This document shows, one piece after another, positions 1 to 52,391 of a stretch of DNA of 52,391 bases. Positions within the stretch are counted from its first letter, which is position 1. Every line of letters begins with the position of its first letter. Source of the DNA: Terriglobia bacterium (GTDB taxonomy: Bacteria; Acidobacteriota; Terriglobia; Terriglobales; Acidobacteriaceae); the NCBI GenBank assembly GCA_020073185.1, contig JAIQFT010000027.1:1-52391 (forward strand), read 5' to 3'. Position numbers and translations under genes: made by a program. The notes below the pieces were generated by a model. It was not told the origin of the DNA. It was given only the letters and a program-made list of their open reading frames with translations, and ran no database searches.

Positions 1-134
1 TGATGCCGGGGGACAACGTGAATTTGGAAATCGAGTTGATCACGCCGGTGGCGATGGAAAAGGGACTGCGCTTCGCCATCCGCGAAGGCGGCCGCACCGT
101 CGGCGCCGGAACCCTGACCGAGATTGTGCAGTAA
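1..134 (+). CDS. tuf: Elongation factor Tu, C-terminal fragment
   Basis: The window opens inside this gene. The readable part has 43 codons and a TAA stop and matches the end of EF-Tu domain III ([19 protein letters not shown], then [18 protein letters not shown]). EF-Tu is the GTPase that delivers aminoacyl-tRNA to the ribosome. Its place just upstream of rpsJ is the usual str-to-S10 order. The rest of the gene lies before base 1. Confidence 0.97.
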
Positions 135-177
135 GTCGGCTGTTGGATGTCGCGTCAATCGGTTGGGGGCGAGTGTA

Positions 178-294
178 ATGGAGTGGCAGGCGCTCGAATT
201 CTTCGGCCTTGTGCTGGTATTCGTGATGTTCCTGTTCTCCTCCAAGATCGTCGACGCACTGCTGGACCTATTTGGCAAGCGGGAGAAACGCTGA
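178..294 (+). CDS. Small single-span membrane protein, unknown function
   Basis: This 38-codon frame starts at ATG 178 behind a G-rich GGGGGCGAG. The peptide starts [20 protein letters not shown] and ends with an amphipathic stretch ([10 protein letters not shown]) and a basic tail (GKREKR). That predicts one membrane helix with the C-terminus inside. It lies 43 bases after tuf, on the same strand as the ribosomal genes. It does not look like SecE, which often neighbours tuf, because it lacks SecE's conserved amphipathic region. I do not recognise a family. Codon use and the SD-like sequence support a real gene only moderately. Confidence 0.5.
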
Positions 295-536
295 GCACAG
301 ACAATTGAGTGCCAGCCGCGCAGCGGCGGATGAAAATAGCCCGGCACTTCAGTGCCGGGTTGGTAGCGGAATCGGAGCCAGTCCCATAGGGACGGTTGAA
401 ATTGAGCCCCGCAGGGGCGACAGTTCATAGCCCGGCACGTGAGTGCCGGGTGGAGGCGGAAGAAGAACCGGAGTCCCGTAGGGACGACACAACACGGACG
501 GCAGGCATCCAGCCGCACGCTCTTTGAGATGAAACG
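295..536. repeat. Composite palindrome module 1 (rpsJ leader)
   Basis: No gene is visible between the small ORF and rpsJ. The spacer holds a run of short perfect hairpins. Small ones have a 5-bp stem and a three-base loop: 315-327 (GCCGC/GCGGC), 381-393 (GTCCC ATA GGGAC), 406-418 (GCCCC GCA GGGGC) and 473-485 (GTCCC GTA GGGAC). Larger ones have an 8-bp stem: 340-359 (CCCGGCAC TTCA GTGCCGGG) and 431-450 (CCCGGCAC GTGA GTGCCGGG). The order small-large-small-small-large-small and the spacing recur before rplX at 6997-7181. Confidence 0.85.
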
Positions 537-866
<330 letters not shown>

Positions 867-868
867 TC

Positions 869-938
869 TCTCGGTCGATCAGTCGCTCGGTCTCTCGGCT
901 GCGCGGACCGACCGATAGACCGAAAGACCGACAGACCA
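869..938. repeat. Octamer array, rpsJ-rplC spacer
   Basis: Two arms of ~8-bp units. The 5' arm repeats CGGTCGAT/CAGTCGCT/CGGTCTCT. The 3' arm repeats AGACCGAA, AGACCGAC and AGACC. The arms are largely reverse complements around 900-905 and could fold into one long imperfect hairpin in the mRNA. Confidence 0.8.
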
Positions 939-1014
939 GAACAAAGCTTCCGCGATCTTCGGATCCCCGGCGCAAAACCATCGCCGGACTGGGAGCGGAG
1001 TTAGGGAAAAGAAC

Positions 1015-1746
1015 ATGGCTATCAACGGAATCTTGGGCAAGAAAGTCGGCATGACGCAGTTGTTCGACAGCAACGGCGACGTGCGTCCCGCCACCGTCCT
1101 GCAGGCCGGGCCCTGCGTAATCACGCAGCGCAAAACCGCCAACAAGGACGGCTACGAAGCGGCGCAGATCGGGCTCGTCGAGTTTGTCAAGGAGACGCGC
1201 CTCAACAAGCCGGCGCGCGGCCATCTCGGCAAGAACAACCTGCCGCCGGTGAAGTTCATGAAGGAAGTGGATGTGTTGGTGGACGGCGCGAGCGGCGACG
1301 GCGACCAGACCAAGGTTGGCGACCGCGTGCTGGTGGACATCTTCGACGGCGAGCGCTTCGTCGATGTCACCGGCACCAGCAAAGGACGCGGCTTCGCCGG
1401 CGTGGTCAAGCGCCATCATTTCCGCGGCGGCCCCAGTTCGCACGGCTCCATGTTCACCATCAACGGCTCGATCGGCGCCTCCGCGTTCCCGTCGCGCGTG
1501 TTTGCTGGGATGCGCATGGCGGGTCACATGGGCCACGCCCGCGTCACCACGCGCAACCTGCGCGTGCTCGGAATTGACAAGGACGAAAACCTGCTCGTGG
1601 TGGAGGGCGCGGTACCCGGCCCCGACGGCGCTTACGTGGTCATCAACAAGGCGAAGCGGGCTCCGCGCGAGCGCCGTGGTTTCGCCGGCACCGGCACGGT
1701 GGACCCGTTGAAGGCCTCCAAGCGCGCTACGAAGAAGAAATCATGA
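1015..1746 (+). CDS. rplC: 50S ribosomal protein uL3
   Basis: uL3 is a primary 23S rRNA binder near the peptidyl transferase centre. The 243-residue frame begins MAINGILGKKVGMTQLFD and has the signature FRGGPSSHGS and a GMRMAGHMG loop near residue 165. Its length is a little above the usual ~210 because of a Lys/Arg-rich C-terminus (KASKRATKKKS). The start follows a purine-rich AGGGAAAAG. A GC-rich hairpin separates it from rplD. Confidence 0.98.
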   Translation: MAINGILGKKVGMTQLFDSNGDVRPATVLQAGPCVITQRKTANKDGYEAAQIGLVEFVKETRLNKPARGHLGKNNLPPVKFMKEVDVLVDGASGDGDQTKVGDRVLVDIFDGERFVDVTGTSKGRGFAGVVKRHHFRGGPSSHGSMFTINGSIGASAFPSRVFAGMRMAGHMGHARVTTRNLRVLGIDKDENLLVVEGAVPGPDGAYVVINKAKRAPRERRGFAGTGTVDPLKASKRATKKKS

Positions 1747-1751
1747 TGTGG

Positions 1752-1771
1752 CGCGGGCGCCTTCGCCCGCG
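1752..1771. repeat. Perfect hairpin with CCTT loop, rplC-rplD spacer
   Basis: An 8-bp stem CGCGGGCG / CGCCCGCG closes a CCTT tetraloop. It lacks the T-run of an intrinsic terminator and lies inside the operon. The same plan (8-bp GC stem, CCCT or CCTT loop) recurs at 11733-11752, and a close relative lies at 13600-13621. Confidence 0.7.
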
Positions 1772-1791
1772 TGTACAACGAAGAGTCACTT

Positions 1792-2496
1792 ATGGCTACG
1801 ATTGACGTACTGAATCTGAGCGGCGAAAAAACCGGCAGCCTCGAGCTGGCCGACGAAGTCTTCGGCGCGGTCAACGAAGACCTCCTCTGGGAGGCGGTCA
1901 GGCACTACCGCGCGGCTCAGCGTGCCGGCACTCACGCCACCAAGAACCGCAAACTGGTTTCCGGTTCCGGCAAGAAGCTGTGGCGGCAGAAGGGCACCGG
2001 ACGCGCCCGCGTGGGCTCCATCCGCTCGCCCCTGTGGCGCCACGGCGGTACCGTGCACGGCCCGCAGCCGCGTTCCTACGACTACGGCTTCCCGCGCAAA
2101 AAGCTGCTGGGCGCATTGCGCTCCGCGCTGGCTTCCAAGCTGGCCGACGGCAAGCTGACCGTGGTCGAAAACTTCGATCTCGCCGGGGCCAAGACGAACG
2201 CCTTCCGCAAGGCGCTGGACGCCCTCAAAGTTGAGAGCACGGCGCTGGTGGTTGACGGCGCGAAGGCGAACCGCAACCTGGAGCTCAGTTCGCGCAACCT
2301 CGCCGGCATTGAACTGGTGCACAGCAATGTAGTTCATCCGTACCACCTGCTGCGCTACGACCGCGCCATCTTCTCCCGCCCCGCGCTGGAGAAGTTGCAG
2401 GACTCGCTCAAGAAGTCGGTGAGCAAGCGCCGGCATGAAGAGGGGTCCCCGACGCGCCGCGGGCGTGGCGGGGTGGTTGAGGAGGTCGCGTCATGA
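1792..2496 (+). CDS. rplD: 50S ribosomal protein uL4
   Basis: uL4 lines the exit tunnel of the 50S subunit. I use ATG 1792 (MATIDVLNLSGEKTGS), preceded by GAAGAG; an in-frame GTG at 1771 would add seven unlikely residues and overlaps a hairpin. Family landmarks are LWRQKGTGRARVGSIRSP and WRHGGTVHGPQPR, the long tunnel loop. At 234 residues it exceeds the usual ~205 because of a charged C-terminal tail (KRRHEEGSPTRRGRGG). The stop overlaps the rplW start as ATGA, which suggests translational coupling. Confidence 0.97.
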   Translation: MATIDVLNLSGEKTGSLELADEVFGAVNEDLLWEAVRHYRAAQRAGTHATKNRKLVSGSGKKLWRQKGTGRARVGSIRSPLWRHGGTVHGPQPRSYDYGFPRKKLLGALRSALASKLADGKLTVVENFDLAGAKTNAFRKALDALKVESTALVVDGAKANRNLELSSRNLAGIELVHSNVVHPYHLLRYDRAIFSRPALEKLQDSLKKSVSKRRHEEGSPTRRGRGGVVEEVAS

Positions 2497-2786
2497 AATC
2501 GGCCTACCAGATCATCCGCAAGCCGATCATCACCGAGAAGGGCCTGGGCGTGAAGGAGACCGAAGCCACCCTCGTTTTCCAGGTGGCCGCCAAGGCGACC
2601 AAGACCGAGATCAAGGAAGCGGTGCAGTCCATTTTCAAGGTAAAGGTGGATTCGGTCCGCACCGCCATTTTCGTGGGCAAGGAACGCCGGCGTGGCAAGT
2701 TCACCGGCTACCGCCCCGACTGGAAAAAGGCTTACGTGCGTCTCAAGGCCGGCGAAAAAATGCCGGAATACGCACAGAACCTGTAA
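2493..2786 (+). CDS. rplW: 50S ribosomal protein uL23
   Basis: uL23 sits at the tunnel exit and is the docking site for trigger factor and SRP. The 97 residues start KSAYQIIRKPIITEKG, the classic opening, and contain VDSVRTAIFVGKERRRGKF in the rRNA-binding loop. Length is normal. It overlaps rplD by four bases and is followed by a heptamer array that runs into rplB. Confidence 0.98.
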   Translation: MKSAYQIIRKPIITEKGLGVKETEATLVFQVAAKATKTEIKEAVQSIFKVKVDSVRTAIFVGKERRRGKFTGYRPDWKKAYVRLKAGEKMPEYAQNL

Positions 2787-2818
2787 CCGGCTTCAGGCTC
2801 CCGGCGCTAGGCGTCAGG

Positions 2819-2847
2819 GGCTAAGAGCTAATAGCTGAGAGCTGATT
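2819..2847. repeat. Heptamer array touching the rplB start codon
   Basis: Four degenerate heptamers, GCTAAGA GCTAATA GCTGAGA GCTGATT, run straight into ATG 2848. No GGAGG-like ribosome binding site lies between them and the start; GAGAG inside a unit is the nearest candidate. Confidence 0.85.
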
Positions 2848-3672
2848 ATGGCCATCAAGACATACCGACCGGTTACCTCGACGCTGCGCTTCCAGACCAC
2901 GCTGGTCAACGATGAGCTGACCACCAACCGGCCCCACAAGGCGCTGACCGAATCCAAGCAACGCACCGGCGGACGGCGCAACCAGGGCGACATCACCAGC
3001 CGGTTCCGGGGCGGCGGGCACAAGAAAAAGTACCGCCTCATCGACTTCAAGCGCGAGAAGGCGGGCGTTCCCGCCACCGTCATCTCCATCGAGTACGACC
3101 CCAACCGCTCGGCGCGCATTGCGCTGCTGAGCTACGCCGACGGCGAGAAGCGCTACATCCTTCAGCCCGACGGCCTCAAGCTGGGCGCCAAGGTTCTCAG
3201 CGGCCCCGACGCCGACATCCTGATCGGCAACGCGCTGCCGCTGCGCAACATCCCCCCCGGCACCATGGTGCACAACGTCGAGTTGCGTCCCGGCAAGGGC
3301 GCGCAGATGGCCCGCTCCGCTGGCGCTGCCGCGCAACTGGTCGCCAAAGAAGGCGATCACGCGCTGCTCAAGCTGCCCTCGGGCGAGACGCGCCGCGTCA
3401 TCGTGGACTGCATGGCCACCATCGGCCAGGTCGGCAACCTCGATCACGAGAACATTTCGATCGGCAAGGCGGGACGCACCCGCTGGTTCGGCAAGCGCCC
3501 GCACAACCGCGGCGTCGCCATGAACCCGGTGGACCACCCGCACGGCGGCGGTGAAGGCAAGACCTCCGGCGGACGTCACCCGGTGACTCCCTGGGGTCAG
3601 CCCACCCGCGGCTACAAGACGCGCAACAACAAGCGGACTGATAAGTTCATCGTCAACCGCCGCAGCAAGTAG
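2848..3672 (+). CDS. rplB: 50S ribosomal protein uL2
   Basis: uL2 is required for subunit joining and peptidyl transfer. The 274-residue product has the SH3-like and OB-like core and the C-terminal loop [16 protein letters not shown] with the conserved histidine, then [13 protein letters not shown]. Length is standard. The start codon directly follows the heptamer array, so initiation does not rest on a normal SD. Only 11 bases separate it from rpsS. Confidence 0.99.
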
Positions 3673-3683
3673 GAATCGAGATT

Positions 3684-4037
3684 ATGCGTTCACAAAAAAA
3701 AGGCCCCTTCATTGACGATTACCTGGCCAAGCGCATCGAGGCGATGAACCAGCGCAACGAGAAAAAGGTGCTCCGCACCTGGTCGCGGCGCTCCACCACC
3801 ATCCCCGAGATGGTCGGCCACACCATCGCGGTGCACAACGGCAAGAAGTTCATCCCGGTGTACATCACCGAAAACATGGTCGGGCACAAGCTGGGCGAGT
3901 TCAGCTTCACGCGCCAGTTCAAGGGACACTCGATGAGGGCCGCCACCGAGGTCGCCGCCAAGCCGGCCGGCGTGCCCGGAGGCCCCGGAGCCATCGTGCC
4001 TTCGGCCCCCGCGGCCCCCGCGGCCCCTAAGGCGTAG
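3684..4037 (+). CDS. rpsS: 30S ribosomal protein uS19 with Ala/Pro-rich tail
   Basis: uS19 binds 16S rRNA in the 30S head with uS13. Family blocks [17 protein letters not shown] and [16 protein letters not shown] are intact. After about residue 90 the protein continues for ~25 residues of low-complexity Ala, Pro and Gly (for example [12 protein letters not shown]) not present in the usual ~92-residue protein. It follows rplB by 11 bases and precedes rplV by 10. Confidence 0.98.
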
Positions 4038-4047
4038 AGAGGCGAAC

Positions 4048-4527
4048 ATGGAATTCACTAGCTCGGCTAAATACGTACGCGTTTCGCCGCAGAAGGCGCG
4101 CCTTGTCCTTGACCTGATCAAGGGACGCCGGGTCGAGGATGCCATCAACACGCTTACCTTTACCAAGAAAGGCATCGCCCCCGACGTCCAGAAAGTGCTG
4201 CGCTCGGCCCTGGAGAACGCCAATTATCTGAGCACGGAAAAGGGCATTGACGTCGATGTCGACAATCTCTTCGTGCTCCGCGCCGTCGCCAATGAGGGAC
4301 CGCGCATGAAGCGCATCCGCCCTGCCCCGATGGGACGCGCCTTCCGCTACCAGCGGCGCATGGCGCACATCGAGATCACTCTGGCGGAGAAGAACCGCAA
4401 CGCCGCCCCGGCGGAAACCCCGGACCAGGCTCACGCCGCCGCTCCGGCGCGCAAGCCGGTGCGCAAACCGGCGCTCAGGAAGAAGTCGCCCGTCAAGAAA
4501 TTCGCGGGCAAGGGAAAGAAGAGGTAG
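4048..4527 (+). CDS. rplV: 50S ribosomal protein uL22 with Lys/Ala-rich tail
   Basis: uL22 lines the exit tunnel, and its beta-hairpin carries the erythromycin-related loop. The core reads SSAKYVRVSPQKARLVLDLI, and the hairpin region MKRIRPAPMGRAFRYQRR is present. The usual protein is ~110-120 residues; this one is 159 because of a basic Ala/Pro/Lys extension (RKPVRKPALRKKSPVKKF). The tail probably contacts rRNA at the surface, an inference from composition only. Confidence 0.98.
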   Translation: MEFTSSAKYVRVSPQKARLVLDLIKGRRVEDAINTLTFTKKGIAPDVQKVLRSALENANYLSTEKGIDVDVDNLFVLRAVANEGPRMKRIRPAPMGRAFRYQRRMAHIEITLAEKNRNAAPAETPDQAHAAAPARKPVRKPALRKKSPVKKFAGKGKKR

Positions 4528-4535
4528 GTTTCTAG

Positions 4536-4567
4536 CTGTCGACCGCCGACCGTCGACTGTCGACCGA
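4536..4567. repeat. Heptamer array, rplV-rpsC spacer
   Basis: Four units, CGACCGC CGACCGT CGACTGT CGACCGA, one orientation only. GAGGA follows as a normal SD before rpsC, so here the array does not replace the ribosome binding site. Confidence 0.8.
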
Positions 4568-4579
4568 ATTTGAGGAACT

Positions 4580-5242
4580 ATGGGACAAAAAGTCCATCCA
4601 TACGGATTCCGCATCGGCTACACCAAGCCGTGGAAGTCGCGTTGGTTCATGACCCGCGACTACGCCAAGTTCTTGCTGGAAGACGTCAGGCTGAAAAATG
4701 AGCTCAAGGACAAGCTCAAGTCGGCCGGCGTCAGCTCCATCGAGATCGAGCGCCCCGGCAACAAGTTGCGCATCATCATCCGCACCGCCCGCCCGGGCAT
4801 CATCATCGGGCGCAAGGGGGCCGAGATCGACAAGCTCAAGGGTGAGCTGCAGAAGCGCACCAACCGCGATGTCTACATTGACATCCAGGAAGTGCACAAG
4901 CCCGAGCTCGACGCGCAACTGGTTTCCGAATCCATCGCCCTGCAACTGGAAAAGCGTGTCGGCTTCCGCCGCGCCATGCGCAAGTCGGTGGATTCCGCCC
5001 TGCGTTTCGGCTGCAAGGGCATCAAGGTGCGCGTCAGCGGCCGTCTGAACGGCAATGAAATCGCGCGCTCCGAGTGGTACCTGCAGGGACGCCTGCCGCT
5101 GCACACGCTGCGCGCCGACATCGATTATGGCTTCGCCGAAGCGCGCACCACTTATGGCGTCATCGGCGTGAAGTGCTGGGTTTACAAGGGCGAAATCCTG
5201 CCCTCCAAGAAACGCGACGCGCCGGCGGCGAGCGCGTTTTAG
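4580..5242 (+). CDS. rpsC: 30S ribosomal protein uS3
   Basis: uS3 forms part of the mRNA entry channel. The 220 residues start [17 protein letters not shown]. The type II KH domain shows [14 protein letters not shown] near residues 73-86, and the C-terminal domain has [13 protein letters not shown] and [13 protein letters not shown]. Length is standard. SD GAGGA lies six bases before the ATG. Confidence 0.99.
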
Positions 5243-5245
5243 GGA

Positions 5246-5395
5246 AGCTGTCAGCTCTCAGCCATCAGCGGTCAGACTGACTGGCATGAAGGTTGACAGA
5301 TTAGGTTTCGGGTGTGGCGCACAGAATTTTGGAGCAGCGCACACCTGAGAGTACGACGAACAGGCTGCAAGCTGAGAGCTGATAGCTGAGAGCTT
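5246..5395. repeat. Paired inverted heptamer arms, rpsC-rplP spacer
   Basis: The 5' arm (5246-5280) reads AGCTGTC AGCTCTC AGCCATC AGC. The 3' arm (5364-5395) reads GCTGAGA GCTGATA GCTGAGA GCT, its near reverse complement. About 85 bases separate them, so the pair could close a large stem-loop just before rplP. No gene is seen in the loop. Confidence 0.8.
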
Positions 5396-5399
5396 ATTT

Positions 5400-5822
5400 A
5401 TGTTGATGCCAAAGAAAGTGAAGTACCGCAAGCAGCAGCGCGGACGCATGGCCGGCAAGGCCTGGCGCGGCAGCGAGCTGGCCTTCGGCGATTACGGTCT
5501 CAAGGTCATGGAGTGCGGCCACATCACCGACCGCCAGATCGAAGCCAGCCGTATTGCCATGACCCGCTTCGTCAAGCGCGGCGGAAAAATCTGGTTGCGC
5601 CTGTTTCCCGACAAGCCGGTCACCAAGAAGCCGGCTGAAACCCGCATGGGAAAGGGCAAGGGCGCGCCCGACCACTGGGTTGCCGTCGTCCGTCCGGGCA
5701 AAATTCTGTTCGAGATGGAAGGCGTCACCCCCACCGATGCCCGCGAAGCCATGCGCCTGGCCTCGCACAAGCTGCCGCTGCGGACGCGTTTCGTCGAGCG
5801 CCACGGCGCCGGAGCGCATTGA
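5400..5822 (+). CDS. rplP: 50S ribosomal protein uL16
   Basis: uL16 organises the A-site tRNA binding region of the 50S subunit. The 140 residues begin [19 protein letters not shown], the exact family opening, so I keep ATG 5400 rather than ATG 5406. [12 protein letters not shown] is the conserved Gly/Lys loop. The 3' arm of the array ends five bases before the start and no purine-rich SD is visible. Confidence 0.99.
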
Positions 5823-5825
5823 TGG

Positions 5826-5906
5826 TCGTCGGTTCTCGGTTTTCGGTTCACGGCACTCCGAGCTGAAAGCTTACTTGATAACCGACAACCGATAACCGAC
5901 AACGAG
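5826..5906. repeat. Inverted heptamer arms, rplP-rpmC spacer
   Basis: The 5' arm repeats TCGGTTC TCGGTTT TCGGTTC; the 3' arm repeats AACCGAC AACCGAT AACCGAC. The two are reverse complements around a ~25-base centre. The array ends seven bases before rpmC, where only GAGAA could act as an SD. Confidence 0.85.
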
Positions 5907-5913
5907 AATTGAT

Positions 5914-6120
5914 ATGGATGCCGAGAAAATTCGCAATTTGACCGACGTCGAACTCAAGCAGCAGGAGCGCGAACTCAACGATCAGCTCTTCCGCCTCAAG
6001 TTCCAGCTCAACATGGGCCAGACCGAGAGCCTGAAGAAGATCCGCGGCCTGCGCAGGGACATCGCGCGCGTCAAGACCATCGCGCGCCAGCGCCAGATGG
6101 CCGCCACGGAGAAGTCATAA
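5914..6120 (+). CDS. rpmC: 50S ribosomal protein uL29
   Basis: uL29 is a two-helix protein near the tunnel exit next to uL23. The 68 residues contain [20 protein letters not shown] and the basic second helix [15 protein letters not shown]. Length is normal. The TAA stop shares a base with the ATG of rpsQ (TAATG), indicating coupled translation. Confidence 0.98.
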
Positions 6121-6452
6121 TGCCGGAACCCACTACGACGGAAAAAACTTCGGCCCGCAAGACGCTGGTCGGCGACGTGGTTTCGACCAAGATGCGGAAG
6201 ACCATCGTTGTCGAAGTCACGCGTAAGAAGTCGCACCACCTCTACGGCCGCGTGATCGCGCGCTCGCGCCGTTTCTACGCGCACGACGAGAACAACACCG
6301 CCAACGTCGGCGATGTCGTCCGCCTGGAAGAAACCCGCCCGCTCTCCAAGCTGAAGCGCTGGCGGCTGAAGGATGTTATTCGCCGCGCCAAGCTGGTCGG
6401 CCCCGAGGCGGTCACGCCCGGCGCGGTTGAGCAGCCCGGCGCCTCGCAGTAG
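6120..6452 (+). CDS. rpsQ: 30S ribosomal protein uS17
   Basis: uS17 is an OB-fold 16S rRNA binder. The core [19 protein letters not shown] and the signature [18 protein letters not shown] are intact. At 110 residues it is longer than the usual 80-90, with short extensions at both ends ([13 protein letters not shown] in front, a Gly/Ala/Pro tail behind). It overlaps rpmC by one base and ends the S10-like block before a hairpin-rich spacer. Confidence 0.98.
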
Positions 6453-6461
6453 TCGGTTGTA

Positions 6462-6597
6462 GGTCATGACTTCAGTCATGACCGAGGCGCGAAGCGCCGA
6501 CCAGGTAGGTCATGACTTCAGTCATGACCGAACGCTGGTAGCCCAGGGCGGCAGCCCTGGGAATAGGTCGGAGCAGATTGCTGAGTCCCGTAGGGAC
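6462..6597. repeat. Palindromic hairpin cluster, rpsQ-rplN spacer
   Basis: Two copies of a 22-base hairpin (GGTCATGAC / GTCATGACC, TTCA loop) lie at 6462-6483 and 6508-6529. A third hairpin follows at 6542-6561 (CCCAGGGC / GCCCTGGG, GGCA loop), then a small hairpin GTCCC GTA GGGAC at 6585-6597. The TTCA loop matches that of the 340-359 hairpin while the stem is completely different. Confidence 0.85.
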
Positions 6598-6625
6598 GGC
6601 CCGATCTGAGTTAGGGAGATTGAAG

Positions 6626-6997
6626 ATGGCAGTCATGATGCGAACCATGCTCGACGTCGCCGACAACTCCGGCGCGCGCAAGCTCCAGATGATCTTGCCC
6701 CTCGGCGGCTCCACCGGGCTCAGCGCCGGCCTCGGTGACGTGATCACCGCCAGCGTCAAGGAAGCTTCGCCCGACGGCACGGCGAAAAAGGGGACGGTGG
6801 TCAAGGCGGTGGTGGTGCGCACGCGCAAGGAACACCGCCGCCGCGACGGCACCTACATCCGCTTCGATCAGAACGCGGCGGTGCTGATCAACGACGCGCA
6901 CGAGCCCATCGGTACCCGCGTCTTCGGCCCTGTCGCCCGCGAGTTGCGCGAGAAGAAGTTCCTGAAGATCGTCTCGCTCGCACCGGAAGTACTCTAG
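6626..6997 (+). CDS. rplN: 50S ribosomal protein uL14
   Basis: uL14 forms inter-subunit bridge B8. ATG 6626 gives a 123-residue protein of normal length that begins [20 protein letters not shown]; an in-frame TTG at 6578 would run back into the hairpin cluster and is rejected. GGGAG eight bases upstream is a plausible [17 protein letters not shown] and [13 protein letters not shown] are family landmarks. The last base of the stop codon is the first base of hairpin module 2. Confidence 0.98.
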
Positions 6998-7181
6998 CCG
7001 CGGAGCGGCGGTTGAAAGTAGCCCGGCACTTTAATGCCGGGATGAGAACGGATTAAACAGCCAGTCCCGTGGGGCCGGCTGAGGCAGAGAGAGCCCCGCA
7101 GGGGCGACAGTTGATAGCCCGGCACGTGAGTGCCGGGGAAGAGGGATCTCATCGAGGACCCGAGTGCCGCAGGGACGGCAC
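6997..7181. repeat. Composite palindrome module 2 (rplX leader)
   Basis: This is the second copy of the module seen at 315-485. Hairpins in order: small 6997-7009, large 7022-7041 (CCCGGCA / TGCCGGG), small 7064-7076, small 7093-7105 (GCCCC GCA GGGGC), large 7118-7137 (CCCGGCAC GTGA GTGCCGGG), small 7164-7181 (GTGCCG / CGGCAC). Intervals of 25, 42, 29, 25 and 46 bases compare with 25, 41, 25, 25 and 42 in module 1. No gene is seen here. Confidence 0.85.
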
Positions 7182-7193
7182 AGGAAAACGATT

Positions 7194-7520
7194 ATGCAAC
7201 GAGTACACAGGGATATTCGCCGCAACGACACCGTGAAGGTAATCACCGGCCGCGACCAGGGCAAGCAAGGCCGCGTGCTCCGCGTCTTCCCCGAAGAGGG
7301 CAAGCTGCTGGTCGAGCATGTCATGGTGGCCAAGAAACATGTGCGGCCCAATCCGCAGCGCAACGTCAAGGGCGGCATCGCCGAGCAGGAGAGCCGGATT
7401 TCGATCTCCAACGTGATGCTGCTGTGCGGCGCCTGCGGCCCGGTGCGTATCCGCCACGAGGCGCGCGGCGACCGCAAGGTGCGCGTCTGCGCCAAGTGCG
7501 GCACGACGCTGGAGAAATAG
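7194..7520 (+). CDS. rplX: 50S ribosomal protein uL24, zinc-ribbon form
   Basis: uL24 is an early assembly initiator of the 50S subunit. ATG 7194 (MQRVHRDIRRNDTVKV) follows AGGA by eight bases; an upstream in-frame start at 7164 lies in a hairpin. The KOW motif reads VKVITGRDQGKQGRVL. The C-terminal part has two CxxC pairs (LLCGACGPVR and RVCAKCGTTL), as in the zinc-binding subset of uL24. Length is 108 residues. Confidence 0.97.
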   Translation: MQRVHRDIRRNDTVKVITGRDQGKQGRVLRVFPEEGKLLVEHVMVAKKHVRPNPQRNVKGGIAEQESRISISNVMLLCGACGPVRIRHEARGDRKVRVCAKCGTTLEK

Positions 7521-7580
7521 TCGTTAGTCGCTTGTCGTTGGTCGTTAGCAACCCGGCCAACGATTAACGACCAACGACAA
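7521..7580. repeat. Inverted heptamer arms, rplX-rplE spacer
   Basis: The 5' arm is built on TCGTTAG, TCGCTTG, TCGTTGG and TCGTTAG. The 3' arm is AACGATT AACGACC AACGACA. They pair around a nine-base centre (ACCCGGCCA), giving a compact hairpin of ~60 bases just after the rplX stop. Confidence 0.85.
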
Positions 7581-7640
7581 ATTGAACACCTCACGAACCG
7601 GTACCCACTCCGAAACCGTGAGAGGAAGAAGTCGAGAGCC

Positions 7641-8330
7641 ATGGCAGACGAGAAACCGAAGAAACCGCCGAAACCGCCGCAGCAGCCGGGCAAGAAGGGC
7701 GAGGCCAAGGCCAAGGGCAAACCCGCCGAGGCCGCCGTCCAAGCCAAAGGCGATGGCAAGCTGGCGCGCCCCAAAGCGAGCAGCCGCTCCACCGCGCGCC
7801 TGCGCGAGCGCTTCGAGAAGGAAATCAGGCCCGCGCTGATGAAGGAATTCGAACTCAAGAACCCCATGGCCGTGCCGCGCCTCGAGAAGGTCGTGGTCAA
7901 CATGGGGGTCGGCGAGGCCACGCAGAACGCCAAGGTGCTCGACCCGGCTGCCGCCGAGTTGCAGCAGATCGTGGGGCAGAAGCCGGTTATCACCCGGGCC
8001 AAGAAATCTATTGCTGCCTTCAAGGTGCGCGAGGGCATGCCCATCGGCGCCATGGCCACCCTGCGCGGCGATCGCATGTACGAGTTCCTCGACCGGCTGA
8101 TCAATATCGCCCTGCCCCGCGTGCGCGACTTTCGTGGCGTTTCCACCAAGTCGTTTGACGGCCGCGGCAACTACACGCTCGGCCTGCGTGACCAGCTCAT
8201 CTTTCCGGAGATTGATTACGCCAAGGTGGACAAGCTGAAGGGCATGAACGTCACCATTGTGACCACCGCGCGCACCGATGACCAGGCGCGCGCCCTGCTG
8301 AAGGGCCTCGGCATGCCCTTCCGCGCGTAA
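7641..8330 (+). CDS. rplE: 50S ribosomal protein uL5 with long basic N-terminal extension
   Basis: uL5 binds 5S rRNA in the central protuberance. The normal protein starts near residue 50 here ([21 protein letters not shown]) and continues with [16 protein letters not shown] and [18 protein letters not shown]. Before it lie ~48 residues rich in Lys, Pro, Ala and Gly ([20 protein letters not shown]). Total is 229 against ~180. The codon use and frame of the extension continue without break, and AGAGGAAG lies before the ATG, so I keep the long form. Confidence 0.96.
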
Positions 8331-8342
8331 ACAAGGCTCCTG

Positions 8343-8399
8343 ATTTTCGGTTCTCGGCGCATCGGGCACCGACAACCGATAACCGAAAACCGATAGCGA
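8343..8399. repeat. Inverted heptamer arms, rplE-rpsN spacer
   Basis: The 5' arm (TTTCGGT TCTCGGC) pairs with a 3' arm of ACCGACA ACCGATA ACCGAAA ACCGATA. The unit family is the same as before rpmC and rpsM. A GGAG SD follows at 8403, so rpsN keeps a normal binding site. Confidence 0.8.
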
Positions 8400-8410
8400 A
8401 TTGGAGATAC

Positions 8411-8674
8411 ATGGCTACAACCGCAAAACGAGTGAAGGACGCCAGGAAGCCGGGCAAGACATGTCCTGCTTGCAGCGGGAAACGCGAACTTGATGGGAAG
8501 GCTTGTCTCATCTGCAAAGGGACTGGCAGCACTTTTTCCAGCCGCCAGCACAACCGCTGCAAGATTTGCGGGCGTCCCCGCGGATACCTGCGCAAGTTCG
8601 GCATTTGCCGCTTGTGTTTCCGCGGCCTGGCGCTGCGCGGCGAGATTCCCGGCGTTTCCAAGTCGTCCTGGTAG
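8411..8674 (+). CDS. rpsN: 30S ribosomal protein uS14 (type Z) with a DnaJ-like zinc insertion
   Basis: uS14 sits in the 30S head. The type Z form is ~61 residues with one zinc site; here C50, C53, C66 and C69 ([20 protein letters not shown]) keep it and the family end [10 protein letters not shown] is intact. Between the normal N-terminus ([14 protein letters not shown]) and residue ~45 there are ~26 extra residues with C18, C21, C32 and C35 in the pattern CxxCxG...CxxCxGxG (CLICKGTG). This resembles one zinc module of DnaJ. The insert uses codons such as TGT, CCT, GCT, CTT and GAT that its neighbours use less. SD is GGAG at 8403. Confidence 0.96.
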
Positions 8675-8691
8675 GTACACGGTCTCGGCCC

Positions 8692-8728
8692 TGGTCGCCA
8701 TCGACCTTCGGCCATCGACCATCGACAG
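8692..8728. repeat. Heptamer array, rpsN-rpsH spacer
   Basis: Units GGTCGCCATCGACC, TTCGGCC, ATCGACC and ATCGACA belong to the CGACCAT family also found before rplR and secY. A separate hairpin CTCTCGA TCG TCGAGAG lies at 8752-8768. Confidence 0.75.
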
Positions 8729-8790
8729 TCACGAGTTGCCGCTGGTTCTCTCGATCGTCGAGAGCGAACGGGCAGAGGAGAAGCTAAGCA

Positions 8791-9189
8791 ATGAGCTTGA
8801 CCGATCCGGTCGCAGATTTCCTGGCGCGCATCCGCAACGGCATTCGCGCCCGCCAGCAGAAGGTGGACGTCCCCGCCTCCAAGCTCAAACTGGAGATGGC
8901 CCGCATCCTCAAGGAAGAGGGCTTTATCTCCAACTTCAAAGCCACGGAGGAGGAAGGCCGCAAGGTCTTGCGTGTCTATCTCAAGTACGGCGCTAACAAC
9001 GAGGCTGCCATCTCGCGCCTGCAGCGCGTTTCCAGCCCCGGCTGCCGCGTCTACGTCGGGCGCAACGAGATTCCCCGCGTGCTGGGCGGCATGGGCATCA
9101 ATATCCTGACCACCCCGCGCGGGGTCATGACCGGCCGCGAGGCCCGCAAGCAGGGCGTCGGCGGCGAAATTCTCTGCGAGATCTGGTGA
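8791..9189 (+). CDS. rpsH: 30S ribosomal protein uS8
   Basis: uS8 binds helix 21 of 16S rRNA and in other bacteria represses the spc operon. The 132 residues contain [18 protein letters not shown] and the C-terminal signature [18 protein letters not shown]. Length is normal. SD AGAGGAG lies 11 bases before ATG 8791. A target site for autoregulation is not evident in the sequence. Confidence 0.98.
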
Positions 9190-9198
9190 AAACCCGTT

Positions 9199-9316
9199 TC
9201 TCGGTCTCGCAGTCGATCAGTCGCTTGGGAACCGACTGACCGAAAGACTGAAAGAAAATAACGCTGGAAGCCGGCCCAACCAGCCGAGAGCCGACAGCGG
9301 AGAGCTGAGAACTGAT
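9199..9316. repeat. Two repeat arrays in the rpsH-rplF spacer
   Basis: An octamer-type inverted pair (CGGTCTCG CAGTCGAT CAGTCGCT against ACCGACTG ACCGAAAG ACTGAAAG) spans 9199-9254 and resembles the rpsJ-rplC array. A heptamer run of the AGCTGAG family (GCCGAGA GCCGACA GCGGAGA GCTGAGA ACTGAT) spans 9283-9316 and touches the rplF ATG. No conventional SD is visible for rplF. Confidence 0.8.
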
Positions 9317-9856
9317 ATGTCACGAATTGGAAAAAAGCCGATCGCCATTCCCCAGGGAGTGAAAATTTCCATCGACGACAACCTGGTGAAGGTGCAGGGA
9401 CCCAAGGGTGCCCTGGAAACCCGCGTCCCCAAGGGCATCAAGGTCGCGCAGCAGGACGGAAACCTGGTCGCCACCCGCGAAAACGACCAGCAGGCCGCTC
9501 TGCATGGCCTGACTCGCGCCCTCATCAACAACGCCGTCGAGGGTGTCACCAAGGGCTGGAGTCGCGAAATGGAAATCGTCGGCATCGGCTACCGCGCCGA
9601 GCTCAAGAGCAAGGGCATCGTCGTTTTCAGCCTCGGCTTCTCCCACCCCATCGAGTACCCGCTGCCCGACGGTATCGCCGTCGCCGTGGACCCCAAGCTG
9701 ACCCGCCTCACCATCAGCGGCATTGACCGCCAGAAGGTGGGTCAGGTGGCCGCCGAAATGCGCGCCCTGCGTCCGCCCGACCCGTACAAGAACAAGGGCG
9801 TGCGCTATTACGGTGAGCGCTTGAAGAAGAAGGTTGGCAAGACTGGTGCGAAATAG
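9317..9856 (+). CDS. rplF: 50S ribosomal protein uL6
   Basis: uL6 lies near the factor-binding site of the 50S subunit. The 179 residues begin [18 protein letters not shown], and the C-terminal signature [16 protein letters not shown] is complete. Two tandem alpha/beta repeats of the family fit the length. The start codon is directly preceded by a heptamer array (GAGCTGAGAACTGAT). Confidence 0.99.
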
Positions 9857-9890
9857 TTGGTCGGCGCTGCTCGGAATCGATAGCGGATCC

Positions 9891-9917
9891 TGGCCATCGA
9901 CCATCGACCAACGACCC
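9891..9917. repeat. Heptamer array, rplF-rplR spacer
   Basis: Units CCATCGA CCATCGA CCAACGA CC, in one orientation. The rplR start is 36 bases further on and has its own purine-rich AGAGGACAGGGA. Confidence 0.75.
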
Positions 9918-9952
9918 CCGGCACAGAACCCCGGGGACAGAGGACAGGGACA

Positions 9953-10318
9953 ATGTTAACGAAGACTTCGAAAAATCAGACGCGCTCCAAGGTCCACGAC
10001 CGCATTCGCAAGCGCATCCTCGGTACCCCGGAGCGTCCGCGCCTCAACGTGTATCGCTCGCTGAACCACATTTACGCCCAGGTCATTGACGACCTGCACG
10101 GCAAGACTATCGTGTGCGCAAGCACCGTGGAAGGCGCCAAGGCCAGCAAGCGCACCGGTGGCAACGTCGCCTCGGCCAAGGAAGTCGGCAAGCGCGTCGC
10201 CGAGCGCGCCAAGGAAAAGGGAATCGCCAAGGTGGTATTCGACCGCGGCGGCTACCTCTACCACGGACGCATCCGCGCCCTGGCCGACGCCGCCCGCGCC
10301 GCTGGGTTGCAATTTTAG
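9953..10318 (+). CDS. rplR: 50S ribosomal protein uL18
   Basis: uL18 binds 5S rRNA with uL5. The 121 residues include [20 protein letters not shown] and the C-terminal block [19 protein letters not shown]. Length and order (uL6-uL18-uS5) are standard. The start is supported by AGGACAGGGA just upstream. Confidence 0.98.
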
Positions 10319-10320
10319 GA

Positions 10321-10390
10321 GTCGTTAGTTGGTAGTCGTTAGCCAAGACTTGCGCCACGACGAACCGCTAACGACCAACGACTAACGACG
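10321..10390. repeat. Inverted heptamer arms, rplR-rpsE spacer
   Basis: The 5' arm (GTCGTTAGTTGGTAGTCGTT) is the near reverse complement of the 3' arm (TAACGAC CAACGAC TAACGAC). The centre is ~22 bases. The same unit family is used after rplX. Confidence 0.85.
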
Positions 10391-10412
10391 TTTTGAACGA
10401 ATCGAGAAACTA

Positions 10413-10928
10413 ATGGCAACTGCAACTGTGAAAAGAAAACTCGATGCCGCCAGCTACCAGCTTAAGGACCAGGTGGTCGCCATCAATCGCGTCACCAAGG
10501 TGGTGAAAGGCGGCAAGAACCTTTCCTTCGCCGCGCTGGTCGTGGTCGGCGATCCCTCCGCCGCCGTGGTCGGCTACGGTTCCGGCAAAGCCAAGGAAGT
10601 GCCGCAGGCGATCCGCAAGGGCATCGAGGCCGCCAAGAAAAACTTGGTCCGGGTCAACATCAACCAGACCTCCATCCCGCACGCCGTTCTGGGACGATTC
10701 GGCTCCGGCATGGTGCTGTTGAAGCCCGCTCCGGAAGGCACCGGCGTCATTGCCGGCGGCGCGGTGCGTGCCGTTATGACTTCGGTCGGAATCCAGAACG
10801 TGCTGACCAAGTCCATCGGCACCACCAACCCGCACAACGTCGTCAAGGCGACCTTCGACGCGCTCAGGAAATTGCGCGATCGCCGCGAAGTCGCTGTCTT
10901 GCGCGGCAAGTCGGCGGAGGAACTGTAA
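10413..10928 (+). CDS. rpsE: 30S ribosomal protein uS5
   Basis: uS5 helps form the mRNA entry pore and affects decoding accuracy. The N-terminal double-stranded-RNA-binding fold reads [18 protein letters not shown] with [17 protein letters not shown]; the C-terminal domain has [19 protein letters not shown]. Length 171 is normal. SD is weak (CGAGAAA). The stop codon overlaps the rpmD ATG by one base. Confidence 0.98.
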
Positions 10929-11134
10929 TGACGAATACAAAACACAATGGCAACCCAGGCACCATCCACCTCAAGTGGGTGCGCTCCGCCATCGCTGCGC
11001 CGGAAAAGCACAAGCGGGTTGTGCGTGGCCTCGGATTCACCCGCTTGAACCAGGTCATCGAGCGCGAAGACTCGCCCTCGATCCGCGGCATGGTCGCCAA
11101 AGTGCCGCACCTGGTGAAGGTGGTCAACGAATAG
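10928..11134 (+). CDS. rpmD: 50S ribosomal protein uL30
   Basis: uL30 is a small 50S protein. The 68 residues have the family core IHLKWVRSAIAAPEKHKRVV, RGLGFTRLNQV and SIRGMVAKVPHLVKV. It carries a ~10-residue polar lead before the core. Translation is probably coupled to rpsE by the TAATG overlap. Confidence 0.97.
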   Translation: MTNTKHNGNPGTIHLKWVRSAIAAPEKHKRVVRGLGFTRLNQVIEREDSPSIRGMVAKVPHLVKVVNE

Positions 11135-11168
11135 TTCTCTTGCTTTTGCCAATGGCGAATCGCCGGCG

Positions 11169-11199
11169 GCTAAGAGCTAAGAGCTGAGAGCTAAGAGCT
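11169..11199. repeat. Heptamer array touching the rplO start codon
   Basis: Four near-perfect heptamers, CTAAGAG CTAAGAG CTGAGAG CTAAGAG, then CT and ATG 11200. This is the cleanest case of an array occupying the full ribosome-binding region; no G-rich SD is present. Confidence 0.88.
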
Positions 11200-11721
11200 A
11201 TGAATCTATCGACATTACGAGCACCGAAACGCTCCTCCGAAAACCGCAAGCGCGTCGGCCGCGGCATGGGTTCGGGCATGGGCAAGACCTCCACTCGTGG
11301 ACACAAGGGCCAGGGTTCGCGCAGCGGTTCGCGCATCATGCGCGGCTTTGAAGGCGGCCAGATGCCGCTGCACCGCCGCCTCCCCAAGCGCGGCTTCGTC
11401 AACATCTTCCGCGAGGAGTACGCGGTCGTGAACCTGTCCGACCTGGCCTCGCTCGGCGAGACCAACATCACGCCCGACTTCCTGCGCGCCCGCGGGCTGG
11501 TGAACGGCAAGGACAAGCGCGTCAAAATCCTCGGCGACGGCGAGCTCCAAACCGCCCTTACCGTGCAGGCGCACAAGTTCTCCAAGTCGGCGGAAGAAAA
11601 GATTAAGAATGCCGGCGGCGCCGCTACCATCATCGAAATTAAGGCGGCGGCCCCGGTGAAGAATAAGTTCAAGGCTGCCCGCGCCGAAAAACGCGCCGGC
11701 AAGCAGAAGAAGCAGGCCTAG
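11200..11721 (+). CDS. rplO: 50S ribosomal protein uL15
   Basis: uL15 is a late assembly protein of the 50S subunit. The Gly/Arg-rich N-terminal half is clear (KRVGRGMGSGMGKTSTRGHK, then GFEGGQMPLHRRLPKRGF). The 173 residues include a ~20-residue Lys/Ala-rich C-terminal tail (KAARAEKRAGKQKKQA). It precedes secY in the usual order. Confidence 0.98.
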   Translation: MNLSTLRAPKRSSENRKRVGRGMGSGMGKTSTRGHKGQGSRSGSRIMRGFEGGQMPLHRRLPKRGFVNIFREEYAVVNLSDLASLGETNITPDFLRARGLVNGKDKRVKILGDGELQTALTVQAHKFSKSAEEKIKNAGGAATIIEIKAAAPVKNKFKAARAEKRAGKQKKQA

Positions 11722-11732
11722 ACTTGATGGAG

Positions 11733-11914
11733 CGCGCTCGCCCTCGAGCGCGTCGCCATCGACCAACGCTGTAGGTGGAAGCGCCGGGCTTTAGCCCGGC
11801 GGCAAAGGCGGTAGTAAGAACAGGCTTTAGCCCCCGGTGGTTCTTGGCCATCGACCAACGACCATCGACCAACGACGTTCTTGTTTTTCACCGTCGACCA
11901 TCGACCGTCGACCA
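11733..11914. repeat. Mixed repeats in the rplO-secY spacer
   Basis: A CCCT-loop hairpin (CGCGCTCG / CGAGCGCG) lies at 11733-11752. A TTTA-loop hairpin (CGCCGGGC / GCCCGGCG) lies at 11782-11801, with a degenerate second copy near 11821-11838. CGACCAT/CGACCAA heptamers follow at 11847-11877 and 11891-11914. No gene is seen, although the frame of secY stays open through it. Confidence 0.82.
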
Positions 11915-11924
11915 AGGTTTTCGC

Positions 11925-13328
11925 ATGCTGGAAAAGCTAGCTAACGTATTTCGCGTTCCCGACCTTCGCAAACGCATTCTGTTCACACTGGGATTGCTGG
12001 CCGTGTACCGTCTCGGCGGACACATCCCGACGCCGGGCATCAACGCCGACCTGCTGCAGCAGTTCTTTGAGCAGAACCGCGGTACCTTTCTCGGCTTCGT
12101 CGATCTGTTCAGCGGCGGTCAGCTTCGCCGACTGACCATCTTCGCACTCGGCATCATGCCTTACATCACCGCCTCCATCATTCTGCAATTGCTGACCGTG
12201 GTGTACGAGCCGCTGGCCAAATTGCAGAAGGAAGGCGAGCTGGGGCGCAAGAAGATCACCGAGTGGACGCGTTACCTGACGCTCATTCTCAGCGCCATGC
12301 AGTCGTTCGGCATCGCCATCACGCTGGAGCGCCAGACCATGTCCGGCGGCGTGCCCTTCGTCACCAACCCGGGTTGGGGATTCGTTGTGATGACCGTGCT
12401 CACCCTCACCACCGGCTCGGTCTTCATCATGTGGCTGGGCGAGCAGATCACAGAACGCGGCATCGGCAACGGCATGTCGTTGCTGATTTTTGCTGGCATC
12501 GTCGTCGGTCTCCCGCGCGGCGTCGTCGACCTGGTGGACAAGGCCAAGAACGCTGCCTGGGGCGCCTTCACTGTGCCCGCCATGGTCCTACTCATCGTGC
12601 TCATGGTCGCCGTCGTCGCTTTCATCGTCTTTACGGAGCGCAGCGAGCGCCGCATCCCGGTGCAGTATGCCAAGCGGGTCGTCGGACGCAAGGTCATGGG
12701 CGGCGGTTCCACTCACCTGCCCTTGCGCGTCAATTCCGGCGGCGTGATGCCGGTGATTTTCGCCTCCTCGTTGCTCACCTTGCCGCAGACCGCCGGCTTT
12801 TTCCTGCGTGACAACCGTTATTTCGGGCCGCTGCTGCGCGCGCTTTCCTGGGGCGAGCCGCTCTACACCCTGCTCTACGCCGTCGGCATCATTTTCTTTG
12901 CCTACTTCTACGTCTCGATTGTCTTCAACCCCAACGAGGTTGCCGACAACATGCGCAAGTACGGCGGCTTCATTCCCGGCATCCGGCCCGGCAAGCGCAC
13001 CGCCGACACGATCAACGAAATCCTGACCCGCATCACTCTGGTCGGCGCGTTCTACCTGATCATCATCTCCTTCATTCCGGAATGGATGATCGCCGGCATT
13101 CACCTCAACCATTTGCCCGGCGCGCTCGGCCGGCTGTTCGAGAATCTCCCGACCTGGATGACCAATGGCCTCGGCGTCACCTTCTATTTCGGCGGCACCT
13201 CGCTGCTGATCGTTGTCGGCGTCGCCATGGATACGGTGCAGCAGGTGGAGGCGCAATTGATCATGCGCCATTACGAGGGCTTTACCCCGCGCAGCGGACG
13301 CATCCGCGGCCGCCGCACTTGGGCGTAG
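11925..13328 (+). CDS. secY: Protein translocase subunit SecY
   Basis: SecY is the channel of the Sec translocon in the inner membrane. ATG 11925 (MLEKLANVFRVPDLRKRILF) gives 467 residues and the normal opening; the frame is open for 50 codons upstream but these cover repeats. Ten hydrophobic segments are readable. Landmarks are YRLGGHIPTPGI, the plug-side FSGGQLRRLTIFALGIMPYI, GIGNGMSLLIF, FNPNEVADNMRKYGGFIPGI and the cytoplasmic C-terminus. AAGG eight bases before the ATG can serve as SD. Confidence 0.98.
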   Translation: MLEKLANVFRVPDLRKRILFTLGLLAVYRLGGHIPTPGINADLLQQFFEQNRGTFLGFVDLFSGGQLRRLTIFALGIMPYITASIILQLLTVVYEPLAKLQKEGELGRKKITEWTRYLTLILSAMQSFGIAITLERQTMSGGVPFVTNPGWGFVVMTVLTLTTGSVFIMWLGEQITERGIGNGMSLLIFAGIVVGLPRGVVDLVDKAKNAAWGAFTVPAMVLLIVLMVAVVAFIVFTERSERRIPVQYAKRVVGRKVMGGGSTHLPLRVNSGGVMPVIFASSLLTLPQTAGFFLRDNRYFGPLLRALSWGEPLYTLLYAVGIIFFAYFYVSIVFNPNEVADNMRKYGGFIPGIRPGKRTADTINEILTRITLVGAFYLIIISFIPEWMIAGIHLNHLPGALGRLFENLPTWMTNGLGVTFYFGGTSLLIVVGVAMDTVQQVEAQLIMRHYEGFTPRSGRIRGRRTWA

Positions 13329-13348
13329 CAGAAGTCAGCAGTCAGAAT

Positions 13349-13383
13349 CTAAGAAGTAAGAAGTAAGAATCAAGAAGTAAGAC
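13349..13383. repeat. AAGAAGT heptamer array after secY
   Basis: Units AAGAAGT AAGAAGT AAGAATC AAGAAGT AAGACG, one orientation, begin 20 bases after the secY stop. This unit family appears only here in the window. Confidence 0.75.
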
Positions 13384-13391
13384 GATGGAAG

Positions 13392-13448
13392 CGCCGGGCT
13401 TTAGCCCGGCGAGCATCGTCCGGAAGAATCCCAGGACTTTAGCCCTGG
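13392..13448. repeat. Two TTTA-loop hairpins, secY-adk spacer
   Basis: 13392-13411 is CGCCGGGC TTTA GCCCGGCG, identical to the hairpin at 11782. 13431-13448 is CCAGGAC TTTA GCCCTGG with one mismatch. The loop is shared and the stems differ. Confidence 0.82.
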
Positions 13449-13469
13449 CCACATCTTAGGAAGTATGTG

Positions 13470-13579
13470 GAGCGTGTTTCGAATAGTAACGACTTTGATT
13501 CCGGGGCACCTTGGAGGCCTGATTCCAAGGCACTTGCTGAGATCGCCGGAAGGTAGAGAACGATTGTTGAAACACGCTC
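13470..13579. repeat. 110-bp nested palindromic element with 11-bp terminal inverted repeats
   Basis: GAGCGTGTTTC (13470-13480) and GAAACACGCTC (13569-13579) are perfect inverted ends. Inside them TTCCGG (13499-13504) pairs with CCGGAA (13546-13551), and CCTTGG (13509-13514) with CCAAGG (13525-13530). The nesting would give one long interrupted hairpin. It could be a MITE-like element or a structured RNA; no coding frame is convincing and I see no flanking target duplication. Confidence 0.75.
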
Positions 13580-13599
13580 TGTTCTGAGAAATTGCGTGG

Positions 13600-13704
13600 C
13601 ACACGCGCCCTCGCGCGTGTGGCCGCGTAGCGGCAACTGAAAATAGCCCGGCACTTCAGTGCCGGGAAATGCTTTTGCTGAAACTGAAACTCGAAGCTGA
13701 AACC
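13600..13704. repeat. Hairpins and GAAACT array before adk
   Basis: A hairpin CACACGCG / CGCGTGTG (13600-13621) is followed by a small GNA-loop hairpin (13622-13634) and a large hairpin CCCGGCAC TTCA GTGCCGGG (13647-13666). The last two keep the 25-base step of the composite modules. A short GAAACT-type array (13676-13704) then leads to adk. Confidence 0.8.
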
Positions 13705-13710
13705 GCTTTC

Positions 13711-14403
13711 ATGTTAAACAAAACGATTGGCCCTATCATCCTGTTGGGGGCACCCGGCGCCGGCAAGGGAACACAAGCGAAGCTCATTGTCGAGCGTTAC
13801 GGCGTGCCCCAGATCTCCACTGGAGATCTGCTGCGCGACCATGTCTCGCGCGCCACCGAGCTCGGCAAGCAGGCCAAGGCCATCATGGACCGCGGCGAGC
13901 TGGTTCCCGACGACCTGGTCAACAATATGGTCGCCGAGCGCCTCTCCCGCCCCGATACGGCACGTGGGTTTATACTGGACGGTTATCCGCGCACCGTGGC
14001 TCAGGCCCAGTGGCTGGACATGTACTTGCCCGGCAAGGTCTTTGAAAATCAGGGAGATTACAAGCTTCCCCCGGTTGTGATCGACATCGCGCTGGGATAT
14101 AATCAACTACTACGTCGGCTCACCGGTCGGCGCTCTTGTCCCACCTGCGGGCGTATTTACAACGTGTACTTCCAGCCTCCCCGCGTTGCTGATCTCTGCG
14201 ACGTTGATGGCGCGAAGCTTGTTACACGCCGTGACGATTGCGAGGAAGTGATCTCCGAACGTCTCAGGGCTTACCAGCGGCAGACCCTGCCTCTGGCTGG
14301 TTTTTACCGCGCCAAGGGACAGTTGGTCGAGGTCAACGGGGACCAGGACGCCAGCGCCGTCAGTCGAGACGTGCTGAAAGTGATTGATGGCCATCGTTTG
14401 TAA
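13711..14403 (+). CDS. adk: Adenylate kinase
   Basis: Adk interconverts ATP + AMP and 2 ADP in the cytoplasm. ATG 13711 (MLNKTIGPIILLGAPGAGKG) gives 230 residues; an in-frame ATG at 13669 lies in repeats. The P-loop is GAPGAGKGTQ, the AMP site STGDLLRDHV and FILDGYPRT. The LID is the long zinc type: C-P-T-C with a later Cys and Asp (LCDVDG). Its end overlaps map by 17 bases. No clear SD is seen; GAAACC-type repeats precede it. Confidence 0.98.
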   Translation: MLNKTIGPIILLGAPGAGKGTQAKLIVERYGVPQISTGDLLRDHVSRATELGKQAKAIMDRGELVPDDLVNNMVAERLSRPDTARGFILDGYPRTVAQAQWLDMYLPGKVFENQGDYKLPPVVIDIALGYNQLLRRLTGRRSCPTCGRIYNVYFQPPRVADLCDVDGAKLVTRRDDCEEVISERLRAYQRQTLPLAGFYRAKGQLVEVNGDQDASAVSRDVLKVIDGHRL

Positions 14404-15139
14404 ATCGCCGTCCGAGCTGGACAAGATGCGCGCTTCGGGCCGCATCGTGCGTCAGGTGCTGGACACGGTCCGCGCCATGGTCGAGCCCGGGGTCACCACC
14501 ATGGACCTGGAGCGGGCGGCGGAGAAGAAGATCAAGGAACTCGGCGCCAAGCCGGCCTTCAAGGGTTATTACGACTACCCTTGCGTGCTGTGTACCTCGG
14601 TTAATCAGGAGATCGTCCACGGCATTCCGTCGCCGAAACGGATGCTCAAGGACGGCGATATAGTCTCCATTGACTGCGGCGTCGTGCTCGACGGCTATTA
14701 TGGTGACGCGGCCATTACCGTGCCGGTGGGCGACAAGCTCGCCCCCGACGTGCAGAAGCTTCTGGAAGTCACGGAAGCCTCGCTTTACCGCGGCATCGCC
14801 GCCGCCCGCATTGGCAATACCGTGGGCGACGTCGGCGCCGCCGTGCAGGAATTGGTCGAGGCCAACGGCTTCAGCGTGGTGAGAGAATTTGTCGGCCATG
14901 GCATCGGGACGCGCTTGCACGAAGATCCGCAGGTCCCCAATTACGGTACCCGCGGACACGGCGCTCGGCTGCGCGAAGGCATGGTGATCGCCATCGAGCC
15001 CATGGTTAATGCCGGCACTCCCGGCGCCCGCGTGCTCGACGACAAGTGGACCGCAGTGACCGAAGACGGCAGCTTTAGCGCCCACTTCGAGCACTGCGTC
15101 GCCGTTACCACCGACGGCCCCCTGATTCTGACCCAGTAG
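14387..15139 (+). CDS. map: Methionine aminopeptidase, type I
   Basis: Map removes the initiator methionine from nascent proteins. ATG 14387 (MAIVCKSPSELDKMRASGRI) is chosen over the TTG three bases upstream. The five metal ligands of the pita-bread fold are readable: two Asp in SIDCGVVLDGYYGDAAITV, His in EFVGHGIGTRLHEDP, Glu in AIEPMVNAG and Glu in HFEHCVAVT. The 250 residues are typical. It starts inside the end of adk, so the two are co-translated. Confidence 0.98.
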   Translation: MAIVCKSPSELDKMRASGRIVRQVLDTVRAMVEPGVTTMDLERAAEKKIKELGAKPAFKGYYDYPCVLCTSVNQEIVHGIPSPKRMLKDGDIVSIDCGVVLDGYYGDAAITVPVGDKLAPDVQKLLEVTEASLYRGIAAARIGNTVGDVGAAVQELVEANGFSVVREFVGHGIGTRLHEDPQVPNYGTRGHGARLREGMVIAIEPMVNAGTPGARVLDDKWTAVTEDGSFSAHFEHCVAVTTDGPLILTQ

Positions 15140-15200
15140 TGGTCAGTGGCCAGTTTTTGAAAACGCTACCTGAAGGCTGAGAGCTAAAAGCTAAAAGCTG
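15140..15200. repeat. Repeat arrays, map-infA spacer
   Basis: A short GGTCAGTGGCCAG run (15140-15153) is followed by CTGAGAG CTAAAAG CTAAAAG CTG (15175-15200), an AGCTRAG-type heptamer array. GGAG follows as SD for infA. Confidence 0.75.
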
Positions 15201-15212
15201 TTTTGGAGTTGA

Positions 15213-15431
15213 ATGAGTAAAGAAGACGCGATTGAAGTCATGGCGGTGGTCATCGAGCCGCTGCCCAACGCAATGTTCAAGGTCGAACTGGAAAACAAGC
15301 ACCAGGTACTGGCGCACGTTTCCGGAAAGATGCGCAAGAACTTCATTCGTATTTTGCCCGGCGATCGGGTCGCGGTGGAGCTTTCTCCCTACGACCTCAC
15401 CCGCGGGCGCATTGTGTATCGCTACAAATAG
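15213..15431 (+). CDS. infA: Translation initiation factor IF-1
   Basis: IF-1 occupies the 30S A site during initiation. The 72 residues are the full S1/OB fold: [39 protein letters not shown] and [23 protein letters not shown] lies six bases before the ATG. Its place between map and rpmJ is the common bacterial order. Confidence 0.99.
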
Positions 15432-15446
15432 GTTTGCGTTTTCATG

Positions 15447-15498
15447 TGGCCACTGGCTACTGGCCACTGGCTCTGGAAATTAGAAACTGGAAACTACA
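15447..15498. repeat. Repeat arrays touching the rpmJ start
   Basis: GGCCACT GGCTACT GGCCACT GGCTCT is followed by GAAATTA GAAACTG GAAACTA CA and the rpmJ ATG. Two unit families are joined in one spacer and no SD is visible. Confidence 0.82.
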
Positions 15499-15612
15499 AT
15501 GAAAGTTCGGGCTTCAGTTAAAAAGATTTGCGACAAGTGCAAAGTCATCCGCCGCAAGGGCGTGGTGCGGGTGATTTGCGAAAACACGAAACATAAACAA
15601 CGCCAGGGATAA
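15499..15612 (+). CDS. rpmJ: 50S ribosomal protein bL36, zinc form
   Basis: bL36 is the smallest 50S protein, added late in assembly. The 37 codons read [20 protein letters not shown] and end KHKQRQG. Zinc ligands C11, C14, C27 and H32 are present. It lies between infA and rpsM as expected. The start codon follows a GAAACTA repeat with no normal SD. Confidence 0.98.
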
Positions 15613-15667
15613 CGGTTCGCGTCATCGGCCCATCACCGATAACCGAGAGCCGATAACCGACAACGAG
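15613..15667. repeat. Heptamer arms, rpmJ-rpsM spacer
   Basis: A short 5' part (ACGGTTCGCGTCATCGG) faces a 3' run of ACCGATA ACCGAGA GCCGATA ACCGACA ACGAGG. GAGGT at the end of the array can act as SD for rpsM. Confidence 0.78.
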
Positions 15668-15672
15668 GTTTT

Positions 15673-16059
15673 ATGGCCAGAATTGCCGGCGTGGACCTTC
15701 CGCGCAACAAGCACACTCGCATCGCGCTGACTTACATCTACGGCATCGGACACCCGCGCTCCGCCCGCATCCTGGCGGCCGCCAACGTGGATGGCGCCAA
15801 GAAGGTGCAGGACCTCAACGAAGAAGAGGTCAACCGTATCCGCCAGGTCATTGAGGGCGAAGGCAACGTTGAGGGCGACCTGCGTAAGGACGTCTCGATG
15901 CACATCAAGCGCCTGATCGAGATCGGCTCGTATCGCGGCTTCCGTCACCGCCGCAACTTGCCGGTTCGCGGCCAGCGCACCCATACCAACGCGCGCACTC
16001 GCAAGGGCCCGCGTAAAGGCACCGTGGCCGCCAAGAAGAAGACCGCCACGAAAACCTAA
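15673..16059 (+). CDS. rpsM: 30S ribosomal protein uS13
   Basis: uS13 contacts the P-site tRNA and bridges to the 50S subunit. The 128 residues have [20 protein letters not shown], the helix-two-turns-helix region and the basic tail signature [18 protein letters not shown]. The C-terminus is Lys-rich (KKKTATKT). Length is normal. Confidence 0.99.
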
Positions 16060-16152
16060 TCGGTGATCGGTTTTCGGTTCTCGGTTTTTGGCTTGAAGGC
16101 CGATGCCGAGAAGCCGATGACCGATACCCGACAACCGAACACCGAGAACCAG
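16060..16152. repeat. Inverted heptamer arms, rpsM-rpsK spacer
   Basis: The 5' arm TCGGTGA TCGGTTT TCGGTTC TCGGTTT pairs with a 3' arm of GCCGATG ACCGATA CCCGACA ACCGAAC ACCGAGA ACC. The array ends two bases before the rpsK ATG. The only SD-like bases are GAG within the last unit. Confidence 0.85.
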
Positions 16153-16153
16153 A

Positions 16154-16585
16154 ATGGCGAAACCAGCAGAAGCGACCGTTGCCGGAGCACCGGCGAAAAA
16201 AGGCAAGACCAAGAAGTTCAAGAAGCGTGAGCGCAAGAATGTCCCCTTTGGCGTCGCTCACATTCAGGCGTCGTTCAACAACACCATCGTGACCATCTCC
16301 GACCATCAGGGCAACGTGCTCTCCTGGAAGAGTTCGGGATCGCTGGGCTTCCGCGGATCGCGCAAGGGTACGCCCTTTGCCGCGCAGCAGGCCGCCATGA
16401 ACGCCGCCAACATGGCGCGCGAGCACGGCCTCCGCGCGGTGGAAGTCCGTGTCAGCGGACCCGGTTCGGGCCGCGAGTCGGCCATCCGGGCGCTGGCCGC
16501 CGCTGGCATCGAGGTGCGTCAGATCAAGGACGTCACCCCCATGCCGCACAACGGCTGCCGTCCGCCGAAACGGCGCAGAGTGTGA
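16154..16585 (+). CDS. rpsK: 30S ribosomal protein uS11
   Basis: uS11 lies on the 30S platform by the E site. The core starts around residue 30 ([20 protein letters not shown]) and contains [20 protein letters not shown] and the end [20 protein letters not shown] Lys/Ala-rich N-terminal lead of ~28 residues brings it to 143 against ~130. Confidence 0.98.
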
Positions 16586-16677
16586 ATTTGCGATTTAGCG
16601 ATTGAGGGATTCAGTGATTGACCCGTTGTGGCGTTTTCCAATCGCTCAATCACGAATCACTAAATCACTAACTGAAG
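16586..16677. repeat. AATCACT-type inverted arms, rpsK-rpsD spacer
   Basis: The 5' arm (GCGATTTAGCGATTGAGGGATTCAGTGATTG, in 7-8 bp steps) faces CAATCGCTCAATCACGAATCACTAAATCACTAAC. It is more AT-rich than other arrays. A further 56 bases without repeats lead to rpsD. Confidence 0.8.
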
Positions 16678-16733
16678 CAATCGGGACGAAGGGATGGCCA
16701 ATCCTGTAAACCGATTCATGAAGGAGAAGAACA

Positions 16734-17363
16734 TTGGCTCGATACACAGGTGCAGTCTGCCGCCTTTGCCGCCGCGAAGGCATGAAGCTCTTCCTTAAAG
16801 GGGCGAAGTGCTTCAGCGATAAATGCCCCATCGAAAACCGCAACTTTGCTCCCGGTCAGCACGGCAAGGACCGCAAGGCAAAGATCGTCGGCTACGGCCT
16901 GCAGTTGCGCGAGAAGCAGAAAGCCAAGCGCATCTACTTCACCAACGAAGGCCAGTTCCGCAACTATTACGAAAAGGCGGCGCGCGCCAAGGGCGTCACC
17001 GGCGAAGTGCTCCTGCAGCAACTGGAGCGCCGTCTCGACAACGTCGTTTACCGTCTCGGCTTTGCGGCCTCGCGCCGCCAGTCGCGCCAAGTGGTGCGCC
17101 ACGGCCACATCCAGGTCAACGGCCGCAAGGTGGACATTCCCTCGTACCAGGTGAAGCCCGGCGACGAGATCGCGGTGCGTGAGACTAGCCGGAAAGTGCC
17201 GGTCATCCTCGCCGCCGTCGAGTACAGCAGCCATCAACCGACGCCCAACTGGCTCGAGATCGACCGCGAGAATCTCAAGGGCCGCGTCATTGCGGTCCCG
17301 AAACGCGAAGACGTGAATCTGCCCGTCAACGAGCAGCTCATCGTCGAACTGTACAGCAAGTAA
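16734..17363 (+). CDS. rpsD: 30S ribosomal protein uS4, zinc (C+) form, TTG start
   Basis: uS4 nucleates 30S assembly. The frame starts at TTG 16734, eight bases after AAGGAG, giving [20 protein letters not shown]9, C12, C26 and C31 form the zinc knuckle of C+ type uS4. The S4 RNA-binding domain reads [20 protein letters not shown] with [15 protein letters not shown]. The 209 residues are standard. Confidence 0.98.
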
Positions 17364-17454
17364 TCGGCTCTTTTTGCCGATTGCATAATCGGGTAACTGC
17401 GGAATCGGGCAATTGAAATCAATTACCCGATTACCCGATTCGACGATTCCGCAA
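17362..17454. repeat. ATTACCCG octamer arms, rpsD-rpoA spacer
   Basis: The 5' arm has ATCGGGTAACTGCGGAATCGGGCAATTG; the 3' arm has CAATTACCCGATTACCCGATT and CGACGATTCCGCA. Units are eight bases. About 100 bases without an evident feature follow before rpoA. Confidence 0.8.
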
Positions 17455-17557
17455 TGAACCCGGCCCCATTCGTGCCAGATCAGGCCCGTGCGACGATCCA
17501 CTTCAGGCCTGGGCCGCCTGAGGATGTCGCCTCGACCCGCATGGCCGAAGGAGAACT

Positions 17558-18586
<1,029 letters not shown>

Positions 18587-18591
18587 CTTTT

Positions 18592-18669
18592 ATCGGGTGA
18601 TCGGATGATCTGGTGATTTGAACACCGGAATTCGATCACCCGATCACCCGATGGCCAGATCACCGGATT
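18592..18669. repeat. GATCACCC octamer arms, rpoA-rplQ spacer
   Basis: The 5' arm (ATCGGGTGATCGGATGATCTGGTGATT) faces GATCACCC GATCACCC GATGGCCA GATCACCG. The array ends ~30 bases before rplQ, which has its own AAGGA. Confidence 0.85.
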
Positions 18670-18699
18670 GGCACGGGGCCATGAATAAGGATTGAAACC

Positions 18700-19212
18700 A
18701 TGCGTCACTTAAAAGCTGGCAAGAAACTCGGCCGTAACACCAGCCACCGTCGCGCCCTGCTGCGCAACCTGGTCACTTCGCTCATTCTCGAAGAGCGTAT
18801 CCAAACCACCGAACCCAAGGCCAAGGCCATGCGCCCGCACGTCGAGAAGATGATCACCCTCGGCAAGCGTGGCGACGTCGCCGCCCGCCGCCTCGCCGCC
18901 TCCTACCTGATGACGCGCGCCGCCGTCGACAAGCTCTTCGACACCGTCGCGCCCCGCATGGGCGACCGCAACGGGGGCTATCTGCGCATCATCCGCACCG
19001 GTTGGCAGAAGGGCGACGGCGCCGAAAAGGCCTTTGTCGAGCTGCTCGGCAGCGAGAAAGCCATTGCCGAGAAGCAGCACAAGCGCGCCGAAGCCCGTGC
19101 CAAGCGCCGCGAGGAAGCCAAGAAGGCGATGGAAGAAGCCGAAGCCCAGGCCGCCCCGGAAGCCTCGGCCGAACCCGAACCCAAACCCGAAACCAAGGGC
19201 GAAAAAGAGTAG
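18700..19212 (+). CDS. rplQ: 50S ribosomal protein bL17 with Ala/Glu/Lys tail
   Basis: bL17 sits near the tunnel exit. The core MRHLKAGKKLGRNTSHRRAL and ASYLMTRAAVDKLFD is intact, with GGYLRIIRTGWQKGDGA. After residue ~118 it continues with a charged coiled-coil-like stretch and an Ala/Pro/Glu tail (KAMEEAEAQAAPEASAEPEP), giving 170 residues against ~120. It closes the alpha operon and is followed by a strong GC hairpin. Confidence 0.98.
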   Translation: MRHLKAGKKLGRNTSHRRALLRNLVTSLILEERIQTTEPKAKAMRPHVEKMITLGKRGDVAARRLAASYLMTRAAVDKLFDTVAPRMGDRNGGYLRIIRTGWQKGDGAEKAFVELLGSEKAIAEKQHKRAEARAKRREEAKKAMEEAEAQAAPEASAEPEPKPETKGEKE

Positions 19213-19262
19213 AGGAACCAATCCTCTAATCCGACTCCCGTGCCAGTTTTTGTTGTTTAGTA

Positions 19263-19285
19263 GGCCCCGGCGCCTCGCCGGGGCC
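19263..19285 (+). terminator. Strong hairpin after rplQ, possible terminator
   Basis: GGCCCCGGCG CCT CGCCGGGGCC is a perfect 10-bp stem 50 bases after rplQ. The downstream sequence is GGGCTTTCC, so the T-run is weak. It may end the superoperon with help from Rho, or may be another member of the GC hairpin family; the sequence does not decide. Confidence 0.5.
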
Positions 19286-19369
19286 GGGCTTTCCTTGCCG
19301 AAACTCTCGATGCCGCGGGCGCCCTCGAACGCGGCTACCAGCCTTCGGCCCCCAACTACTGCATTCCCA

Positions 19370-19398
19370 TTCTGAAACCGAAACTGAAACTCAAACTC
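19370..19398. repeat. GAAACT array upstream of the LTxxQ gene
   Basis: Units TGAAACC GAAACT GAAACT CAAACT, mostly hexamers. It lies in the 253-base spacer after rplQ, which otherwise holds only the GC hairpin and a degenerate GCGGGCG-type palindrome near 19315-19335. Confidence 0.65.
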
Positions 19399-19465
19399 CC
19401 TTCGCAACTTTCCTCGCCGGCAACCGTTTTTATGACTAACACCTGAATCGAAGGAGAGCGTAATT

Positions 19466-20125
19466 ATGCGGGCATTTACCCGAATTTCTATCGCCCTGTT
19501 GTTGACCACCCTTCTCGCCGCCGCTCTGTCGGCACAAACCACGACGCCGCCAGCCGATAACGCCCCTGGTCCGCATCGCATGGGTGCCATGAGCCAGCGC
19601 GGCTTCGAGCACATGGCACAGCAGCTCAACCTCACTGACCAGCAGAAGGCCCAGATCCAGGGCCTCTTCCAGACCCAGCGCACGCAGGCCCTGTCCATTC
19701 GGCAGGACAGCTCGCTGACGCCGCAGGAGAAGCAAGATAAGTTCCGCCAGCTCCGCGAATCCACCCACCAGCAAGTCACGGCGGTGCTGACCGCCGAACA
19801 GCAGCAGCAACTGCAGCAGATGCGCGCACATCACGAACGCATGGGCGGTGGTATGGGCCCGTTCGCGCGCCTCAACCTCACCTCCGACCAGAGGTCCAAG
19901 ATCGAGCCGCTCCTCCAGTCTCAGCGCCAGCAGGTCCAGGCAGTGCGCCTGGACAGCTCGCTGACGCCGGAGCAGAAGCAGGCCAAGGTGCGCGACATCC
20001 GCCAGAGCACGAAATCGCAGATTGATGCCGTGCTCACGCCCGAGCAGCAGCAGCAACGCAAGGAGATGTGGAGAGGCCGCGGCGGCAAGCACGGCCCTCC
20101 GCCCGCGCCGCCCAGCGGCTTTTAA
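19466..20125 (+). CDS. Secreted LTxxQ-repeat protein (Spy/CpxP-like), internally duplicated
   Basis: The 219 residues begin with a signal peptide (IALLLTTLLAAALSA, cut before Gln). The mature part is two tandem copies of one helical unit: LNLTDQQKAQIQGLF...SSLTPQEKQDKFRQLRES...LTAEQQQQL (about 53-117) and LNLTSDQRSKIEPLL...SSLTPEQKQAKVRDIRQS...LTPEQQQQR (about 135-200). LTxxQ motifs are typical of the Spy/CpxP group of periplasmic stress proteins and chaperones, so an envelope role is likely; the partner is unknown. The C-terminus is Gly/Pro-rich. SD AAGGAGAG is strong. Confidence 0.8.
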   Translation: MRAFTRISIALLLTTLLAAALSAQTTTPPADNAPGPHRMGAMSQRGFEHMAQQLNLTDQQKAQIQGLFQTQRTQALSIRQDSSLTPQEKQDKFRQLRESTHQQVTAVLTAEQQQQLQQMRAHHERMGGGMGPFARLNLTSDQRSKIEPLLQSQRQQVQAVRLDSSLTPEQKQAKVRDIRQSTKSQIDAVLTPEQQQQRKEMWRGRGGKHGPPPAPPSGF

Positions 20126-20245
20126 CTAGCATCGGATCTCGACTGGTGACAAACCGCGTTCTCCCTCGAACGCGCTTTGTCGTAGCCTGTGATTTCTGCG
20201 ATCTCTGCGGTGTGGGTGCTGGCTGCGCCGAAGCTGCGGAAAAGC

Positions 20246-20340
20246 AGCAATTGGCAATCTGCAATTAGCCAATCGAGATTACCGAAAACCGATAACCGGC
20301 AACCGAGAACCAGCTAATCGCTAATTCCTAATCGCTAAAA
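20246..20340. repeat. ACCGATA and CTAATCG arrays between convergent genes
   Basis: ACCGAAA ACCGATA ACCGGCA ACCGAGA ACC (20281-20312) is flanked by GCAATTGGCAATCTGCAATT and by CTAATCG CTAATTC CTAATCG CTAAA. It fills the space between the LTxxQ gene (+) and the VanZ-like gene (-). Confidence 0.78.
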
Positions 20341-20833
20341 ACTTCCCTCGCGCATCGCTCACCGCGATCAGTAACAACTGCACGCACGCCGCCGCCATCG
20401 CGTCCAACGCGACGTCGCGCATGGTTCCGGTTCGCTCGGGAAGCATGGTCTGGTGCCATTCGTCGAGCGCCGCCACCACAACGGTTGACGCCAGCGCGAT
20501 CGCCGCCGCGCGCGCGCTCCAGGAACGCAGCATCGCCTTCCATGACGGCAACTGCTTTGCCCAGCGCGGCAGCATCAGGGTTGTCCACCACGCCCGCAGC
20601 ATAAGCAGACTGAGAATGGCATAACCGGCGAAATGCCCTGCTTTCCGCGCCACCTCATTGATGAGTTGAAGTTGTGCAAGTGCGATGTGCAGATCGAAAA
20701 AACCGATGATGGAAGAAAAAACGTCTCCAGTATCGTCCGACGAGGCGTACGGCGTGGACTCCCACGCGATCACGGCCAGCCACAGCAGGGCAGGCGCCCA
20801 GGCTCGGCGAACAGCGTCGGATGTGCTGGGCAT
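20321..20833 (-). CDS. VanZ-like membrane protein
   Basis: The 170-residue protein has four predicted membrane helices. Motifs typical of VanZ-like proteins are readable: EVARKAGHFAGYAILSLLML in the middle and ALDEWHQTMLPERTGTMRDV near the C-terminus. VanZ from a transposon gives low teicoplanin resistance, but most chromosomal homologues have no known role, so I assign only the family. It lies downstream of guaB on the same strand, and its start codon directly follows a TTAGCAA heptamer array with no SD. Confidence 0.8.
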   Translation of the reverse strand: MPSTSDAVRRAWAPALLWLAVIAWESTPYASSDDTGDVFSSIIGFFDLHIALAQLQLINEVARKAGHFAGYAILSLLMLRAWWTTLMLPRWAKQLPSWKAMLRSWSARAAAIALASTVVVAALDEWHQTMLPERTGTMRDVALDAMAAACVQLLLIAVSDARGKFLAIRN

Positions 20834-20867
20834 TAGCTAATTGCTAATTGCTAAAAGCTAGTAGCTA
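20834..20867. repeat. TTAGCAA array in the guaB-vanZ spacer
   Basis: Read on the minus strand the spacer is TAGCTACTAGCTTTTAGCAA followed by TTAGCAA TTAGCTA and the ATG of the VanZ-like gene. It overlaps the guaB stop codon. This shows the arrays also lead genes on the other strand. Confidence 0.78.
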
Positions 20868-22373
20868 TTCCACGCGATAATTCGGCGCCTCGCGTGTAAT
20901 CGTCACGTCGTGCACGTGGCTCTCTCTCATGCCGGCCGCGCTGATGCGCACGAAGCGCGCCTTCTGCTGCAACTCGGGAACGGAGCCGCAGCCGGTGTAG
21001 CCCATGCCCGACCGCAGCCCGCCAACCAGTTGAAAAATGATCATGGACAGCGGCCCGCGAAACGGCACCCGTCCCTCGATGCCTTCCGGCACCAGCTTCG
21101 CCAGACGGTTGCCCTCGCCGTCGTCGCGGCTAACCCCCACCGACGAATCCCCGTTGCTGGACTCCTGGAAGTAGCGCTCGCCGCTTCCGCCCGACATCGC
21201 CGCCAGCGATCCCATGCCGCGATACGCCTTGAACGTCCGTCCCTGGTAGAGAATGGTTTCGCCCGGGCTTTCGTCGGTCCCGGCAAACAGCGACCCGATC
21301 ATGCACACGTTAGCGCCCGCCGCCAGGGCCTTGGTCACGTCGCCGGAATACTTGATGCCGCCATCGGCAATCACCGGTATCTGCGCGTCGCGCACCGCGC
21401 GGAACGCCTCCGCGATGGCGGTAATCTGCGGCACGCCTGCGCCGGTGACGATGCGCGTGGTGCAGATCGAGCCCGGCCCGATGCCGACCTTCACCGCGTC
21501 GGCTCCCGAGCGCGCCACTTCGCAGGCCCCGTCAAACGTTCCGACATTGCCGGCGATCAGCTCCACCTCGGGTAGCCGCGCCTTCACCGTCCGGATCGCC
21601 TCCAGCACGCGCGTCGAGTGGCCGTGCGCGCTGTCGATGGCGATCACGTCCACCTTGGCCCGCGCCAACTCCTGCGCCCGCTCCAGGTAGTCGCCGGTGG
21701 CGCCGATGGCCGCGCCCACCCGCAACCGTCCCTGCTGGTCTTTCGCCGCGTAGGGATACTTCAGCTTCTTCTGGATGTCCTTGACCGTGATCAGTCCCTT
21801 GAGCGTGTACTTGTCGTCCACCACCAGCAGCTTCTCGACGCGGTGCTTGTGCAGGATCTGCTCCGCCTGCTCCAGCGTGGTCCCGACCGGCACGGTGATC
21901 AGGTTTTCCTTGGTCATGACTTTGCTGATGGGGACGTCGGTGCGCGTCTCGAAGCGCAGATCGCGGTTGGTGAGAATGCCGACCAACTTCTTGTTCTTCG
22001 TGATCGGCACGCCCGAGATGCGGTAACGCTCCATCACCTTGAGGGCGTCGCTGACCTTGTCGTCGGGCGACATGGTGATCGGGTCCACGATCATGCCGCT
22101 CTCCGAGCGCTTCGCCTTGTCCACTTCGCCGGCCTGCTGCTCGATGGTCATGCTGCGGTGGACGATGCCCATGCCGCCCTGCTGCGCCATGGCAATCGCC
22201 ATCTGCGCCTCGGTCACGGTGTCCATGGCGGCGCTGATGATCGGGATGTTCAGCGTGATGTTGCGGGTGACGCGCGTCTGCGTGTTTACCGACGCGGGTA
22301 TCACATCGCTGCGCGCCGGCACCAGCAAAACGTCGTCAAACGTCAGTGCCTCGGGGACGGGAAAATGGATCAT
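20865..22373 (-). CDS. guaB: Inosine-5'-monophosphate dehydrogenase
   Basis: GuaB oxidises IMP to XMP with NAD, the committed step of GMP synthesis. The 502 residues begin [20 protein letters not shown]. The two CBS domains lie at about 95-205 ([18 protein letters not shown], then [20 protein letters not shown]). The catalytic cysteine is in [20 protein letters not shown], and the IMP phosphate site and [10 protein letters not shown] follow. Length and domains are standard. SD is weak (GTGAAGA). A TACAAT hexamer 28 bases upstream may be its -10 box. Confidence 0.98.
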
Positions 22374-22400
22374 TTCTTCACTCGCAATGGACTGTTCGTC

Positions 22401-22406
22401 ATTGTA
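22401..22406 (-). promoter_or_regulatory. Possible -10 box of guaB
   Basis: TACAAT on the minus strand, 27 bases before the guaB ATG. The -35 region is not close to consensus, so this is a weak call. Confidence 0.35.
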
Positions 22407-22586
22407 GCAGCAGAAAGTTCTAGCAGTTCACAGCCCGGAGGCGCGCGGATCGGCGCGGCAATCTAAACATCCGGCGCTCCGCGTATGCCGTATCTGGTGA
22501 GCAGGCTTTTCTCGCCCCGGTGAATTGTTTCCGGGTTGCGACTCAGCCATGATCGGAACTACCTGCGGTCGCATCGTTCCTGGTGC

Positions 22587-22944
22587 TCAGTTGTGCGAGC
22601 TGGGAGCCAAGGGTGGCAAGCCGATCTTCCCCGACAACGCCGCATAGCGCGGGTCGGAGCGTAGCGAGTCGAATTGCGGGTCGGTCTGCGGATACAGGAG
22701 CGACCGTGAGCGTTGTTCGTGCGCGCGGCATCGAGCCAGTCAAACGCTTTCTCGATCTCGCCCATCTGCGCGTACTGCTGAGCGATGCTGGAGGCTTGCG
22801 CGCGTCCTGCACGCCCGGCGTTGGCGCCGGAGGAGAAACTGCTTGCGCTGTTTCCGGGACCGGGGCTTCGCCCCGCGCCGACGCTCCCGGCTCCGATTGG
22901 GCCACCGTTCCTATGAAGCGGTACCCGCGGCGGGGCAACGTTTC
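22587..22944 (-). pseudogene. Remnant of a winged-helix/TPR regulator (CadC-like), frameshifted and internally deleted
   Basis: On the minus strand the region starts with ETLPRRGYRFIGTVAQS, the end of an OmpR-type winged-helix DNA-binding domain, followed by a Pro/Ala-rich linker. It then jumps to the end of a TPR region in a second frame (QASSIAQQYAQMGEIEKAFD) and finishes in a third frame (LLYPQTDPQFDSLRSDPRY, then LPPLAPSSHN and a stop at 22587). In intact proteins of this architecture several hundred residues separate these parts. Two frame changes and the large deletion make it a dead gene. Confidence 0.75.
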
Positions 22945-23355
22945 GTTCTCCCGCCGTTCGCGCTAGCCAATGCGGGCGTCAGGTTGAGTATTCAAACGAT
23001 TCAGCAGACGGTGACGAGTGCCGCCAGCATGGGTATCTTCGTCGGACTGACGATGGGGAAACCGCTCGGCATTGTGTTGTTTGGTTTTCTTGCCGTACGT
23101 TTAGGGCTGGCGCGCCCGTTGACTGGCGTGCGCTGGTCGCAGTTGGTCGGCGTCGGAATCCTGGGCGGGCTTGGTTTTACTGCGTCGCTGTTTACCGGCG
23201 ATCTCGCTTTCGCGGATGCAGCGATCGTCGCACGCGCGAAGGTGGGAATTCTCGCCGCCTCAGTGGTTGCCGGACTTGGTGGATATCTCGTGCTGCGGTT
23301 CGCAACCGTACGACCGCCGCAGGGCGACATTGAGAGACGGGAGGCGGCGGTTTAG
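22942..23355 (+). pseudogene. nhaA: C-terminal fragment of Na+/H+ antiporter NhaA
   Basis: From FVLPPFALANAGVRL onwards the 137 codons match the last third of NhaA: GIFVGLTMGKPLGIVLFGF, RLGLARPLTGVRWSQLVGVG and LGGLGFTASLFTGDLAF. The first two thirds, including the conserved aspartates of the transport site, are absent. The homology begins exactly where the winged-helix remnant on the other strand ends (22942-22944). An upstream start at 22843 would only add unrelated residues. A functional antiporter is very unlikely. Confidence 0.85.
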
Positions 23356-23370
23356 GAGGAGAATGTCTAT

Positions 23371-24747
23371 ATGCGCTTCCTAATCGACATCAAGTCACGC
23401 TCGTCCTACATCCTCGCGGCAGGATTTGGCACGTTGATCATTCTCATCGCGGTCCTTGGCTTTGGCGCGATCCGGCGCGCTCGCGCGATCTACAACGAGA
23501 TGGAATCGACGCAGCAGACCTATCTTGAGGCGGAGGCGTTCCGGCGCGACATCTCCGCCGACATGTATCTTGCCGACATCCTGGTGCGTGATTATCTTCT
23601 GGATCCTTCGCCGCAGAGCGCTCCGCAGCACCGCCAGCAACTGCTTGAGATTCGTAACTCGCTGCAACAACGCTTGGACTTGCTGGCGCAGCGCATGGGC
23701 GAGAGTGACAGCCGTGGACTGTCCCGACTGCAAACGGAAGTGCAGGCCTATTGGGATTCTTTGGATCCAATTTTCGAATGGACTCCGCAGGACAAAGCCG
23801 CGTTGAGTTGGTCATTTCTGCGGCACAAAGTGCTGCCACGGCGAAAGGCCGTCATGGACTTGGCCCGCGAAGTGGCGAAGCTAAACAAGGAAAACCTCGA
23901 CCGGGAACGTCAACGAATCCGGCAGAGCCAGGAGGTGCTGAACCGGTTCCTGCTCAAGATGATGGGATTTTCACTGAGTCTCGGCACGGCGGTCGCGCTG
24001 GTAACCACGTATCGCGTGGCGATTCTCGAGCGACGGCACGATGAACAGACGCGGCGAATCGAAGAAGCCGAAACCAACTTGCGTCGTCTGTCGCGCCGTC
24101 TCGTGCAAGCACAGGAGGTGGAGAGAAAATCGCTTTCGCGTGAATTGCACGATGAAGTGGGGCAGATGTTGACCGCACTAGGAATTGAATTGGCGAACTT
24201 GAACTCGGTCAGGGGTTCCGACAAAGACGCGTTCCACGCTCGCATTGACGATGCCAAGCGCTTGAACACGGACGCCATGCGTGCCATCCGCGACCTGGCG
24301 ATGGGGCTCCGCCCCTCAATGCTTGACGATCTCGGCCTGGCGCCCGCCCTGGAATGGCAAGGCCGCGAATTTTCCCGGCATACAGGAGTGCCGGCGGTGG
24401 TTACCGTGGACGGGACTGTTGACGACCTGCCTGAAACTCACCGTACGTGCATTTATCGGGTGGTCCAGGAAGCTCTGACGAATTGTGCCAAGCACGCCAA
24501 AGCCAAGAATGTTTTGGTTTCGGTGCATGGCCGCGACAAGTCGGTCGAAGCCCTCATTCAGGACGACGGAGTGGGATTTAATGCGGCTTCGCGAGTCGGG
24601 GGATTGGGGTTGTTGGGCATCGAGGAGCGAGTGCAAGAATTAGAGGGAACACTCGGGATCATTTCTCAGCTAGGCAAGGGGACGACCCTGCGCGTTCAGA
24701 TCCCCGTCAAGCGTGGAGAGGCGACATGGGCAAAATCCGCATCCTGA
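23371..24747 (+). CDS. Membrane sensor histidine kinase, NarL/HisKA_3 type
   Basis: The 458-residue protein has membrane helices at about 13-34 and 195-218 enclosing a ~160-residue mostly helical sensor domain, probably a four-helix bundle of the CHASE3/MCP-N kind. A coiled coil (225-255) leads to the HisKA_3 phosphoacceptor H260 in SRELHDEVGQMLTAL. The ATPase domain has the N box VVQEALTNCAKHAKA (N371), DDGVGF and GGLGLLGIEERV. The stimulus is not evident. It overlaps the response regulator by 22 bases. SD is GGAGGAGAATG-like upstream of ATG 23371. Confidence 0.95.
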   Translation: MRFLIDIKSRSSYILAAGFGTLIILIAVLGFGAIRRARAIYNEMESTQQTYLEAEAFRRDISADMYLADILVRDYLLDPSPQSAPQHRQQLLEIRNSLQQRLDLLAQRMGESDSRGLSRLQTEVQAYWDSLDPIFEWTPQDKAALSWSFLRHKVLPRRKAVMDLAREVAKLNKENLDRERQRIRQSQEVLNRFLLKMMGFSLSLGTAVALVTTYRVAILERRHDEQTRRIEEAETNLRRLSRRLVQAQEVERKSLSRELHDEVGQMLTALGIELANLNSVRGSDKDAFHARIDDAKRLNTDAMRAIRDLAMGLRPSMLDDLGLAPALEWQGREFSRHTGVPAVVTVDGTVDDLPETHRTCIYRVVQEALTNCAKHAKAKNVLVSVHGRDKSVEALIQDDGVGFNAASRVGGLGLLGIEERVQELEGTLGIISQLGKGTTLRVQIPVKRGEATWAKSAS

Positions 24748-25376
24748 TTGCCGACGACCACGGCATCGTGAGGAAGGGCCTGCGGCTGCAACTGGAGCAG
24801 CGGGAGGAATTCGAGGTAGTGGGCGAAGCCAGCGATGGACGGGAAGCCGTCCGCATGGCGGAAGAACTTGGGCCGGCGGTGGTCATCATGGATATCGCCA
24901 TGCCGAATCTCAACGGCATCGATGCCGCGGCCCAAATGATTAAGCGGAGCCCCGAGCTCAGGGTGATCATCCTCAGCATGCACTCCGATGAAAGCTATCT
25001 GACGCGCGCCCTGACGGCTGGAGTGAAAGGGTACTTGCTGAAGGAAACTGCCGACTTGGATCTCTATCGCGCGGTCCAGGCTGTGGCGCAGGGTAAAGTA
25101 TTTTTCAGCCCGACTATTGCCAACACGCTGCTGGAAGATTACATGCGCCAGCTACAGCAACGCGGGCTGCAGGATTCCTATGACCTGCTCACCGACCGGG
25201 AGAAGGAGATCCTGCAACTACTGGCCGAGGGCAAGTCCAACAAAGAGGTCGCGACCACGCTTGACCTCAGCACGTACACCGTCGAGACCCACCGCACCCA
25301 CATAATGCAGAAGCTCAATCTCCACAGTTCCGCCGACATCGTCCTCTATGCGGTGCGAAAAAAGATAATCTCCTGA
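24726..25376 (+). CDS. LuxR/NarL-family response regulator
   Basis: The 216 residues combine a receiver domain (1-~122) with acidic pocket ADDH, phosphoacceptor D56 in VVIMDIAMP and K106 in KGYLLKE, and a C-terminal LuxR-type helix-turn-helix (~150-212: LTDREKEILQLLAEGKSNKE, then STYTVETHRTHIMQKL). It is the partner of the kinase with which it overlaps. SD GGAGAGG lies inside the kinase gene. Targets are unknown, but otsBA follows directly. Confidence 0.96.
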   Translation: MGKIRILIADDHGIVRKGLRLQLEQREEFEVVGEASDGREAVRMAEELGPAVVIMDIAMPNLNGIDAAAQMIKRSPELRVIILSMHSDESYLTRALTAGVKGYLLKETADLDLYRAVQAVAQGKVFFSPTIANTLLEDYMRQLQQRGLQDSYDLLTDREKEILQLLAEGKSNKEVATTLDLSTYTVETHRTHIMQKLNLHSSADIVLYAVRKKIIS

Positions 25377-25390
25377 ATAACTTCGCGGCA

Positions 25391-25419
25391 AATACCCCTC
25401 TTTTGTGCGGCTAATACCC
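25391..25419. promoter_or_regulatory. Direct repeat AATACCC, possible regulator site before otsB
   Basis: AATACCC occurs at 25391-25397 and 25413-25419, 22 bases apart, about two helical turns. It lies in the 271-base spacer between the response regulator and otsB. This suits a DNA-binding dimer on one face, but no promoter is clear and the evidence is only the repeat. Nothing else is recognised in the spacer. Confidence 0.3.
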
Positions 25420-25647
25420 TACCGGCTGTATTTCTCCGGCCGCCCGGCGAACCCATACTGTTCGTGTCGAAAGCGAGTGTCGAACCTGGCATTGCCGCAG
25501 ACTGGACCCGCGGCCGTGTTCCGGCGCCGAAGCTGAAGCTGATGTTTGGTGTGCGCGCTAACCTCCGCTCGTGGCTCTCCCCTGGCCCGGCGTTCAGGAA
25601 CACGACCGCTCTCCCACGCAGTACGGATTGGCAGAGTAGGAGGAACG

Positions 25648-26463
25648 ATGAGCACCGCTGCTGCTCCACGAACGGACGTTTTCCGGAGAACGCCTTCTGA
25701 TCTGTTCTTCGATGAATTGTGCGGGGCCAGGAGCCGAGTCTTGCTTCTGGATTATGACGGGACCATAGCCCCATTCTCGGTGAACCGCCATCAAGCGTTC
25801 CCCTATCCCACTGTGCCCGAACTCATTGATTCCATTATGAGCACGTGTCGAACCTCCGTGGTCTTGATCAGCGGTCGTGCAGCCCGGGAAATCCCTCCGC
25901 TTCTCGGCCTCAATCCCCACCCGGAAATCTGGGGTACCTACGGTATTGAGCGACTGCGTGCCGACGGCCAGTATTCCGTGGGGCACGTGAGCGACGACGC
26001 GCAACGCGCGCTCGTGAAGGCGGACCTTTGGCTGCAAGAGGAAGGAGGTCTGGATCGGCTGATTGAGCTGAAACCAGGAGCCATCGCGGTCCATTGGAGA
26101 GGTCTCAATCCAACGCAAGTCGAGGAAGTCAAAGCGGCTGCATACCGCGCCATGTCGCCGTTCGCATCCGTCGACCTGCTGCTGTCGGAATTCGATGGCG
26201 GATTGGAACTCCGCCCGCGCACTCGCAGCAAGGCAGACGTGGTGCTCGCGCTGCTTTCCGAGCACGATCCTGAGGCGGCGGTTGCATATCTGGGCGATGA
26301 CGCCACCGACGAAGAGGCATTCCGTGCCTTGAACGGCCGCGGCCTGACCGTGCTGGTTCGGCCCAAGTATCGCTTCTCGGCCGCGCAGAGATGGATCAGG
26401 CCGCCTGAAGAACTGGTTCATTTCTTGACCGAATGGATCCGCGCTTGTGGAGGTGAGCTGTGA
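25648..26463 (+). CDS. otsB: Trehalose-6-phosphate phosphatase
   Basis: OtsB dephosphorylates trehalose-6-phosphate in the second step of trehalose synthesis. ATG 25648 follows AGGAGGA and gives 271 residues; the frame is open further upstream but without family similarity. HAD motif I is LLLDYDGTIAPF (D35 nucleophile, D37), motif II VVLISGRAARE, and motif III GDDATDEEAF. The end overlaps the otsA GTG by four bases (GTGA). Trehalose protects against drying and osmotic stress. Confidence 0.96.
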   Translation: MSTAAAPRTDVFRRTPSDLFFDELCGARSRVLLLDYDGTIAPFSVNRHQAFPYPTVPELIDSIMSTCRTSVVLISGRAAREIPPLLGLNPHPEIWGTYGIERLRADGQYSVGHVSDDAQRALVKADLWLQEEGGLDRLIELKPGAIAVHWRGLNPTQVEEVKAAAYRAMSPFASVDLLLSEFDGGLELRPRTRSKADVVLALLSEHDPEAAVAYLGDDATDEEAFRALNGRGLTVLVRPKYRFSAAQRWIRPPEELVHFLTEWIRACGGEL

Positions 26464-27956
26464 GGAGCAGCCGTTTGATCGTGGTTTCCAATCGCCTGCC
26501 GTTCAGCGTCGAGGAAGAGAATGGAGGTATCGCGCTGCGCGCCAGCGGCGGAGGATTGGTTACCGCACTGCTCCCGGTCCTTCGCGAGAGCGGTGGATGT
26601 TGGATCGGGTGGACAGGCTCCGCATCGGACGAGAGTATCGCCGGGGCATTCAAGCAATGTGCGGGGCCGAATTATTCGTTTGAACCGCTGTCGTTGAGCG
26701 CCGCCGAGAAGACCTGTTTTTACCAAGGGTGTTGCAACCAGATTATCTGGCCGCTATTTCACGGCCTGCCGTCGCGATGCGATTTCGATCCAGCGTATTG
26801 GGGCTCGTATTGTACGGTAAATGAGAAATTCGCTGATGCCGTCGAGCGCGCCTGGCGAAATGACGATTTCGTCTGGGTTCATGATTACCACCTCATGATC
26901 CTTGCCGGCTGCCTGCGGGCGCGCGGCGCGCGTTATCGCATGGGCTATTTTCATCACATCCCATTCCCCCACCCCGACATTCTGGAAAAGCTTCCTTGGC
27001 GAAACGAACTGCTCCGTTCCATGCTGCAGTTCAACACTATCGGTTTCCAAACGGTCCGCGACCGGCGCAACTTTGTTGCTTGCGTCCGTCAGTTTCTTTG
27101 CAACGTTCGCGTCCGAGCTGTCGCGGGTAAACTTTTGGTTCGCTCGGAAAATCAGTGCGCCATGGTCGGCACTTATCCCATCAGCATTGATTACGAGGAA
27201 TTCGCCGGCGCCTCGGCCGACCCCGCCACGGCAGCTGCCGCCGGCCAGATCCGCAGTGATCTAAACGGAAGCCGCATTATCCTCGGCATTGACCGGCTGG
27301 ACTACACCAAGGGAATTCTCGAACGCCTCAAGTCTTTTGAGACGCTCATCGCCACGAATCCGGGCAGCCAAGGCGGAGTCTCGATGATCCAGATCGTGGT
27401 TCCCAGCCGCGAGGAAATCGGCGAATACCAGCAACTGAGGCTTGCGATCGAAAGGCGGGTCAGCCAGATTAATGGCAAGTACGCTACTCCGGGATGGGTG
27501 CCCGTCCACTACTTGTACCGGCATCTCTCGCGTTCGGAGCTGATCGCGTTTTACCGCGCAGCCGATATTGCCCTTGTCACCCCGCTGAAAGACGGCATGA
27601 ACCTCGTGGCTAAGGAATTCTGCGCCTGCCGAGTGGACGAAACAGGAGTGTTGATCCTCAGCGAGTTTGCGGGCGCTGCGGCAGAGCTTAATTGTGGGGC
27701 CCTGATTGTCAACTCCTATGACACCGACGGTGTTGCCGAGGCGCTGCTTTGTGCGTTGCGCATGGATGACCGGGAGCAGCGCGCCCGTATGCACGCGATG
27801 CGCGACATCATCCGCAGCCACGACGTTTTCCGCTGGTCCCGCTCCTTTTGCGCACAGGCAACTCCGCCGAAACTCGTCGCGCGTCCTGCTGCGGTTCATT
27901 TTGCCGGTGCGCCCGAGCCCCGCACGCGCTCGAACGCGGCCGCGGCGGTTGGTTAG
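26460..27956 (+). CDS. otsA: Trehalose-6-phosphate synthase, GTG start
   Basis: OtsA joins glucose-6-phosphate and a nucleotide-activated glucose. It is a GT20 glycosyltransferase of 498 residues. Landmarks are [75 protein letters not shown] and [14 protein letters not shown]. The last ~30 residues are a poorly conserved Ala/Pro-rich tail. The start is GTG at 26460 with GGAGGTGAG just before it, inside otsB, so the two are translationally coupled. Confidence 0.96.
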
Positions 27957-27989
27957 ATTAAGTCCTCCCTTGGAACCGATCCGGAAGTC

Positions 27990-29144
27990 TCACTCTCCCA
28001 GCCACGATCCATACCCGCGCATTGTCTCGATGTGGTCGAACACGATTTTGATGGCCGCAGTGATCGGCACCGCCAATACCAAGCCCATCGCCCCCCACAA
28101 CCATCCCCAGAACAGCAGTGACAGTGTCACCGCCAGCGGGTTCAACTGGAGCCGGCTGCCCAGAAACTTCGGGTAAAGGACGTTCAGCGCGAACAGGTGC
28201 AGTCCGAGCACGGTCACAAGGATCGTGATCACTCCTCCGCCGTGGATCTGGCCAATTCCCGAGATCAGCGGCGGCACCGCCGCGAGCAGCACTCCCAAGT
28301 ACGGTACCAGGCTCAGGAATCCGCTGATGAAACCGATGAAGTAGAAGTACGGCAGGTGGATGATGCCAAACACCACCGTGCTCATCGCCCCGATAAACAA
28401 TCCGACCAGCACGTTGCCGACGATAAAGCTCCGGATCATTCCTGAAATCAGTCCCAACGTCATGTACGCCGTGTTGCGGTGCTTCATCCGGAACAGCATC
28501 ACCGTAGCTGACCGCACGTGGTCCTGCCAGCTCAGCATGAAATATGTGAGGAATGGAATGAACGAGGCGGCGAACGCGATCTCGATGGTTGGCCCCAGGC
28601 TGCCGCTCAGGTATTCCGTCCAGGGCTTCGACTGCTGCACTGTGACCCTGGGACCGTTCTCCTCCTGCTCCGGCAGGACAGAGGAAGTCGTCTTCTGGAA
28701 CTGCTGTGCCTGCTGTCGCACTCTGCCTACTGCGGATCGAATCTTGCTCGAGTATTTCGGCAGGTCGCGGCTGAACGCGACCGCGCGGTTATACGAGAGC
28801 TGCCCTATCCCGTATAGCACCGCCAAGAACAGCAGCACGGCAATTAGCGCGGCCAGCGATCGGGGCAACCTGACGCGCTGCAATAGGTCCGCCAACGGCG
28901 CCAGAATGAATGCCAGCAAGATCGAGATCAGCAGGACGATGATCGGCAGCTCGGCGAAGTAACACACCGTCAACATCGCCAGGACAGCGAGCAGGATCGT
29001 CGCTGACGCCCCAGCGCGCATATGCCGGTGCACCTCGTCCGCTTCTTCCTGCCGTTGCGGAAGTCCTGTGACGTGCTGCACCCGCTCCAGCTCCGCCGCG
29101 TCGTGCAGCGCTTCCGGATCCGCCTCCGAACGCTTGCTTGCCAT
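27990..29144 (-). CDS. AI-2E family (PerM-like) membrane transporter
   Basis: ATG 29144 (MASKRSEADPEALHDAAELE) gives 384 residues; the open frame upstream overlaps the ruvX promoter. About eight hydrophobic segments are visible in the family pattern: a pair and loop region, then IPFLTYFMLSWQDHVR, GMIRSFIVGNVLVGLFIG, FISGFLSLVPYLGVLLAAVP and PLAVTLSLLFWGWLWGAMG. The family includes AI-2 exporter TqsA and Na+/H+ exchangers, so the substrate cannot be named. It is convergent with otsA and divergent from ruvX. Confidence 0.9.
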   Translation of the reverse strand: MASKRSEADPEALHDAAELERVQHVTGLPQRQEEADEVHRHMRAGASATILLAVLAMLTVCYFAELPIIVLLISILLAFILAPLADLLQRVRLPRSLAALIAVLLFLAVLYGIGQLSYNRAVAFSRDLPKYSSKIRSAVGRVRQQAQQFQKTTSSVLPEQEENGPRVTVQQSKPWTEYLSGSLGPTIEIAFAASFIPFLTYFMLSWQDHVRSATVMLFRMKHRNTAYMTLGLISGMIRSFIVGNVLVGLFIGAMSTVVFGIIHLPYFYFIGFISGFLSLVPYLGVLLAAVPPLISGIGQIHGGGVITILVTVLGLHLFALNVLYPKFLGSRLQLNPLAVTLSLLFWGWLWGAMGLVLAVPITAAIKIVFDHIETMRGYGSWLGE

Positions 29145-29174
29145 ACCCTGTCCTGTTGCTAGGATGCTGAAGCC

Positions 29175-29180
29175 TATAAT
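29175..29180 (+). promoter_or_regulatory. -10 box of ruvX, leaderless arrangement
   Basis: A perfect TATAAT ends six bases before the GTG at 29187. Transcription would then start at or next to the first codon, leaving no room for an SD. The -35 region is not near consensus. Confidence 0.6.
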
Positions 29181-29186
29181 ATAGCC

Positions 29187-29663
29187 GTGTCGGGTCAACA
29201 GCACCCCACCTCTTCATCGGCGGATCAGCCTGCGCACCTGCCCCGCGCACGCATCCTGGCCTTGGATGTGGGCTCCAAGACCATTGGCATGGCTGTTTCC
29301 GACCCGCTTGGGATCACCGCGCAGGGCCTGAAGACCATCCGCCGCAAGAACAAGCGCACTGATTTCGAGCTCTTGCAGCGGGCCATTCGCGAGCACGATG
29401 TTCGCGAAATTGTGGTCGGTTTCCCCCTGCGCATGAGCGGCCAGGAGGGCCGTCAGGCGGAAAAAGTCAGCGCCTTTGCCGATCAGCTTCGCGCGCGCTT
29501 TCAGCTTCCCATTCATCTCTGGGACGAGCGCCTCACCTCGGTGCAGGCTAACCGCCTCCTGCGCGAAGCCGAGCTCAGCATCGCCAAGCGCGCCGCCGCG
29601 GTCGACCGCATGGCCGCCGTCCTCATCCTGCAATCCTATCTGGACGCCCATACCCGCACCTAG
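29187..29663 (+). CDS. ruvX: Putative pre-16S rRNA nuclease / Holliday junction resolvase-like protein YqgF
   Basis: YqgF/RuvX proteins have an RNase H fold; in E. coli the protein is needed for 16S rRNA 5' maturation, while the resolvase label is older. The 158 residues show ILALDVGSKTIGMAVSDP (first catalytic Asp), REIVVGFPLRMSG, PIHLWDERLTSVQANRLL and AVDRMAAVLILQSYLD (last Asp). A ~20-residue polar lead precedes the fold. The GTG start sits directly after TATAAT, suggesting a leaderless mRNA. Confidence 0.93.
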   Translation: MSGQQHPTSSSADQPAHLPRARILALDVGSKTIGMAVSDPLGITAQGLKTIRRKNKRTDFELLQRAIREHDVREIVVGFPLRMSGQEGRQAEKVSAFADQLRARFQLPIHLWDERLTSVQANRLLREAELSIAKRAAAVDRMAAVLILQSYLDAHTRT

Positions 29664-29808
29664 TGCCTTGGTTGGCAATCGCTAATGCCGGATCCGCACT
29701 GCGGCAGAGCCATGGTCGCCGAAGTCTTATCCCTGGAGGCCGTCCGATGACAAAAGTCCCACACCCGACGACTGAACCATGACGGCTGAACACAGCTCCG
29801 GCATCATC

Positions 29809-29814
29809 TAAACT
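29809..29814 (+). promoter_or_regulatory. Possible -10 box of mltG
   Basis: TAAACT ends six bases before the GTG at 29821, and CTGAAC lies 17 bases further upstream. The match is modest. No SD is present before the GTG, so a leaderless transcript is possible as for ruvX. Confidence 0.35.
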
Positions 29815-29820
29815 AGATCC

Positions 29821-30855
29821 GTGCTTCGCGCCTCGTTCACAATCTTCCTGATTGCCGTGTTCGGCACAGCGATTTGGCTTGCATGGGCGCTCTGTCTCCC
29901 CGTCCAGCCCCAGGGCACGCAGTATGTCCTTCTCCGCCCGGGCTGGTCCAGCCGCCACATTGCCGGCACACTGCAATCCGCCGGCCTCATCCCCAGCGCG
30001 CGTGCGTTTCTGCTGCTGCACTACGTTCTGGCGCGCAGCCTCAAGGCCGGTGAATACAAATTCGACCAGCCCGCCACCGCCCGCCAGGTGCACGACCGTC
30101 TCGCCCGCGGCGACATCTACGTCCACACCGTCACCATCCCCGAGGGCTACAACCTCTACGACATCGCCGCCGTCACGCAGCTCGCTGGACTCGGGTCCGC
30201 GCAGGACTTCCTCAAGGCCGCCGCCGAAGACGTGGTTTTCATCCGCGATCTCGATCCTGCCGCCACCTCGCTGGAAGGCTACTTATTCCCCGACACCTAC
30301 GGTTTCACCCGCACCCAGACGATGCACGACATCATCGGCGTCATGGTCCACCGTTTCCGCCGCGAAGCCGAGCAGCTTGGCCTGGTCTGCGCCGTCAACG
30401 CCAATGCTCCAGCGCCACCGACCGCCGCCTCCAGATGTCCCGACCTCCACGCCATCGTCACCATGGCGTCCATCATCGAAAGGGAGACTGCGGTGCCCGA
30501 GGAGCGTCCCTTGGTCGCCAGCGTCTACTACAACCGCCTGCGTAGCCGCATTGCGCTCGCCGCCGACCCGACGGTGATTTACGCCGCTCTCGTCTCCGGG
30601 CGTTACACCGGCGCAATCCGCCAATCGGACCTTCAGTTCGATTCTGCTTACAATACCTATCGCCATCCTGGAATGCCGCCGGGTCCGATCGCCAATCCCG
30701 GACGGGCATCCTTGCAGGCAGCCCTTCACCCCGCCAACACCCATTTCCTTTACTTTGTCAGCGACGGTAACGGGCATCACCGCTTCGCCCGCACGCTGGA
30801 CCAACACAGCCGTAACGTCGCCGCCTATCGCCGATCAATAGCGGCATCGCGCTAA
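29821..30855 (+). CDS. mltG: Endolytic murein transglycosylase
   Basis: MltG (YceG) cuts nascent glycan strands and sets their length at the inner membrane. The 344 residues have one N-terminal membrane helix (ASFTIFLIAVFGTAIWLAWA), a LysM-like region, SLEGYLFPDTYGF, the catalytic Glu in TMASIIERETAVPEE, then YNTYRHPGMPPGPIANPG and HFLYFVSDGNGHHRFA. Length is typical. The start is a GTG without SD; the upstream 157 bases hold no gene I can support. Confidence 0.94.
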   Translation: MLRASFTIFLIAVFGTAIWLAWALCLPVQPQGTQYVLLRPGWSSRHIAGTLQSAGLIPSARAFLLLHYVLARSLKAGEYKFDQPATARQVHDRLARGDIYVHTVTIPEGYNLYDIAAVTQLAGLGSAQDFLKAAAEDVVFIRDLDPAATSLEGYLFPDTYGFTRTQTMHDIIGVMVHRFRREAEQLGLVCAVNANAPAPPTAASRCPDLHAIVTMASIIERETAVPEERPLVASVYYNRLRSRIALAADPTVIYAALVSGRYTGAIRQSDLQFDSAYNTYRHPGMPPGPIANPGRASLQAALHPANTHFLYFVSDGNGHHRFARTLDQHSRNVAAYRRSIAASR

Positions 30856-30915
30856 CTTCTTACGACGAAATTCCTCGCCAGGAGCGCGACGCAGCTTCCG
30901 CCGCTCCGCTTCTCG

Positions 30916-30921
30916 TATACT
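30916..30921 (+). promoter_or_regulatory. Possible -10 box of the lipoprotein gene
   Basis: TATACT lies 38 bases before the ATG at 30960. No convincing -35 box is seen. Confidence 0.35.
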
Positions 30922-30959
30922 GGTTTCTTCATCTAAGCACTGAAGGACTGGAAGTCCCC

Positions 30960-31892
30960 ATGATCCTCCGCTTTCCGCTTCGCGTGCTGATCGCAGTCTT
31001 GTTGGCGCTGCCGCTGACCGGCTGCCTCTTCCGCTCCCATCGCGCCCAGGTGCTGCTCTCCAATCAGCCACTGAAGACCGCCTCGCTGGAGCAACTGGTC
31101 GCCACCATCGACGACCAAGCCGGCAAGATTCGCACCCTCAACGCCACCGTGGACCTCGCCGCTTCCAGCGGTGGCTCCAAGAAGGGCAAGATCACCGAAT
31201 ACAAGGAGATCAAGGGCTACATCCTGGTGCGCCAGCCCAGCATGCTGCGCATGATCGGCCTCCTGCCCATCGTCCGCAACCGCGCCTTCGACATGGTGAG
31301 CGACGGCGACACCTTCAAGCTCTGGATCCCGCCCGAGAACAAATTCGTCGTCGGCAGCAACAACATCGTTCATCCCTCTTCAAAGGCGCTTGAAAACCTG
31401 CGCCCGCAGCACATCTACGACGCGCTGCTCCTCCACTCCATCGATTCCTCGCACGACATCGCGGTCCTCGAGCAGAGCAACCGCACCATTCAGGACCCGA
31501 AAACGAAAAAGCAGGTGCTCGAACCCGATTACAATATTGATGTCATCTCCCGCATGGACCAGGGTTGGTACCTTTCGCGCAAGATCACCGTCAGCCGCGT
31601 CGACCTGATGCCCGTCCGGCAACGCGTCTACGATCGCAACGGTTACCTCGCCACCGATGCTACCTACTTTGATTTCAAGGATTACAGCGGAGTGATGTTC
31701 CCCTCGGTGATCCGCATCTGGCGTCCGCAGGAAGAATATTCAGTGACTATCAGCATTGAGAAGCTGACCACCAACCAGCCGCTCAGCGATGACCAATTCG
31801 TCCTTAACCAGCCGCCGGGCTCACAACTGGTTCAACTCGATCGTGCCACCCCCACCGCAGCCTCGAACAACGGCGGCGCGCAGCCCCGCTGA
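30960..31892 (+). CDS. Putative outer-membrane lipoprotein (LolA/LolB-like fold suspected)
   Basis: The 310 residues begin with a lipoprotein signal (RVLIAVLLALPLTGC, lipobox LTGC, C22). The mature part is a beta-rich stretch with a start like SLEQLVATIDDQAGKIRTLN and later SDGDTFKLWIPPENKFVVGS, the style of LolA-like or DUF4292-type lipoproteins. The C-terminus is polar (TAASNNGGAQPR). I cannot name the family with certainty. It lies 35 bases before an FtsX-like permease, which suggests a shared role at the envelope. GAAGGA precedes the start. Confidence 0.75.
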   Translation: MILRFPLRVLIAVLLALPLTGCLFRSHRAQVLLSNQPLKTASLEQLVATIDDQAGKIRTLNATVDLAASSGGSKKGKITEYKEIKGYILVRQPSMLRMIGLLPIVRNRAFDMVSDGDTFKLWIPPENKFVVGSNNIVHPSSKALENLRPQHIYDALLLHSIDSSHDIAVLEQSNRTIQDPKTKKQVLEPDYNIDVISRMDQGWYLSRKITVSRVDLMPVRQRVYDRNGYLATDATYFDFKDYSGVMFPSVIRIWRPQEEYSVTISIEKLTTNQPLSDDQFVLNQPPGSQLVQLDRATPTAASNNGGAQPR

Positions 31893-31927
31893 GCCAGCAT
31901 CGGGTACCATGAGCCGGGACTGACTCC

Positions 31928-33031
31928 ATGAATCGAATGATCCTCGCCAATCTGGTGCACCGCCCGATCCGCTCTCTTATCAGCGTCATCGCCATCGCTG
32001 TCGAAGTTACGCTCATCCTTGTTATTGTCGGTTTCTCCCTCGGAATGTTGAACGACTCCAAGCAGCGTCAGGCGGGCATTGGCGCCGACGTCATGGTCCA
32101 GCCTCCCGGCGCTTCCGCCCTGATGGGCGTCAGCAGCGCTCCCGTTCCCATCAGGGTGGCCGACATTTTGCGCAAACTGCCGCATGTGCAGGTTGTTTCG
32201 CCCGTCATCATGCAACTCAGCACCACCGGTACCGTCGAGGTTCTCTCCGGCATCGATCTCGACACCTACAACCAGCTCGGCTCGCCCTTCCGCTACATCG
32301 CCGGCGGTCCTTTCACCAAGCCCGACGACGTAATCGTGGACGACTTCGCTGCCTCTTCCCAGAACTTGCACGTCGGTAGCACAATCACCGCTCTCAACCA
32401 TGAGTTCCAAGTCTGCGGCATCGTCGAGCACGGCAAGGGCTCGCGAAAATTTTTCCCGATTTCAACCCTGCAGGATCTCCTTGGCGCCCAGAACAAGGCG
32501 TCCATCTTTTACGTCAAGGCCGACGATCCTTCCAACGCCGACTTCGTCGCCCAGGAAATCCGCTCCGTTCCCGGCCTGCAGCAGTACACGGTCCGGTCCA
32601 TGCGCGAATACCTATCCATGCTGACCCCGGAGAGCCTGCCCGGCCTGAATAAATTCATTGACGTGGTGGTTGGCGTCTCCATGGTCATCGGCTTCATTGT
32701 CATTTTTCAAGCGATGTACGCCGCAGTCATGGAACGCACCCGTGAGATCGGGATTCTGAAGTCGCTCGGCGCTTCCAAGTTCTACATCGTCAACCTCGTG
32801 CTGCGTGAAACCGTGCTGCTCGCCATTTTCGGCACCATCCTCGGCATCATGATTAGCTTCCTCGCCAGTCGCGCCATTGTCACCCGTTTCCGCACGCTCC
32901 CAGTCGTCATTCAGACTAACTGGATCGGTTACGCCATCATCATCGCCATCGTGGGCGCCATTCTTGGCGCTCTCTATCCCGCGTACAAGGCCGCCCAGAA
33001 AGATCCCATCGACGCCCTCGCCTACGAGTAG
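31928..33031 (+). CDS. FtsX/MacB-family ABC transporter permease
   Basis: The 367 residues have the four-helix layout of the family: one helix near 15-40, a large periplasmic MacB-like domain (about 45-235), then three helices (FIDVVVGVSMVIGFIVIFQA, VLLAIFGTILGIMISFLASR and IGYAIIIAIVGAILGALYPA). The cytoplasmic coupling motif MERTREIGILKSLGASK is present, and the end KAAQKDPIDALAYE is typical. No ATP-binding subunit gene is adjacent, so the partner must be encoded elsewhere or lost. Confidence 0.92.
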   Translation: MNRMILANLVHRPIRSLISVIAIAVEVTLILVIVGFSLGMLNDSKQRQAGIGADVMVQPPGASALMGVSSAPVPIRVADILRKLPHVQVVSPVIMQLSTTGTVEVLSGIDLDTYNQLGSPFRYIAGGPFTKPDDVIVDDFAASSQNLHVGSTITALNHEFQVCGIVEHGKGSRKFFPISTLQDLLGAQNKASIFYVKADDPSNADFVAQEIRSVPGLQQYTVRSMREYLSMLTPESLPGLNKFIDVVVGVSMVIGFIVIFQAMYAAVMERTREIGILKSLGASKFYIVNLVLRETVLLAIFGTILGIMISFLASRAIVTRFRTLPVVIQTNWIGYAIIIAIVGAILGALYPAYKAAQKDPIDALAYE

Positions 33032-33347
33032 TTCCTGGAGGAACAGATCGACAATGCGGATACGAAAGCGGCAAGTTCAAATCAAGGGGAGAACGAAACA
33101 GACTGATGGCTAATCGCTGGGTTTCCGTGGGGGCCGGAACTCCCCCGAAAGGGGTCATGGCAAAGCACCAGGTTTGCCTGCTTCGGCGCTCCGGCCCCAC
33201 GAACTTATCTGCTGCAGACTACGCTAATCCGTGCGCATGTCAATCATCTCCGCCCTGCCCCAAGCGCCTACTTGCGTCACCCCTGTTCCAGTTCGGAGCT
33301 GGCCGCTGCGGGGAATCTCTCCCGCGACTCTCTTTCGCCCACTTTCG
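33032..33347. other. Spacer after the permease with a candidate structured RNA
   Basis: No gene I can support. A 19-codon frame at 33054-33113 (MRIRKRQVQIKGRTKQTDG) follows GGAGGA and is very basic, but nothing else supports it. Bases 33126-33201 can fold: CGTGGGGGCCGGA (33126-33138) with TCCGGCCCCACG (33190-33201), enclosing CCCC GAAA GGGG (33143-33154) and GGCAAA / TTTGCC (33159-33178). I could not match it to a known riboswitch core. Confidence 0.5.
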
Positions 33348-33376
33348 TTGACGTTCCTCCATCGTTCCGCTATAGT
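33348..33376 (+). promoter_or_regulatory. Sigma-70-type promoter of rplM-rpsI
   Basis: TTGACG (33348-33353), a 17-base spacer and TATAGT (33371-33376). This is one of the two best promoters in the window and lies ~95 bases before rplM. Confidence 0.75.
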
Positions 33377-33476
33377 CTATGTTTTGGCAGAGCTGCAGTT
33401 GCCCGCCTGGGGAATCCCTTTCTGAGGGGATGGTCCTGCGGTCTTCTTTGCGTTTTTTATTTCTGGGAGATTTCTG

Positions 33477-33917
33477 ATGTCTACCTATTTCCCCAAAGAG
33501 GGGGAAATTGCGCGCAAATGGTACGTCGTGGACGCGGCGGGGCAGACCCTTGGCCGCCTGGCAACGCGCGTTGCTTCCATCCTCGCGGGCAAGGAAAATC
33601 CGCGCTACACGCCCTTCATTGACACCGGCGATCACGTCGTGGTCATCAACGCCGAAAAGGTTCGCCTCACCGGGATGAAGAGCGAATCCAAGGTCTACCG
33701 CCACTACACCGGGTTCCCCGGCGGGCTGCGGGAAGAGGGATACCGCCAACGCTTTGCCCGCCGTCCCGACAGGGTCGTTCAGGAAGCCATCGAGGGCATG
33801 CTGCCCAAGACCAAGTTGGGCCGCTCCATGGCGAAGAAGCTGAAGGTTTATCGCGGCGATAAGCATCCTCATCAGGCGCAGAAGCCCGAAGGTTTGTCGC
33901 TCGCCAAGCAAGCGTGA
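33477..33917 (+). CDS. rplM: 50S ribosomal protein uL13
   Basis: uL13 is an early 50S assembly protein. The 146 residues show [14 protein letters not shown]-like opening ([20 protein letters not shown]), [16 protein letters not shown] and the signature [20 protein letters not shown]. Length is normal. GGGAG precedes the ATG. The promoter at 33348 drives it together with rpsI. Confidence 0.98.
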
Positions 33918-33969
33918 ACGTCAGAGCGCAACACGCGCTCGATTTTTGAAAGGGAATTCAACGCTGGAA

Positions 33970-34010
33970 GTCATTAGCTAAGAGCTAATGGCTAAGAGCT
34001 AAGGGCTAAC
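33970..34010. repeat. Heptamer array touching the rpsI start
   Basis: TCATTAG CTAAGAG CTAATGG CTAAGAG CTAAGGG CTAAC leads straight into ATG 34011. It is the same AGCTRAG family as before rplB and rplO. AAGGG in one unit is the only SD-like sequence. Confidence 0.85.
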
Positions 34011-34406
34011 ATGGCTGAAACAGTTGAGTACTACGGCACGGGACGGCGCAAGTCCAGCATCGCCCGCGTCTTTCTCCGCCCGGGCACGGGTGAGTTCCGT
34101 GTGAACGACCTGCCCTTTGACCGCTACTTCGTCACCGAGACACAGCGCATCCTGGCGCGCCAGCCGCTGGTCGTTACCGAGACCGCCGGCAATTTCAATG
34201 TCCTCGCCACCGTTCAAGGCGGCGGCGTCAGTGGCCAGGCCGGCGCGGTTAAGATGGGCATCGCCCGCGCCTTACTTGCGTTCAATCCCGAGCTCCGCGC
34301 GCGTCTCAAGAACGAGGGCTTCCTCACGCGCGATTCCCGCGGCAAGGAGCGCAAGAAGTACGGCCAAAAGGGAGCGCGCAAGAGATTTCAGTTCAGTAAG
34401 CGCTAA
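34011..34406 (+). CDS. rpsI: 30S ribosomal protein uS9
   Basis: uS9 reaches the P-site tRNA with its C-terminal tail. The 131 residues have [40 protein letters not shown] and the conserved end [16 protein letters not shown]. Length is normal. It pairs with rplM in the standard order. Confidence 0.99.
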
Positions 34407-34409
34407 AGA

Positions 34410-34532
34410 AAGTTTCGGTTTCGAGTGTCGTTTTTTGCATACGCTGGCGGCTCGAAACACGGTGGCTCAAGATCAAGGTTTCACTTTCGAGCTGGTTTCT
34501 TGCTGAAACTCGAAACTGAAACTGAAACTGAT
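34410..34532. repeat. GAAACT-type inverted arms, rpsI-rpsB spacer
   Basis: The 5' arm AGTTTCGGTTTCGAG lies at 34411-34425; the 3' arm CTGAAACTCGAAACTGAAAC is near 34503-34530. Between them is ~75 bases with a third partial copy (TTTCACTTTCGAG, 34487-34500). The array stops ~90 bases before rpsB. Confidence 0.75.
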
Positions 34533-34623
34533 ACTTTGTTGTTCAAATTTCCCGCCCGTCACCTGGGGCGGGACGGGAGTAATCGTGGCCCCGCGCCACG
34601 ATGCAATCCAATAAGGAGGTTGA

Positions 34624-35517
<894 letters not shown>

Positions 35518-35776
35518 GCTCCGGGAAAGCCGGTTCGGGAAGGGCACGGCTTTAGCCGTGCCGAAGAGAGTCTTAATAAGGGTTGTCATTCCGAGCGGGT
35601 TTCAACCGCAAGGAATCTGTTGTTGAACGGCCGCGATTTTAGGACGCGTGTATCAGGGCACGGCTTTAGTCGTGCTGCAAACGGGAGATCGTAAAGGGGC
35701 TTTAGCCCCTGACGACCCGCGCGCTATCCCGGCGCGGGTCAAAATTTGTTCGGCTTTGCAGGAAAGGTTTTTTCTG
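35518..35776. repeat. TTTA-loop hairpins and an ATTCCGAG repeat in the tsf leader
   Basis: Hairpins with TTTA loops lie at 35543-35562 (GGCACGGC / GCCGTGCC), 35657-35676 (GGCACGGC / GTCGTGCT, with G-T pairs) and 35695-35710 (AGGGGC / GCCCCT). A GACCCGCGC / GCGCGGGTC palindrome lies at ~35715-35742. GTCATTCCGAGCGGGTTTC...AAGGAATCTG at 35585-35622 is a further imperfect palindrome. No gene is visible. Confidence 0.75.
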
Positions 35777-36445
35777 ATGAGCACTACTGCCGCAAATATT
35801 TCCGCTGCACAGGTCCGTGAACTTCGCGACAAGACTGGCGCTCCCATGATGGATTGCAAGAACGCCCTGGTCGAATCCAAGGGCGACCTGGAGCAAGCCA
35901 TCGTCGTACTCCGCAAGCGTGGCATGGCCGTCGCTGCCAAGAAGGCCGCCCGCGCCACCAGTGAAGGCTCCGTCGCCAGCTACATTCATGCCGGCGGCAA
36001 GATCGGCGTCCTCGTCGAGGTCAACTGCGAGAGCGACTTCGTCGCCCGCACCGGCGACTTCAAGGAGTTGGTGCACGACATCGCCATGCACATCGCCGCC
36101 AGCGATCCCAAGTTCATTCGCAAGGAAGACGTCACGCCCGAGGCGTTCGAGAAGGAAAAGGACATCTACCGCGCCCAGGCCGCCGCTACCGGCAAGCCCG
36201 CCAACGTGGTGGAGAAGATCGTGGAAGGCAAGATGGGCAAGTTCTACGAGGAGGTTTGCCTCTACGAGCAGCCCTTCATCAAGGACCAGACCATCACCGT
36301 CTCGCAGTTGATTGCGAGCAAGATCGGCAAGCTCGGCGAGAACATCGCCGTCCGCCGCTTTGCCCGTTTCAAGGTCGGCGATCCTGGCGCCACCGTCGCC
36401 TCCACCAAGCCGGCGGAGTCTGCGCCGGAGGAACAGGCGAAATAG
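35777..36445 (+). CDS. tsf: Elongation factor Ts
   Basis: EF-Ts exchanges GDP for GTP on EF-Tu. ATG 35777 gives 222 residues; the frame is open upstream to 35648 but only through repeats. The UBA-like N-terminus reads [20 protein letters not shown] and the core [20 protein letters not shown] with [16 protein letters not shown]. It is the shorter form of the family, with a reduced second core subdomain. An intrinsic terminator follows directly. Confidence 0.98.
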
Positions 36446-36450
36446 ATTGA

Positions 36451-36473
36451 GGGCGGCTTCGGCCGCCCTTTTT
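36451..36473 (+). terminator. Intrinsic terminator after tsf
   Basis: GGGCGGC TTCG GCCGCCC followed by TTTTT: a 7-bp GC stem, UUCG loop and a T-run. It is the clearest terminator in the window. Confidence 0.9.
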
Positions 36474-36583
36474 AGTTTCCAGTTTCAAGTTTCTCGTTTC
36501 CAGGGCTGCACCATTGGTGCGAAACTAGCGCTAACCAACTCGAAACTAAAAACTGGAAACTAGAAACTAGAAACTGGAAACTA
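36472..36583. repeat. GAAACTA inverted arms touching the pyrH start
   Basis: The 5' arm (TAGTTTCCAGTTTCAAGTTTCTCGTTTCC, 36473-36501) pairs with the 3' arm (CGAAACTAAAAACTG then GAAACTA GAAACTA GAAACTG GAAACTA, 36541-36583). The last unit abuts ATG 36584 and no SD is present. The 5' arm begins inside the T-run of the tsf terminator. Confidence 0.87.
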
Positions 36584-37300
36584 ATGTCCACACCAGTCTT
36601 CAAACGCATTCTTCTCAAGCTCTCCGGAGAGGCCCTCGCCGCCAATCAGAGTTTCGGCGTTGACCCCGTTCGCGTCCACGAAATCGCCGCTGAGATCCAG
36701 GACGTCCACTCCCTCGGCGTGCAGATCGCCATTGTCATCGGTGGCGGCAATTTCTTCCGCGGCGTTGCCGAGCAGGCCCGCGAAATGGACCGCGTCACCG
36801 CCGACCACATGGGCATGCTCGCCACCATGATCAATGCCCTTGCCTTGCAGGACGCGCTCGAAAAGCGCGGCGTCTACAGCCGCGTCATGTCCGCCATCGA
36901 AATGCACGAGGTCGCCGAGCCCTTCATTCGTCGCCGCGCCATCCGCCACCTCGAAAAAGAGCGCGTCGTCATCTTCGGCGCCGGCACCGGGAATCCTTAT
37001 TTCTCCACCGATACCGCCGCCTCGCTGCGCGCCATGGAAATCAAGGCCGACGTGATCCTCAAGGCCACCAAGGTTGACGGCATCTACGACGCCGATCCCG
37101 TCGTCGTCAAAGACGCCAAGATGTTCGACCAGATCAGCTACATGGAAGTGCTGAAAAAAGGGCTCAAGGTGATGGACGCCACTGCCATCAGCCTCTGCAA
37201 GGATAACAACCTCCCCATCATCGTTTTCAACCTCAATCGCGACGGCAACATCCGCCGCGTCGTCACCGGCGAAAAGATTGGCTCGCTGGTTAGCGCCTGA
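36584..37300 (+). CDS. pyrH: UMP kinase
   Basis: PyrH phosphorylates UMP to UDP. It belongs to the amino-acid-kinase fold, not the adenylate-kinase fold. The 238 residues show [59 protein letters not shown] and [15 protein letters not shown]. Length is typical. Position between tsf and frr is common in bacteria. Its start codon directly follows a heptamer array. Confidence 0.98.
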
Positions 37301-37324
37301 AGCCTGAGGCCCGAAGCCTTCGTT

Positions 37325-37330
37325 TATAAT
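37325..37330 (+). promoter_or_regulatory. Likely -10 box before frr
   Basis: TATAAT 23 bases before the frr ATG, with GGAG between them as SD. A -35 box is not recognisable. Confidence 0.5.
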
Positions 37331-37353
37331 CTCCCCTTCTAATCGGAGACCAT

Positions 37354-37941
37354 ATGCCTCAGCCCAGCATGGCCGCGAATCCCGCGCTCAAGGAACTTTT
37401 CGTCCAGCTCAAGACCCGCATGGACAAGGCGGTTGAGGATTTTCGCACCGAGTTGGCCGCGGTCCGCACCGGCCGCGCCTCCGTGCACATGCTCGACGGT
37501 GTTCAGGTCGAATATTACGGCTCCGTGATGCCGCTCAACCAGATCGCCCAGGTGCACGCTCCGGAAGCGCAGCTCATCACCGTGCAGCCCTTCGATCCCA
37601 GCTCCCTGGGCGGCATCGAGAAGGCCATTCGCTCCGCCGATCTCGGTCTCAATCCGATGAATGACGGCAAGCTCATCCGCGTGCCGGTGCCTGCGCTCAC
37701 CGAGGAGCGCCGCCGCGAAATGGTCAAGCACCTGCACAAAATCCTGGAGGAACATCGCACTGCCGTGCGCAACATTCGCCGCGACGGCAACGACGCCATC
37801 AAGAAGATTCTCAAGGACAAAAAGATCACCGAAGACGACGAGCGCCGCGCCTTCGACGAAATCCAGCGCCTCACCGACGACGAAATCAAGAAGATGGAAG
37901 AACTGAGCAGGTCCAAGGAAAAAGAAGTCATGACCGTATAG
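37354..37941 (+). CDS. frr: Ribosome recycling factor
   Basis: RRF splits post-termination ribosomes with EF-G. The 195 residues contain the helical-bundle hinges LAAVRTGRASVHMLDGVQVE, RVPVPALTEERRREMVKHLH and the end EIQRLTDDEIKKMEELSRSK. A short Pro/Ala lead precedes the core. SD GGAG is at 37345-37348, with its own possible -10 box, so it may be made separately from pyrH. Confidence 0.98.
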   Translation: MPQPSMAANPALKELFVQLKTRMDKAVEDFRTELAAVRTGRASVHMLDGVQVEYYGSVMPLNQIAQVHAPEAQLITVQPFDPSSLGGIEKAIRSADLGLNPMNDGKLIRVPVPALTEERRREMVKHLHKILEEHRTAVRNIRRDGNDAIKKILKDKKITEDDERRAFDEIQRLTDDEIKKMEELSRSKEKEVMTV

Positions 37942-38060
37942 TCCGAGGCCGATCGACCGTTTCTTCTTCCCAAAACAAAACTCACCATAAACCGGGAACA
38001 ACAAAAACCCGCGCACAGACTTGACGCAAGCGCGACAATGGACCCCATCGGGGGTGCGCC

Positions 38061-38258
38061 ATGCGGCACGACATCGACTCCGCGCTCGCCTTCTACTCCA
38101 TGAACAACTCCGCTGTCGCCGTCGAAGAGGATGATGAAACCGATCTCCTGCTCGACGAAGAGGAGGAACTTTGTCCTGCCTGCGGAACCGAGCTGGTTGA
38201 CTTCGTAGACGATCCCTACGCGCTCCACTGTCCGGTTTGCGAACGGCGCTATCGCTAG
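38061..38258 (+). CDS. Small acidic zinc-ribbon protein, unknown function
   Basis: The 65 residues have an acidic middle (VEEDDETDLLLDEEEE) and a C-terminal pair of CxxC motifs (LCPACGTELVDFVDDPY, then HCPVCERRYR) that should bind one zinc ion. GGGGGTG precedes the ATG. It lies 39 bases before the molybdopterin oxidoreductase gene on the same strand, so they may be co-transcribed. I do not recognise a family. Confidence 0.7.
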   Translation: MRHDIDSALAFYSMNNSAVAVEEDDETDLLLDEEEELCPACGTELVDFVDDPYALHCPVCERRYR

Positions 38259-38297
38259 TTTCGTCCCTTCGCGATATGCTGGTTGTCGCACCGGCCC

Positions 38298-40442
38298 ATG
38301 ACTACGAAGGTCGTCCACGCCGCTTGTCCGCATGACTGTCCCGACGCCTGCGGCGTTCTGATCACCGTCAGGGAAGAAGATGGGCGCGCCGTGCGCATTC
38401 AGGGCGATCCGGATCATCCGGTGACGCGCGGATTTCTCTGCGCCAAGGTCGCCCGGTATCTCGACCGCGTTTACTCGCCCGACCGCGTTCTATATCCCTA
38501 TCGCCGCGTCGGGCCCAAAGGCTCGCGCGCCTGCAACCAGCAGGACTTTAAGCGCGTTTCCTGGGACGAAGCACTCCACGAGATCGCAACCCGCTTCCAG
38601 CAGATCGCCCGCGAATGCGGCGCTGAGGCGATCCTTCCCTATTCCTACGGCGGAACTCTGGGGGTGCTGAATGGCGCGTCCATGGACCGCCGCTTCTTTC
38701 ACCGCCTGGGCGCGTCGCAACTCGACCGCACCATCTGCTCCATCGCCGGCGAAGTCGGCATCAAATCGGTGTACGGCGCCAAGCTCGGCACCGAGCCCGA
38801 GCAGTTCGCGCATGCGCGCTACATCGTCGCTTGGGGCGCCAACATCCACGGCAACAACGTCCACCTCTGGCCGTTCATCGAGGAAGCGCGCCGCAACGGC
38901 GCCAGGCTGGTGGTCATCGATCCGTACCGCACGCGCACTGCGGCCTGCGCCGACTGGTATCTGCCGATCAATCCCGGGACCGACGTTGCGCTCGCCCTCG
39001 GCATGATGCACGTCATCATCAACGAGGGGCTGCACGACGCCGCGTACGTCGCGCAGCACGCCTTCGGATTCGACCAGCTCCGCGCGCGCGTGCAGGAATA
39101 TCCGCCGCAGCGGGTGGCGCGCTGGACCGGAATCTCTGCCGAGGACATCGTGAAGCTGGCGCGCGATTACGCCGCCACGCGGCCGGCTGCGATTCGCCTC
39201 AACTACGGCATCCAGCGCAGCGAGAACGGCGGCATGGCGGTGCGCGCCGTCTGCATGCTGCCGTGCTTGATCGGCGCTTGGAAGCAAGTTGGCGGCGGAC
39301 TGCAGCTCTCCACCAGCGAAGGTCACAACCTCAACAAAAACGCGTTGCAGGGAGCGGATCTCATGCCGCGCCCGACCCGCGTCATCAACATGGTAGAGTT
39401 GGGCCGCGTACTCAACCAGTTGAACGATCCGCCGGTGAAGGCGCTGTTTGTTTACAACTCCAATCCCGCGGCGGTCGCGCCCAATCACAATGCGGTGGTG
39501 CGCGGGCTGCTGCGGCCCGACCTGTTCACTGTGGTGCACGAGCAATTCTTCACCGACACCACCGATTACGCCGACATCATCCTGCCCGCGACCACGTTTT
39601 TCGAGCACAAGGACCTGCAGACCGGATACGGCCACTACTACGTGCAGATATCCAACCAGGCGATCGAGCCGCTGGGTGAGTGCCGCTCCAACGTCGAGTT
39701 ATTTCGCGCGCTGGCGCTGCGGATGGGCTTCGACGATGCCTGCTTCCGCGAATCCGTGGACGAGATGATTGATCTCGCGCTATCGTCGCCGCATCCACAC
39801 CTGGCGGGAATTGATCGCGCACGGCTAGAACGCGAACGCCACGTGCGTCTGAATCTGCCCGAACCCTCAACTGATGTTATCCTGGGCGAGCCCGCGCCGG
39901 GGTTGCGCGGGCGAGTCGAAGGCCCCCTTCCCGGCACGAGATTCTACCTTCCTTTCGCCCTCGGTTTTCCGACTCGTTCCGGCAAGGCGCTCCTCTACAA
40001 CGTAGATCTGGCCGCGCAAGGACTTGATCCGGTGGTGTCGTTTACACCGCCGAAAGAGTCGCGTCACGCGGGAGACGCGCGCTACCCCCTCGAACTGCTC
40101 GCTCGCAAGTGCGACAACTATCTCAACTCCACATTCGCCAATCTTCCGGCGCAGCAGAAAATGGAAGATCCCGGCCTGCTGGAGATCAGCGCTGCGGATG
40201 CGCAACCACGCGGCATCGCGGACGGCGATCGCGTGCGGGTGTTTAACTCGCGCGGCGAAATTCTTCTTAGCGCGAGAGTGAACGGCGCGACCCGCGCGGG
40301 CGTGGTGGCGGCGCGGCTGAACTGGGCCAAGCTGACCGAACAGGCGCGCAACATCAACGTCCTGACCTCGGACCGGCTTACCGACATGGGCGGCGGCGCG
40401 ACGTTCTATTCCACGCTGGTGGAGGTCGCGCGTGCCCTGTAG
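38298..40442 (+). CDS. Molybdopterin-dependent oxidoreductase, Fe-S type
   Basis: This is a Mo/W-bis-MGD enzyme of the formate dehydrogenase/nitrate reductase superfamily. From ATG 38298 it has 714 residues; a TTG at 38283 is the alternative. The N-terminal [4Fe-4S] ligands are C10, C14, C18 and C48 (ACPHDCPDACGVL, GFLCAKVARY). Further blocks are RTICSIAGEVG, ARYIVAWGANIHGNNVHLW, LFVYNSNPAAVAPN and the C-terminal molybdopterin-binding barrel (RGIADGDRVRVFNSRGEI). No Tat signal is seen, so it is probably cytoplasmic. No partner subunit is adjacent; the substrate is unknown. Confidence 0.92.
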   Translation: MTTKVVHAACPHDCPDACGVLITVREEDGRAVRIQGDPDHPVTRGFLCAKVARYLDRVYSPDRVLYPYRRVGPKGSRACNQQDFKRVSWDEALHEIATRFQQIARECGAEAILPYSYGGTLGVLNGASMDRRFFHRLGASQLDRTICSIAGEVGIKSVYGAKLGTEPEQFAHARYIVAWGANIHGNNVHLWPFIEEARRNGARLVVIDPYRTRTAACADWYLPINPGTDVALALGMMHVIINEGLHDAAYVAQHAFGFDQLRARVQEYPPQRVARWTGISAEDIVKLARDYAATRPAAIRLNYGIQRSENGGMAVRAVCMLPCLIGAWKQVGGGLQLSTSEGHNLNKNALQGADLMPRPTRVINMVELGRVLNQLNDPPVKALFVYNSNPAAVAPNHNAVVRGLLRPDLFTVVHEQFFTDTTDYADIILPATTFFEHKDLQTGYGHYYVQISNQAIEPLGECRSNVELFRALALRMGFDDACFRESVDEMIDLALSSPHPHLAGIDRARLERERHVRLNLPEPSTDVILGEPAPGLRGRVEGPLPGTRFYLPFALGFPTRSGKALLYNVDLAAQGLDPVVSFTPPKESRHAGDARYPLELLARKCDNYLNSTFANLPAQQKMEDPGLLEISAADAQPRGIADGDRVRVFNSRGEILLSARVNGATRAGVVAARLNWAKLTEQARNINVLTSDRLTDMGGGATFYSTLVEVARAL

Positions 40443-40499
40443 TCGTATGCGCAGAGCTGAGCCTCTGCTCCCGCGGGTCTTGCTCCACGTGCTCGTCCG

Positions 40500-40886
40500 T
40501 CAGCCCAGGAGTACCCAGCCGCCGCCGCCGGTGGCGATGACCACCAGGTTCATGACCACGAAGATCAGGTCGTAGTGCCAGCCGTATCCGTTCTTGCCCC
40601 AGAAGCCGGTGTGCCAGACAATAATCTTCTTCTGAATGGCGCCCAGCATGACGAGGATGAGACCCAAGGCAGCGAGTTGGGTCAGGACGCCGCAGGCGAC
40701 GCCGAGGCTGGCGGCGATCTCGGCAATTCCCAGGAACAGAGTAAATCCTTGGCTCATGCCGATGCTCTGGCTGCGGCCGGCGGGATCCTTGGCGTGGCTC
40801 CATCCGCTGGAGAAGAAGACCGCGGCAATCATCAGGCGCAGCAGGAGAAGGGAGGCATCGGTAAGAACAGGCGGCAGGTGGAACAT
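40500..40886 (-). CDS. DoxX-family membrane protein
   Basis: ATG 40886 follows GAGGTG and gives 128 residues with four membrane helices. Family-like features are SLLLLRLMIAAVFFSSGWSH at the start, GIAEIAASLGVACGVLTQLA in the middle and a last helix LIFVVMNLVVIATGGGG. DoxX-like proteins are linked to redox and thiol metabolism in some bacteria; here no partner supports a specific role. It converges on the molybdopterin enzyme gene. Confidence 0.85.
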   Translation of the reverse strand: MFHLPPVLTDASLLLLRLMIAAVFFSSGWSHAKDPAGRSQSIGMSQGFTLFLGIAEIAASLGVACGVLTQLAALGLILVMLGAIQKKIIVWHTGFWGKNGYGWHYDLIFVVMNLVVIATGGGGWVLLG

Positions 40887-41269
40887 GAGGCACCTCGGGG
40901 GAACGCGTTCGGACGACCGCGCAAGTGCGGCGGATTGTGGCAAGCTTCCGTCTCCGGCGCAAGCCAAATTCGGTTATGAGTTGCGACGTCCGAGTTGGAG
41001 TGAGTGAAGCATCGTGTGTACCTCAACCGCTGTGCCGTAACGAGAGATTCGGGCGCCGCGCGGGTTGAAGAATGTGCGCCCGGTGTGGCGGGATCAGCGT
41101 GTGACGCGACTTTGACGGGATATGCGCGAGGACTTGTATAATGGCGGATTCCGCAACTACTTGCTATTGAGGTCGGACTATTCTTAATTCTGCGGATCAT
41201 GTTCTGGCCGTCGTCTGTCATGCAGCAGCGTCACTTACCCGCGCTTTTTCGGCGCGGGCAGGAAGGCGG
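40887..41269. other. Divergent intergenic region between doxX-like and bamA
   Basis: No gene is supported in these 383 bases. It holds the bamA promoter (41112-41142) and a hairpin CCCGCGC / GCGCGGG (41239-41259) in the bamA leader, just ahead of the AGGAAGG that serves as SD. Confidence 0.6.
41112..41142 (+). promoter_or_regulatory. Probable promoter of bamA
   Basis: TTGACG (41112-41117) and TATAAT (41137-41142) with a 19-base spacer, longer than ideal. The predicted start is ~120 bases before bamA. Confidence 0.55.
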
Positions 41270-44074
41270 ATGGCGGCATTCATTTTCCTCGTCTTAAGCT
41301 TGTTTTCGTTGTGCTCCGTCCCCGCCGTAGCCCAGCAGGATCTGATCGCCGTGATCAACATTATCGGAAATCGCCGCATTCCGGCGGAGACCGTACGCGC
41401 TCGCATGTTCACCAAGCCCGGCGACGTTTACGATCAGGCCGCCCTGGAACGCGATTTCAATTCCTTGTGGAACACCGGCTATTTTGACGACATCCGCCTC
41501 GAGAGGGAGCAATCAGCCAAGGGCTGGATCATCAACGTCTACGTGAAGGAAAAGCCCACCATCCGCGAGATCAAGTATGTGGGCCTGAGCTCGGTCTCGC
41601 AGAGTGACGTGCTGGACCGCTTCAAAGAGCGCAAGGTTTCCCTTACGCAGGAAAGCCAGTACGACCCCACACGCGTGAAGCGCGCCGAAGTGGTGATCAA
41701 GGAACTGCTTGCGGAACACGGCCGCCAGTTTGCCACCATTCAAACCGAGGTGCGCCCCATTCCTCCGGCCGCGGTCGGAATCACGTTCGTGGTGAAGGAA
41801 GGCCCGAAGGTCAAGGTTGGGAAGATCAAGTTTGAAGGCAACAAGCACGTCAACAGCCGGACGCTCCGCTACGCCATGCGCAACACGAGGCCTATCGGCA
41901 TCCCGCACTCCATCATCCTGGAAAACATCTTCAGCAAAACCTACAACGCCGCGAAGTTGAGCGAGGACGCTGAAATGGTGCGCGACGCGTTCCAGCGCCG
42001 CGGGTACTTCAAGGCCGTGGTGCAGGATCCGAAGACGCAAATTCGCGACACTGGCGGCGGGTTTCACATCCCGCTGATTCAGAAGGGCGCGGGCAAGGTG
42101 GTGGATATCACCATCCCGATCGAGGAAGGGGACCGCTATCACCTGAAGGAAATCAAGTTCACCGGCAACAAGGCCATCCCCAACGCCGCGTTCCTGCGCC
42201 GGCTGGTGCCGATGAAGGATGGTGATATTTTCGATATCGAGTTGGTGCGCAAGGGGCTGAAAAACCTGCGCGATGCCTACGGCGAGCTGGGCTACATCAA
42301 CTTCACGCCGGTGCCCGACACGCAGTTCGATGATGAGAAGAAGCTGATCAGCCTGACCATCGACCTCGACGAGGGCAAGCCGTTCTACGTCCGGCGCATC
42401 GAATTCAAGGGCAACACCACCACCCGCGACAAGGTCATCCGCCGCGAACTGGCAGTCGAGGAAGGACAGGTTTACAACAGCCGCCTCTGGGACCTGAGCA
42501 TCCTGCGCCTCAACCAGCTCGGCTACTTCGACACCCTCAAGCCGGAGCAGGATTCCGAGGTCAGGCAGAACAACCAGGAAGGCACAGTCGACATCACGTT
42601 AAAGGTTAAGGAGAAGGGCAAGAACAGCATCGGCTTGAGCGGTGGCGTCAGCGGCTTGGCCGGTTCCTTTATCGGCCTGACCTACGAGACCAACAATTTC
42701 CTCGGTCTCGGTGAAACCCTCACTCTGCAGGCCAGCGTGGGCAGCCGGCAGCGCAACTTGTCCTTCGGGTTCACCGAGCCCTACATGTTCGACCGCCCGT
42801 TGCAGTTCGGGTTCACCGTGTTCACCCAGCGTTTCAATTTCAACCAGGCGCAGGAGGCAAACCTCGTCGCCGGCCAAGTCCTCAATCTGCCCCAGAACGT
42901 TCTTCAATCCCTGCAGAACTTCAGCCAGTCGCGGTCGGGTTTCACCACCTCGGTCAGTTATCCCATCCGGCGGTCGTTCAAGCGCGTCTCCCTGGGCTAC
43001 TCCTTCGATGTGTCCTCGATCAACGTGTTCAGCGACTTCTCACGCCTGTACTTCCAGGAGCTGAATTTCCGCAACATTTCCGGACCGGACTCTCTGTCCG
43101 GCATCGTCACCAGCAAGCTCCTTCCCAGCTTCACCTGGAACACGGTGGACAGCCCCGTGCATCCGCACCGCGGGCGCAACATTTTCATCGGCGGCGACTT
43201 TGCCGGCTTGGGCGGCAACGTCTCCTTCTTCCGCCCACTGGTTTCCTACACGCGCTGGACTCCCATGAAGGGCTTGAAACCCAATGCCGAAGGCCACAAC
43301 AGTCTCGGGTTCCGCTTCCAGGGTTCCTTCATCAGCGGCTACGCCGGACGCGTCGCGCCGCCCTTTGAACGCTTCTTCATGGGCGGCGACACCGACATCC
43401 GCGGCTTTGACATCCGTGCGGTTTCCCCGGTCGCCTTTTTCGTCGAGCGTGTCGATTTCCCGCTGACCAATCCCGATGGCACGCCCGTCCCCAAGGATCC
43501 GAACAACCCGCGCCAGGGCAATGTCACCGTGCCGCTCCCGGCGAGCCGCATCCTGTTCCCGGGCGGCGATACCAACGTGGTTGCCAACGTGGAATACCGC
43601 ATTCCGGTCGTTGGCCCGGTCACGCTGGCGCCGTTCTTCGACCTCGGATTCGACGGCATTGCTCGGCCCTCGCAGTTGCAGATCAATGACGTCCAGTTGA
43701 ACACCTTGAACACCACCGCGTTCGGCTGTCCGGCGCTCGATGTTGCTTTCAATTGTGTTGGTGGCGTGTCGCAGTCGTTCGGCAAGAGCCTCAAGGTTGT
43801 CGGTGCGTCGAACTGGATCCCGCGCGCCTCCACCGGGCTGGAAGTTCAGGTCATCATGCCCGTGGTGAATGCCCCTTTCCGCATTTACTGGGCCTACAAT
43901 CCGCTGCGCCTCAACACCTTTGCCGACACGCCCAACTTCATCACCCGCAACATGTTCCCGCCGGGCGGCGCCGGAGATTTCAGCTATCAGCAGGCGATCA
44001 GCAACCTGGTGCCGGGATGGAACCTGAAAGAGCCCAAGACGACGTTCCGCTTCACCGTGGCGACAACATTCTAG
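41270..44074 (+). CDS. bamA: Outer-membrane protein assembly factor BamA (Omp85)
   Basis: BamA inserts beta-barrel proteins into the outer membrane. The 934 residues have a signal peptide (FIFLVLSLFSLCSVPAVA), then POTRA domains to about residue 430 (for example VINIIGNRRIPAETVRARMF, KFEGNKHVNSRTL, EIKFTGNKAIPNAAFLRRLV, RIEFKGNTTTRDKVIRREL). The rest is a 16-strand barrel with NFLGLGETLTLQASVGSR and the Omp85 signature FFMGGDTDIRGFDIR. It ends in Phe (VATTF), as many outer-membrane barrels do. The pair with ompH is typical. Start fixed by AGGAAGG. Confidence 0.97.
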   Translation: MAAFIFLVLSLFSLCSVPAVAQQDLIAVINIIGNRRIPAETVRARMFTKPGDVYDQAALERDFNSLWNTGYFDDIRLEREQSAKGWIINVYVKEKPTIREIKYVGLSSVSQSDVLDRFKERKVSLTQESQYDPTRVKRAEVVIKELLAEHGRQFATIQTEVRPIPPAAVGITFVVKEGPKVKVGKIKFEGNKHVNSRTLRYAMRNTRPIGIPHSIILENIFSKTYNAAKLSEDAEMVRDAFQRRGYFKAVVQDPKTQIRDTGGGFHIPLIQKGAGKVVDITIPIEEGDRYHLKEIKFTGNKAIPNAAFLRRLVPMKDGDIFDIELVRKGLKNLRDAYGELGYINFTPVPDTQFDDEKKLISLTIDLDEGKPFYVRRIEFKGNTTTRDKVIRRELAVEEGQVYNSRLWDLSILRLNQLGYFDTLKPEQDSEVRQNNQEGTVDITLKVKEKGKNSIGLSGGVSGLAGSFIGLTYETNNFLGLGETLTLQASVGSRQRNLSFGFTEPYMFDRPLQFGFTVFTQRFNFNQAQEANLVAGQVLNLPQNVLQSLQNFSQSRSGFTTSVSYPIRRSFKRVSLGYSFDVSSINVFSDFSRLYFQELNFRNISGPDSLSGIVTSKLLPSFTWNTVDSPVHPHRGRNIFIGGDFAGLGGNVSFFRPLVSYTRWTPMKGLKPNAEGHNSLGFRFQGSFISGYAGRVAPPFERFFMGGDTDIRGFDIRAVSPVAFFVERVDFPLTNPDGTPVPKDPNNPRQGNVTVPLPASRILFPGGDTNVVANVEYRIPVVGPVTLAPFFDLGFDGIARPSQLQINDVQLNTLNTTAFGCPALDVAFNCVGGVSQSFGKSLKVVGASNWIPRASTGLEVQVIMPVVNAPFRIYWAYNPLRLNTFADTPNFITRNMFPPGGAGDFSYQQAISNLVPGWNLKEPKTTFRFTVATTF

Positions 44075-44106
44075 GGAAGATTGCGCGACCGACCTTAGAT
44101 GCAGGT

Positions 44107-44135
44107 TTGACGCTCGCCCCCGCTCGCCCTATAAT
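44107..44135 (+). promoter_or_regulatory. Sigma-70-type promoter of ompH
   Basis: TTGACG (44107-44112), a 17-base spacer and TATAAT (44130-44135). It is close to consensus and gives ompH a promoter separate from bamA. Confidence 0.78.
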
Positions 44136-44231
44136 CTTAGTTTCCACGAAACCTTCGCACGGTGAGTGCCCGTCTGAGGTGTTTCTGAGGAAGTTCGAAC
44201 CAGCAATTTCCAAGGAGTTCAAAACCAACCC

Positions 44232-44891
44232 ATGACACGGATGCTTTCCCGCTTTATTCTGCCGGCGGTGCTGCTGACCATAACCGCGCTGGCACAGACC
44301 GGTACTGCCGCTGCCCCACCCAGTCCCGCCGCGGCTTCCACTGCCGCCCGCATCGGCATCATCAACATCCAGAATGCGATCGTGACGACCAACGAGGGCC
44401 GTCGTGACCTGGAAGCTCTGCAGAAAAAGTTCGAGCCCACGCAGGCCGCGCTCAACAACCTGAACCAGGAAATCGAAAATCTGAAGAAGCAGTTGCAGAC
44501 GCAAAGCGACAAACTCAATGAGCAGGCGCGCGCCGACATGGTCAAGAACATCGAGACCAAGCAGAAAACCCTGCAGCGCCAAGTGGAAGATGCCCAGGCG
44601 GATTTCCAGGGTCAGCAGAATGACATCGCCAATCGTATTGGCGGCAAACTGCTGGAGGTACTCGACAAGTTCGCCAAGCAGAACGGCTACTCGGTGATCA
44701 TTGACGTGTCTAGCCAGCAGAGCCCGGTGCTCTGGGCGGCGGCGAACACCGACGTCACGCAGGAAATCGTGAGCGCCTACAACACGCAGTCCGGCGTTCC
44801 CGCGCCCGCAGCCGCAGCGCCGCCGGCTAAGCCCGTCGGCGGAACCGCTGCGCGTCCTCCGGCGCCGAAGCCGCCTGCGCCCAAGCGGTAG
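44232..44891 (+). CDS. OmpH/Skp-family periplasmic chaperone
   Basis: Skp-like proteins carry unfolded outer-membrane proteins to BamA. The 219 residues have a signal peptide (RFILPAVLLTITALAQ), a beta start IGIINIQNAIVTTNEGRRDL, a long coiled-coil hairpin (about 60-140: FEPTQAALNNLNQEIENLKK) and the closing strand YSVIIDVSSQQSPVLWA. A Pro/Ala-rich tail ends it. It is downstream of bamA as in many Gram-negatives. Confidence 0.92.
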   Translation: MTRMLSRFILPAVLLTITALAQTGTAAAPPSPAAASTAARIGIINIQNAIVTTNEGRRDLEALQKKFEPTQAALNNLNQEIENLKKQLQTQSDKLNEQARADMVKNIETKQKTLQRQVEDAQADFQGQQNDIANRIGGKLLEVLDKFAKQNGYSVIIDVSSQQSPVLWAAANTDVTQEIVSAYNTQSGVPAPAAAAPPAKPVGGTAARPPAPKPPAPKR

Positions 44892-44912
44892 CCGAACTCC
44901 TTTCGATCCCAA

Positions 44913-44938
44913 GGCCGCCATCGGGCGGCCTTCTTATT
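44913..44938 (+). terminator. Intrinsic terminator after ompH
   Basis: GGCCGCC ATCG GGCGGCC followed by TTCTTATT, 22 bases after the stop. The T-run is interrupted, but position and stem fit a terminator. Confidence 0.8.
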
Positions 44939-45336
44939 CCATTCTGGGCATTCCATTCTGGGAATCGCCCGCCCGAAACCCGGCCATTGTTGGCCGGAAG
45001 GCCGGATCTTTTTCCGCAAGTCTGTGGAAAAGGCTGTGCAATTCCGTGCCGCCCTTACCACAACCCGCGATAGAACAGTTACTTACACAATCTGCCTAGG
45101 AGCTTGGGCAAACGACAAATTGGTCAAGAATCAATATGTTAGGTCCTGAAAGCCCGAGGCTGTCATGCTGTGGAATGGAACCCCACTTTGGTGGTAGAAC
45201 CGCCGGGAGTTTTGCACATTTCAATCTGATGAAAATTGCGGTGCGGCTGGCGGCAGCGCTGATTGTGTTGTGGATATTTTCCCTATTTGGCATGGCTTCT
45301 CCGAGATAGACGACCAGTGCCGTCGATTTGGTTCGT
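44939..45336. other. Spacer between convergent ompH and lepA
   Basis: Nothing well supported. A 26-codon frame at 45229-45309 encodes a hydrophobic peptide (MKIAVRLAAALIVLWIFSLF) but has no SD. Two sequences one base from a DnaA box occur (near 45024 and 45268), too few for an origin. The stretch is more AT-rich than its surroundings and could hold a small RNA, without direct evidence. Confidence 0.4.
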
Positions 45337-47145
45337 CTATTCTTCGCCGACGCGTAGCACCGCCAGGAAGGCCTCTTGTGGGATATCCACTTTGCCGATT
45401 CGTTTCATGCGCCGCTTGCCCTCCTTCTGTTTTTCCAGCAACTTGCGCTTGCGTGTGATGTCGCCGCCGTAGCACTTGGCGAGCACGTTTTTGCGCATGG
45501 CCCCCACCGTCTCGCGCGCGATCACCTTGGCGCCGATCGCTGCCTGGATGGCGACCTCGAACATCTGGCGCGGGATCAGCTCGCGCATTTTCGAGACCAG
45601 CGCCCGCCCGCGTTCGTAGGCGAATTCGCGGTGCACGATGATGGACAGCGCGTCCACCGCATCGCCCGCCACCAGGATGTCGAGCTTCACCATGTCCGAC
45701 TCCCAGTAGCCGGCGAGGTGGTAATCCAGCGACGCGTACCCGCGCGAGACACTCTTCAGTTTGTCATAAAAATCCAGCACGATTTCATTCAGCGGTAGCT
45801 CGTAGCTGAGCATAACGCGGCCGCCGCTGAGGTACTCGAAATTTTTCTGCTTGCCGCGCTTTTCTTCTACCAGCTTGAAAATCGCTCCCACGTACTCCTC
45901 GCGCGAGATGATGGTCGCCAGGATGATCGGCTCCTCGATCCGCTGGATCTCGCCCTGCGGCGGCCACTTTGACGGATTGTCAACTTCGATCACCTCGCCG
46001 TCCGTCTTTGTGACCTTGAAGCGCACTCCCGGCGCTGTGGAGATGAGGTCAAGGCTGAATTCGCGCTCCAGCCGCTCCTGAATGATCTCCATGTGCAGCA
46101 GCCCGAGAAATCCGCAGCGGAAGCCGAAGCCCAGCGCCGTCGAACTCTCCGGCTCGAAGAAGAACGACGAGTCGTTCAACCGCAGTTTTTCCAGCGCCTC
46201 GCGCAGTTGGGTGTGCTCGTGCGCGTCCACCGTGTACATCCCGGCGAAAACCATGGGCTTGAGCTCTTCGAAGCCCGGCAGGGGTTCGATGGCGGGCCGC
46301 TCGTCGTCGGTAATGGTGTCGCCGATCTTGGTGTCCGCTACGTTTTTCAGGTTGGCGAAGACGAACCCCACCTCGCCGGCCGCCAGTTCATCCACCTCGA
46401 CCGGCTTGGGCGACTGCACGCCCAGCACTTCGACCTCGAACGCCTTTGCGTTCGACCACAGCCGGATCTTCTGCTTCCGATGCAGCGTTCCCTGAAAAAC
46501 ACGCGTCAGCACGCCCACACCACGATAGGAATCGAACCACGAATCGAAGATCAGCGCCTGCAGGCGCGCATCCGCCGAGCCCTTCGGCGGCGGAATTTTC
46601 TTGACGATCGCCTCCAGCACCTCCGGCACGCCCTGTCCCGTTTTCGCCGAGATCAGCAGCGCTTCCGACGCGTCCAGTCCCACCGCGCCCTCGATCATCT
46701 CTTTCGTCCGCTCCACGTCGGCGCTCTGCAGATCAATCTTATTGATGACCGGAATGATCTCCAGCCCGTGATTGATCGCCAGGTAGGAATTGGCCAGCGT
46801 CTGCGCCTCCACGCCCTGGGTCGCGTCCACCACCAGAAGTGCGCCCTCGCACGAGGCCAGCGCGCGCGAGACCTCGTAGGAGAAATCCACGTGGCCGGGG
46901 GTGTCAATCAGGTTGAGCTGGTAGGTCTCCCCGTTCTGCGCCGTGTAGTTCATGCGCACGCAGTGGGCCTTGATCGTGATCCCGCGCTCGCGCTCCAGGT
47001 CCATCGCGTCCAGCACCTGCTCGTGGCCCTGCATTTCGCGCGCCGAGAGCGCTCCCGTCAGCTCCAGCAGCCGGTCCGAGAGCGTGCTCTTCCCATGATC
47101 GATGTGGGCGATGATGGCGAAATTTCGGATGTGATGGCGGTCCAT
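45337..47145 (-). CDS. lepA: Elongation factor 4 (back-translocase LepA)
   Basis: LepA is a ribosomal GTPase related to EF-G, involved in initiation or recovery of stalled ribosomes. The 602 residues show G1 [16 protein letters not shown], switch [25 protein letters not shown] and [12 protein letters not shown]. The LepA-specific C-terminal domain reads [20 protein letters not shown]. Length is typical. The bases before its start contain a 13-bp-spaced repeat CTTCGGCTAG (47161 and 47174). Confidence 0.98.
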
Positions 47146-47286
47146 GGAATTCGAGACGGGCTTCGGCTAGCTGCTTCGGCTAGTGGTGCTGAACACTTGA
47201 TTCTAGCATCCGGGGTTCAGAGCGCCGGAAACACCGCTCGCTGGCATCGCTCGCGTCGTGTACTCTACTTGCCTTCGGGGTGAAGG

Positions 47287-48825
47287 ATGAAACGACTGCT
47301 CGCCACTCTCCTGTTCCTCTGCTGCTGTTCCTTCGGGCAGACCACGCTCTCTCCCGCCGTGAAGGCTTTTGTCACCGTGGACGCGCCCGCCATCGCGCTC
47401 ACCAATGTACGTGTCATTGACGGAACCGGTGCGCCCGCGCGCGAGAACCAGATGATCATCATTCGCAACGGGCGAATCGAGAGCGTCCAGGCGCAGCCCC
47501 ACGATCAACTCCTGACAAAAGACACCAAGGTTCTCGACCTTTCCGGCCACACCGTAATCCCCGGCCTCGTCGGCATGCACGACCATCTCTTCTATCCTGG
47601 CGCGCTCACGCCCATTCACTACAGCGAAGACGATTTCTCCGCGCCGCGCTTGTATCTCGCGGGCGGCGTCACCACTATCCGCACCACCGGCTCCATCGAC
47701 GGCTACACCGACATCAGCCTCAGGCGTGACATTGACTCCGGCCGCTCGCCCGGCCCCAAGATTTTTCCTACCGCCCCTTACTTGGAAGGTGCCGGCGCCT
47801 ATACCGGCCAGATGCACGAATTGAAGGACGCCGATGACGCCCGCCGCACCGTCGCCTACTGGGCCGAGGAGGGCGCCAACAATTTCAAGGCGTACATGCA
47901 CATCACCCGCGCCGAGTTGAGCGCCGCGATAGACGAAGCCCACAAGCGCGGGCTCAAAGTCACCGGCCACCTCTGCTCGATCGGTTTCCACGAGGCTGCC
48001 GCGCTCGGCATTGACGACCTCGAGCACGGGCTGCTGGTAGACGGAGATCTTGACTTGCCATTCGATGCGATGGGCTTTTCCAACCCTGAACACGGTATCA
48101 ACAAGCCGCCAATCAATCACCCGGGCAAGCAGCCAGACCAGTGCCCTGAACAATCGCTGATTCGGGATTCGCTGCTGACGCTCCCTATCGATCATTCCGT
48201 GGTTCAGCAGATCATCAAGGACCTCATCGCGCACCATGTCGCGGTCACCTCGACTCTTCCGGTGTTCGAGACCTTCGTCCCCAATCGCCCTTCGATGTCG
48301 CTTCCGCCCACCTCTGCCAACGCGCCGCCGCAACCTTCGCCCTACATGCGGCGCGTGCTCGACAGCATGCTGCCCGAATCGCGCAACGACTACCTCACCA
48401 CGCGCGCTCGCATCGCCGGCGCCAAAGATTCGCCCTGGCCCGAACTGTTCAAGAAGGAAATGCAGTTTGAATACGCCTTCGCCAAGGCGGGCGGCCTGCT
48501 GCTCGCCGGACTCGATCCCACCGGCTACGGCGGCGTGGTGCCTGGTTTTGGCGACCAGCGCGAAGTCGAACTGCTGGTGGAAGCCGGATTTACTCCGATC
48601 GAGGCCATCAAGATTGCTACCCTCAACGGTGCGCAATGGCTCGGCGTTGCCGACAAGATCGGCAGCATCGCCCCCGGCAAACACGCCGACCTTGTCGTCA
48701 TAAAAGGCGATCCTTCGACTAATATCTCCGACATTGAAAACGTCGAGACCGTCTTCAAAGACGGCGTGGGCTACGACTCCGCCAAGCTGATCGAGTCCGC
48801 CCGCGGCAAGGTCGGATTGCACTAG
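47287..48825 (+). CDS. Secreted metal-dependent amidohydrolase
   Basis: The 512 residues belong to the amidohydrolase superfamily (imidazolonepropionase-like branch). An N-terminal export signal ([16 protein letters not shown]) points to the periplasm; the three cysteines leave open whether it is lipidated. Metal ligands are H98 and H100 ([12 protein letters not shown]), Lys in [14 protein letters not shown], then His in [12 protein letters not shown], His in DDLEHGLL and Asp in [12 protein letters not shown]. The end has [20 protein letters not shown], typical of the group. Dipeptidases and related enzymes share this pattern; the substrate is unknown. Confidence 0.9.
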
Positions 48826-48895
48826 GCGAGTCGGCGCGTGTCCCGGCAACATCTCATCAAGCCGCAGCCGCCTGAAGGATGGAAAGGACGAATCG

Positions 48896-49525
48896 ATGGA
48901 CAGGCTAAACGATGAGGCGCTCAATCTTCTCTTCCGCGAGGCGCGTACTCACATTGCGTGGCTCGACAAGCCGGTAAGCGACGACACCCTGCGCCAGATA
49001 TACGAAGTGATGAAATGGGGTCCGACCAGCGCCAATGGTTCCCCTGCCCGCCTCGTATTTCTCCGCTCACGCGAGGCCAAGGAGAGACTGCGGCCGGCAT
49101 TGGCATCCGGTAACGTTGAAAAAACCATGACCGCGCCGGTCACCGTGATCGTCGCATACGACCTCAAGTTCTACGACAAGCTGCCGAAATTGTTTCCCCA
49201 CAACCTCGCCATGCGCGATGTGTTTGTCGGCAATCCACAGCTCATTGAAATCACCGCCAAGCGCAACTCGTCACTGCAGGGCGCCTATCTGATGTTGGCG
49301 GCGCGTGCGCTGGGTCTGGATTGCGGGCCGATGTCAGGGTTCGATAACGCCAAGGTCGACGAAGCGTTCTTTGCGGCAGGCAAGTGCCACGATTGCGGAC
49401 AGGAGTTCTTTTCCGAAGGCCACGTTAAATCGAACTTCCTCTGCAATCTCGGCTACGGCGATCATGCCAGGCTTTTTCCGCGCGGTCCGCGCCTGGATTT
49501 CAGCGAGGCATGCACCCTGCTCTGA
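48896..49525 (+). CDS. RutE-like nitroreductase-family protein
   Basis: The 209 residues are an FMN-dependent nitroreductase-fold protein. It starts [20 protein letters not shown] and has [20 protein letters not shown], the flavin-binding stretch near the N-terminus, and [20 protein letters not shown]. This matches RutE/malonic semialdehyde reductase-like members better than general nitroreductases. No other rut gene is adjacent, so a pyrimidine-degradation role is not supported here. GGAAAGGA precedes the start. Confidence 0.9.
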
Positions 49526-49663
49526 CTTGGTCCGCATCGGCGGTGGTCCAGGTTTTCCCTCTCCGCCCTCCGTGACGGCACGCCTTTCGCGAAGGCGTCG
49601 GCCGACATGCCAAACTCCGCGATCTCAAATTGCAAATTACCTGCAAGTCAATTACAACTCCTC

Positions 49664-50224
49664 ATGCTCGTGCTCGCCTCCTCCTCCCCGCGGCGCCAAG
49701 AGTTGCTGCGCAACGCCGGCATCGCGTTCCGCGTGCGCCCGGCCGACGTGCCCGAAGTGCCGCGCCCGGGCGAGCCGCCGCTCGACTACGCGCAGCGCTT
49801 GGCGCGTGATAAAGCCCGCGCCGTCCGCCAGCAGGTCGCCGCCAGAGACTTGGTTTTGGGCGCGGACACCATCGTCGTCGTGGACGAGCACATCCTGGAA
49901 AAGCCCGCCGATGCCGCCGCTGCTGCGCGCATGCTGCGGCTGCTCTCCGGGCGCATGCATCAGGTCACTACCGCTGTCTGCCTAATAGGAGAAGGGTTCG
50001 AGGATGTGGGCGCCGAGATCACCGAAGTAACGTTTGATCCTCTGACCGAAGAAGACATCGCGTTCTATGTCGCTCACGGAGAGCCCATGGACAAGGCGGG
50101 CGCCTACGCGATTCAGGGCATCGCGTCACGCTGGATCTGCCGCTTGGATGGCTGCTACTTCAACGTGGTGGGGCTGCCGGTACCGCTGGTGTATCGCATG
50201 TTGCGCGAGCGCGGCTGGCAGTGA
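49664..50224 (+). CDS. maf: Maf-like nucleoside triphosphate pyrophosphatase
   Basis: Maf proteins hydrolyse non-canonical or modified nucleotides and can arrest septation. ATG 49664 (MLVLASSSPRRQELL) gives 186 residues and the family start; the upstream frame adds only low-similarity residues. Other motifs are DLVLGADTIVVVDE, the helix with YAQRLARDKA, GRMHQVTTAV and DKAGAYAIQGIASRWI. No good SD is seen; two CAAATTG-like heptamers lie at 49626-49639. Confidence 0.95.
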   Translation: MLVLASSSPRRQELLRNAGIAFRVRPADVPEVPRPGEPPLDYAQRLARDKARAVRQQVAARDLVLGADTIVVVDEHILEKPADAAAAARMLRLLSGRMHQVTTAVCLIGEGFEDVGAEITEVTFDPLTEEDIAFYVAHGEPMDKAGAYAIQGIASRWICRLDGCYFNVVGLPVPLVYRMLRERGWQ

Positions 50225-50229
50225 GCGCA

Positions 50230-50260
50230 AAACAAAAGGCACAGACTCTCGGTCCGTGCC
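50230..50260 (-). terminator. Intrinsic terminator of tatA
   Basis: On the minus strand a hairpin GGCAC / GTGCC with an inner GAC / GTC (50238-50260) is followed by CTTTTGTTTT. It lies 26 bases past the tatA stop and just after the maf stop on the other strand. Confidence 0.7.
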
Positions 50261-50285
50261 ATACCGGAGGGGCGATGTGTGCGCT

Positions 50286-50450
50286 TCACTTCTTTTCCGC
50301 TGGCTGCTCGCCTTCCTTCAGCGACGACCTGAAGTTGCGGATGCCTTCGCCCAGACCTTTGCCCAGCTCCGACAACCGTCCCGGCCCAAAGATCAGCAGG
50401 GCAATCGCGGCGATGACGAGGATTTCGGGCAACCCCAATTTGCCAAGCAT
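50286..50450 (-). CDS. tatA: Twin-arginine translocase subunit TatA/TatE
   Basis: TatA oligomers form the pore for folded proteins. ATG 50450 follows GGGAGG and gives 54 residues: one membrane helix (LPEILVIAAIALLIF), the hinge GPGRLSELGKGLGEGIRNF and a short charged tail. It is shorter than the usual TatA but complete in its functional part. TatB and TatC are not nearby, so it is a lone tatA copy. Confidence 0.93.
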   Translation of the reverse strand: MLGKLGLPEILVIAAIALLIFGPGRLSELGKGLGEGIRNFRSSLKEGEQPAEKK

Positions 50451-50617
50451 GTATGGCCTCCCGCCCAAGGCGTCGGTTTCGGGTGCCCGAACAACGACTC
50501 CATGGAACCTGAATCTGCCCTGATTCTAGGCCACTGCCGGGTGATAGTCAAAGAAACAGGGGCAGCAGGCCAGTTGCCGGGAACCTGTTGCCCCTGTCGC
50601 CATCCATGCGCACTCGC

Positions 50618-52391
50618 CTAACGAGTGAAATTGATCTGTACCTGCGCGCTGCTGTCCACCGGCTGGCCGTTCAGCGTTGCCGGTTTGTAGCGCCACTGGC
50701 GAACCGCGACGATGGCAGCGTTGCGGAGTTGCATGGGGCCATCGGTGACGCGCACGTCGCTCACCGAACCATTGGCGCCGATTGCAACGCTCATTACGAC
50801 CGTGCCGTGAATCCCGAGCTGCTTCGCGACGGGCGGGTACACCGGAGCGGTGCGAGACACCAGCGTCGCCGCGACCAACTCGGACTTGGGCGGCACCGGC
50901 ACCGCAACGTGTACCTTGCCCAGGTTGGCACCTTCGGGGTCAGCAGCGGCCAGGACCAGCTTCGGCGCGGACATGTCGGATTCGGCTTGCAACCTGGGTT
51001 GAGGCTGCGCGGCGGCGACTTCGATCACTCGTTTGGCCGGCTCATGCTTGGCCTCCGCCGCTGCGGCTTGCGTTTCGGACGGCTTCGAGGGCTTGGGTTG
51101 CGTGCCCTCCGCGATGGCGGGCTTCGCGACTGGTTCGGTGGTCGTGAGCGATGCGTTTTTTGCGAGCGGTTGTGCGTCGGTCGCTACAGGCGCCTCGGGC
51201 AACCCGGAAACGGCAACGGCGGCCGGCACGGGAATCGTAGGCGGTGCGGGCTCGGCCGAGGTCGAGCGATACATCCACAGGACGGCGGCCAGGACCAACG
51301 CCGCAGCCACGCCGATCGCGGGGATAAGAAAACGGCGCTTGCCAGATTTCTCGTTCAGCGCTTCCAACGAAGCGAGCGTTGGAGCGGCTACGATGCTTAA
51401 GGGCGCTGCGGGAGCCGGTTTGGTGTTGACGGCCACCGGCACAACCGGCCTGGGGGCAATCTTCACCGGCACAAGCCGTACCGGCCCGGTGACAGTCGTC
51501 GAACTGAGCGCGCGCTGTGGCTCGAAACGACCGGGATTTTCGGCCGGATTGAGCAGCCCCGGGTCCGGCTCAACGTTCGTTGCTTCCACCAGGGGCAGAG
51601 GCTCATCCTTCAACAAGGCGGGTGGTACCATCGGCGCCGGCGCTCTGGCAGCAGGGCGAGCGGGCGCGGCGACTTGCACGGGCGCATTCGGCAGCTTGAC
51701 GGTTTTTCTGTGCGCCGCATCCGGATTCGTTTCGAGGTGCTCGGAAGACGCAGCCGGTGCGACTGGAGAGGTGGCCGGCCGGGGAGCGACTATTACCGGC
51801 GCTGGCCGCTGAGCGACCAGCACCGGAGCCGCCTCGACCCTTATCGGAGTGGGCGCGGTTTCCACCGGATGCGGCGTCATTTGGATTGGAGCCGGAGCGA
51901 CGACGGGCATTTCCGCGGCCTTCATCTCGGGCGCGGATTCGGAAGCCATCGTGAGTGCTGGCGGAGGATTGTCCACGATCTCGACCCGCATGTCGGGAGC
52001 TTCGCGGGCTGCCAGCTTGGTGCCGATGATGTCGCTGAGCGTCATCAGGATGGCGGTGTGAGTCGGCTGAAAAGCGTTGGGCAGCGGAGCAATCACCACC
52101 ATTACACCGCGCATCTCGGGCTGGCCGCAGATGGGGATGGCAATCAGCGAGCGCGTCTTCATGGCGCGGAACATGGGTCCGACGCGGGGATCGGATTCGA
52201 CATCGCGACAACACAGGGGCCTGCGCCGGTTGAGGCACTCGGCGATAAAGGCGTCGGAGGCCGGGATCAGGGCACCGACCTCGGGTGCGCTGCCGGCGCA
52301 GGTACGGACGAGCAGATTCTTGCCGCGCAACAGGGCGACGGCGACCCCGGCGGCATTGGTGTAGGCCTGTGCCCGCTCGGCCAGATCGAGC
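50618..52391 (-). CDS. GAF-domain/TonB fusion protein, N-terminus outside window
   Basis: The frame stays open to the window end, so the start is missing. The visible N-terminal part is a GAF-like domain (AQAYTNAAGVAVALLRGKNL, RPLCCRDVESDPRVGPMF, SLIAIPICGQPEMRGVMVVI). A ~200-residue Pro/Ala/Val-rich linker follows, then a membrane helix (FLIPAIGVAAALVLAAVLWM) and a second Pro/Ala-rich stretch. The last ~90 residues are a TonB C-terminal domain (TAPVYPPVAKQLGIHGTVV, AVRQWRYKPATLNGQPVDSS). The order places GAF in the cytoplasm and TonB in the periplasm. No ExbB or ExbD gene is adjacent. Confidence 0.88.
   Translation of the reverse strand, partial: LDLAERAQAYTNAAGVAVALLRGKNLLVRTCAGSAPEVGALIPASDAFIAECLNRRRPLCCRDVESDPRVGPMFRAMKTRSLIAIPICGQPEMRGVMVVIAPLPNAFQPTHTAILMTLSDIIGTKLAAREAPDMRVEIVDNPPPALTMASESAPEMKAAEMPVVAPAPIQMTPHPVETAPTPIRVEAAPVLVAQRPAPVIVAPRPATSPVAPAASSEHLETNPDAAHRKTVKLPNAPVQVAAPARPAARAPAPMVPPALLKDEPLPLVEATNVEPDPGLLNPAENPGRFEPQRALSSTTVTGPVRLVPVKIAPRPVVPVAVNTKPAPAAPLSIVAAPTLASLEALNEKSGKRRFLIPAIGVAAALVLAAVLWMYRSTSAEPAPPTIPVPAAVAVSGLPEAPVATDAQPLAKNASLTTTEPVAKPAIAEGTQPKPSKPSETQAAAAEAKHEPAKRVIEVAAAQPQPRLQAESDMSAPKLVLAAADPEGANLGKVHVAVPVPPKSELVAATLVSRTAPVYPPVAKQLGIHGTVVMSVAIGANGSVSDVRVTDGPMQLRNAAIVAVRQWRYKPATLNGQPVDSSAQVQINFTR

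What the first reader, a model, noticed from the sequence alone, without database searches (positions are those of the whole stretch)
869..20867. Locus-specific 7-8 bp repeat arrays fill most spacers of the translation operons and are not seen elsewhere in the window
At least 25 spacers between rpsJ and vanZ, and again between rplM and pyrH (33970-36583), contain 3-6 degenerate units of 7 or 8 bases. Each spacer has its own unit family (AGAGCTA, CGACCAT, ACCGATA, TAACGAC, GAAACTG, GGCCACT, AAGAAGT, AATCACT, ATTACCCG, GATCACCC, AGACCGAA), yet the architecture is constant: often a 5' arm, a 7-90 base centre and a reverse-complement 3' arm. The regions 22.4-33.9 kb and 36.6-52.4 kb, with ordinary genes, show none beyond a doubtful two-unit remnant at 49626. 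I know of heptamer tandem repeats (STRR) in cyanobacteria, but not of inverted, family-switching arrays tied to ribosomal-protein spacers. Possible roles are mRNA hairpins that set stability or expression ratios, or a propagating repeat tolerated in spacers.
Basis: partly seen in the sequence, partly recalled or inferred. Interest (0 to 1): 0.88.

Follow-up and report, generated by a model that had tools for sequence, protein, structure and literature searches.

The report
Fast-switching word-plus-wildcard repeats between genes
Soil Acidobacteria carry, between their genes and most often beside highly codon-adapted ones, short arrays of one six-letter DNA word repeated every seven letters with a freely varying letter in between; close relatives swap the word wholesale at the same place, which simple repeat slippage does not easily explain.

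Summary
In detail: of 29 spacers (15 bp or more) between tuf and guaB, 24 carry arrays of period 6-8. They are not confined to translation operons: 137 of 547 co-directional spacers in 1.4 Mb elsewhere in the genome have them, more often beside codon-adapted genes. Of 80 named relatives' loci, 68 have period-7 arrays. Orthologous spacers switch unit family within a genus. New here: in the commonest families the unit is a 6-nt word plus one wildcard. Neighbouring AGCTGAN units differ at the wildcard in 78% of pairs. Between species the wildcard diverges like 4-fold sites (0.397 against 0.402), the word by 0.111, also without an inverted partner. Recently replaced arrays already look so. This argues against simple slippage, inverted duplication or selection on RNA pairing as sufficient causes, although CGACCAN arrays look slippage-like. 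Closest precedents: paired heptamer/octamer sites of Geobacter metallireducens, the Nostoc trnL P6b stem, TAACTGA repeats. I favour multivalent recognition sites in expressed operons; that mechanism is inferred, not shown.

The parts
867..940 (+). rpsJ-rplC inverted octamer arrays (871-898 and 910-937, GACCGANA type); family not found here in G001 or G002
   Evidence: folds at -32 kcal/mol, z -2.7
2789..2845 (+). rplW-rplB array ending in AGCTNAN units
4540..4564 (+). rplV-rpsC array, GTCGACC type
5245..5395 (+). rpsC-rplP inverted arrays (arms 5245-5279 and 5361-5395), AGCTGAN family, shared with G001 and G002
5824..5903 (+). rplP-rpmC inverted arrays, AACCGAN family; predicted fold has 6-7 bp helices split by single mismatches
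7521..7581 (+). rplX-rplE inverted arrays, TCGTTNG / AACGACN family; G001 and G002 have AAATTAC-type arrays at this place
8336..8397 (+). rplE-rpsN inverted arrays, AACCGAN family
8698..8726 (+). rpsN-rpsH array, CGACCAN family
9231..9315 (+). rpsH-rplF arrays (period 8 at 9231-9255, period 7 at 9282-9315)
9894..9916 (+). rplF-rplR array, CGACCAN family
10321..10389 (+). rplR-rpsE inverted arrays, AACGACN family
11169..11199 (+). rpmD-rplO array, AGCTAAN / AGCTGAN, abutting the rplO start codon at 11200
11848..11913 (+). rplO-secY arrays, CGACCAN family
13350..13382 (+). secY-adk array, AAGAAGT family
15170..15199 (+). map-infA array, AGCTNAN
15447..15471 (+). infA-rpmJ array, GGCCACT / GGCTACT family
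15629..15664 (+). rpmJ-rpsM array, AACCGAN family
16060..16150 (+). rpsM-rpsK inverted arrays, AACCGAN family; best stem 16060-16094 with 16111-16145
   Evidence: z -7.8
16586..16671 (+). rpsK-rpsD inverted octamer arrays, AATCAC type
17380..17455 (+). rpsD-rpoA inverted octamer arrays, ATTACCCG type
18592..18668 (+). rpoA-rplQ inverted octamer arrays, GATCACCC type; G001 has GAAACT type and G003 AACGACN type here
19362..19398 (+). downstream of rplQ: hexamer array CTGAAA
20247..20311 (+). array in the spacer before vanZ, mixed GCAATTN and AACCGAN
20836..20860 (+). vanZ-guaB array, GCTAATN family
33976..34009 (+). rplM-rpsI array, AGCTAAN family
34503..34535 (+). rpsI-rpsB hexamer array CTGAAA
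36469..36582 (+). tsf-pyrH inverted arrays, GAAACTN family
   Evidence: z -9.1 for 36446-36583, which also holds a separate GC-rich hairpin followed by T

Best explanation
SHOWN: these are arrays of a short word repeated 3-6 times or so at a fixed 7-nt spacing (less often 8). In the commonest families the seventh position is a free wildcard. They often occur as two arrays in opposite orientation around a centre of mostly 5-60 nt, prefer spacers between co-directional genes, tend to start just after the upstream stop codon, and are commoner beside codon-adapted genes. In arrays that can be aligned between species the word, not the hairpin pairing, is what is conserved; and whole arrays are replaced by ones with another word faster than point divergence would do it. 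INFERRED: the repeated word acts as a multivalent recognition site for a nucleic-acid-binding factor (on DNA, or on nascent or messenger RNA) that helps delimit or tune cistrons in busy operons. Many words would be acceptable if avidity comes from regular 7-nt repetition rather than from one exact sequence. New arrays arrive whole, from unsampled donors or by a synthesis process that copies the word but not the wildcard.
For: Period specificity: 662 period-7 and 146 period-8 arrays against 1-10 for each other period from 4 to 13 in 80 loci. Free wildcard within arrays: 0.78 for AGCTGAN, 0.82 AGCTAAN, 0.79 AGCTAGN, 0.63 AACGACN, with a leave-one-out control still at 0.41-0.70. Between two species not used to define it, the wildcard diverges 0.397 and 4-fold sites 0.402, words 0.111. 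In pairwise comparison, where one of the two species sets the phase, the wildcard rises with 4-fold divergence (0.25, 0.30, 0.38, 0.45, 0.46 over five bins; 44 wildcard sites in the first) while words stay at 0.06-0.11. Words are as constrained without an inverted partner (0.103) as with one (0.137). Stop-codon anchoring: 192 of 230 hairpins with 20 or more free nt lie closer to the stop; median 6 nt against 21 for random placement. Codon-adaptation trend 10% to 37% over quartiles of the upstream gene, p 4e-8. Transcription-oriented asymmetry: the downstream arm is A-richer in 301 of 339 untied hairpins, 47 against 22 elsewhere in the genome.
Against: No binding factor was identified. 123 distinct words in 467 arrays is hard to reconcile with one sequence-specific protein. 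Arrays also occur in divergent and convergent spacers, where no codon-adaptation trend is seen (p 0.89 and 0.17), and in co-directional spacers the top 5% of codon adaptation falls back to 0.32 of 28. Comparisons share species, so p-values overstate independence, and the alignability filter removes replaced arrays, so word conservation is measured among survivors. Codon adaptation may mark core rather than expressed genes. 12 of 80 loci, some of them short, have no period-7 array, so the feature is dispensable. The single free wildcard is not general: AAATTAC, CGACCAN, GAAACTN and ACCTGAN have another or a second variable position, and over all arrays mismatches are only moderately concentrated (0.517 against a null of 0.433).
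Confidence: 0.35

Rival explanations
1. Intercistronic RNA hairpins, like REP elements or RNase III sites: the inverted arrays fold in the mRNA and set stability or insulation of each cistron. The word repeats only because repeated inverted words always find a pairing partner.
For: Stems of median 29 nt with loops of median 19 nt in 361 of 1326 co-directional spacers. Six window spacers fold with z from -2.7 to -9.1. Position just after stop codons. A-rich arm downstream. Hairpins are commoner in co-directional spacers (74 of 547) than in convergent (8 of 125, p 0.03) or divergent ones (11 of 151, p 0.05). Double changes that keep Watson-Crick pairing are twice as frequent in the true register (100 of 8749 pair sites) as 7 nt off (60 of 10994).
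Against: Word-position mismatches show no wobble preference (G-U 158, A-C 161; 14 against 27 elsewhere in the genome). Arm wildcards pair no better than in neighbouring registers. Most one-sided changes in stems break the pair (850 of 1210, wildcards included). Words are as constrained in unpaired arrays. 264 of 625 spacers with arrays gave no array-based stem.
Confidence: 0.22
2. Non-functional repeat tracts tolerated in spacers: slippage and related replication errors create heptamer arrays, which then decay; enrichment reflects old stable core spacers.
For: An acidobacterium of another family (G064) has near-perfect inverted heptamer arrays (neighbouring units differ at 0.13 at the most variable position, 10 of 10 array spacers with a hairpin), as expected of slippage products. 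In Terriglobales CGACCAN arrays have alike neighbours at the seventh position (0.82 identical, 0.40 expected, 14 arrays), GAAACTN (0.39 against 0.29) and AACTGAN (0.60 against 0.52) less so. Heptamers are widely the commonest long simple repeat (Mrazek 2007, as cited in PMC4679880 and PMC4692102). Presence is dispensable.
Against: In the four commonest families neighbouring wildcards are no more alike than chance, and less alike for AGCTAA (14 of 90, expected 0.32, p 4e-4) and AGCTAG (17 of 95, p 0.003). 24 scored lineage-specific arrays differ at 0.79 at the most variable position and 0.12 elsewhere; perfect arrays with 7% or 10% substitutions would give 0.53 or 0.63 (highest of 300 simulations 0.67 and 0.77), and only about 20% would reach 0.81. 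Words diverge at about a quarter of the wildcard rate.
Confidence: 0.3
3. Array replacement is plain homologous recombination: whole spacers with old arrays are imported from other species through the conserved flanking ribosomal-protein genes.
For: Explains why new arrays already have scrambled wildcards and why no full-length near copy of the rplX-rplE hairpin is found in this genome. Families are shared across many genomes (45 of 150 family genomes match the rplX-rplE hairpin).
Against: Swaps are tight, leaving flanks a few bases away conserved (rpsJ-rplC, rplX-rplE). In L029 an AGCTGAN array sits inside the loop of an otherwise conserved leader upstream of rplE. No near-identical donor for two new arrays among 150 genomes of the family (best 82% and 90%, both in G002), but at most six candidates a genome were scored. 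Flanking breakpoints were not tested formally.
Confidence: 0.3

Closest known systems
Paired tandem octa-/heptanucleotide 'global regulator binding sites' of Geobacter metallireducens (PMC2700814; passages and figure legends seen)
   Same: 3-5 tandem units of 7-8 nt with degenerate positions (GTTGCTYN, TCTCCGTS, MTYCTGA), in pairs on opposite strands at variable distance; a different multicopy sequence occupies the proBA spacer in G. sulfurreducens
   Different: three classes with 8, 21 and 24 pairs plus a fourth set, proposed IHF/HU sites; here 133 canonical heptamer units in the operon loci, dense in translation operons, with family replacement measured across species
Nostoc trnL intron P6b stem (Class I TDNGATT, Class II NNTGAGT; PMC4476775; passages seen)
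   Same: stem built of 7-nt repeats with N positions; one class is replaced wholesale by another; structure kept, sequence changed
   Different: one intron locus and two classes; here dozens of spacers and many words, not in an intron
TAACTGA intergenic direct repeats of Beggiatoaceae, cyanobacteria and Bacteroidetes (PMC4679880; abstract and sections 3, 8, 9, 10, 16 read)
   Same: period 7, intergenic, several in ribosomal-protein operons; AACTGAN is one of the families here
   Different: fixed unit with related heptamers rarely repeated, 169 direct sets and one indirect in the main genome, mostly just upstream of start codons, no predicted structure
G-rich heptamer repeats of Xanthomonas and Nostoc (PMC4692102; passages seen)
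   Same: intergenic heptamers close to one neighbouring ORF, variable between relatives; some in Xanthomonas are paired as inverted repeats
   Different: single G-rich unit, quadruplex-forming, and most repeats kept between the same genes
Acido-Lenti-1 RNA (Rfam RF01687)
   Same: hairpin element in the same kind of spacer of the same operons
   Different: a defined 46-nt family; heptamer arrays give no Rfam match at gathering score

Membership tests
TAACTGA-type intergenic heptamer repeats | tandem units of exactly 7 nt in spacers | tested here: met
   662 period-7 arrays in 80 loci against at most 10 at other periods from 4 to 13, period 8 (146) excepted
TAACTGA-type intergenic heptamer repeats | one fixed unit, related heptamers rarely repeated | tested here: not met
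   133 canonical units in 688 period-7 arrays of the window and 80 loci; the ten commonest cover 49%
TAACTGA-type intergenic heptamer repeats | mostly within a few nt upstream of a start codon | tested here: not met
   3' arm ends a median 18 nt before the start in 361 hairpins; of 230 with room to choose, 192 lie closer to the upstream stop; single arrays not scored separately
Nostoc P6b type heptamer stem | stem built of complementary 7-nt repeats with degenerate positions | tested here: met
   361 of 625 array-bearing co-directional spacers have an array-based stem; in 191 assigned hairpins word positions pair 77-96%, wildcards 40% (arms chosen for pairing)
Nostoc P6b type heptamer stem | located in the trnL group I intron | tested here: not met
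   located in protein-gene spacers; Acido-Lenti-1 is the only Rfam family at gathering score in the window
Geobacter paired tandem sites | two tandem arrays of 7-8 nt units on opposite strands at variable distance | tested here: met
   361 array-based stems with loops of 3-128 nt
Geobacter paired tandem sites | unit consensus GTTGCTYN, TCTCCGTS or MTYCTGA | not tested
   no comparison of units was run
REP / RAYT elements | copies share one palindromic sequence by descent | tested here: not met
   own-genome arrays of one word family do not share wildcard strings beyond chance (14 of 306 pairs, shuffled 17.5)
REP / RAYT elements | GTAG or CGTC tag and associated transposase | not tested
   neither tags nor transposases were searched
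Slippage-born simple sequence repeats | neighbouring units identical or near-identical when young | tested here: inconclusive
   24 scored lineage-specific arrays differ at 0.79 at the most variable position, above simulated decay of perfect arrays at 7-10% but not at 20%; CGACCAN arrays have alike neighbours; met in the other-family genome G064 (0.13)
Acido-Lenti-1 RNA | match to RF01687 | tested here: not met
   five matches at gathering score in the window, none on a heptamer array

The most novel reading that the evidence does not exclude
A dedicated process writes these arrays: it repeatedly copies a 6-7 nt word, adds one untemplated nucleotide at each turn and does so in both orientations, producing word-plus-random-letter arrays de novo in spacers of expressed operons. 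The finished words are then kept by selection for recognition of the repeat itself.
Probability: 0.1. Interest if true: 0.95.

Novelty: new variant of a known kind. Interest (0 to 1): 0.74.

Why it matters
Heptamer repeats between bacterial genes have been noted in cyanobacteria, Xanthomonas, Geobacter and Beggiatoaceae and left as likely slippage products or sites of unknown regulators. Here the common units resolve into a conserved word and a neutral wildcard, which gives a built-in neutral control inside each array. It makes the old question (mutational litter or functional sites) testable by counting, and points to the word rather than the hairpin. Wholesale replacement in the spacers of ribosomal-protein operons, among the most conserved gene orders, is also striking.

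Tried and rejected
Genes in all loci were called by a simple script of my own, whose start codons are imprecise.

Strict scoring (mismatch -2, threshold 13) found only 6 period-7 arrays in the window and was too insensitive. In one search the A-C label collided with the pair 'AC' and inflated that count; searches give corrected numbers.

The register test (246 of 309 in favour of one register) used arms chosen for pairing and is biased, with registers set by words alone, shows no wildcard pairing. The 40% wildcard pairing has the same bias.

Wildcard divergence measured against the array that defined it is biased; one search repeats it between two other species. A first sample suggested that hairpins are nearly absent from convergent spacers (1 of 54); with 1.4 Mb this weakened to 8 of 125 against 74 of 547.

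The first list of lineage-specific arrays leaned on a unit comparison, and at least one entry (L034 rpsE-rpmD) has a near copy in L030 below the threshold; it also used two genomes without an outgroup. One search repeats it with an outgroup and a sequence check: 25 arrays, 24 scored, mean 0.79. The statistic takes the most variable position and is biased upwards, so simulated nulls are given.

All-frame stop codons as a general purpose: stops are enriched in A-rich period-7 arrays (0.090 per nt against 0.050 permuted) but depleted in period-8 arrays, so not general.

Copying between loci: no excess in this genome. Within single operon loci there is a small excess (61 of 579 pairs against 47.8 shuffled), unexplained. 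Slippage simulations on six hand-picked arrays gave P 0.009-0.11, suggestive only.

Viral contigs: 30 stretches carry an AGCTGAN pattern and hold 167 intergenic period-7 arrays, but whether they are true phages was not checked. Compensatory-change counts include wildcards.

Literature: searches, 77 of the open library listed no paper on such arrays in Acidobacteria; subscription papers are not covered. Mrazek 2007 is known only through citing papers. REP, RNase III and RAYT knowledge is recalled.

Full report
WHAT WAS CHECKED. The window is contig C27 of a 4.66 Mb genome in 121 contigs. Its ribosomal protein S3 is 98% identical to that of a Terriglobia (Acidobacteriota) MAG. The genes between the arrays are the S10-spc-alpha operons, then an LTXXQ-family gene, vanZ and guaB, and a second block rplM-rpsI-rpsB-tsf-pyrH-frr; ten proteins were checked against Pfam, most other gene names are read from order and homology. 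G001 and G003 of the same genus keep the order of the S10-spc-alpha block to rplQ, and the G002 contig to rpsH; the proteins from rpsJ to rplQ are 80-100% identical.

THE ARRAYS ARE REAL AND HAVE ONE MAIN PERIOD. I scored self-matches at each period from 4 upwards. In spacers of the window plus 400 kb, period 7 gives 26 + 35 hits (threshold 11) with harmonics at 14 and 21 and a weaker peak at 8 (7 + 12). One set of shuffled spacers gives 0-2 at every period, and 384 kb of coding DNA gives 3 at period 7. In 80 named relatives' operon loci there are 662 period-7 and 146 period-8 arrays, against 1-10 for each other period from 4 to 13; 12 of the 80 loci, some of them short, have no period-7 array. 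The E. coli S10-str region gives none at 7 or 8. Four genomes with AGCTGAN arrays have contigs over 1 Mb, and the 80 loci come from many assemblies, so an assembly artefact is unlikely.

THEY ARE GENOME-WIDE BUT ENRICHED BESIDE CODON-ADAPTED GENES. In 1.4 Mb outside the window, spacers of 35-600 bp with arrays are 137 of 547 co-directional, 21 of 125 convergent and 18 of 151 divergent; array hairpins are 74, 8 and 11. The share of co-directional spacers with arrays rises from 10% to 37% over quartiles of upstream-gene codon adaptation (p 4e-8) and from 13% to 38% for the downstream gene; the top 5% falls back to 32% of 28, and convergent and divergent spacers show no trend. Translation spacers of the window reach 21 of 28, above the genome (p 1e-7) and above the top quintile (44 of 110, p 0.0013). 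One AGCTGAN pattern occurs in 42 of 247 genomes of the phylum, sporadically; one genome, G112, matches the reversed control as often.

ARCHITECTURE. In 1326 co-directional operon spacers, 625 have an array and 361 an array-based stem (median stem 29 nt, loop 19 nt). Of 230 with at least 20 free nt, 192 lie closer to the upstream stop than to the downstream start; the median distance to the stop is 6 nt against about 21 for random placement. The downstream arm is A-richer in 301 of 339 untied cases and in 47 of 69 elsewhere in the genome; in divergent spacers no orientation toward the nearest start is seen (5 against 5).

FAMILY SWITCHING. At the rpsJ-rplC spacer G001 and G002 share an AGCTGAN hairpin, whereas the window has a GACCGANA hairpin, and the sequence just downstream is conserved between the window and G002. 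At rplX-rplE the window has AACGACN, G001 and G002 AAATTAC, G003 AATTACCCG. At rpoA-rplQ the window, G001 and G003 have three different families. Two other groups of close relatives show the same, including swaps of a single arm, and also spacers that keep their family. Over all pairs, at 4-fold divergence below 0.2, of 33 spacer pairs with an array 30% share a family, 33% have different families and 36% have an array on one side only; two random arrays share a family 21% of the time.

WORD PLUS WILDCARD. In AGCTGAN arrays (118 arrays, 259 neighbouring unit pairs) neighbouring units differ in 31, 5, 2, 10, 7, 3 and 78% at positions 1-7; the position-1 differences are mostly A/G. AGCTAAN, AGCTAGN, AACGACN and (17 pairs) AACCGAN behave alike; AACTGAN reaches 43%; GAAACTN, ACCTGAN and CGACCAN have a second variable position; AAATTAC does not fit. 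Leaving out another position when assigning units still gives 41-70% at position 7. Across all arrays the concentration of mismatches in one position is only moderately above a random null (0.517 against 0.433 in the operon loci, 0.456 against 0.409 in the rest of the genome), so the statement is strongest for the common families. In these, wildcards are not copies of their neighbours: identical neighbours are rarer than composition predicts for AGCTAA and AGCTAG, slightly for AGCTGA, not different for AACGAC. CGACCAN is an exception, with 0.82 identical neighbours against 0.40 expected, and GAAACTN and AACTGAN lean the same way.

WHAT IS CONSERVED. With the wildcard phase set in one species and divergence measured between two others, wildcards diverge 0.397, words 0.111, the rest of the spacer 0.27, and 4-fold sites of the same species pairs 0.402 (554 comparisons, overlapping in species). 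In pairwise comparison wildcard divergence rises with 4-fold divergence while words stay at 0.06-0.11. A pseudo-wildcard phase shows no excess (0.085 against 0.131). The word is as conserved in arrays with no inverted partner (35 arrays, 0.103) as with one (92 arrays, 0.137; 21 in between, 0.123). Together with G-U equal to A-C at word mismatches and unpaired wildcards, this says that pairing in cis is not what keeps the word, although paired double changes are twice as frequent as in a shifted register.

HOW NEW ARRAYS START. In two pairs of close relatives with an outgroup, 25 arrays are absent from sister and outgroup. The 24 that can be scored differ between neighbours at 0.79 at the most variable position and 0.12 elsewhere. 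Perfect arrays of the same lengths with 7% or 10% substitutions give 0.53 and 0.63, and 20% would be needed to reach 0.81 (one search is a looser version, 0.78). 4-fold divergence of these pairs is 0.13. So most new arrays do not look like young slippage products, though this is a test with small arrays. One of two new arrays tested has a best full-length match of 80% in its own genome; single arms match at 93-96% over 25-32 nt, and the best matches in 150 family genomes, with at most six candidates scored in each, are 82% and 90%. With words equal and wildcards random about 89% is expected, so these are no sign of copying. New arrays therefore came whole from an unsampled donor or were written with a free letter. 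In a genome of another acidobacterial family (G064) the inverted heptamers are nearly perfect (0.13), and in a third family intermediate (0.50), so the kind of array differs between lineages.

INTERPRETATION. Constraint on the word, neutral wildcards, transcription-oriented placement and a codon-adaptation trend speak for function at the level of the repeated word. I commit, at 0.35, to multivalent recognition sites in intercistronic regions. An RNA hairpin role remains possible but lacks the expected wobble and wildcard-pairing signals. Neutral repeat litter does not explain why words are slower than wildcards, unless survivors bias the comparison more than the third-party design allows.

COMPARISON WITH THE LITERATURE. 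Inverted pairs of tandem 7-8 nt units were described in Geobacter metallireducens as putative IHF/HU sites (PMC2700814, passages). A stem made of either of two heptamer classes that replace each other is known in the Nostoc trnL intron (PMC4476775, passages). TAACTGA repeats lie in ribosomal-protein operons of Beggiatoaceae (PMC4679880, abstract and five sections). The present case joins these features on a genome scale and adds the word/wildcard evolution and measured replacement. It is a new variant of a known kind.

Noticed in passing
window 314-359, 405-450, 6996-7041, 7092-7137, 13621-13666 (minus strand): Other hairpin elements in these spacers are Acido-Lenti-1 RNA (RF01687), five at gathering score and a sixth weak one at 6507-6561. 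By eye such elements also come and go between G000, G001, G002 and G003 (not Rfam-tested there).
   Followed up: partly
window 8411-8674 (rpsN): Ribosomal protein S14 in the window and in G001 carries an extra cysteine-rich CPAC...CLIC-type stretch of about 25 residues near the N-terminus that G002 and G003 lack (read from the DNA).
   Followed up: no
window 7585-7630 and 8735-8780: Conserved leader-like inverted repeats upstream of rplE (CCTCACGAACCGG...CCGAAACCGTGAGAGG) and rpsH (GGTTCTC...GAGAGCGAACGGGC), kept across relatives while the arrays beside them change; no Rfam match. In L029 an AGCTGAN array sits in the loop of the first.
   Followed up: partly
L211-L213 (genome G064): Near-perfect inverted heptamer arrays (GACTGAG type), all 10 array spacers with a hairpin, in an 8.3 Mb acidobacterial genome of another family.
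   Followed up: partly
L132-L161 (IMG/VR contigs): Contigs labelled viral carry many heptamer arrays (167 intergenic at period 7 in 30 stretches); whether these are phages or misassigned bacterial DNA was not checked.
   Followed up: partly
window 20836-20860 and L020 1867-1931: GCTAATT arrays, one with about nine nearly perfect units, look like the slippage-type end of the range within the same genome.
   Followed up: no
operon loci L029-L108: The three commonest words AGCTGA, AGCTAG and AGCTAA are AGC followed by each of the three stop codons; 47% of 407 A-rich period-7 arrays stop all three frames against 20% when unit positions are permuted, but period-8 arrays show the reverse.
   Followed up: partly
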